Origin: a virus
Length of the DNA: 31,210 nt
Virus record (IMG/VR): IMGVR_UViG_3300007539_000114
Span: 1 to 31,210 of that record
Reading direction: 5' to 3' (one strand)
A model generated the notes under the pieces. It was not told where the DNA came from. It did not search any database and was given only the letters and a program-made list of their open reading frames with translations. The position numbers and the translations under genes are program-made. Shown in pieces: positions 1 to 31,210 of the stretch. Numbering within the stretch: the first letter of the stretch is position 1; each line of letters begins with the position of its first letter.

Positions 1-2655
1 AGAAGTAGCTGCTGCCTCTGCTGCTGAGAAGGTGATAGAGCGAGCTTCTGCTTCTTCGCTGATAGAGCCCTGATACTCAAAGAGGCGCTGTCCTGCGACA
101 CGCTTCTTCTTCCAGTTGCGCTCCGCCAGAGCTTCGTTGATAGCGTTGTTGCTGTTAACGGTGATGTGGTAGTCGTCCTTGAGAGACTTACGGATAGCCG
201 CAAGAGAGATGTGGATGACACCACGCCCGACGAGGTTTTCCAGGATGTCATAGACAGACTCAGTAACCGCGTTCTGGTTGGTATAGCTCATGTTCTTAGT
301 GTTAAGCATCACGAGCTCGTCGCTGGTGAGGTTCCACTTCTCAACGATAGTACCGCAGTAGTTAGTGGTGAAAGCCTGGCGCTCGGCAGGGATGTGCTGC
401 CCAAGGACAACGCGCTGATAAGCCTCTGCGTAAAGCTGAGGGACGAGTGCGATGAGAGCAGGCATATCCCAGAGGTGCTTACTGCTGGTAGGAATACGGC
501 GATAGTCGTTGTAGAAGTCGATCATCTGGAAGCGACGGTTGCCGGTTGGGTCATTGAGAGGCTTAAACTTGTTGGTGGTACCGACAAGGTAAGTGTTCTT
601 CTCCATGCGAGTCTGAAGGCGCCCGTAAGCTAAACGACCCTCAAGCACCTCTTGGGTGATGAAGTTCTTGATGAGGTCAGCTTCCTTCTTACTGAAAGCA
701 GCGAGCTCTGGTATCTCAACACAGGTCTTACCGCGAAGAGCCAGGATCATGTCGCCAGCACCTTTGTTAAGGAGGTTGCGATCACCAAGCTCGCCATAGT
801 AGCGGTGGCCGATGTAGTTGGTAGCAGCAAGCACCTGAGCCAGAGTAGACTTACCGAAGTTCTGAGGGCCACGCATGAGCGCCATGTGCTGTGTAGCGAC
901 AGGACGGCTCTTAATCGCGAAGATATTACGGACCATAGCGTTGATCCAGTTGCGACCTACAAACTCGTAGTAAGCGAAAAGCTCAGTCTCTGCGCGGGAG
1001 ATGCCCATGAAGTCGCAGAGCCAAGCAGCATCGCCATCGAGACGACGCTTACCGTCCCACTGGATAGACTCGACCCAAGCCTTTACATCATCGTAGCACT
1101 GCATCCCAGCGACCATCTCGACAGCGCCCAAGATGTCGTCCTTAGAGATAGACTTAGAGTAGAAAGTCTCGATGACCATCTTGATGTAGAGAAGGTGCTT
1201 GTCGTTGAGGGTAAACCAAGAGTTGACCTTAGCAGCCTCAGCGATAGCAGCGTTGCCGGGCTGGTGCGCCTGGTGGATGGCTGCTGAAACCTCGATCTCC
1301 TCTGTTCTTGTGTTTAGACGGATACCGTCTTTGGTGCGCGGATCGAGCTGTAGCAGGATTTGGAAGTTGTGTGAGATGGCGAGCAAGGCGCCTTTCTCAC
1401 TCATGCGAAGCTGGCTCTGGAGGCTACCCTCATAGACCCACAGACCGATGAGCTTGCCTTCAGTCTCATGGACATGGCGATCATCAGCGTCCAGGTACTT
1501 ATCAACGTCGCAGATGAAGAGGAGGCTGCCTTCGTCGGTCATACGACCTATGCAGTTAATAGAGCCGTTGCTGAGCCAGTCGAGACGAACCTTGATCTTA
1601 TCGCCTTTATCATCGAAGACGATGCCCTGGTCCTTGAGGTCTTCCCACTGCTGCTTGAGCTCCTCTACGGTGAGGGTGATCTCTCTGCCGTTAGACTCAT
1701 AAGTAACAGTCTCATCTTGGCTCAGACGAGCAGGGAGACGCTTAACACGCTTATCGAAGGCCTTACCCTGGACATCTTTGACTGCCTGGCGAGCAGCACT
1801 CTTAGTGCTACGACGGGGCTCCTCTTTAACGACATCAAACTCTACGAGCTTCAGTGAGCGGTCAGCATCACACTTGTCAGTCCAGATAGCGACGACCTGC
1901 TTCTTAGAGCTGCTGCACTTGCTGTTAACGCTACCGACAGCGCGAGTAACACGGAGCCCGACATCACTGCACTGCTTGTCGAAGGTGATGCCGTTGTTGC
2001 GGTTAGCGATATAAGCGATGATACGCTTGTAAGCGTTCTGGAAGTCGATGCGGTTGCAATCAACAAGGGGTCCAACGCCAGCAGCCTCAGCACCGATCTC
2101 AGTCCAGCCTTCTGCTGAAGAGATGAAGTAGTGCATGTGGAAGCCGGTACCGCTGTAAGTGATGAGGTTGGGCTTACCGATGAGGCCGATGAGCTGGTCA
2201 GCGAAAGTCTCTGCGGTCGCCTCGATCATAGAGATAAGGTCGTCTGCGCTGAGGTGCGTGAGCCACGCCTTGATGACATCTTTCCAGTTCTTGTCGCGAG
2301 CGCCAAACTCAACGTCAGCGAGCTGGATTTGCTTACCGCTAGAAGTCTTGAAGACCTGGGTGATGCCACGCTGATTGAAGAAGTCCATAGCGCGAGAGAA
2401 GTCATCCTCACTGCAAAGGACATCGTTAAGGTCCATGTCGAAGAAGGCGCTCTGTGCCTTGAAGCAGCTCTTATCGGTCTGATCTGCGACAGGGTTAGGG
2501 AAGAGGCCAGTTGACATATAAGTATCGGAATAACCAACACCAGTGTCGATGTGATGCTGTTGGATCGTGCGCGAGCCGAAGTGTGCCTTGTCTTTAAGAG
2601 CCTCGGGGATCGCTGGCATGATAGAGGGTTGTGTGCGTTGTAGCTGGTTAGCCAT
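1..2655 (-). CDS. Primase-polymerase / VirE-type helicase fusion (C-terminus beyond window)
   Basis: The reading frame is open from an ATG at 2655 to base 1, 885 codons, with no stop, so the C-terminus lies outside the window. The N-terminal third has archaeo-eukaryotic primase signatures: FFDMDL (about 71-76, metal-binding D73 and D75), SGTGFHMHYF (168-177) and RVTRAVGSVNSK (235-246), which matches the family's R-x-x-G-x-x-N-x-K motif. The C-terminal half has a P-loop GPQNFGKST (596-604), an acidic CVEIPEL (645-651) and TTNKFKPLNDPTGNRRF (about 690-706), typical of VirE/SF3-like phage helicases. Inference: it primes and unwinds phage DNA during replication. An in-frame stop upstream at about 2704-2706 with no other ATG in between fixes the start; its ribosome site is weak. 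It is transcribed leftward, away from the 3.4-3.9 kb control region. The family calls are strong; polymerase activity is not shown. Confidence 0.9.
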   Translation of the reverse strand, partial: MANQLQRTQPSIMPAIPEALKDKAHFGSRTIQQHHIDTGVGYSDTYMSTGLFPNPVADQTDKSCFKAQSAFFDMDLNDVLCSEDDFSRAMDFFNQRGITQVFKTSSGKQIQLADVEFGARDKNWKDVIKAWLTHLSADDLISMIEATAETFADQLIGLIGKPNLITYSGTGFHMHYFISSAEGWTEIGAEAAGVGPLVDCNRIDFQNAYKRIIAYIANRNNGITFDKQCSDVGLRVTRAVGSVNSKCSSSKKQVVAIWTDKCDADRSLKLVEFDVVKEEPRRSTKSAARQAVKDVQGKAFDKRVKRLPARLSQDETVTYESNGREITLTVEELKQQWEDLKDQGIVFDDKGDKIKVRLDWLSNGSINCIGRMTDEGSLLFICDVDKYLDADDRHVHETEGKLIGLWVYEGSLQSQLRMSEKGALLAISHNFQILLQLDPRTKDGIRLNTRTEEIEVSAAIHQAHQPGNAAIAEAAKVNSWFTLNDKHLLYIKMVIETFYSKSISKDDILGAVEMVAGMQCYDDVKAWVESIQWDGKRRLDGDAAWLCDFMGISRAETELFAYYEFVGRNWINAMVRNIFAIKSRPVATQHMALMRGPQNFGKSTLAQVLAATNYIGHRYYGELGDRNLLNKGAGDMILALRGKTCVEIPELAAFSKKEADLIKNFITQEVLEGRLAYGRLQTRMEKNTYLVGTTNKFKPLNDPTGNRRFQMIDFYNDYRRIPTSSKHLWDMPALIALVPQLYAEAYQRVVLGQHIPAERQAFTTNYCGTIVEKWNLTSDELVMLNTKNMSYTNQNAVTESVYDILENLVGRGVIHISLAAIRKSLKDDYHITVNSNNAINEALAERNWKKKRVAGQRLFEYQGSISEEAEARSITFSAAEAAATS

Positions 2656-2716
2656 GTTCTTTCGCTTTCCGCATCTCTTCTGGATGCTTGGGAATGAGTC
2701 AAAGGTTTACAATAGA

Positions 2717-2744
2717 AGTATAATACCAAAATCGGTAAAAGCAA
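2717..2744 (-). promoter_or_regulatory. Probable promoter for the primase-helicase
   Basis: On the minus strand the extended -10 TGGTATTAT occupies 2728-2720, and an overlapping TATACT lies at 2722-2717. TTGCTT at 2744-2739 is 16 bases upstream of TATACT. Transcription would begin near 2710, giving a leader of about 55 bases. The same TGNTAYNNT pattern recurs before other gene blocks. Confidence 0.55.
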
Positions 2745-2807
2745 GTGCAGGTCTAAAATATTTTCCTAGACACGCGCTAAGTAGGCGTAATTGCTAGGTT
2801 TATATTT

Positions 2808-3410
2808 TTAAGACTTATCTGCCTTGGCCTCAATATAAGATGATACCGCTTGCTCCACGAGCTCTGCGGTTCTGCTGTTTGCCCAGATGGGATAGCCGAA
2901 GTCGGCGCCCGCCTCGACAAAGACCTCTTTATAAGCAGCCTCTACGGTTTCGATCTGTGTGATCTGGTCCATAGCGCCATCGCTAATAAGCTCCACAATC
3001 TGCTCCAGTGGGTTGGTGAGCATGTTGCACAGCAGGTTTAGCATCGGGGTGCTGTATATTAGAGCGATGTGGTTCTTTGTCAACGTGAGCCCTGTGTCTA
3101 TCACGTTAAGCATAGACAGGGGGAAGCCTGTAATGCGCATCGTGGCCAGGTCTAAGAGGTGTTGCGAAGCGCAGTAAGACGACTCAACGTCCCATCCGAC
3201 GACATCTCTATATACACGAGGTATCTCTACTCTGACCATCGAGAGTAGTTGGACGAAGGGCGCGAGCCTGGCAGCGCTGTAGCTGTATATGTCTTGCAGC
3301 TCTTCTAGGGCAGCCATCTTGACCTTGACGAGCTCGTCGCCTGGGTTGGCCACCGGATAGGCGTAGACATAATCAAAGTCAGGTCTAAAGGGTTCTAGGT
3401 TGTCTAGCAT
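2808..3410 (-). CDS. Hypothetical protein, mostly helical (200 aa)
   Basis: This 200-residue protein is not recognised. It is predicted largely helical, with alternating hydrophobic and acidic stretches, no clear signal peptide or transmembrane segment and no catalytic motif visible by eye. The start is well supported: reading leftward, AGGAG lies five bases before the ATG. It is the first gene left of the control region and runs in the same direction as the primase-helicase, with about 150 bases between them and a separate promoter-like site for the latter. Position suggests an early replication or regulatory role, but nothing in the residues confirms it. Confidence 0.75.
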   Translation of the reverse strand: MLDNLEPFRPDFDYVYAYPVANPGDELVKVKMAALEELQDIYSYSAARLAPFVQLLSMVRVEIPRVYRDVVGWDVESSYCASQHLLDLATMRITGFPLSMLNVIDTGLTLTKNHIALIYSTPMLNLLCNMLTNPLEQIVELISDGAMDQITQIETVEAAYKEVFVEAGADFGYPIWANSRTAELVEQAVSSYIEAKADKS

Positions 3411-3431
3411 CTTAGCTCCTCAGCTCCAGTG

Positions 3432-3781
3432 CCACTTGGCTTCTGAAACTTTTCTAATTTTGAATGTATTGTTGCATCAACTCCTCTCACTTTACAACAA
3501 TATATACTCCGCTGGAAATGTTATTTTTAGGTCAAATGGTCAAACGGGGTAAAAACCCATGCGTTATCAAGGCTTTAGACGCGACCACTTGATGACCACT
3601 TGACCACCAAAAGGTGCTAGATTAGGCCATGTGGCCACTAACAATGAAGCTATCTTCTTAGTGTGCGACCACTAACCATTAGCCACTAACACCCTAGTGG
3701 TCGGACACTAAGGCAGTAGCAGCTACCTGTTAGTGATCGCACACTAGGGTTCTAGCTTATTTCTTAGTGGTCAGTAGTCTA
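3432..3781. repeat. Control region A: AT-rich core plus GACCACT iterons
   Basis: Bases 3411-3863 hold no gene. From left to right: CCACTTGG (3432), AAACTTTTC and an AT-rich stretch with TATATA near 3500, then GGTCAAATGGTCAAA (3530-3544). Next comes a GACCACT cluster whose CACT(T/C) cores begin at 3586, 3597 and 3605, spaced 11 and 8 bases. After GTGGCCACTAAC (3631-3642) there is a field of inverted and single copies of GACCACTAA up to about 3772. The block from 3432 to 3642 is a diverged copy of the region near 23.8-24.0 kb. Iterons beside an AT-rich core next to a primase suggest a replication origin; repressor operators or a partition site would look similar. Confidence 0.8.
3658..3747. promoter_or_regulatory. 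Three dyad sites TTAGTG-N6-CACTAA
   Basis: Three 18-base inverted repeats with a constant six-base centre lie at 3658-3675 (TTAGTG/CACTAA), 3694-3711 (CTAGTG/CACTAA) and 3730-3747 (TTAGTG/CACTAG). Their starts are exactly 36 bases apart. A half site TTAGTG at 3764-3769 follows. Equal spacing and symmetry point to a dimeric DNA-binding protein occupying several sites on the same face region of the helix. The nearby small helix-turn-helix protein is one candidate ligand, which is inference only. Confidence 0.7.
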
Positions 3782-3818
3782 TCGGTGCATCAATAAGTTT
3801 GTACCAGGACCGTAGATA

Positions 3819-3840
3819 TGTTAAGATATAAATATCTTAA
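3819..3840 (+). promoter_or_regulatory. Palindrome overlapping a possible promoter before the HTH gene
   Basis: TTAAGATATAAATATCTTAA (3821-3840) is a perfect 9-base inverted repeat around AA, ending 23 bases before the start codon at 3864. TG at 3819-3820 followed by TAAGAT (3822-3827) gives an extended -10-like element inside the palindrome. A repressor bound here would cover the promoter. It is also AT-rich enough to be simply a melting element. Confidence 0.45.
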
Positions 3841-3863
3841 ACCCCTTATTAAGCGAGAAGCAA

Positions 3864-4100
3864 ATGAATGAGATACAAATCCACGCCACAGTCCTAGCCT
3901 TAGAGGTGATGAAGGAGCTGATGCGTGATGTCCCTGATGTATATGCGGATATTGAGCTGACAGCTCTTAAGCATATCTTTAACGCTGGAATGAAACGCAA
4001 CCTCTCGGTGTCCGAGCTCGCCAGGCTGCTCCGCTGCACAGAGCAAGAGGCCTGCGATAAGATGGCCGCTGTCCGTTGGAGGTTAGATAATGAAAGCTAA
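3864..4100 (+). CDS. Small helix-turn-helix protein (78 aa)
   Basis: This is a 78-residue protein with a C-terminal segment, about 45-75, that reads like a helix-turn-helix: LSVSELARLLRCTEQEACDK, followed by a basic tail ending RWRLDN. The N-terminal half is an amphipathic helix rich in L, M and acidic residues and could dimerise. It is the first rightward gene after control region A and overlaps the next gene by 11 bases, so the two are probably translationally coupled. The ribosome site (GAGAAG about three bases before ATG) is poor. Inference: a transcription factor or replication accessory protein acting at the adjacent repeats. Not assigned to a named family. Confidence 0.7.
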   Translation: MNEIQIHATVLALEVMKELMRDVPDVYADIELTALKHIFNAGMKRNLSVSELARLLRCTEQEACDKMAAVRWRLDNES

Positions 4101-5253
4101 GCCTTCAGAATTAACCCATGTGTCGGCCTCTTCTATTGGCCTGTTCCAACGCTGTCCTAAGCGCTGGTATTACAGCTACCTGCTTGGCATTAAAGGCAAG
4201 ACCACTGATGCGATGACCCGAGGGTCTAAAGTCCATGAGCAGCTTGAGAAGTATCTTAAGGACGGGACTAAGCCAGACGAGAATACAACCGCTGGGCTCA
4301 TCGCCTCTAAAGGCCTCGATCTAATCCCAGAGCCGAGCGAAGATAACAAGATCGAGCTTAGTCTGGCCGAGTTTCCTGTACCTGGGCTCCCCATCCCCTT
4401 CAAAGGCTTCATCGACTATCTGGTTACTGATGCTGAAGATGGCATCATCGAGGTCGGAGATCACAAGACTACTTCTGCTTGGAAGTGGGCAAAGACAGAG
4501 GAGGAGCTCGCGGAGAATACCCAGCTCATCATCTACGCTAGACATGTACTAGAGCATAACCCCGATGCACTGCTTATCAGGCTGACCCACGTCTATTATC
4601 TAACGCGCCCGCCTCACGGGTCGAAGAAGGTAAGTGTTGTGGTTAGCCGCAGCCATGTGTATCACGAGTTTAATCTTATCCTTAAAGTAGTCCAGGAGAT
4701 GCTCGACACCGCAGAGCAGACTCTTGACCACGCCCCAAAGAACAACAAAGACTGCTTCGCTTACGGCAAGCGCTGCACCCAGTATGACGAGTGCTGGCAC
4801 ACAATCACAAGAACGGAGACACTACCCATGAGTAATAAGCAAGAAGATGTCCTGGCCTTCCTCAGAGGCGAGACGGAAGCTAAAGAAGAAGCACTTGTGC
4901 AGATCGACGAGCCGACCGGCGCAGTCTCACCAGTGGAGGGCCCAGTAACCGCGCCCACGCACTTCACCTGCGATGGTGTTGTCATCTACATCGGCTGCCG
5001 CCCTGTCAGCGGGTCTATTACACCGCTCTATGAGCAGCTGGAGTGGATGATCGAGGAAATCTGTAGATGCAACGGAGATGTACAGCATCTAAGCGACATT
5101 AAATACGGCAGAGGCTACGAGCTCCTGGCTCAGAAGTTTATGTCTGACGGCATCCCTAACGGCGAATACTACATGCCGTCTAACACCGTCCTATGCCACA
5201 AGCTCATGGACGCGATGGTGGCTAAGGCTGCTAAGGTCGTGATTGCAGGTTAA
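4090..5253 (+). CDS. RecB/Cas4-like PD-(D/E)XK exonuclease with four-cysteine cluster
   Basis: The first 240 residues match the PD-(D/E)XK exonuclease family. The N-terminus SASSIGLFQRCPKRWYYSYL (12-31) is the classic opening of these enzymes. It continues with GSKVHE (H49), GFIDYL (D109), EVGDHKT (D124, K126) and QLIIYA (Q145). C22 together with C222, C229 and C235 has the spacing of the Fe-S cluster that staples AddB, Cas4 and related nucleases. Residues from about 245 to 387 form an acidic linker and an additional domain that I do not recognise. GGAGG lies seven bases before the ATG, which overlaps the HTH gene. Followed by an SNF2 helicase, it probably processes DNA ends in phage recombination or replication. 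There is no cas1/cas2 nearby, so a CRISPR role is not implied. Confidence 0.85.
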   Translation: MKAKPSELTHVSASSIGLFQRCPKRWYYSYLLGIKGKTTDAMTRGSKVHEQLEKYLKDGTKPDENTTAGLIASKGLDLIPEPSEDNKIELSLAEFPVPGLPIPFKGFIDYLVTDAEDGIIEVGDHKTTSAWKWAKTEEELAENTQLIIYARHVLEHNPDALLIRLTHVYYLTRPPHGSKKVSVVVSRSHVYHEFNLILKVVQEMLDTAEQTLDHAPKNNKDCFAYGKRCTQYDECWHTITRTETLPMSNKQEDVLAFLRGETEAKEEALVQIDEPTGAVSPVEGPVTAPTHFTCDGVVIYIGCRPVSGSITPLYEQLEWMIEEICRCNGDVQHLSDIKYGRGYELLAQKFMSDGIPNGEYYMPSNTVLCHKLMDAMVAKAAKVVIAG

Positions 5254-5271
5254 GTCCAGCTGTGATACACT
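5243..5271 (+). promoter_or_regulatory. Probable promoter of the SNF2 helicase-terminase block
   Basis: TTGCAG (5243-5248) is separated by 17 bases from TACACT (5266-5271), which is preceded by TG to give the extended -10 TGATACACT (5263-5271). It overlaps the end of the nuclease gene and lies about 37 bases before the next start codon. The 12-mer TGATACACTGAA recurs exactly at 28288-28299. Confidence 0.6.
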
Positions 5272-5273
5272 GA

Positions 5274-5300
5274 AGCCATCCCCATAGACTAAGGATGGCT
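5274..5300 (+). promoter_or_regulatory. Hairpin sequestering the SNF2 helicase ribosome binding site
   Basis: AGCCATCC (5274-5281) pairs perfectly with GGATGGCT (5293-5300) across an 11-base loop. The right arm includes the GGA of the AAGGA Shine-Dalgarno (5291-5295) for the ATG at 5308. There is no T tract, so a terminator is unlikely. As the predicted RNA start is near 5278, the left arm would be at or close to the 5' end of the message made from the adjacent promoter, and would be intact on transcripts reading through from upstream. Confidence 0.5.
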
Positions 5301-5307
5301 CAGTAAA

Positions 5308-7008
5308 ATGAATGACCAACTAAAACACCTCTTCGATGATGATGATGTTGAGGTGGTAAGCGAGACTCAAGTCTCAGAAGCAGTGCGCATACAAAGACTA
5401 CCGACCTATGAGTATGAGTCGGTAGATTTAACGTCGCAGTTTAAAACGCCCGAAGGGACGATGACGCTGCGCCCCTTGCAGAACAAGGCACTAAAGTCGT
5501 GCTTAGACGCGCAAGGAGGCGTGCTGCTCCTGGGTTGTGGTGTCGGTAAGACACTTATCTCGTTCTTATTGCCAGAAGTGATGAAGGCTAAGCGACCCTT
5601 ATTACTCTTACCTGCATCTCTGGTCGAGAAGACCAAAGCAGAGTTTTTTAGCTATGAAGCTAACTTCAGGATTAAGCTACCTGAGATATTCAGCTATGAG
5701 CGTTTATCTAGGCGCACGGCGCAGCAGTATCTCACAAAACTAAAGCCTGACTTAATAATCGCTGATGAGGCGCACCACCTCAAGTCCATCGACAGCACCA
5801 GGACCGGGCGCCTGGGTAAGTACCTGGTTAATAATCCCAGCTGTAAGTTTGTAGTTATGAGCGGCACTCTATTTAATAAGAGTGTAGCCGACTTCGCGCA
5901 CCTCGCTGACTGGGCTTTAGAAGAAGGCTCACCAGTCCCTAATAATCACCGCGACGTTGAGGTCTTCGATCTGGTGCTTACAGGCGAAGCTAACGGCTAT
6001 CAGTACCAGCAGTTTAATCCCATGATGGAGTGGGGGAGCTCGCCTCGCGAGGCTGTCTTTAACAGACTCAACGCCACAAAGGGTGTCGTCCTTACTACTG
6101 ATGAGGCCGTGCCTGCCTCTCTGCGTGTGATTAAGCTCAAAGGTGAAGTGCCAGAGGAGCTTCAGACCGCGATTAACAAGTGCTTCGAGTCTGGAGTTAT
6201 GAGCGATGTACTTAAGGGCATGGACCTCGACTTCGATATAGACGCTGTTAACGCCAGCCAGCATCTGTGGGATGACACAGACCAGTTTGCACTAAGGGCC
6301 CTGGGGCAGATGCTCAGCGGCTGCCTCTATTACTGGGAGTGGCCCGATAGCACGCCTGATGATGAGTGGCTTCTAGCTCGTAAAGAGTGGAGGCGAGCAG
6401 TAAGGATCATCAGGGAGATGGACATAGAAAACTTCGACTCGCCGCATATTATAGAGACGGACTTCCAAAAACTCCCGCAAGATATTGTCGATGCGTTCGG
6501 AAAGTCGCGCAACAAATGGTTTGAAGTTAAGCACCGACCAGAGCCCCCGCGCAAGTCTGTCTGGGTGTCGGAGTATATGCTCGATTATGTCCAGGCCTGG
6601 GTCGATGAGCAGACAACGCCCTATATCATCTGGGTCGATGGCGTCCAGCTTGGTGATAAGTTAAGCGAGCGCTTAGGGATCACTTACTACGGCGCGGGCG
6701 CAACACTCCCTTCCACAGCAGAGCCCTGCATCATGTCTATAAGATCGCATGGAACAGGTAAAAACCTTCAAGCCTGGCATGTTAATCTTGTTGTAGGCGC
6801 TGTCGCTGACCCATCTATCTGGGAGCAGATGATCGCCAGAACACACCGCAACGGGCAAGAGGCTGATGAGGTCTTAGTCTATACCTTTAATCACTCTATC
6901 TTCGGGAGCAGCTTTGGACGAGCTTATAAACAGGCTAAGGTAGTGTCGGACACCACCGGACAGCCTCAAAGGATAGTCTACGCTGACTCCCTCTCAAGGA
7001 GGCTGTAA
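5308..7008 (+). CDS. SNF2-type superfamily 2 helicase / DNA translocase
   Basis: This 566-residue protein has the ordered motifs of an SF2 ATPase: Walker A GCGVGKT (76-82), motif II ADEAHH (152-157), motif III SGTLFNK (185-191) and a C-terminal motif VI RTHRNGQ (511-517), which is the SWI2/SNF2 form. About 320 residues separate motif III and VI, with a charged, tryptophan-rich middle that carries no known accessory domain. Inference: it moves along or remodels DNA during replication or recombination, probably with the upstream nuclease. The ATG follows AAGGA at nine bases. Its stop overlaps the terminase small subunit start (TAATG), coupling replication and packaging genes in one transcript. 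Confidence 0.88.
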   Translation: MNDQLKHLFDDDDVEVVSETQVSEAVRIQRLPTYEYESVDLTSQFKTPEGTMTLRPLQNKALKSCLDAQGGVLLLGCGVGKTLISFLLPEVMKAKRPLLLLPASLVEKTKAEFFSYEANFRIKLPEIFSYERLSRRTAQQYLTKLKPDLIIADEAHHLKSIDSTRTGRLGKYLVNNPSCKFVVMSGTLFNKSVADFAHLADWALEEGSPVPNNHRDVEVFDLVLTGEANGYQYQQFNPMMEWGSSPREAVFNRLNATKGVVLTTDEAVPASLRVIKLKGEVPEELQTAINKCFESGVMSDVLKGMDLDFDIDAVNASQHLWDDTDQFALRALGQMLSGCLYYWEWPDSTPDDEWLLARKEWRRAVRIIREMDIENFDSPHIIETDFQKLPQDIVDAFGKSRNKWFEVKHRPEPPRKSVWVSEYMLDYVQAWVDEQTTPYIIWVDGVQLGDKLSERLGITYYGAGATLPSTAEPCIMSIRSHGTGKNLQAWHVNLVVGAVADPSIWEQMIARTHRNGQEADEVLVYTFNHSIFGSSFGRAYKQAKVVSDTTGQPQRIVYADSLSRRL

Positions 7009-7691
7009 TGCCAAAATCAAATAAACAGGACTTAGTTGGCCAGGAGGTATATCTGCCTTCTTCTGATGGCGAGCAGATTAAGATCGAAGTTAGCGACAGT
7101 GAGGTTGTGTCCAGCGGGCGCGACTTAGAGCTGGTGCTTACACATCAGAAGCTGCACGGTTTAGATGTCCCTAAACGAAAACAAGGGACCCTTAGCCCTA
7201 TTGATAAGGAGCGCTGGCTTGTTGTTATAGAGACACTAATGCAGCGCGGGGTGAAGTCTATCCGCGAGCTCACAGACATTACTGGCCTCGGGACAAACAG
7301 AGCCGGAGAGTTCGTGAGAGAGGTGCGCGAGCGCTGGGCGAGCTCCTTAACTATGGGCCAAGTAAACTCCAGGCGCGAGCAGATATACTTGGAGGCTGAG
7401 CGGGTTAAGGATGAATGTTGGCGAGCGCTTCAACTTACCGATAACGAGTCTATGAGGCTGGCTTATCTTAAGATGATTATCGACTGCGGTAAGCGACAAT
7501 CTGCCCTCATAGGTGCAGAGCGCATCAATGTTAATGTAGAGTCTAAGACAGTAGCCGCCCACAAGACAGCAGAAGAGATGGAGGCTGAGGTCGCTAAGAA
7601 CCTTTCTATCTCAGTGGAGCAGTTTAGCGCCATCGGTGAGATGTTGTCGAAGCAGCTAACTCTTCATAGAAAGGACACTCCCGATGACTAA
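7008..7691 (+). CDS. Probable terminase small subunit
   Basis: This 227-residue protein lies directly before the large terminase and overlaps it by eight bases, the usual position of the small subunit that recognises phage DNA and starts packaging. Residues about 82-110 (GVKSIRELTDITGLGTNRAG onward) look like a helix-turn-helix. Residues 121-170 form a long charged helical region of the type used for ring oligomerisation. The N-terminal 60 residues are acidic and unrecognised. AAGGAGG lies five bases before the ATG, which shares one base with the previous stop. The call rests on position and general architecture rather than a clear family motif. Confidence 0.72.
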   Translation: MPKSNKQDLVGQEVYLPSSDGEQIKIEVSDSEVVSSGRDLELVLTHQKLHGLDVPKRKQGTLSPIDKERWLVVIETLMQRGVKSIRELTDITGLGTNRAGEFVREVRERWASSLTMGQVNSRREQIYLEAERVKDECWRALQLTDNESMRLAYLKMIIDCGKRQSALIGAERINVNVESKTVAAHKTAEEMEAEVAKNLSISVEQFSAIGEMLSKQLTLHRKDTPDD

Positions 7692-9366
7692 CGACGAAGT
7701 TAAGAAGCTGATCGGCACTAAAGAAGGCCGTCGCTTATTATCTATACACAGCCCGATGTTCTTTGCGACTTATTATCTAGGCTTCGATTATGCCGCGCAC
7801 CAAGATGTCTGGCTTAATGACTGCGAGGCGCACACCAAAGAAGCAAAGGCTACTAACCAGAAGAAGAAGATGCTGCTACTGGCACCTCGCGATCACGGTA
7901 AGTCCTTCTTGAGTATTGCTTACACCGTTCGTCGCTTGTGTATAGATAGGAACGCTAAGATACTCTGGATCAGCGCGAGCTCTGGCCAAGCTGAGAAGCG
8001 TGTGCGCATGGTTAAGCAGTTTCTAAATGCACCCAGGATCATAGAAGACTGGGCCAGTGATGATCTGCCTCCTTTTAAGGATGAAAGCACCAAGTGGGTG
8101 TCTACACAGATATACATCGTTAGACCTGATGAGAGCGTTGACCCTTCAGTAGAGGCGACCGGATGCGGGGGCTCTATCACTGGAGGCCACGTTGACGTTA
8201 TTATTATGGACGACCTCGAAGACGATAAGACTGTATATTCATCTTCTGTCCGTGAGAAGACCAGGGAGTGGCTTAGAGGTACAGTCCAGCCCATGCTTAA
8301 CCGCAACGGCTTTATGCTTGTGGTTGGCACCAGGAAGCACTTCGATGATGTCTACGCGCACATGATTAAAGACCCTACGTTTGAAGTTAGGAACGATCCC
8401 GCGATCTCACAGATGCCAGAGTCCTATACCTTCGACATGAAGATGGACTCTGACGGGCGCGACATCATAGAGAATGTTGTAGTTAAGGGCCCATCTAAGG
8501 TTCTTTGGCCGCAGGAGCGCCCCATCGAGTATCTCTTAAAGGAGAAGCAGGCTGTTGGAGGTCTTCTCTTTGCTCGCGAGTTTATGAACCAGGTCCAGTC
8601 CGACGACGCTGCCGCCTTCAAGTGGGAGTGGTTAGATAAAGCTAAGCAGATGGGGCAACACCTCTCTTTTGGAGAGATACCACCAGTAGAGCAGCTCCAG
8701 GTTGTCCAGGGCTGGGACCTTGCGCTTATAACTGACAGTAAGAAGGCTGAAGACCAGGACGGCGACTATACTGTCGGCACTACCTGGGGTAAGGATCAGG
8801 ATGGCAACAGGTATCTTCTCTCTATGGTCAGATTTAGAGGCGTCTCCCCTAACGAGCTCCAGAGGCGAGTTGTTGAGGAGTATGAGCGGTTTAAGCAGTA
8901 CATTACTTGTGTAATGATTGAGAAAAACGCCTTCGGTCAGCTACACTTACTGGAATTACAGAAGAAGACGGACCTACCCTTGAAGCAACACCTCACTACC
9001 GCTGGCGCTAAGTCTAGTCCCTGGACGGGCGTGCCTGCACTTGCAGCGCTCTTTGAAAACGGTAAGATTGTACTTCCTTATCGGGACCAAGAGACTAAAG
9101 ACGTGGTAGATGTCTTGTGTCAGGAGCTCTATGGACTCGGTAAGGAGAAGCACGATGACACTGCGATGAGCTTATGGATTGCAGAGACAGCGATGCGCGA
9201 CGCCAGCTTCCAGTATGCGGTGTCATTTGGCGATGGTGTAGAGTATGACATGTTCGGCAACCTCGTGGGCGCGGAAGAGAGCAGCCTCGGCAGCTACTCC
9301 CAACAAGCCCAGCAAAAACACATGACTGGGCTCTGGTCCAACTTCGATTGGTATGAGGAACATTAA
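7684..9366 (+). CDS. terL: Terminase large subunit (packaging ATPase-nuclease)
   Basis: This 560-residue packaging motor has the N-terminal ATPase and C-terminal RNase H-like nuclease. The ATPase shows Walker A APRDHGKS (67-74), Walker B DVIIMDDLED (171-180) and the coupling motif VVGTR (213-217). The nuclease shows the metal-binding acids D345 in GWDLA, E413 in MIEKNAFGQ and D491/D492 in KHDDTA. Length is normal for the family. AAGGA lies about ten bases before the ATG. The ATPase pumps DNA into proheads through the portal, and the nuclease cuts concatemers. The portal is not the next gene here: about 11 kb of fibre, membrane-protein and nucleotide genes intervene. Confidence 0.96.
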   Translation: MTNDEVKKLIGTKEGRRLLSIHSPMFFATYYLGFDYAAHQDVWLNDCEAHTKEAKATNQKKKMLLLAPRDHGKSFLSIAYTVRRLCIDRNAKILWISASSGQAEKRVRMVKQFLNAPRIIEDWASDDLPPFKDESTKWVSTQIYIVRPDESVDPSVEATGCGGSITGGHVDVIIMDDLEDDKTVYSSSVREKTREWLRGTVQPMLNRNGFMLVVGTRKHFDDVYAHMIKDPTFEVRNDPAISQMPESYTFDMKMDSDGRDIIENVVVKGPSKVLWPQERPIEYLLKEKQAVGGLLFAREFMNQVQSDDAAAFKWEWLDKAKQMGQHLSFGEIPPVEQLQVVQGWDLALITDSKKAEDQDGDYTVGTTWGKDQDGNRYLLSMVRFRGVSPNELQRRVVEEYERFKQYITCVMIEKNAFGQLHLLELQKKTDLPLKQHLTTAGAKSSPWTGVPALAALFENGKIVLPYRDQETKDVVDVLCQELYGLGKEKHDDTAMSLWIAETAMRDASFQYAVSFGDGVEYDMFGNLVGAEESSLGSYSQQAQQKHMTGLWSNFDWYEEH

Positions 9367-9387
9367 AGTGAAGCGGTAGACATAACG

Positions 9388-9400
9388 TGGTATCATACCA
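9388..9400 (+). promoter_or_regulatory. Probable promoter of the fibre block
   Basis: TGGTATCAT (9388-9396) is an extended -10 element in the gap between terminase and the next gene, 40 bases before its start codon. It sits inside an exact dyad TGGTAT-C-ATACCA (9388-9400). No convincing -35 is visible at the usual distance. Confidence 0.5.
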
Positions 9401-9435
9401 ACACAATCTAATCTCTAACCTATAGGAGTGTCATT

Positions 9436-9759
9436 ATGGCGAGTCGAATATCCAGACACATCGAGTCTGGGGGAAACACTGTCTTCCTCAATAAGAACAG
9501 CCTGGGCTTTAGCCCCGGCGACACGCATCGCAACTTCCAGATCAGTTGTAAGGGTCTAGGCGGCGGGACTTACACCGTGTCTTATATCCCTGTGGATTGC
9601 GATCACATCATCGAGTTTCAGGCTAACGCATCCGAGTCAGCAGCCGTGGTCATGAGTCAAAGTATTGATTTTCTTTACGATACTATCATCATCACCTTCG
9701 CTGGCATCGGAGTTAACCAGCCTGTCGTCCATGCAACTTTCTGGCCTCGGCCATTTTAA
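9436..9759 (+). CDS. Hypothetical small beta-rich virion protein (107 aa)
   Basis: This is a 107-residue protein with no recognised family. It is rich in G, S, T and V with alternating hydrophobic residues, consistent with a small beta-sandwich, and has no signal peptide or membrane segment. AGGAG lies seven bases before the ATG, and the stop is followed after eleven bases by the giant fibre gene, so they form one operon behind the 9388 promoter. Position suggests a virion component such as a fibre adaptor or decoration protein, but this is inference from neighbours only. Confidence 0.7.
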   Translation: MASRISRHIESGGNTVFLNKNSLGFSPGDTHRNFQISCKGLGGGTYTVSYIPVDCDHIIEFQANASESAAVVMSQSIDFLYDTIIITFAGIGVNQPVVHATFWPRPF

Positions 9760-9770
9760 GGAGGTGCTAG

Positions 9771-12700
9771 ATGGCTATTCTATCAGGTGATGACGCAACC
9801 ACAAAGGAGCCCGGTCTTGTCCGTCTTGCCACGGTAAACGAGACTCTGGCTGGGACTAGCGAGAGTATCGCGACCACTCCTTTAGGTGTTGCTAGTTATG
9901 TAGCGCAGCTTATTGGCTCCGCGCCCGCAGCGCTAAACACGCTACAAGAGCTCGCTGAAGCCATCGAGGGAGATGACGACTTCTACCTCCGTGTCCAGGC
10001 TCTTGAAAGCACAGCTACTTCTCACGGCACTCGGCTTACTGCTGCGGAGTCTAGCATCTCGACTTTACAGTCTGAGATGGACGCGGCAGAGTCCAGTATC
10101 GCCACTTTGCAATCTGACCTTAATACCGCTGAAGCTAACATTAGCTCTAACGACTCCGACATCGCAGGCATCCTTACCAGGCTGACTGCTGCTGAGTCTG
10201 ACATTTCCGACTTGGAGACACACACCCATATTAACGGTGGAACGTCAAGCACAGCGCTCCAGAGTGAAGTTGATGATATTGAGGCTGCGGTAGGGCTTGC
10301 GACTGACGGCACTTATGTTTCCCGATCAGGGACCAACTACCTTAACTCTGCATCTTCTATCACTGGCGAGATTAGCGCCCTTGATACTCAGGTTAAAAGC
10401 AACGCAGACGCAATCAGCGCACTGCAATCAGGTAGCTCTGGCACGTCGGCTAATCAAGGTGAGGTCGATGACATTGAAGCAGCTGTCGGATTAGCTTCCG
10501 ATGGCACTTATGTCTCTCGGTCCGGGACTAACTACCTGGACACAGCCTCTTCTATTGTCGGTGAGATCAGCGCCCTTGACACCCAGGTGGCGTCTAACGC
10601 GAGCTCTATCTCTAGCAATAGCTCTGCGATTAGCTCTAACGACAGCGACATCTCGGCGCTTCAGGGACGCATGACCACTGCGGAGTCTGACATCAGCGCA
10701 CTTGAGAGTGATGTTGCGACCTTGCAGAGCGATGTATCGGCGCTCCAAGCTGCGGCTGAGCAGACGGAGCTGGATGCTACCCAGTCTGGAGCAGGTCTTA
10801 ACGCTGACGGTAGTTATAGCGCTAATTCCAGCGCTAACTACATCGCTTCGGCCACTACGCTTAAAGACGCGGATAACAAGCTCGATGCCCAGATCAAGGA
10901 CAACGCTGACGACATCAGCTCCCTCCAGACTTCGGTATCAAGTGTCCAGAGCTCGCTTAGCACAGCGCAGTCTAACATTACACAGCTGCAATCTGATGTA
11001 GGTGGTAATGATAACGACATCAGCGCCCTTCAAACGCGAATGACTACTGCTGAAGGCGACATTACTCAGCTTGAGACTGATGTAGCCGGAAACGACAGCG
11101 ACATCTCTGCACTACAAACGGAGATGACCGCTACTCAGGCAGGCGCTGGGCTTGGAACCGATGGCAGCTTCACAGCGGCAAGCGGCTCTAACTACTTAAC
11201 TACAGCCTCAAGCATCCGTGGTGAGACTTCTGCGCTCGACACTCAGGTGAAGGCTAATGCAGATGCTATCTCCACTAACGCCTCTGACATTGATGCGTTA
11301 GAGACGGATGTAGCTACACTGCAAAGCGACCTGTCTACGGCGCAAGGCAATATCAGCTCTAACGACAGCGACATCAGCTCACTTCAAGGCGATGTTTCTG
11401 GACTTCAGACTGAGGTTGACGCGACCCAAGCAGGCGCAGGGCTTAACGCTAACGGTAGTTATACCGCTAATTCCAGCTCTAATTATCTCACCGCTGCGAG
11501 CTCGCTCAAAGACGCTGACGATAAGCTAGACGCTGCGATCAAGGACCTCGCTGATGACCTCAGCGCGATCACCTCTGGCACCTCTGGTTCCGCATCACTC
11601 TCAACCCTCCAGGCTGAGATTAACGCAACCCAAACCGGAGCTGGCCTCGATCCTGATGGGGATTACACCGCGAATAGTAGCACCAACTATCTAGCCTCTG
11701 CGACTTCACTTGTAGATGCTGATGAGAAGCTGGACACCGCTATCGACGGACTAGATACTCGCCTCACTTCGGCGGAGTCGAGCATCCTCAGTATCAGCTC
11801 ATCTGTTAGCTCTAATGCCTCTAGTATCAGCGCTAACAGCTCAGCGATTAGCTCTAACGACTCTGACATCGCAACCCTTCAGGCAGCGGTCAGCAGCAAC
11901 GACACAGACATCTCTGGCTTAGGCACGCGCCTAACTACAGCCGAAGGCGAGATTGACACTCTCCAGACTGAGATGGATGATGTTGAAGCTGATGTCGCGA
12001 CTTTGCAAAGCACGGTTAGCGGCCACACTACTAGCATCGCGTCTAACCTCTCAGCTATCCAGTCTAACGACTCTGACATCTCAGGGCTCGACACTAGACT
12101 TACTGCTGCGGAGTCAGACATTGATGATCTGGAGACGCTGACTACCTCGCATGCCAGCACCCTTACCAGCCTTGCTTCGCAGATCAGCAGCAACGACACA
12201 GACATCAGCGGGCTCGACACTCGGCTTACCGCAGCGGAGAGCGACATTGATGACCTGGAGACTGACGTTGCTTCTAACTTAGCGGCGATCCAGTCTAACG
12301 ACACGGATATTGCAGGGCTCGGCACTCGGATGACTACTGCGGAGAGCGACATCACTAGCCTTGAGGCTGATGTTGCTTCTAATCTGTCAGCGATCCAGTC
12401 TAACGACTCTGACATCTCTGGCTTAGACACGCGCTTAACCGCAGCTGAAGGCGACATTGATGACCTGGAGACTCTGACAACTTCGCATGCCAGCACCCTG
12501 ACTTCTCTACAGAGTCAGATCACGGGTAATGACAGCGATATTGCAGGGCTCACCACGCGCATGTCTACGGCAGAGGCTAACATTACCTCTAACGATACAG
12601 ACATCTCTGGCTTAAACACGCGCTTAACCGCAGCTGAGTCAGATATTGATGATCTTGAGGCTGATGTTGCTTCTAACCTCGCGGCTATCCAGTCCAATGA

Positions 12701-13637
12701 CAGCGACATCACCAGCCTTCAGTCAACGCAGAGCTCCCACTCTTCGACGCTGACCAGCTTGCAGAGCCAGATTACGGCTAATGATAGCGACATCAGCACC
12801 AACGCAAGTGGCATCAGCTCTAACGCGAGCAGCATCAGCTCCAACTCCAGCAGCATCAGCGCTCTACAAACAGAGGTTAATGCTGTCGAGTCCGGCGCTG
12901 GGTTAAGTGCTTCTGGAGCTTATGTCGCTAATTCTAGCGCTAACTATATCGCTACAGCGACCAGCTTGGCTGACGCTGACGATAAACTAGACGCAGCAAT
13001 CGCAGCACGAGCCTCTGCTATTAGCGGGCTCGACACCCGTCTCACCGCTGCCGAGTCTGATATTGATGATCTGGAGACATTGACCACCTCGCATGCCTCC
13101 AGCCTCAGCTCTATCCAGTCGGACCTCGACACTGCGGAGAGCAACATCACTACCTTGCAGTCAGAGATGGATGCTGTGGAGTCAACCAACACTTCACAAG
13201 CATCTACTCTAACGTCTCACGGAAGTCGTCTTACAAGCCTGGAGTCTAACGACTCTGCGCAGGACAGCGACATCTCCGACCTCGACTCTCGCGTTACTAC
13301 TCTTGAGGGCTCTGTAGCAACTTCTACGAACCTCACGAACCTCACTAACCGGGTTTCAACTAATGAGGGAGACATTGACGACCTTGAGACTCTGACGGCC
13401 ACCCATACCACCGATATTGCACAGGCAAATGCTAGGCAAGGTGGTATTTGGACTCAGGACTCAAATACGGTAGTATACACCCCTAGTGATTTCACCATCC
13501 GACAATCTTATGGCGCCTGGGCTTATAATCCTGTCTCGACTGACTATGTGTTTATAGCTCCTCAAGGTGGCCCTGGTGATAGGCACTGGGATTACGAAGG
13601 ATCATCTGGAAACATCATTTTCACAGGAGTAGCATAA
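9771..13637 (+). CDS. Giant coiled-coil tail fibre protein (1288 aa)
   Basis: This is a very long, low-complexity fibre. The N-terminus has a phage fibre repeat, PGLVRLATVNETLAGTSESI (14-33) followed by ATTPLG, then LNTLQELAEAIEGDDDF (about 56-72). Both are common in T4-type and many other tail fibres and probably lie near the virion end. The body alternates heptad-like coiled-coil units, such as SNDSDISGLDTRLTAAE, with seven copies of a beta-like insert containing GAGL or AVGL, then NY and then DxKLDA. The last 70 residues (GGIWTQDSN onward) are non-repetitive and aromatic and may be the receptor tip or a joint to the next fibre part. A very strong AAGGAGGT site precedes the ATG. It is probably a trimer. 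The stop overlaps the next fibre gene as TAATG. Confidence 0.85.
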   Translation: MAILSGDDATTKEPGLVRLATVNETLAGTSESIATTPLGVASYVAQLIGSAPAALNTLQELAEAIEGDDDFYLRVQALESTATSHGTRLTAAESSISTLQSEMDAAESSIATLQSDLNTAEANISSNDSDIAGILTRLTAAESDISDLETHTHINGGTSSTALQSEVDDIEAAVGLATDGTYVSRSGTNYLNSASSITGEISALDTQVKSNADAISALQSGSSGTSANQGEVDDIEAAVGLASDGTYVSRSGTNYLDTASSIVGEISALDTQVASNASSISSNSSAISSNDSDISALQGRMTTAESDISALESDVATLQSDVSALQAAAEQTELDATQSGAGLNADGSYSANSSANYIASATTLKDADNKLDAQIKDNADDISSLQTSVSSVQSSLSTAQSNITQLQSDVGGNDNDISALQTRMTTAEGDITQLETDVAGNDSDISALQTEMTATQAGAGLGTDGSFTAASGSNYLTTASSIRGETSALDTQVKANADAISTNASDIDALETDVATLQSDLSTAQGNISSNDSDISSLQGDVSGLQTEVDATQAGAGLNANGSYTANSSSNYLTAASSLKDADDKLDAAIKDLADDLSAITSGTSGSASLSTLQAEINATQTGAGLDPDGDYTANSSTNYLASATSLVDADEKLDTAIDGLDTRLTSAESSILSISSSVSSNASSISANSSAISSNDSDIATLQAAVSSNDTDISGLGTRLTTAEGEIDTLQTEMDDVEADVATLQSTVSGHTTSIASNLSAIQSNDSDISGLDTRLTAAESDIDDLETLTTSHASTLTSLASQISSNDTDISGLDTRLTAAESDIDDLETDVASNLAAIQSNDTDIAGLGTRMTTAESDITSLEADVASNLSAIQSNDSDISGLDTRLTAAEGDIDDLETLTTSHASTLTSLQSQITGNDSDIAGLTTRMSTAEANITSNDTDISGLNTRLTAAESDIDDLEADVASNLAAIQSNDSDITSLQSTQSSHSSTLTSLQSQITANDSDISTNASGISSNASSISSNSSSISALQTEVNAVESGAGLSASGAYVANSSANYIATATSLADADDKLDAAIAARASAISGLDTRLTAAESDIDDLETLTTSHASSLSSIQSDLDTAESNITTLQSEMDAVESTNTSQASTLTSHGSRLTSLESNDSAQDSDISDLDSRVTTLEGSVATSTNLTNLTNRVSTNEGDIDDLETLTATHTTDIAQANARQGGIWTQDSNTVVYTPSDFTIRQSYGAWAYNPVSTDYVFIAPQGGPGDRHWDYEGSSGNIIFTGVA
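10276..13020 (+). repeat. Seven beta-like modules interspersed in coiled coil of the first fibre
   Basis: Copies of a module of about 40 residues, pattern (Q/A)xGAGL-x-x-x-G-x-Y-x-x-(N/R)SxxNY followed by SL-x-DADDKLDA or SI-x-GEISALDTQ, begin near 10276, 10480, 10783, 11138, 11428, 11632 and 12887. Between them lie many copies of a coiled-coil unit of about 21-28 residues (NDSDI...LTAAESDI). Two module subtypes exist: GEISALDTQ and DADDKLDAAI. Near-identical DNA words such as TCTAACGACTCTGACATC recur. Confidence 0.8.
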
Positions 13638-16600
13638 TGGCTTCAGTCAGACCCGAAACTAATAACACCCACGATTTAGGTACATCTACCTATAAGTGGG
13701 CTACCGTGCATGCGGTAGATGTACAAGCCGCCACCATTACCACTTCAGGTGATGTGGAGATCGGCGGTAATCTTACAGTTAGTGGTACATCCACCACGCT
13801 CGACGTAAGCACCATCACCGTAGAAGACCCTCTACTTCGCCTCGCGAAGTCCAACTCAGCAGACAGCGTTGACATCGGTTTCTTCGGTGAGATCGTTGAC
13901 GGCGCGACCACTGAGTATGTCGGTTTGTACCGCGATGCGAGCGATGGGAAGTTTAAGTTCTTCGAGAGCGCGAGCGCAGCGCCCACGACTACTGTCAGCG
14001 GAGGCTCTACTGCTACAGTCGTCGCTAACATCGAGGGCTCACTTACTGGTAATGCCGACACCGCTACTTCTGCGGCGGCTCTTACTACGGCTCGCACTAT
14101 CTCGATCTCAGGAGATGCCAGCGGCTCTGTGAGCTTCGACGGCTCGGCAGACGCAGACATCGCACTGACCATCGGAAGCGGTGCAGTAGACAACGCTATG
14201 CTGGCTAACAGCACCTTGACCTTCTCAGATGGCACCAACTCAGAGGCGCTCGCACTTGGTGCGACTCTTGAGATCGGCGGGACCGCTAATGAGGTCGAGG
14301 TTGCTTACTCAGCAGCTAACAACAAGTTTACTGTCGGGCTCCCTGACGATGTTAGCATCGCTGGCGATCTCACAGTCTCTGGTACTATCAACGCGACCAT
14401 CGAAGGTACATCAGACCAGGCTAACTCGCTTGCGACCGCTCGCACGATCTCACTCGGTGGTGATCTTGGGGGCTCTGCTTCCTTCGATGGCTCTGCTGAC
14501 ATCACCATTACAGCTACCATCCAGAGTGGCAGTGTTGATAACAGCATGCTCGCTAACGATGGATTTAGCCTCAAGCTGGCGGGTGTAAGCCAGGAAGACA
14601 TCAACCTCGGTGATGCTCTTAACTTCGCTGGTACTTCTAACGAGGTCGAGGTCGCTTACGACTCCGCCTCTAATACTCTTACTTTTGGGCTTCCAAGCAG
14701 CATCACTGCCGCGCTCGTTGGTAATGCGTCTACCGCTTCGGCATGGCAGACCGCACGAACCTTGAGCCTCGGTGGTGATCTTGGCGGGTCTGTTAGCATC
14801 GACGGGTCAGCAGACGCTACTCTTACAGCAACTATCCAGAGCGGTAGTGTTGATAACAGCATGCTCGCTAACTCTGGAATTACTGTCGGTGATGGGACGA
14901 CCTCAGAGGCTATCGCTCTCGGAGGCTCCTTCAGCATCGAAGGCACCAGTAATGAGGTTGAGGTTAGCTACGACTCTGCAAACGACCGCTTCTCAGTGGG
15001 TCTTCCAAGCAGCGTTAGCGGCCTCTCTTCCGTAAGTGCAACCAGCCTCGCTGGAGAGCTTACTGGTAATGCTTCTACTGCAACTAAGCTCGCTACTTCG
15101 CGCACCTTGTCTATCAGCGGAGACGCATCCGGCTCAGCGAGCTTCGATGGGTCGGCTAATGCAGACATCGCACTTACTATCGCAGCGGGCGCTGTAGACA
15201 ACTCTATGCTTGCGAATGATGGGATCAGCCTCCAGCTCGGCGGTGTCGCTCAAGAAGACATCAACCTGGGAGACAGCCTTAACTTCGCAGGGACCGCTAA
15301 TGAGGTCGAGGTTGCTTACGCTTCCGCATCGAACACGCTACAGTTCGGCCTGCCTTCTACTATCTCGGCAGCTCTTTCTGGTAATGCCTCTACTGCTTCG
15401 GCGTGGCAGTCGTCGCGCACCATCAGCTTAGCTGGTGATCTCGGCGGCTCTGTCAGCGTTGACGGTTCGGCTGATGCGACCCTCACCGCTACTATCCAGG
15501 CTGGGTCTGTTGACAACAGCATGCTCGCCAACGACGGCATCACTGTTAGCGACGGGACTAACTCTGAGGAAATCCAGCTGGGACAGACCTTCACCATCGC
15601 TGGTACTTCTAGTGAGGTGGATGTTGCTTATGTCGCTGGCGACAACAAGTTTAACATCAGTCTGCCTGCGACCATCAACGCAGATACTACTGGTAATGCT
15701 TCTACCGCATCTGCGCTGGCAACTTCACGTTCTATCGCGCTCAGCGGAGATGTTACTGGGTCCGGGAGCTTCGATGGCTCTGGCGACCTTACTATTTCTA
15801 CTACTCTCGCAGGCGGCACCGCGCTCACCTTTAGCGATGGGACTAACTCTGAGGCACTCGACCTTGGCTCTACTATCACCCTGCAAGGGACGAGCTCTGA
15901 GGTTGATGTCAGCTATGACACGAGCTCTAACACTTATACAGTGGCCCTTCCAGCAACTGTCAGCGCTGACCTCTCAGGTAATGCTACATCTGCCGACGCA
16001 CTTAGCACCGCTCGCACCATCGCTCTATCTGGCGATGTTACGGGCTCAGGTTCGTTTGATGGCAGCGCTAACCTCACCATCTCCACTACTCTGGCTGGTG
16101 GTACCGCTCTTACTTTCAGCGACGGTACTAACTCTGAGGCTCTTTCCCTGGGCTCTACTCTTGAGATCGGCGGGACTGCTAATGAGGTTGAGGTTGCGTA
16201 TAGCTCAGCTGCTAATAAGTTTACTGTTGGGCTTCCTGATGATGTAACCATCGCAGGCGACCTCACAGTCTCTGGGACTATCACTGGTACTGTTAACGCT
16301 AACTCGGCAACGGCAACTAAGCTCGCGACTGCACGAACCATCTCCCTCGGAGGTGATCTCGGCGGGTCAGCGAGCTTCGATGGGTCGGCTGACATCACCA
16401 TCACGTCTACCATCCAGAGTGGCGCGGTCGATAACAGCATGCTCGCGAATGACCACATCGGGCTCAAGCTCGGTGGTGTCGCGCAAGAGAATATCGCCCT
16501 GGGTGATGATCTCGACTTCGTGGCCGGTCAGGACCTCGACATCGCTTACAATAGCACGACTAACGCGCTGACCTTCAGCCTCGAGTCTGAGATTGATAGC

Positions 16601-18331
16601 GACACTACTGGTAATGCTGCAACCGCATCTGCCCTTGCAACTTCGCGCACGCTTAGCGTCAGCGGTGATGCTTCTGGTAGCGTTAGCTTCGACGGTAGCG
16701 CTGATGCTGACATCGCGCTCACGATTGCGGCTGGTGCAGTTGACAACAGCATGCTCGCTAACGACGGCTTTAGCCTCTCGCTTAACGGCAGCGCTCAAGA
16801 AGACATCAACCTTGGCGACAGCCTCGACTTCAACGGCACTGCTAACCAGGTTGACATCGCTTACTCGGCGTCTGGTAATGATCTTACCTTCAGCCTCCCA
16901 AGCACGATCAACGTAGACACCTCTGGTAATGCGGCCACTGCTACTGCACTGGCAACTTCGCGCACCTTGAGCGTCTCTGGTGATGCAACGGGCTCTGCTT
17001 CTTTCGACGGGTCTGCTAACGCTGACATCGCTTTGACCATCGCGTCAGGCGCAGTCGATAACAGCATGCTTGCTAACGATGGGTTTAGCCTCCTGGTGGA
17101 TAGTGTCTCTCAAGAAGACATCAACCTTGGAGACAGCCTTAACTTCATCAGTGGGCAGGACATCGACATCGCCTACAACAGCACCACCAACCAGCTCAGC
17201 ATCGCGCTCGAAGGTACTATCGACAGCGATACTACTGGAAACGCTGCAAGCGCTGATAAGTGGTCTGCGGGTCGCACCATCTCCCTCGGAGGCGATCTTG
17301 GAGGCTCTGTAGTTGTTGATGGGTCTTCTGACGCAACGCTTACTGCGACCATCCAGTCCGGTAGCGTTGAGAATAGCATGCTCGCTAACAGCCAGATCAC
17401 TCTCGCGGCTGACTCTGGCTCTAACGACCCAGTGGCGCTCGGTGAGACGATCACTATCTCTGGTACTGCTAATGAGATCGAGACGGCTGCTGCTGGTTCT
17501 AACCAGATCACCATCGGCCTTCCGAATAACGTTACCATCGGCAATAACCTCACCGTGAGCAACGACCTCACAGTCTCAAGCGGTGATGTAGAGTTGACTG
17601 ACGGGACGCTCTCTATCCTTGGTGGAGGTGCTTCTATCAGCGGCACTGTAACCATCAACGGAACGCACACCATCAACGGCAGCCTCATCGCTAACTCTGC
17701 GACGATGAAGTTTGAAGACAGCCTCCTGGAGCTCGGCTACACGAACACCAGCGCTGTTGACCACGGCTTCTTCTCTAAGCACAGCGATGGCGACTATGTT
17801 GGTATGGCCTTCGATCAGTCTGCTGGCGAGTTTATCGCTTTCAAGACTGGCACCAAGCCTGCCTCGACTGTAGACACTACCGCTGGTGATTATGCAGCTG
17901 CTGACCTCCGCGTTGACAGCCTCCAGGCAGGTGGTGATGTTGTTGCGAGCTCCGCGCTCATCAACAAGGCCGCTAAGAGCCAGTTTAACAAGCTCAGCTT
18001 CGCATCTGTCTCTGGGTCGAACACCACGCTCTCGGGCTCTCAGCTCGTCGGCGGCGCGATCCTTAGAGACGCAACTAACGATGAGACTGATGCAACGGCA
18101 ACGGCTGCTCAGATCGTCGCTGCGATGCCTGCTGAGGCGCGTGTTGCTGACATGACCTTCGAGTTTAAGATCATCGTGTCTAACAGCTCTGCGGGTTATA
18201 GCTTCACCGCTGGCTCTGGTGTAACCATTGTCGGAAGCTCTAGCTACCTTGTTGATGGCGTCCATAACTACCTGGTCCGTATTACCAACGCGACCGCGAG
18301 TAGCGAGGCGGTAACTATCTACAAGGCATAA
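13637..18331 (+). CDS. Giant beta-repeat tail fibre protein (1564 aa)
   Basis: This second giant fibre is translationally coupled to the first (TAATG, AGGAG six bases upstream). The N-terminus PETNNTHDLGTSTYKWATVH (6-25) and NLTVSGTSTTLD followed by EDPLLRLAKSN and DIGFFGEI (about 45-86) match modules common in T4-like and cyanophage fibres. About eleven repeats of roughly 105 residues follow, each with (T/S)RT(I/L)S-x-x-GD-x-xGS, FDGS(A)D, VDNSMLAN and EVEVAY. A second copy of the GFF module (FEDSLLELGYTN onward) closes the array, followed by a C-terminal tip ending TIYKA. The repeats are likely beta-strand units in a trimeric shaft. Function: host attachment, inferred from family and size. 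Confidence 0.85.
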   Translation: MASVRPETNNTHDLGTSTYKWATVHAVDVQAATITTSGDVEIGGNLTVSGTSTTLDVSTITVEDPLLRLAKSNSADSVDIGFFGEIVDGATTEYVGLYRDASDGKFKFFESASAAPTTTVSGGSTATVVANIEGSLTGNADTATSAAALTTARTISISGDASGSVSFDGSADADIALTIGSGAVDNAMLANSTLTFSDGTNSEALALGATLEIGGTANEVEVAYSAANNKFTVGLPDDVSIAGDLTVSGTINATIEGTSDQANSLATARTISLGGDLGGSASFDGSADITITATIQSGSVDNSMLANDGFSLKLAGVSQEDINLGDALNFAGTSNEVEVAYDSASNTLTFGLPSSITAALVGNASTASAWQTARTLSLGGDLGGSVSIDGSADATLTATIQSGSVDNSMLANSGITVGDGTTSEAIALGGSFSIEGTSNEVEVSYDSANDRFSVGLPSSVSGLSSVSATSLAGELTGNASTATKLATSRTLSISGDASGSASFDGSANADIALTIAAGAVDNSMLANDGISLQLGGVAQEDINLGDSLNFAGTANEVEVAYASASNTLQFGLPSTISAALSGNASTASAWQSSRTISLAGDLGGSVSVDGSADATLTATIQAGSVDNSMLANDGITVSDGTNSEEIQLGQTFTIAGTSSEVDVAYVAGDNKFNISLPATINADTTGNASTASALATSRSIALSGDVTGSGSFDGSGDLTISTTLAGGTALTFSDGTNSEALDLGSTITLQGTSSEVDVSYDTSSNTYTVALPATVSADLSGNATSADALSTARTIALSGDVTGSGSFDGSANLTISTTLAGGTALTFSDGTNSEALSLGSTLEIGGTANEVEVAYSSAANKFTVGLPDDVTIAGDLTVSGTITGTVNANSATATKLATARTISLGGDLGGSASFDGSADITITSTIQSGAVDNSMLANDHIGLKLGGVAQENIALGDDLDFVAGQDLDIAYNSTTNALTFSLESEIDSDTTGNAATASALATSRTLSVSGDASGSVSFDGSADADIALTIAAGAVDNSMLANDGFSLSLNGSAQEDINLGDSLDFNGTANQVDIAYSASGNDLTFSLPSTINVDTSGNAATATALATSRTLSVSGDATGSASFDGSANADIALTIASGAVDNSMLANDGFSLLVDSVSQEDINLGDSLNFISGQDIDIAYNSTTNQLSIALEGTIDSDTTGNAASADKWSAGRTISLGGDLGGSVVVDGSSDATLTATIQSGSVENSMLANSQITLAADSGSNDPVALGETITISGTANEIETAAAGSNQITIGLPNNVTIGNNLTVSNDLTVSSGDVELTDGTLSILGGGASISGTVTINGTHTINGSLIANSATMKFEDSLLELGYTNTSAVDHGFFSKHSDGDYVGMAFDQSAGEFIAFKTGTKPASTVDTTAGDYAAADLRVDSLQAGGDVVASSALINKAAKSQFNKLSFASVSGSNTTLSGSQLVGGAILRDATNDETDATATAAQIVAAMPAEARVADMTFEFKIIVSNSSAGYSFTAGSGVTIVGSSSYLVDGVHNYLVRITNATASSEAVTIYKA
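14084..17392 (+). repeat. Array of about eleven ~105-residue beta repeats in the second fibre
   Basis: Eleven copies of the unit (A/T)(T/S)(A/S)RT(I/L)S-x-x-GD-x-xGS were counted by eye. Nine run on to VDNSMLAN or a close variant such as VENSMLAN or VDNAMLAN. Two adjacent copies (about 15700-16120) replace this with LAGGTALTFSDG. Protein conservation is high, but codons vary: the VDNSMLAN peptide is encoded by several different synonymous strings, for example at 14530, 15190, 16428 and 17053. Confidence 0.85.
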
Positions 18332-18499
18332 GCCTAGAGCCCTGTCAGCCACGGTGTGAAGAAGCAGCTTAAATCGTGCGACCTGGTGGCACTGCCATAG
18401 AAGGCAGACAGTCAGGTCTGACAGACACTCCTTTAGATTGATCCTTCGTAATATGAGGTGGTATTTTATCTGTAGCCTCTAAACTCTCGGAGACACATT
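18332..18499 (+). promoter_or_regulatory. Intergenic gap with promoter before the membrane-protein genes
   Basis: This 168-base gap holds a short hairpin CTGCC/GGCAG (18392-18407, loop of six) and an adjacent dyad GTCAG-GT-CTGAC (18411-18422), neither followed by a T tract. Then TTGATC (18438-18443) lies 18 bases upstream of TATTTT (18462-18467), which is preceded by TG to form the extended -10 TGGTATTTT. The leader to the ATG at 18500 would be about 25 bases and contains GGAGA. No reading frame is supported here. Confidence 0.5.
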
Positions 18500-18814
18500 A
18501 TGGATAAGATTATCGCCTTCTATAACCGCTACAAGAACGAGCTGCTTTGGGCGCTTGTCGGGGCCCTTGCTCTTTTCGCAGCGGTTTACTCTTACCAGCT
18601 GTTAATCGCGGCTGGTGCTTTGCTCTTTGGCGCTCAACAGACCCAGGCTAAAGCTGGTAAGAAGCGCCGGGAGCAGATCAAAGACATCCACCAGGAAGCT
18701 CAGGACTTTGATGTTAAAGTTGAGGAGCTCCAGGTTAAAGAGCAAGAACAACGCTCCGCTGCTGGAAAGAAGGCGGCTAAAGACGTTGACGACTTTATAG
18801 ATGGAGAGTGGTAA
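18500..18814 (+). CDS. Single-pass membrane protein with charged coiled-coil tail (104 aa)
   Basis: A long hydrophobic segment (about 15-43, LLWALVGALALFAAVYSYQL then LLIAAGALLF) follows a short charged N-terminus. The remaining 60 residues are very polar, with K, E and Q heptads suggesting a cytoplasmic or periplasmic coiled coil. GGAGA lies six bases before the ATG. It is first of three small overlapping membrane-protein genes. Inference: part of a lysis cassette, as holin or spanin-like protein, but no family motif is visible and no endolysin occurs in this window. A tail or membrane-associated role is also possible. Confidence 0.7.
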   Translation: MDKIIAFYNRYKNELLWALVGALALFAAVYSYQLLIAAGALLFGAQQTQAKAGKKRREQIKDIHQEAQDFDVKVEELQVKEQEQRSAAGKKAAKDVDDFIDGEW

Positions 18815-19230
18815 TGATTAAGACTCTCCTTATAAGTAGCCTCCTCATGTTTACCGCATCCTTTGGGGTGTGGATTAAAACCGACGGTACTGAGCTCACA
18901 GTGCCTTGTCCCGACGACTTCAGTGTAGAGCGCCTTCGCTTGCCACTGGGTTGCACTGCGGAGATGCCAGGTGTCTGGCTGTCTGTAGATCGGTATAGAG
19001 AGATGGAGGTCGAGCTCGCGGAAGCTAGAGCTACAATACAATCCAAAGCAGAACAAATTACTGCACTGGAGGCGCGGGTTAGCGCTCTGGAAGGTCAGCT
19101 GCTCGTTTGTACTGCTGTGCCAGAGTGTCCAGCCTGCCCTAATAACTTCTTTCAACATACAATGACTGGCGCTGCTATCGGCACAGTTATCTCACTAGGA
19201 GGGTGTGCCGCATGGACTCTATCTCAATAA
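18814..19230 (+). CDS. Membrane protein with N- and C-terminal hydrophobic segments (138 aa)
   Basis: I chose the ATG at 18814, which overlaps the previous stop as TAATG and has GGAGAG five bases upstream, over a GTG at 18808. The N-terminus MIKTLLISSLLMFTASFGVW resembles a signal peptide or anchor. A coiled coil follows at about 68-100 (ELAEARATIQSKAEQITALE). Cysteines cluster in CTAVPECPACP. The C-terminus has a second hydrophobic stretch, GAAIGTVISLGGCAAW. With both ends hydrophobic and a coiled coil between, it could link or lie between membranes, as some spanins do, but it is not recognised. It overlaps the next gene by 19 bases. Confidence 0.7.
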   Translation: MIKTLLISSLLMFTASFGVWIKTDGTELTVPCPDDFSVERLRLPLGCTAEMPGVWLSVDRYREMEVELAEARATIQSKAEQITALEARVSALEGQLLVCTAVPECPACPNNFFQHTMTGAAIGTVISLGGCAAWTLSQ

Positions 19231-19481
19231 CCACATTAGCAGGCATCGCTGGTGTCGCAGGCTTCTTATATACTTATATTAAAGACCGCTATGAAAGCGG
19301 GAAAGCTATTGGCTCCCTGGAAGAGCGCGTCAGTAATCTGGAGCGCGGTAATGAAGTCTTGGAGCAGCTTACGAATACACTTACAGAAACACGCTTGGCT
19401 GTTGCCCGCCTGGAGCAGAAGGTGGATAGCATCTCTACTTGGGTCCAGACTCAGCAGCAAAATCAGAACAACGGAAACTAG
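19212..19481 (+). CDS. Single-pass membrane protein with coiled coil (89 aa)
   Basis: The ATG at 19212 has AGGAGGG eight bases upstream, better than the in-frame GTG at 19203. The protein has an N-terminal hydrophobic segment (about 5-24, ITTLAGIAGVAGFLYTYIKD), a heptad-rich coiled coil (GSLEERVSNLERGNEVLEQL onward) and a Q/N-rich tail. This arrangement fits small phage membrane proteins of holin-like type, though no specific holin family is recognised. It overlaps the upstream membrane protein by 19 bases and lies ten bases before thyX, so all are probably in one transcript. Confidence 0.68.
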   Translation: MDSISITTLAGIAGVAGFLYTYIKDRYESGKAIGSLEERVSNLERGNEVLEQLTNTLTETRLAVARLEQKVDSISTWVQTQQQNQNNGN

Positions 19482-19491
19482 GAGTGGCCTG

Positions 19492-20193
19492 ATGGAGTCG
19501 CATATCGACTTATATAATGACGACATCGGGGTTTTGTCTCTGATCGACTGGATGGGAGACGACGCTAGAGCAGCGCACGCTGCGCGTGTGTCTTTTCTTA
19601 GAGATGATGAAATCCTTACTAGTGAAGGCGACCTTACCGCTAAAGATAAGAAGCTAATCACCTTCCTGTTGAGGGAGCGCCACACCTCTCCGTTTGAGCA
19701 TAGCACCATCAGCTTCCGCATGAAGGTGCCTCTATATATCAGGGCCCAGGTGATGCGTCATAGGACCTTCAGCTTCAACGAGGTGAGCCGTAGATATACT
19801 AGCGAGTGCATCGAGTTCCATGTACCGCGAGAGCTCCGTAAACAAGCAGATAAGAACCTCCAGTGCAGCACTGATGAGGTGGTCTACAATAACGATAAAC
19901 TAGTTAATGCTATGCGAGATCAAGTAGACAACGCTTATCGCTGCTACCAGATGTTATTAGATTGTGGAGTGGCGCGAGAGCAGGCTAGAGCAGTCCTGCC
20001 TCAAAACATGTATACCACCTTCTGGATGACCGGCAGCCTCCACAATTACATTAAGTTTCTACAGCTTCGACTAGACCCGCATGCCCAGCCCGAAGTGCAA
20101 GAGCTCGCTAAAGCCATGTATCTCATGCTCAGCGACATCTTCCCCGAGACTATGGCTGTACTTAAGGACTTGGGTATCTTAAATGAAGAGTAA
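19492..20193 (+). CDS. thyX: FAD-dependent thymidylate synthase ThyX
   Basis: This 233-residue enzyme carries the ThyX signature RHRTFSFNEVSRRY (89-102), matching RHR-x7-8-S-x-R-Y, together with HTSPFEH (64-70) and a C-terminal arginine/asparagine-rich substrate region. It makes dTMP from dUMP using methylene-tetrahydrofolate, FAD and NADPH. The frame is open farther upstream, to 19252, but TAGGAG lies seven bases before the ATG at 19492, and the upstream extension is another frame of the preceding membrane-protein gene. It overlaps the dCMP deaminase gene by 11 bases, so both steps of dTMP supply are co-expressed. Confidence 0.97.
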   Translation: MESHIDLYNDDIGVLSLIDWMGDDARAAHAARVSFLRDDEILTSEGDLTAKDKKLITFLLRERHTSPFEHSTISFRMKVPLYIRAQVMRHRTFSFNEVSRRYTSECIEFHVPRELRKQADKNLQCSTDEVVYNNDKLVNAMRDQVDNAYRCYQMLLDCGVAREQARAVLPQNMYTTFWMTGSLHNYIKFLQLRLDPHAQPEVQELAKAMYLMLSDIFPETMAVLKDLGILNEE

Positions 20194-20734
20194 GCACCTG
20201 CAACACCGCATTAAGACTTGTCTATCGCTGGCTGAGCTGTCGCCTTGCAAGAGGAGGCAGTTCGGTTGTGTGATTATAGACCCTAAGTCTAACGTCATGC
20301 TTAGCGAAGGTTATAACGGTAATCTTCGTGGCGGGACGGAGCTCTGCGGTGGCGCTGTGTGTGATAGACGAGATATTGAGTCTGGCACCCAGCTTGAAGT
20401 TGGCTGTGTCCATGCCGAGCAGAACGCGATATATAATGCTGCTCGTTTAGGGACACCTTTAGCTGGCTCCTGGTTTATAGTTAATGGTGAGCCTTGTAGA
20501 CTATGCGCTAAAGCTATAGTGCAGGTGGGCGCGTCCAAAGTGATCTGCATCGACGGAGGTTATTCTTGCTCCGAAGGTGTAGAGCTCCTGAAGAAGAGTG
20601 ATGTAGAAGTCGTTAAAGTTAATAAAGACTTAAGCGATGTCGCTAAGGCCATTGATGCTCGTCTCGGGGCGACTTATATCAGGCCAATGCGACCAGCGGA
20701 GATGACTAAGAGCCCCTTCTCACTACCTACCTAA
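20183..20734 (+). CDS. Deoxycytidylate (dCMP) deaminase
   Basis: This 183-residue zinc deaminase has HAE at 77-79 and PCRLC at 104-108, the two zinc-binding and catalytic motifs, with additional cysteines C22, C55 and C60 that may bind a second zinc as in several dCMP deaminases. It converts dCMP to dUMP, the substrate of the adjacent ThyX. The ATG lies inside the end of thyX and lacks a well-spaced ribosome site (AAGGA is 14 bases away), so it probably depends on coupling. A general deoxycytidine-type deaminase cannot be excluded from motifs alone, but the ThyX partner favours dCMP. Confidence 0.92.
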   Translation: MKSKHLQHRIKTCLSLAELSPCKRRQFGCVIIDPKSNVMLSEGYNGNLRGGTELCGGAVCDRRDIESGTQLEVGCVHAEQNAIYNAARLGTPLAGSWFIVNGEPCRLCAKAIVQVGASKVICIDGGYSCSEGVELLKKSDVEVVKVNKDLSDVAKAIDARLGATYIRPMRPAEMTKSPFSLPT

Positions 20735-20747
20735 AAGCCTGATGATA

Positions 20748-20756
20748 TGTTATTAT
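20748..20756 (+). promoter_or_regulatory. Probable promoter of the head gene block
   Basis: TGTTATTAT (20748-20756) is an extended -10 element in the short gap between the deaminase and portal genes, 35 bases before the portal ATG. No good -35 is visible at 16-18 bases. Confidence 0.5.
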
Positions 20757-20790
20757 TTAGCACTATCATTAAGAGAGCGAGGTAAACACC

Positions 20791-22257
20791 ATGAATATTT
20801 TCCAACGTGTCGCGACCTGGGTCGGACTGGGCAATAATAATAGCGACTATATCCCTGACGATCTTATCAAGGCGCTGCCGCCTCCAGATAAGGACGCTCC
20901 AGAACCGGGCGCCATCCAAGTGGCGGCTACCGATATAGCTAACTCCTACATGATGGCCAACGCCACTGATGAGAATATGCCAGAGTCGCATCGCGGGCTG
21001 GACTACAATCAGCTTAAGGCCATGTCTAGGATGCCGCTTATCGCTGCCATTATCCAGACTCGGATTAACCAGATCGCTGAGTTTGCTAAGCCTTCGCAAG
21101 AGGGAGACGACATCGGTTTCCAGATCAGGCTTAAAGATAGAGCTGCCATCCCATCAGATGATGATCTGCTAACTATCCAGCAGATATACGATTTTATGCT
21201 TAGCTGCGGAGACAACCGCATTGATTTCGAGTCTAACTTCGAGGCGTTCTTACGCATGTTAGTTAGAGACAGCCTCACTTACGACCAGGCTTGTTTTGAA
21301 GTAGTCAGAAGCAGAAGCGGTAATGTAGCTGGCTTTATGAATGTAGACAGCTCGACTATCCGACGCGCTAAGATGTCAGAGCAGGAGCGCGAGAAGGGAC
21401 GACGCGATCCAGAAGGCATCCACTTCGTCCAGGTACATCAGAACAAAGTTAAGGCGCAGTTTGGCGCTAAAGACATGTGCTTCGGTATTAGACGGCCTCG
21501 CTCAGAGATTAGATTTAAAGGCTACGGCTTCCCCGAGCTCGAAGAGTCTATCGGAGTGATGACCAACCTGCTTAACGCTGAAATCTATAACGCCAGCAAC
21601 TTCACTAACGGCATCTCGGTAAGTGGTATTGTCGCAGTTAAGACTAAGATGAACCCGCAGCTCTTCCGCGCATTTAGACGCGAGTTTTATGCGATGTTAA
21701 GCGGGGCCCATAACTCTAAGAAGACTCCGTTGATCCAGCTCGATCCCGATAATAACGAGGATTTAAAGGCACTTAACTTGTCTCAGAGCAACGCAGAGAT
21801 GGAGTTTGAGAAGTGGATTAACTACAACATCAGGCAGCTCTGCGCCATCTTCCAGATCGACCCGGCTGAGGTCGGCTTCTCGTTTGGTGATGTCGGCGTT
21901 AAGTCTACACTTAACCAGCGTGGGCCTGTAGAGAAAGTCTTGATGAGTAAGGAGAAGGGACTTAGACCTCTGCTTCGCGCCATCGAGTCCTGGCTTAATA
22001 AGTATGTAGTTAACGAGCTCGATGAGAGGTTTGAGCTAGTCTTCACAGGTATGGACGTTACACCTGTTGAGAAGCAGCTAGAGATGGACATTAAGAAGGT
22101 GGGCGCGTTTATGACTGTAAACGAGATGCGAGCTGCCTATGACATGGAGCCTCTTCCTGGAGGTGATGTAATTCTAAACCAGGTCGCAGCAGCGGCTATA
22201 ATGCCCGCAGCCGTTAGCGCTGGAAATAAGGAGAGCGACGATGCCCAACCAAAGTAA
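20791..22257 (+). CDS. Portal protein
   Basis: This 488-residue protein has the expected length and features of a phage portal, the dodecameric ring at the capsid vertex through which terminase pumps DNA. Supporting segments are YGFPELEESI, a long helical stem region, and IFQIDPAEVGFSFGD, which corresponds to the common portal segment F-x-V-P-P-x-x-x-G. Near the C-terminus, FMTVNEMRAAYDMEPLPGGD matches the widespread T-x-N-E-x-R-x-x-x-G-L-x-P-x-x-G-G-D motif. GAGG lies eight bases before ATG. It overlaps the next gene by 17 bases. Confidence 0.93.
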   Translation: MNIFQRVATWVGLGNNNSDYIPDDLIKALPPPDKDAPEPGAIQVAATDIANSYMMANATDENMPESHRGLDYNQLKAMSRMPLIAAIIQTRINQIAEFAKPSQEGDDIGFQIRLKDRAAIPSDDDLLTIQQIYDFMLSCGDNRIDFESNFEAFLRMLVRDSLTYDQACFEVVRSRSGNVAGFMNVDSSTIRRAKMSEQEREKGRRDPEGIHFVQVHQNKVKAQFGAKDMCFGIRRPRSEIRFKGYGFPELEESIGVMTNLLNAEIYNASNFTNGISVSGIVAVKTKMNPQLFRAFRREFYAMLSGAHNSKKTPLIQLDPDNNEDLKALNLSQSNAEMEFEKWINYNIRQLCAIFQIDPAEVGFSFGDVGVKSTLNQRGPVEKVLMSKEKGLRPLLRAIESWLNKYVVNELDERFELVFTGMDVTPVEKQLEMDIKKVGAFMTVNEMRAAYDMEPLPGGDVILNQVAAAAIMPAAVSAGNKESDDAQPK

Positions 22258-23713
22258 GACATTTACAGTGCCTCAAGCTGTTAGAAACGCAGCTAAGCGT
22301 GGTTTAGAGCTTCGCAAGGAGCATGGGCGCGGCGGGTTAGACACTCGCCAAGCCAAGAAAGAAGGCGTGGGCTCTGGTGTCCAGCGTGCCTCTAATCTGA
22401 TCCAAGGCAAGGTCAGCTATGCCACCGTTAAAAGGATGCTCGCCTTCTTCCGTAGACACGAAGTATATAAGCGTGAAGGGCATCACAAGGACCGATCATC
22501 TGCGAGTTATATTAGCTGGTTGATCTGGGGAGGCGACCCAGGCTATTCCTGGGCTAGACGCATCGTTAAGCAGGAAGAGAAGGTCGAGAAGGGCAGCTTC
22601 TTAGCGACGGTTTTATTTGGTGATGACTTCCCTGAAGATGAGATGGAGGCAGAGGCTGCCCCTATTACTAGTTTTAGTGAGCTCCTCAAGGCAGCTAAGC
22701 GCAAGCCTGACTTTATGGATATAGCGGGTCGAGAGCGGATCGAGGCAGAGGCTGATGAAGAGACTGATGTTGATCCCGAAGATGTAGACCCAGCACCTGT
22801 ACCTGAAGACGCGATCCCTGCGGAAGAGCCGCCTCTATCTGATGCGGAGCTCGAAGAGGCTTTAGAAGAGTTTGGTGAAGAGTCTGATGATGAGGTCGAG
22901 AAGGGTGTTGTTGTATTAGACATCGCCAGCGGGGAAGAGGAGAAAGACGAAGAAGAAGAAGAAGATGACTCTTCACTTGCAGACACACTCCCGGCGCCAG
23001 AAGTGCCTCCGCCAGAGGTAGACCTGGCTCTGCAACTTATAGACTTTGTGCCTGATGTTATTGTGAGCCCCTATGACCATGTTAAGCTCAAGAAGATTGC
23101 TAAGAAGGGGCGCAAGCTCCACGGTGTAGAACGCGCAGCCAAGAAGCAGGGCCTATACATCATGCGAGGCCAGTGGGCCCACGTTGATCTCGATCTAGTG
23201 CAGGGCTACCTGTCTTTCATAGACGAGCCCGACATGAAGAAGAACGCTCTAGCTGTTGGCGGCGAAGCGATGTTAGCGGTCATCGAGAAGGCCGAGCCTA
23301 AAGTCCCAGAGAAGTATCTGGAAGGTCTGACGGGTGAAGAACGGGCTAAGCGCAAACGCGAGATACAGCGACGGCTTAAGGACAAGCAGAGCTATAAAGA
23401 GCTGCCTGGAGATAAGGACGCTAAGACTAAGCCCAGTAAGTATACCCGCTCTAGCTTCGCAGCTAAGGTCCGTGAAGAAGTTAAGAAGCCTGGTAAGGAC
23501 GAGTTTCTGCGGGCGGCGGCCAAAGTGTCTGGCATCAGCAAAACCATACTTGATGAGGTCTATGATCGCGGCATGAAGGCGTGGTCAACCAGCGGCCATC
23601 GGCCTGGGGCCTCACCGCAAGCATGGGCTAAAGCTAGAGTCTATTCCTTCTGTACGGGAGGCAAGACGAGAAGAACAGCCGACGCTGATTTATGGCGGAA
23701 GCACAAAAGCTAG
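22241..23713 (+). CDS. Multidomain acidic head-associated protein (490 aa)
   Basis: The N-terminal domain (about 8-112) contains VPQAVRNAAKRGLELRKEHG, a basic helical segment, and SYISWLIWGGDPGYSWARRI, a phage domain often found beside portal genes. A strongly acidic linker follows (about 130-260, with runs of E and D). A second folded region is about 262-350. The C-terminal domain (about 385-490) has the W-x-T/S-G-H-R-P-G-x-x-P-Q-x-W pattern and ends in DADLWRK; it resembles a conserved domain of unknown function in marine phages (DUF5824-like, from memory). AAGGAGAG precedes the ATG. Position suggests a head internal or assembly protein. Function unknown. Confidence 0.8.
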   Translation: MPNQSKTFTVPQAVRNAAKRGLELRKEHGRGGLDTRQAKKEGVGSGVQRASNLIQGKVSYATVKRMLAFFRRHEVYKREGHHKDRSSASYISWLIWGGDPGYSWARRIVKQEEKVEKGSFLATVLFGDDFPEDEMEAEAAPITSFSELLKAAKRKPDFMDIAGRERIEAEADEETDVDPEDVDPAPVPEDAIPAEEPPLSDAELEEALEEFGEESDDEVEKGVVVLDIASGEEEKDEEEEEDDSSLADTLPAPEVPPPEVDLALQLIDFVPDVIVSPYDHVKLKKIAKKGRKLHGVERAAKKQGLYIMRGQWAHVDLDLVQGYLSFIDEPDMKKNALAVGGEAMLAVIEKAEPKVPEKYLEGLTGEERAKRKREIQRRLKDKQSYKELPGDKDAKTKPSKYTRSSFAAKVREEVKKPGKDEFLRAAAKVSGISKTILDEVYDRGMKAWSTSGHRPGASPQAWAKARVYSFCTGGKTRRTADADLWRKHKS

Positions 23714-23723
23714 TGAAGACCAT

Positions 23724-24007
23724 GCGACCACTAAGCTAACACCTTAGTATACGACCACTAAGGATATGACCACTAAGCGACCATTTGGACTTTAAAACTT
23801 TTCGGGATTTGAACATATATATGCAATTCTTATATTGCTCTTTGTAAACTATATATGTTTTCTTAGGTAAGTTAAAATAGGGTCAAATGGTAAAATAGCT
23901 TAATTCCGTATTCATTACATACACTTAACCGCGACCACTAGTTGACCACTTGACCACTTCATCGTGTGCTACAGGCCTATCATTCGCTCACTAATGTGGC
24001 CACTAAC
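23724..24007. repeat. Control region B: second copy of AT-rich core and iterons
   Basis: Bases 23714-24095 hold no gene. GACCACTAA units lie before the core (CACTAA at 23729, 23756 and 23771), including a dyad TTAGTA-TACGAC-CACTAA at 23744-23761. Then come CCATTTGG (23781), AAACTTTTC, an AT-rich stretch with ATATATAT, GGTCAAATGGT (23881-23891), a GACCACT cluster with CACT cores at 23936, 23947 and 23955 (spacing 11 and 8), and GTGGCCACTAAC (23996-24007). The order and spacing follow control region A, while the additional repeats lie on the opposite side of the core. This sits in the middle of the head genes, an unusual place for an origin. Confidence 0.8.
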
Positions 24008-24028
24008 CTAGAGATAGCTTGCAAACTA

Positions 24029-24037
24029 TGATACACT
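24029..24037 (+). promoter_or_regulatory. Probable promoter of the antirepressor-like gene
   Basis: TGATACACT (24029-24037) is identical to the extended -10 at 5263 and 28288. It lies 59 bases before the ATG at 24096 and just downstream of the last repeat (CACTAA 24001-24006), so a protein bound to the repeats could affect polymerase access. Confidence 0.55.
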
Positions 24038-24095
24038 ATAGACCAGTAAGAGTAAGTTATACCGCGCCCGGTAGAGGCGATGGAGGCATTACAAG

Positions 24096-24854
24096 ATGAA
24101 GAAGTTCCTCGGCATCCCGTTCCTCAATGTTAACACCAGTGCTAAGGCCTGGCTCGATATTAAGGACTTGGCAGAATACTTAGAGGTGGGCGTTAATGTT
24201 CTTAAGAGCAGAGTCTTGTTTTCAGACGCCGCGCCCTTCAGGGCGATCCGCCCAAGAGTAGATGACCTTGAGCAGCTAAAGGACCTTCCGACCTTCGCTA
24301 GTAGACCAGGCATGTTCTTCGATCTGGACTTCGCGCTCGCAGCTTGCTTTAGCATGAGCCACGAGCCCGCCAGGAAGATGCGCGACCAAGTTATCTACAT
24401 TCTTAACAACCTGTTCTATGATGGCTTCGTGTCCCTCAAAAACTATAACCTCGACCTGGAAACAAGACGCGCCCTCACCGCTTATGTCTGTGGGGTAGAT
24501 CACTACTTAGACATCGTTAAAGATCGCTGGGACATGTATGACCAGTGTCGCGGGACATCGTTAGCGCCGATAGAAATCACGGTCGAGAAGCTATGTGTGC
24601 CTGACTTCTATTTGCACCGCAGCGAGATCACCAGAGTAAAGGCACTAGACTTAGCTATACATCTATTCTTGACACACTGCTATGTAGCGGAAGATACTTA
24701 CGACTCGGCTTTAGCTGAGCTCTTAGGTATAATGGGCATCAGTAGAGATGCTGGCATCGCGAGTGAAGATCAGGAGGCTGAGCTTCGAGAGTGGGTCATC
24801 GAGCATCATAACTCTAAACTTAAAACTATAGGAGATACTGATGAAGAAAGTTGA
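24096..24854 (+). CDS. BRO-N/antirepressor-like protein (252 aa)
   Basis: The N-terminal 120 residues resemble the BRO-N domain of phage antirepressors. WLDIKDLAEYLEVGVNVLKS (19-38) matches the W-F-x-x-K-D-V-A-E-x-L-G-x opening, and FASRPGMFFD followed by SHEPARKMRDQVIYILNNLF corresponds to the E-S-G-L-Y-x-L ... S-K-K-P-E-A-K-x-F-x-x-W-V-x-x-x-V-L-P segment. The rest (about 125-252) is acidic, helical and unrecognised. GGAGG lies nine bases before ATG; the gene overlaps the protease gene by 14 bases. It sits alone between control region B and the head genes, so it may act at those repeats. The resemblance is by eye and needs a profile search. Confidence 0.5.
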   Translation: MKKFLGIPFLNVNTSAKAWLDIKDLAEYLEVGVNVLKSRVLFSDAAPFRAIRPRVDDLEQLKDLPTFASRPGMFFDLDFALAACFSMSHEPARKMRDQVIYILNNLFYDGFVSLKNYNLDLETRRALTAYVCGVDHYLDIVKDRWDMYDQCRGTSLAPIEITVEKLCVPDFYLHRSEITRVKALDLAIHLFLTHCYVAEDTYDSALAELLGIMGISRDAGIASEDQEAELREWVIEHHNSKLKTIGDTDEES

Positions 24855-25863
24855 CCTATTCTCGCTCTGGACGCCCATCAATATCCAGAAGTCCCAAGGC
24901 GACGGTGCCGAGGAGCCTCTCAAGGGGCCCATCGCTGGCATCGTTAGCACTGAGGCTACTGACTTGCAGGGCGACAGCATCATCCAGGCTGGTTGCGACT
25001 GGGATTACTTCTTACGGCGCGGCTGGCTTAACTACGAACACCAGCAGGGCCCTGAATATATTGTAGGCTATCCGACGTTAGTGAAGCCAACAGTACATAA
25101 AGGGCAGCCTGCTACAATGATCGAAGGTTATTTACTCCTCGACCGGCCTAGAGCTAAAGAGGTCTATGAGTCAGCTCGTGCTATACAAAAGGCAGCCGAC
25201 GGGCGAAGCATCGGCTTCTCCGTTGAAGGCCAGGTTATGGAGCGCGACTCTAAAAACCCCAAGATCATCACAAAAGCCCGCATCTTAAATGTGTCGGTAA
25301 CAGCTCATCCCGTCAACCCTGATGCCCGACTTGAAGTTTTAGCTCGTAGTCTACTAGAGTTAGAACCACAAACAAGTATTGGCGAAAGCGATAATGTGTC
25401 TGCTACACTAGCCGAAACCCTTAAACTTGAAGAGGTATCTATGCCCACAGACACTACTGAGAAGGGGCTAGTTGGCTATCAGGAAGCAGCTAAACCGGAC
25501 CCGGAAGCTGCGCTCTCGCCAGTAGCACCACAATCACTTGACGGTCAACCGTCATCTAAATCCGCTGAGTCTGAAGAAGACATGGCCGTTCTTCTTGAAG
25601 GCATGATGCGTCGTGTCATGAAGGAAGAGATGGCTAAGATGATGTCTGATGAAGTGGAGAAGATGATGGACCAGGCGAAAGGCTACTACAGCAAGGATAA
25701 AGTATCTGACGCTGAAAAGAGTGCCGACTTGCGCCCACCTATGGTATCATTACCACAGATGCAGACTTTACTTGGTAAGGTCTTCCCTCAACTCCCAGCT
25801 TCGGAGCAACGAGCGATGGCTCGTAAACTGCTCTCTGCGGCTAAAAGCTATCACTCTAACTAA
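24841..25863 (+). CDS. Prohead protease with C-terminal scaffold-like region
   Basis: This 340-residue protein begins with a herpesvirus/HK97-type prohead protease domain (about 28-170). NYEHQ gives the catalytic H67, and GRSIGFSVEG (121-130) the catalytic serine, probably S123. The later strand ARILNVSVTAHPVNPDARL matches the family's E-V-S-x-V-x-x-P-A-N-P-x-A segment, but an asparagine (N150) stands at the usual acidic position. After residue 200 the protein is acidic, proline-rich and then helical (MMRRVMKEEMAKMMSDEVEK), like a scaffold. AGGAG lies six bases before the ATG. The enzyme cleaves scaffold and capsid proteins during head maturation. Confidence 0.88.
   Translation: MKKVDLFSLWTPINIQKSQGDGAEEPLKGPIAGIVSTEATDLQGDSIIQAGCDWDYFLRRGWLNYEHQQGPEYIVGYPTLVKPTVHKGQPATMIEGYLLLDRPRAKEVYESARAIQKAADGRSIGFSVEGQVMERDSKNPKIITKARILNVSVTAHPVNPDARLEVLARSLLELEPQTSIGESDNVSATLAETLKLEEVSMPTDTTEKGLVGYQEAAKPDPEAALSPVAPQSLDGQPSSKSAESEEDMAVLLEGMMRRVMKEEMAKMMSDEVEKMMDQAKGYYSKDKVSDAEKSADLRPPMVSLPQMQTLLGKVFPQLPASEQRAMARKLLSAAKSYHSN
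25441..25863 (+). CDS. Possible nested scaffold protein from an internal start (140 aa)
   Basis: An in-frame ATG at 25441 (M201 of the protease) follows AGAGGT at 25431-25436, a plausible ribosome site, exactly where the protease domain ends and the helical scaffold-like region begins. Lambda C/Nu3 and other phages make scaffold from such internal starts. Here it is inference from placement. Proteolytic release of the same region is an alternative. Confidence 0.35.
   Translation: MPTDTTEKGLVGYQEAAKPDPEAALSPVAPQSLDGQPSSKSAESEEDMAVLLEGMMRRVMKEEMAKMMSDEVEKMMDQAKGYYSKDKVSDAEKSADLRPPMVSLPQMQTLLGKVFPQLPASEQRAMARKLLSAAKSYHSN
25742..25755 (+). promoter_or_regulatory. Possible internal promoter before scaffold and capsid genes
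   Basis: TGGTATCAT (25742-25750), identical to the site at 9388, lies inside the end of the protease gene, within TGGTA-TCAT-TACCA. It is 139 bases upstream of the next ATG. It may be a coding coincidence. Confidence 0.3.
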
Positions 25864-25888
25864 CTCTCATCCACTCACGGAGGATATT

Positions 25889-26416
25889 ATGTCTGAGAAT
25901 ATCGAACAGACTGTTGACCTTAACCGTATCGAGACGCTCCTTGTTGACCTCAACAAGAGCCTCGTTGCTCAGCAAGAGGCTGCTGCCGAAGCTGACGTAG
26001 ACACTAACGACAGCGTTGAAGCCATCGCTAAGGGCGCTGACGCTATCGTCGCTCAGAACAAAGAGGCTGTAGAGTCTCTTACTAAGGGCATGGACAGCAT
26101 CATCGAGCGCCTCGACCGCCTCGATGCACTTGTAGCTAAGTTTGACGAGCTCGACGCTAAGCTCACTAAGGGCCTTAAGGACCTCGGTGATGTCCCGGCT
26201 GCTCCTAAAGCTGTAGTTGCAGAGCCCGAAGCTGCTCCTGCTGATGTACAGCCTGCCGAGGCTGCTCCTGCACTTACTAAAGGCATGGTCATGGACAAGT
26301 GCCTCGCAGAGCTCCCAGGTGCAATCGGTGATCGCAAAGCACAGCTCATGAAGGGCATCGCTCGCCTTGACTCAAACTTCTCACCTGCTCAAGTAGCAGC
26401 TGACCTCAACCTTTAA
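25889..26416 (+). CDS. Helical scaffold-like or head accessory protein (175 aa)
   Basis: The start at 25889 is chosen because GGAGG lies about five bases upstream; an open frame farther upstream only overlaps the protease gene. The protein is acidic and helical: a coiled coil at about 10-100 (LNRIETLLVDLNKSLVAQQE, later ERLDRLDALVAKFDELDA), an A/P/E-rich linker at 100-128, and a compact C-terminal segment. Position directly before the major capsid protein and composition fit a scaffold or capsid-assembly protein. It carries five hydrophobic-X-K-G motifs (IAKG 47, LTKG 64, LTKG 92, LTKG 129, LMKG 153), which may be processing sites. Confidence 0.75.
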   Translation: MSENIEQTVDLNRIETLLVDLNKSLVAQQEAAAEADVDTNDSVEAIAKGADAIVAQNKEAVESLTKGMDSIIERLDRLDALVAKFDELDAKLTKGLKDLGDVPAAPKAVVAEPEAAPADVQPAEAAPALTKGMVMDKCLAELPGAIGDRKAQLMKGIARLDSNFSPAQVAADLNL

Positions 26417-26434
26417 TAGTAGGAGACTTCGATT

Positions 26435-27904
26435 ATGAATATCCCAGCACACAACGAAAACGTGAGAGTTGAAGACCTCGTTCGTCTTAACGATGCTCTC
26501 CGCAAATCTTCCACTGACTTTGGTCAAGTCGGCTATCAGACTGGCGCTGTTACTTCTGGCGCTGACAATGGCCCTCTTAGCCCACTCGTTCCTCAAAGCA
26601 TCGAGGGTAGCCTTGCTTCTGCAACGCACACCATGTCGGAGCTCGCTCTCTGGCCGATGATGCCTAAGTCTAACGTCAGCTCTACTCTTCACGAGTATAC
26701 TGTCATCAACGAGCATGGCTACGACCTCGACCCCTTCATCGGTGAAGGTGGCGGCGGTGAAAACGACTTCGCTACTAACATCTCTCAGTATGAGCGTAAG
26801 TCTGTTCGTATTAAGTACATGGCAGAGCGCCGCCAAATCTCTGACGTTGCAAGCCTCGTCGGAATGATTGGCGATAACCGCAGCGCTATCGCTGAGGAGA
26901 CTATGCGCGGAACCATGAACCTTATGCGTAAGGTCGAGCGCCAGATGTTCTACGGACGCGAGGCACTTAACTCTAAGGGCTTCGACGGGATCATCCAGCA
27001 GGTTCGTGATGGGGCTCCTGAGAATGTCATCGACGCTAAGGGCTCTACTCCTACTCCGCTTCTTCTCCAAGAGGCACTCGGTGAGGCTTACAGCTCGCCT
27101 AACTTTGGCCGCCCTGACTGCATCTACGTCGAGCCTCGCATGCACGCAGAGCTCATCAAGCAGAGCGTTGAGTCTGGTCGCCACGATCAGTTCCAGGTTA
27201 GCCAGAGCGGTAGCTTGACCTTCGGCAGCTCACAGCTCAGCATCATGGCGCCTTATGGACCTGTCCCTGTTAAGGCTGCTCCGTTCCTTCACTTCGCAAG
27301 CCGCCTTCCCGCAGGTGGCCACGGCAAAAACGCTCCTGCTAAGCCAGGCACCGCAGTCGCAGCTCGCGCTGAGTCTGTTGCTGGGAGCTCGCAGTTCCTC
27401 GCAGGCGATCCTGTCTACAAGTACCGTGTCCAGGCTGTTGGCGCTGCTGGTATCTCGCCTCTCTCTGATGCTGTCCAAGAAAACGTTAATACTGACGAAG
27501 AGGCGGTTCTAACCATCGCAGACCACGGTATTAACGCTGGTGATATTGATGAGCCCCTGTACTACCGCATCTACCGAACCTCTGGCAACGGCGCAGACTC
27601 TAGCTATCGCTTGATCGCTGAGGTTCCTGCTGTCCCTGAAGGCAACCCCACCCTCTTCGTTGACCTTGACGACGGTAATAACGGTCAGAAGTACGGCTGC
27701 TCACCGATTGTCTTCGCACAGCACGACCCACAGGTCATGGAGTTCGTTCGTCTCCTTGACTTCATCCGTCGCCCGCTGGCTGAGACTGCTTCTATCAAGC
27801 CCTTCCTCCTTATGCTCTTCGGATCACCTATCGTTAAGGTTCCAAGCAAGATGTTCTTGCTTGATAACTGCGGCGTTAGCGACACCGATAACTTCCGCGC
27901 ATAA
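26435..27904 (+). CDS. Major capsid protein with inserted Ig/FnIII-like domain
   Basis: This 489-residue protein is called the major capsid protein from its place after protease and scaffold and its HK97-fold-like composition. It has an extended N-arm, a charged spine-helix region (EETMRGTMNLMRKVERQMFY) and a C-terminal beta-rich axial region ending in PSKMFLLDNCG. Residues about 298-415 look like an inserted beta-sandwich of FnIII/Ig type: proline and glycine-rich entry, YKYRVQAVGAAGISPLSDAV, then YYRIYRTSGNG and VPEGNPTLFVDLDDG. Without the insert the protein would be about 370 residues. Such domains usually project from the capsid surface. AGGAGA lies eight bases before ATG. Confidence 0.87.
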   Translation: MNIPAHNENVRVEDLVRLNDALRKSSTDFGQVGYQTGAVTSGADNGPLSPLVPQSIEGSLASATHTMSELALWPMMPKSNVSSTLHEYTVINEHGYDLDPFIGEGGGGENDFATNISQYERKSVRIKYMAERRQISDVASLVGMIGDNRSAIAEETMRGTMNLMRKVERQMFYGREALNSKGFDGIIQQVRDGAPENVIDAKGSTPTPLLLQEALGEAYSSPNFGRPDCIYVEPRMHAELIKQSVESGRHDQFQVSQSGSLTFGSSQLSIMAPYGPVPVKAAPFLHFASRLPAGGHGKNAPAKPGTAVAARAESVAGSSQFLAGDPVYKYRVQAVGAAGISPLSDAVQENVNTDEEAVLTIADHGINAGDIDEPLYYRIYRTSGNGADSSYRLIAEVPAVPEGNPTLFVDLDDGNNGQKYGCSPIVFAQHDPQVMEFVRLLDFIRRPLAETASIKPFLLMLFGSPIVKVPSKMFLLDNCGVSDTDNFRA

Positions 27905-27928
27905 GATAGCTAACTAAGGAGACGACCC

Positions 27929-28249
27929 ATGTGGCAATACACACGCAAGCTGAGCCTCTCGCGTAGAAATATGACTCTGCGCTTCAGCAACCATAGCGTC
28001 GTGCTTGACCCGGATGGCGTCGTTATTTCTGAAGTTAGTGATGAGCTTGAGCGACAGCTTAAGGCTAATCCTGCATTTAGGAAGCTCCCAGAACCTCCGC
28101 AGCCTGAAGTAAAGGCAGAGCCCGCACCAGAGGCTGCGGAGGCTACCGAAGTTGCACCTGAATGTGATACAATGGATAAACTTAAAAGCAGTCGGAAGCG
28201 AGCCTCTTCGAGATCACGACGCAAGTCATCTAGCGACAAGCAGGACTGA
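27929..28249 (+). CDS. Hypothetical head-module protein with basic tail (106 aa)
   Basis: A small protein directly after the capsid gene, with AAGGAGA six bases before the ATG. The N-terminal 55 residues are mixed and may fold; the middle is rich in P, E and A (about 54-82), and the last 20 residues are a serine/arginine/lysine stretch (RKRASSRSRRKSSSDKQD). A basic disordered tail could bind DNA or the inside of the capsid. No family recognised. Similar small proteins after the capsid gene are often head or connector accessories. Confidence 0.7.
   Translation: MWQYTRKLSLSRRNMTLRFSNHSVVLDPDGVVISEVSDELERQLKANPAFRKLPEPPQPEVKAEPAPEAAEATEVAPECDTMDKLKSSRKRASSRSRRKSSSDKQD
28165..28173 (+). promoter_or_regulatory. 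Possible internal promoter
   Basis: TGATACAAT (28165-28173) matches the extended -10 pattern but lies inside the preceding gene. TTGCAC is only ten bases upstream of the hexamer, too close for a normal -35. Confidence 0.3.
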
Positions 28250-28287
28250 GACAAGGGGAGGTCAGAGCCCGCTGCGTTTATCCCCAT

Positions 28288-28296
28288 TGATACACT
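28288..28296 (+). promoter_or_regulatory. TGATACACT site before the connector gene
   Basis: Identical to the sites at 5263 and 24029. Transcription from it would start near 28303, leaving almost no leader and removing the Shine-Dalgarno AAAGGTG (28298-28304) of the following gene. It could therefore be a binding site rather than a promoter. Confidence 0.35.
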
Positions 28297-28313
28297 GAAA
28301 GGTGCATAAACAC

Positions 28314-29279
28314 ATGGCTATCCGCGACCTCATAACCCCTCAGTTTATTAAAGATACCTACGTCCTTGGTGTAGACCTCACCTTGGACGATGGGAGCCCC
28401 TACCCTGACGTTATTTACGAGCAGGCTATTGATGCGGCTGTTAACTATCTTGAGTTAGAGCTCGGCATCCAGATAGACCCTTTCCTTGTTAAAGGTGAGC
28501 GCCATGACGCAAGGGTCGAGAATAGAGAAGCCTTTTGGCCCTTCTCACTAGACCATAGACCAGTGAGGTCTGTGGAGAGACTGGCAATCACACACGGCAA
28601 CTATGACGCGGTAGAGATGCCTGCTGACTGGGCAGTTATTGCTTCTGGACCTCATGGCCAGATCAACTTAATCCCAACAGCATCTACAATCGGCTCCTTC
28701 TTCTTTGGAAGTGGAGTGCCTTTGTTATTTGGCGATGTCTTTAACCCTCATAGATATGTACCTAGCTACTTTAGCGTTGATTACCAGTCAGGCTTTACCT
28801 TCATCGACGGCTCTGCGGTTATACCACAGGGCGCGACTTCGGTAGAGGTTCCGATCTCGGAGCCCCTTCAAGGTGTTAAGCCAACTGTAGTGTTGACCGT
28901 TACTGATGCCCAGGGAGGCGCTGGCGCTCGCGTTAGAGCTTCTTCCACAGACAGCATCACTATCTCGGTCAGCACCGCGCCCACTACCGGCGACATGCTC
29001 ATCGACTACACTATACACACAGTAGACCCGGCCTTGATTAGAGCCATCGGCTTAATCGCGGCGTTAGCGCCCCTGGATATAGCGGGTGATCTTATCGCTG
29101 GCGCTGGTGTCGGGCAGTTTAGTGTTGGTGTTGATGGGCTTACTCAATCTATTGCGACCACCGCATCTGCTACTTCGGCGGGTTATGGCGCACGCATCAT
29201 CAGCTATCAGAAGCAGCTCAAAGACACTATGGGCGCCCTGAGAGCTAAGTACCGCATGATGAATATGTTTAGCGTTTAA
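28314..29279 (+). CDS. Probable head-tail connector / neck protein (321 aa)
   Basis: I chose the ATG at 28314, nine bases after AAAGGTG; an in-frame GTG at 28302 lacks a ribosome site. The N-terminus (about 1-130) is helical with aromatic strands. Residues about 165-240 look like a small beta domain, possibly Ig-like. The C-terminus, ALIRAIGLIAALAPLDIAGD followed by GAGVGQFSVGVDGLTQSI and SAGYGARIISYQKQLKDTM, is of a type I associate with phage head-to-tail connector proteins. Location after capsid and before the sheath-like gene agrees. Specific role in the neck is not certain. Confidence 0.6.
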   Translation: MAIRDLITPQFIKDTYVLGVDLTLDDGSPYPDVIYEQAIDAAVNYLELELGIQIDPFLVKGERHDARVENREAFWPFSLDHRPVRSVERLAITHGNYDAVEMPADWAVIASGPHGQINLIPTASTIGSFFFGSGVPLLFGDVFNPHRYVPSYFSVDYQSGFTFIDGSAVIPQGATSVEVPISEPLQGVKPTVVLTVTDAQGGAGARVRASSTDSITISVSTAPTTGDMLIDYTIHTVDPALIRAIGLIAALAPLDIAGDLIAGAGVGQFSVGVDGLTQSIATTASATSAGYGARIISYQKQLKDTMGALRAKYRMMNMFSV

Positions 29280-29290
29280 AGGAGGCTAAT

Positions 29291-30112
29291 ATGGATTTCC
29301 CATCAGTAGAACAGTCTCTATCGCTAACCAGAGCAGACTTCGACCTTAACACCTTCAGGCGCCTGATCGCTCAGAAGGGACTTGTCGTCCAGTGGCAACA
29401 GACCGCAGAGTGTCCATGTCAGCCTAAATCCGTAGATAGAGGCTTCGACCTTACAGATATAGACGATGTAGATAGCGGCACTGGTAATGTTTTAGGTTGC
29501 CCTGTTTGCAAGGGCTCTGGTCTAATCTACCACTCGCCACAAGATGTCCAGGCGATTATCACTAGCGCTGAAGGAGAGTATCTTAATGCTCGCTTCGGCG
29601 GTTATCGAGAAGGCCTAGTTAGCATCACACTTAACCCCGAGCACCTGCCAGTCTTCGGAGATCGCTTCACGCTTAAAGATAGCGTCATGCTTTACCGCGA
29701 GACTATCACAATGGTAGAGGGTAAAAACATATATGATCTTCGCTTCCCCATCGCTAGTCGCACTGTAACGCTGGCGACGGGTGAGGCGACACATGATATT
29801 ATCTACCTCCACATCGCAGACAAAGACACCGGGCTCGCGGTCGTGGGTGGAGATCACACAGAAGACTGGCGCGGGCCAGCACAAGGCTATGAAATTACAG
29901 CTGACGGTAAGTTCCAGCGCAATAACATCAATCGCCTTGAAGATGGGATGCGAGTCAGCCTCACTTACTTCATCCACCCCGCTTACACCGTAGTTAGCTA
30001 CCCCAACAGCATCCGAGACACCCGCATCCGAAAGAAGTCTAATGTAGATAAGCACGTCCCGATGCCCGTTAGAGTCCAAGCTAAGCTAGAGTTCTTAGAG
30101 TTGGAGGGCTAA
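29291..30112 (+). CDS. Neck protein with zinc-finger-like cysteines (273 aa)
   Basis: AAAGGAGG lies five bases before the ATG. Residues about 25-75 contain RLIAQKGLVVQWQQTAECPC and later GCPVCKGSG, giving CxC and CPxCxGxG pairs that could bind zinc as in rubredoxin- or DnaJ-type knuckles. The rest is beta-rich and ends in a basic segment, RDTRIRKKSNVDKHVP. In gene order it stands where neck or tail-completion proteins are encoded, between the connector and the sheath-like protein. The family is not recognised by name. Structural role is inferred from neighbours. Confidence 0.6.
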   Translation: MDFPSVEQSLSLTRADFDLNTFRRLIAQKGLVVQWQQTAECPCQPKSVDRGFDLTDIDDVDSGTGNVLGCPVCKGSGLIYHSPQDVQAIITSAEGEYLNARFGGYREGLVSITLNPEHLPVFGDRFTLKDSVMLYRETITMVEGKNIYDLRFPIASRTVTLATGEATHDIIYLHIADKDTGLAVVGGDHTEDWRGPAQGYEITADGKFQRNNINRLEDGMRVSLTYFIHPAYTVVSYPNSIRDTRIRKKSNVDKHVPMPVRVQAKLEFLELEG

Positions 30113-30115
30113 GAG

Positions 30116-30790
30116 ATGTTCGATCTACACTTTATACATGCGATTAAGAACGGCGTCCGGTACTTTAAAGCTGACCGCTTTATGTTCGACCCCTTATTTC
30201 CAAACGTAAGCGAGTCTATGAAGGCTCGCATGTTCCAGTGGTTGCAGGACAACGAGATTAAGTTCGACTCCAGCTACTCTGGAGGCGCTGCTGAAGGCTT
30301 ACCCCTGGTAGCAGTGGAGCTCACAGAGCAGTATTATGACCAGCAGGCACTAGCCAACGCAGCTTACAGCACCGTTGATGAAGAGGGGCGCGTCTTTCAC
30401 AGATACCACCTCTTCACCTCGCAAGAGGTCAGAGCCAATGTTTATGCAAAAGATATGGAGCAGATCAGGCTGATACATCGCCTCATCCAAGCCACTATGT
30501 TGCTATTCCATAAGTCTTTTATCAACGCTGGCTACCAGAATGTAGTATATACTGGCACTACTCCCTTAGTCCCAGACTTAGGTCTGGAGGGCGAAGGCCT
30601 CAATGTCTATGGGCGCCAAGTTAGGTATGCTGCTCTAAACTTGCTAGAAATCCCAGGGTATATTGAAGACCTTAACAGCATCGGTATCTATGACCCTCTC
30701 CTAGACATCCAAGTCCATCTGGAGGAGACAACTCCTGAAGAAAGTGGAGTATCTGGGGGAGTTAAGGTATCATCTAACTCAAACTCTTAA
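30116..30790 (+). CDS. Hypothetical neck or tail-terminator protein (224 aa)
   Basis: This 224-residue protein starts three bases after the previous stop, with GGAGGG seven bases upstream of ATG. It has a mixed alpha/beta composition with many aromatic residues (RVFHRYHLFTSQEVRANVYA), a YAALNLLEIPGY segment and a disordered C-terminus ending in S and N. Position immediately before a sheath-like gene is where myoviruses encode a tail terminator or neck protein. No diagnostic motif is seen. Confidence 0.6.
   Translation: MFDLHFIHAIKNGVRYFKADRFMFDPLFPNVSESMKARMFQWLQDNEIKFDSSYSGGAAEGLPLVAVELTEQYYDQQALANAAYSTVDEEGRVFHRYHLFTSQEVRANVYAKDMEQIRLIHRLIQATMLLFHKSFINAGYQNVVYTGTTPLVPDLGLEGEGLNVYGRQVRYAALNLLEIPGYIEDLNSIGIYDPLLDIQVHLEETTPEESGVSGGVKVSSNSNS
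30765..30773 (+). promoter_or_regulatory. Weak promoter-like site before the sheath-like gene
   Basis: AGGTATCAT (30765-30773) shares TATCAT with the sites at 9388 and 25742 but lacks the TG of the extended -10. It lies 40 bases before the ATG at 30814, the same distance as the 9388 site from its gene. Confidence 0.3.
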
Positions 30791-30813
30791 CACTAACCAA
30801 TAGGAGATCACCT

Positions 30814-31210
30814 ATGCCTTCAAGCATTTTCTTCCAGGGTCAGCGGGTCTACCGACCAGGGACTTATGTCCAGGTTAATGATGCGCTTTCCGCTATCTCT
30901 GATTTGACTGGAGGCAATATCGCCTTAGTCGGAGACTTCCCCATCTTCAAGCAGGCTGACATCCACACATTTGCGACATACGACTCGTTTATCGCAGCTG
31001 TCAACCCCGATGGCATCAGCGGTGTCTATCGCCTCAATGACACCACAGTTATTGACTACAACTCTATCGGGCAGCTTGCCTTTGACTCGCTGATCAACGC
31101 TTCACAGCAGATCGACAGTCTTAGCATCATTAACACCCGTGAGTCAGCCCAGGCTTCTCACACTGCGCAAGGCCTTAAGATTAAGGCTAAGCTCTACGGA
31201 CAAGTTGGTA
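30814..31210 (+). CDS. Probable tail sheath protein, N-terminal part
   Basis: The reading frame begins at an ATG seven bases after TAGGAG and continues beyond the window, giving 132 residues. The N-terminus, IFFQGQRVYRPGTYVQVNDA, followed by GGNIALVGDFP and a later LKIKAKLYGQVG, resembles contractile-tail sheath proteins, which begin with a P-G-x-Y segment, then a short strand with V-G-x, and later a residue run before G-x-x-G-N. If right, the phage has a contractile tail. The call rests on one terminal third of the protein. Confidence 0.55.
   Translation, partial: MPSSIFFQGQRVYRPGTYVQVNDALSAISDLTGGNIALVGDFPIFKQADIHTFATYDSFIAAVNPDGISGVYRLNDTTVIDYNSIGQLAFDSLINASQQIDSLSIINTRESAQASHTAQGLKIKAKLYGQVG

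Follow-up and report, generated by a model that had tools for sequence, protein, structure and literature searches.

The window analysed here is a whole IMG/VR record, a linear fragment of 31,210 bases (G000 among its relatives), whose genes by family or homology include those for a primase-helicase, exonuclease-like and helicase-like proteins, the large terminase subunit, portal, head protease and capsid. The terminase is only ~25% identical to those of isolated phages, which means that the lineage of the window has no cultured members in the collection searched. Collection scans recovered several relatives: a near-identical fragment that carries one of the two regions described below, region B (L006/G002), the contig G001 (L021), and G003, G004, G005 and G006. 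The two ends of the G001 contig (74,372 bases) overlap by 1,262 bases at 98.8% identity, so that it amounts to an effectively complete genome of ~73 kb, apparently lacking next to nothing and either circular or terminally redundant, with population variation. At the DNA level, regions A and B had no match among 50,697 phage records; searches of bacterial genomes with the terminase and the primase-helicase found no relative, and an Rfam scan of the window for RNA elements returned no match. At 9771-18331 lie two very long open frames (1288 and 1564 aa) whose internal repeats are serine/aspartate-rich and coiled; they probably encode tail fibre proteins.

Region A (3411..3863) is a divergent intergenic control module, with the primase-helicase operon to its left and an operon of the 78-aa gene, exonuclease and terminase to its right, with homologs in the corresponding position in G001, G004 and G005. 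The left box, CCACTTGG at 3432, is followed by an AT-rich core (3450..3529), a putative DNA unwinding element on the basis of its stability rank, and by an adjoining GGTCAAATGGTC box (3530..3541, plus strand), the G001 counterpart of which is AACTTTGGCATTTnGGTC. Further right on the plus strand are a triple GACCAC repeat (3581..3607) with spacing of 11 and 8, its units being candidate initiator-binding iterons, and GTGGCCACTAAC (3631..3642). G001 keeps the triple in a TGCCAC-type form, and G003, G004 and G005 keep it in part. Next comes an operator-like dyad array (3658..3772) made up of three TTAGTG-N6-CACTAA-type dyads at 3658, 3694 and 3730, in steps of exactly 36 bases, and an inverted GACCACTAA at 3764; genome-wide shuffles contained a mean of 0.2 and a maximum of 2 such dyads.

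Region B (23714..24095) is a control module inside the structural gene cluster, where it separates the gene at 22241-23713 from the gene that starts at 24096, and homologs were found in G001 and G003. Here the array comes first, as three GACCACTAA units with a dyad-like TTAGTATACGACCACTAA (23724..23776, plus strand), and leads into the left box of the core, CCATTTGG (23781..23788, plus strand). The AT-rich core (23812..23880), again a putative DNA unwinding element, has inverted arms AACATATATA/TATATATGTT, and to its right on the plus strand lie a GGTCAAATGGT box (23881..23891), a triple GACCAC repeat (23931..23957) with the same spacing of 11 and 8, and a second copy of GTGGCCACTAAC (23996..24007).

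The gene to the left of region A at the record end (1..2655, minus strand, cut by that end) encodes a primase-helicase with a VapE-like helicase domain and the AEP-like motif GTGFHMHYF, and its product is a candidate initiator. It belongs to the VapE/PriRep1 group, with matches to Pfam PF05272 (4.4e-32) and, by profile, to PDB entry 7pds (3.9e-29), which was also the top Foldseek match (E=1e-7) on a low-confidence model (pLDDT 49.5); among the predicted structures, only this PriRep1 match was taken as usable. Towards the C-terminus, residues 793-861 are predicted to form a winged-helix-like H-H-H-strand-strand arrangement with pLDDT of about 67-78 within the poor overall model. Between this gene and region A lies the gene for a 200-aa protein (2808..3410, minus strand), conserved beside A in G001, G004, G005 and G006. 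On the other side, a 78-aa possible HTH protein (3864..4100, plus strand) is encoded only in the genomes in which CCACTA arrays occur (the window, G001, G003 and G004). It was considered as a universal binder of the core and ruled out, G005 having kept the core at A without the 78-aa gene. The gene to the right of region B (24096..24854, plus strand) encodes a 252-aa protein with weak, non-significant hints of a BRO-N/KilA-N-like fold (model pLDDT 60.8) and no match among isolated phages. The earlier note had taken the 3864 and 24096 products for possible DNA-binding proteins, and no DNA-binding family was matched for either. The protein family scans covered selected proteins, part of the gene set, and among these no G38P-type initiator, loader or DnaB helicase appeared.

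That note had also described A and B, from the letters of the window, as homologous control regions that share their motifs in order, and each motif, order and distance that it quoted was found. From the left box to GGTCAAATGGT (3530 in A, 23881 in B) the distance is 98 bases in A versus 100 in B, from there to GCGACCACT (3581 and 23931) it is 51 versus 50, and GACCAC recurs at 3583/3594/3602 and at 23933/23944/23952. The alignment of the two regions that it had proposed gave scores well beyond shuffles both with strict scoring (47, with 33 as the highest of 1000 dinucleotide shuffles) and with softer scoring (64, with 34.5 as the highest of 500). Many sites scattered in genes would have spoken against the proposal, and for the nonamer GACCACTAA these were not seen, all five copies in the whole 31,210-base record lying inside A or B. 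The exact 7-mer GACCACT occurs five further times outside the two regions, and specificity is limited to the longer unit.

A pair of such regions is correct for the window and too low as a count for the group, as the complete relative G001 has four: A (10.5 kb), B (30.9-31.4 kb), C (56.6-56.9 kb) and D (66.3-66.7 kb), of which A and B occupy the same gene junctions as in the window. The repeat unit of G001 differs from that of the window and forms CTAGTG-N7-CACTAG dyads in steps of ~42 bases, with 14 of the 15 dyads falling within the four modules, so that the same dyad is found at several loci and is rare elsewhere, as looked for in an operator. The fifteenth (N6) lies in a short gap (72172-72386) within a CTAGTG/CACTAG half-site array that has no standout unwinding core, a fifth array upstream of a leftward gene. 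Other versions of the CCACTA unit are present at B in G003 and at A in G004, and G005 has the core at A without a CCACTA array. At its A and B positions, G006 possesses an unrelated inverted pair, GGGAGGGYAGGG, with its members 125 and 126 bases apart (14898-15035 and 35645-35783), which is found nowhere else in its 51.5 kb. A scan of the collection for the G001-type core string AACTTTGGCATTTnGGTC identified seven contigs besides G001, all without an AT-rich core or repeats nearby, and these were taken as chance.

Nine cores from five genomes could be aligned with the order of their elements kept, running from the left CCA box through AT-rich sequence with ATATAT motifs as its boundaries, then a GGTCAAATGG or AACTTTGGCATTT box and CTTAA, to a triple CCAC, the last with spacing of 11 then 7-8. 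The dyad array is on one side of the core, except in D, where both the triple and the array occur on each side. Core orientation is independent of transcription, C being inverted and D symmetric in G001, an arrangement unlike that of a promoter. Region B is also dispensable: in a sister lineage (L044/L045) with conserved gene order around the missing module, the genes on either side of the B position overlap by ATGA, and no module intervenes (junctions near 947 and 7646), and so B is no obligatory promoter. L044/L045 document the gain or loss of a module.

Stability was assessed by a nearest-neighbour measure in 80-bp windows, and also at 50, 100 and 150 bp; the ranks were not built into the selection of regions and are to be read with the caveat that intergenic DNA is generally AT-richer. 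Among all 80-bp windows of the G001 genome, the first four ranks of instability are taken by the cores of modules B, C, D and A, and no other intergenic region outranks the module cores at this size. The B core of the window is the least stable segment of the record at 50, 80, 100 and 150 bp, and the A core ranks third at 80 and 100 bp, fourth at 150 bp and seventh at 50 bp. Cores at B in G003 and at A in G004 rank first in their own contigs, with a similar pattern at the other window sizes for the window, G001, G003 and G004. The G005 core ranks lower (4 to 11), and in G006 the paired elements at A and B include no standout unwinding element by this ranking. Two features looked for in an origin were present, direct repeats adjoining an AT-rich unwinding element (the triple CCAC and the arrays beside the low-stability cores) and two or more homologous copies in a genome (A and B in the window, four copies in G001).

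Module copies co-evolve within genomes. Scores among the G001 copies are 118-258 and do not exceed 55 when these copies are compared with their counterparts elsewhere; the two members of the G006 pair reach 50 with each other and at most 26 with others. The score of A against B in the window (47) resembles the between-genome scores. Within a genome, then, copies tend to remain matched, and it is from genome to genome that the unit changes. The greater likeness of copies within a genome than of counterparts between genomes means that the copies probably share a trans-acting partner, and matched copies would be expected if one protein acted on all modules of a genome.

Promoter-like sequences adjoin both regions. 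Right of A, a candidate extended -10 promoter of the 78-aa gene (3799..3827, plus strand; TTGTAC-N17-TAAGAT with TG) has a conserved counterpart at the corresponding position in G001 and G004, and before the 24096 gene there is a weak candidate promoter with an extended -10, TGaTACACT (24009..24037, plus strand), at the matching place of which G001 has TTGCTC-N17-TATACT. Promoter-like sequence is conserved at A and weaker at B, a result to be read with the consensus scans for sigma-70 promoters and terminators, which gave no excess over shuffles. The candidate promoter of the 78-aa gene has its -10 overlapped by a perfect inverted repeat or hairpin, TTAAGATAT/ATATCTTAA (3821-3840). Similar dyads, TAAGATACAAGTATCTTA and TTAAGATATGCATATCTTAA, stand upstream of the same gene in both G001 and G003, a hint of a second regulator site. 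The curves of GC skew and third-codon-position skew in G001 track gene direction and gave no separate origin signal.

Taken together, these features are best accommodated if A and B are dispersed origin-type elements joined to operator-like dyad arrays, a reading to which a probability of about one half, or slightly better, is assigned. The earlier note had offered a duplicated replication origin and the dispersed operators of one regulator as alternatives; the former best fits the core, where an AT-rich unwinding element is combined with repeats, the latter fits the flanking dyad arrays, and as the elements look compound both may be partly right. The first part would be the ~200-bp conserved core, an AT-rich unwinding element flanked by GGTCAAATGG-type boxes and the triple CCAC repeat, which would most likely act as an origin of replication: an initiator would bind the repeats, open the core by melting and then load the replisome. 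The protein likely to do so is the PriRep/VapE-type primase-helicase that the phage itself encodes next to A. The second part would be the adjacent array of CACTAA half-sites, set as phased dyads near candidate promoters, on which a phage regulator would control firing, transcription or both, with the 78-aa protein as the candidate regulator by co-occurrence. What we infer from this architecture is origin activity, regulation and which proteins bind, the origin reading resting on the unwinding element with its repeats, the multi-copy core, the transcription-independent orientation, the dispensability of B and the candidate initiator beside A.

The modules might instead be purely transcriptional, with one phage regulator on the CACTAA dyads switching promoters on and off for the divergent early genes (A), the head genes (B) and further units (C and D), and with the AT-rich core as promoter DNA containing UP-element-like A/T tracts. 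This explanation has an appreciable chance, at about one in three, and several observations that speak against an origin speak for it: all modules lie in intergenic gaps heading gene blocks, where promoters also belong, the extended -10 promoters right of A are conserved in three genomes, and the core-less fifth array of G001, which precedes another gene, fits plain operators. The regular phase of the dyads (36 bases in the window, about 42 in G001) is like that of operator arrays, and the restriction of the 78-aa possible HTH protein to genomes with CCACTA arrays would suit a regulator of this kind. The lack of a separate skew signal and of a standout unwinding element in the G006 pairs likewise count against an origin. 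On the other side, the 200-bp core is conserved past any need of a promoter and is inverted or symmetric at C and D, B is absent from a sister lineage of the same gene order, and the consensus promoter scans were no better than shuffles.

Two further readings are improbable. Centromere-like or partition sites, or sites of a nucleoprotein scaffold, dispersed as in linear phage-plasmids and serving segregation or genome condensation, would account for several dispersed homologous sites that co-evolve within a genome; strong unwinding elements are unexpected at centromeres, and no ParA/ParB-like or integrase gene was present among the scanned proteins, which are part of the gene set, leaving the partition-like sites proposed in the earlier note unsupported. 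About as improbable are sites for recombination, packaging or concatemer resolution (pac/cos-like sites or recombination hot spots). Recombination between copies could homogenise multi-copy elements within a genome, but the modules are found both near and far from the terminase genes, no nuclease-site signature was seen, and phage packaging sites are normally one per genome.

For the compound origin and operator elements favoured here, the closest functional precedent, by architecture only, is the oriL/oriR pair of Bacillus phage SPP1, where two similar origins with direct repeats and an AT-rich unwinding element are bound by one initiator, one origin lying inside the replication genes and oriR among the late structural genes (PMC6316719). 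Both systems have a homologous pair of repeats with AT-rich DNA, and B, like oriR, lies among structural genes. The SPP1 origins are about 13 kb apart and are used by G38P, a loader and a DnaB helicase, whereas here the distance between the copies is 20 kb, G001 has four of them, the candidate initiator is a primase-helicase and there are additional operator-like dyad arrays. The modules thus resemble the two-origin arrangement of SPP1 without being identical to it.

The closest precedent for the protein would be the SaPI Rep. VapE/PriRep1-class relatives of SaPI and SCC elements bind iterons via a C-terminal domain and are self-loading initiators (PMC7581432). Rep/PriRep1 of SaPI and Cch2 of SCCmec share with the system described here iterons at a putative origin and a self-loading-class VapE/D5 helicase, which in some cases is fused to an AEP primase. 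Their helicases have a C-terminal domain that binds DNA, for which the predicted winged helix of the window protein would be a candidate counterpart, and a VapE/PriRep helicase is encoded by the window itself. The SaPI origin is single and downstream of rep, whereas the elements here are dispersed and A is upstream of the primase-helicase gene, which counts against an origin at A. An origin directly downstream of the primase-helicase gene was not found in G001, where the next gene starts 28 bp downstream and the modules are upstream or elsewhere. The crenarchaeal plasmid pRN1 (orf56/orf904) is a primase-helicase replicon encoded with a small transcriptional repressor, and, in the part of the source consulted, a single replicon for which dispersed homologous modules are not described (PMC4234260).

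Two other systems offer partial parallels. Satellite phage P4 has two separated iteron regions, ori1 and crr, bound by one primase-helicase (alpha), and so resembles the present system in its separated repeat regions and its primase-helicase; P4 is a small satellite in which crr is the required partner of ori1. The stoperators of mycobacteriophage L5 are many dispersed copies of one regulator site, but are short single sites in contrast to the 400-bp modules with an unwinding element described here. Few phages are known to have several homologous origins, and these are poorly understood; SPP1 is the textbook case.

A broader and more doubtful possibility is that of a lytic-type lineage firing its own primase-helicase from two to four dispersed, concertedly evolving origins, in which the operator arrays would couple firing to transcription and copies would come and go between relatives. 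If the origin reading is true, the four near-identical unwinding elements of G001, each with its own array, would make the role of multiple origins testable, candidate roles being faster replication, fork stalling to start concatemer synthesis and the coupling of replication to late transcription. The change of the unit between relatives, with copies matched within a genome, would offer a natural experiment in the co-evolution of a DNA-binding protein and its sites.
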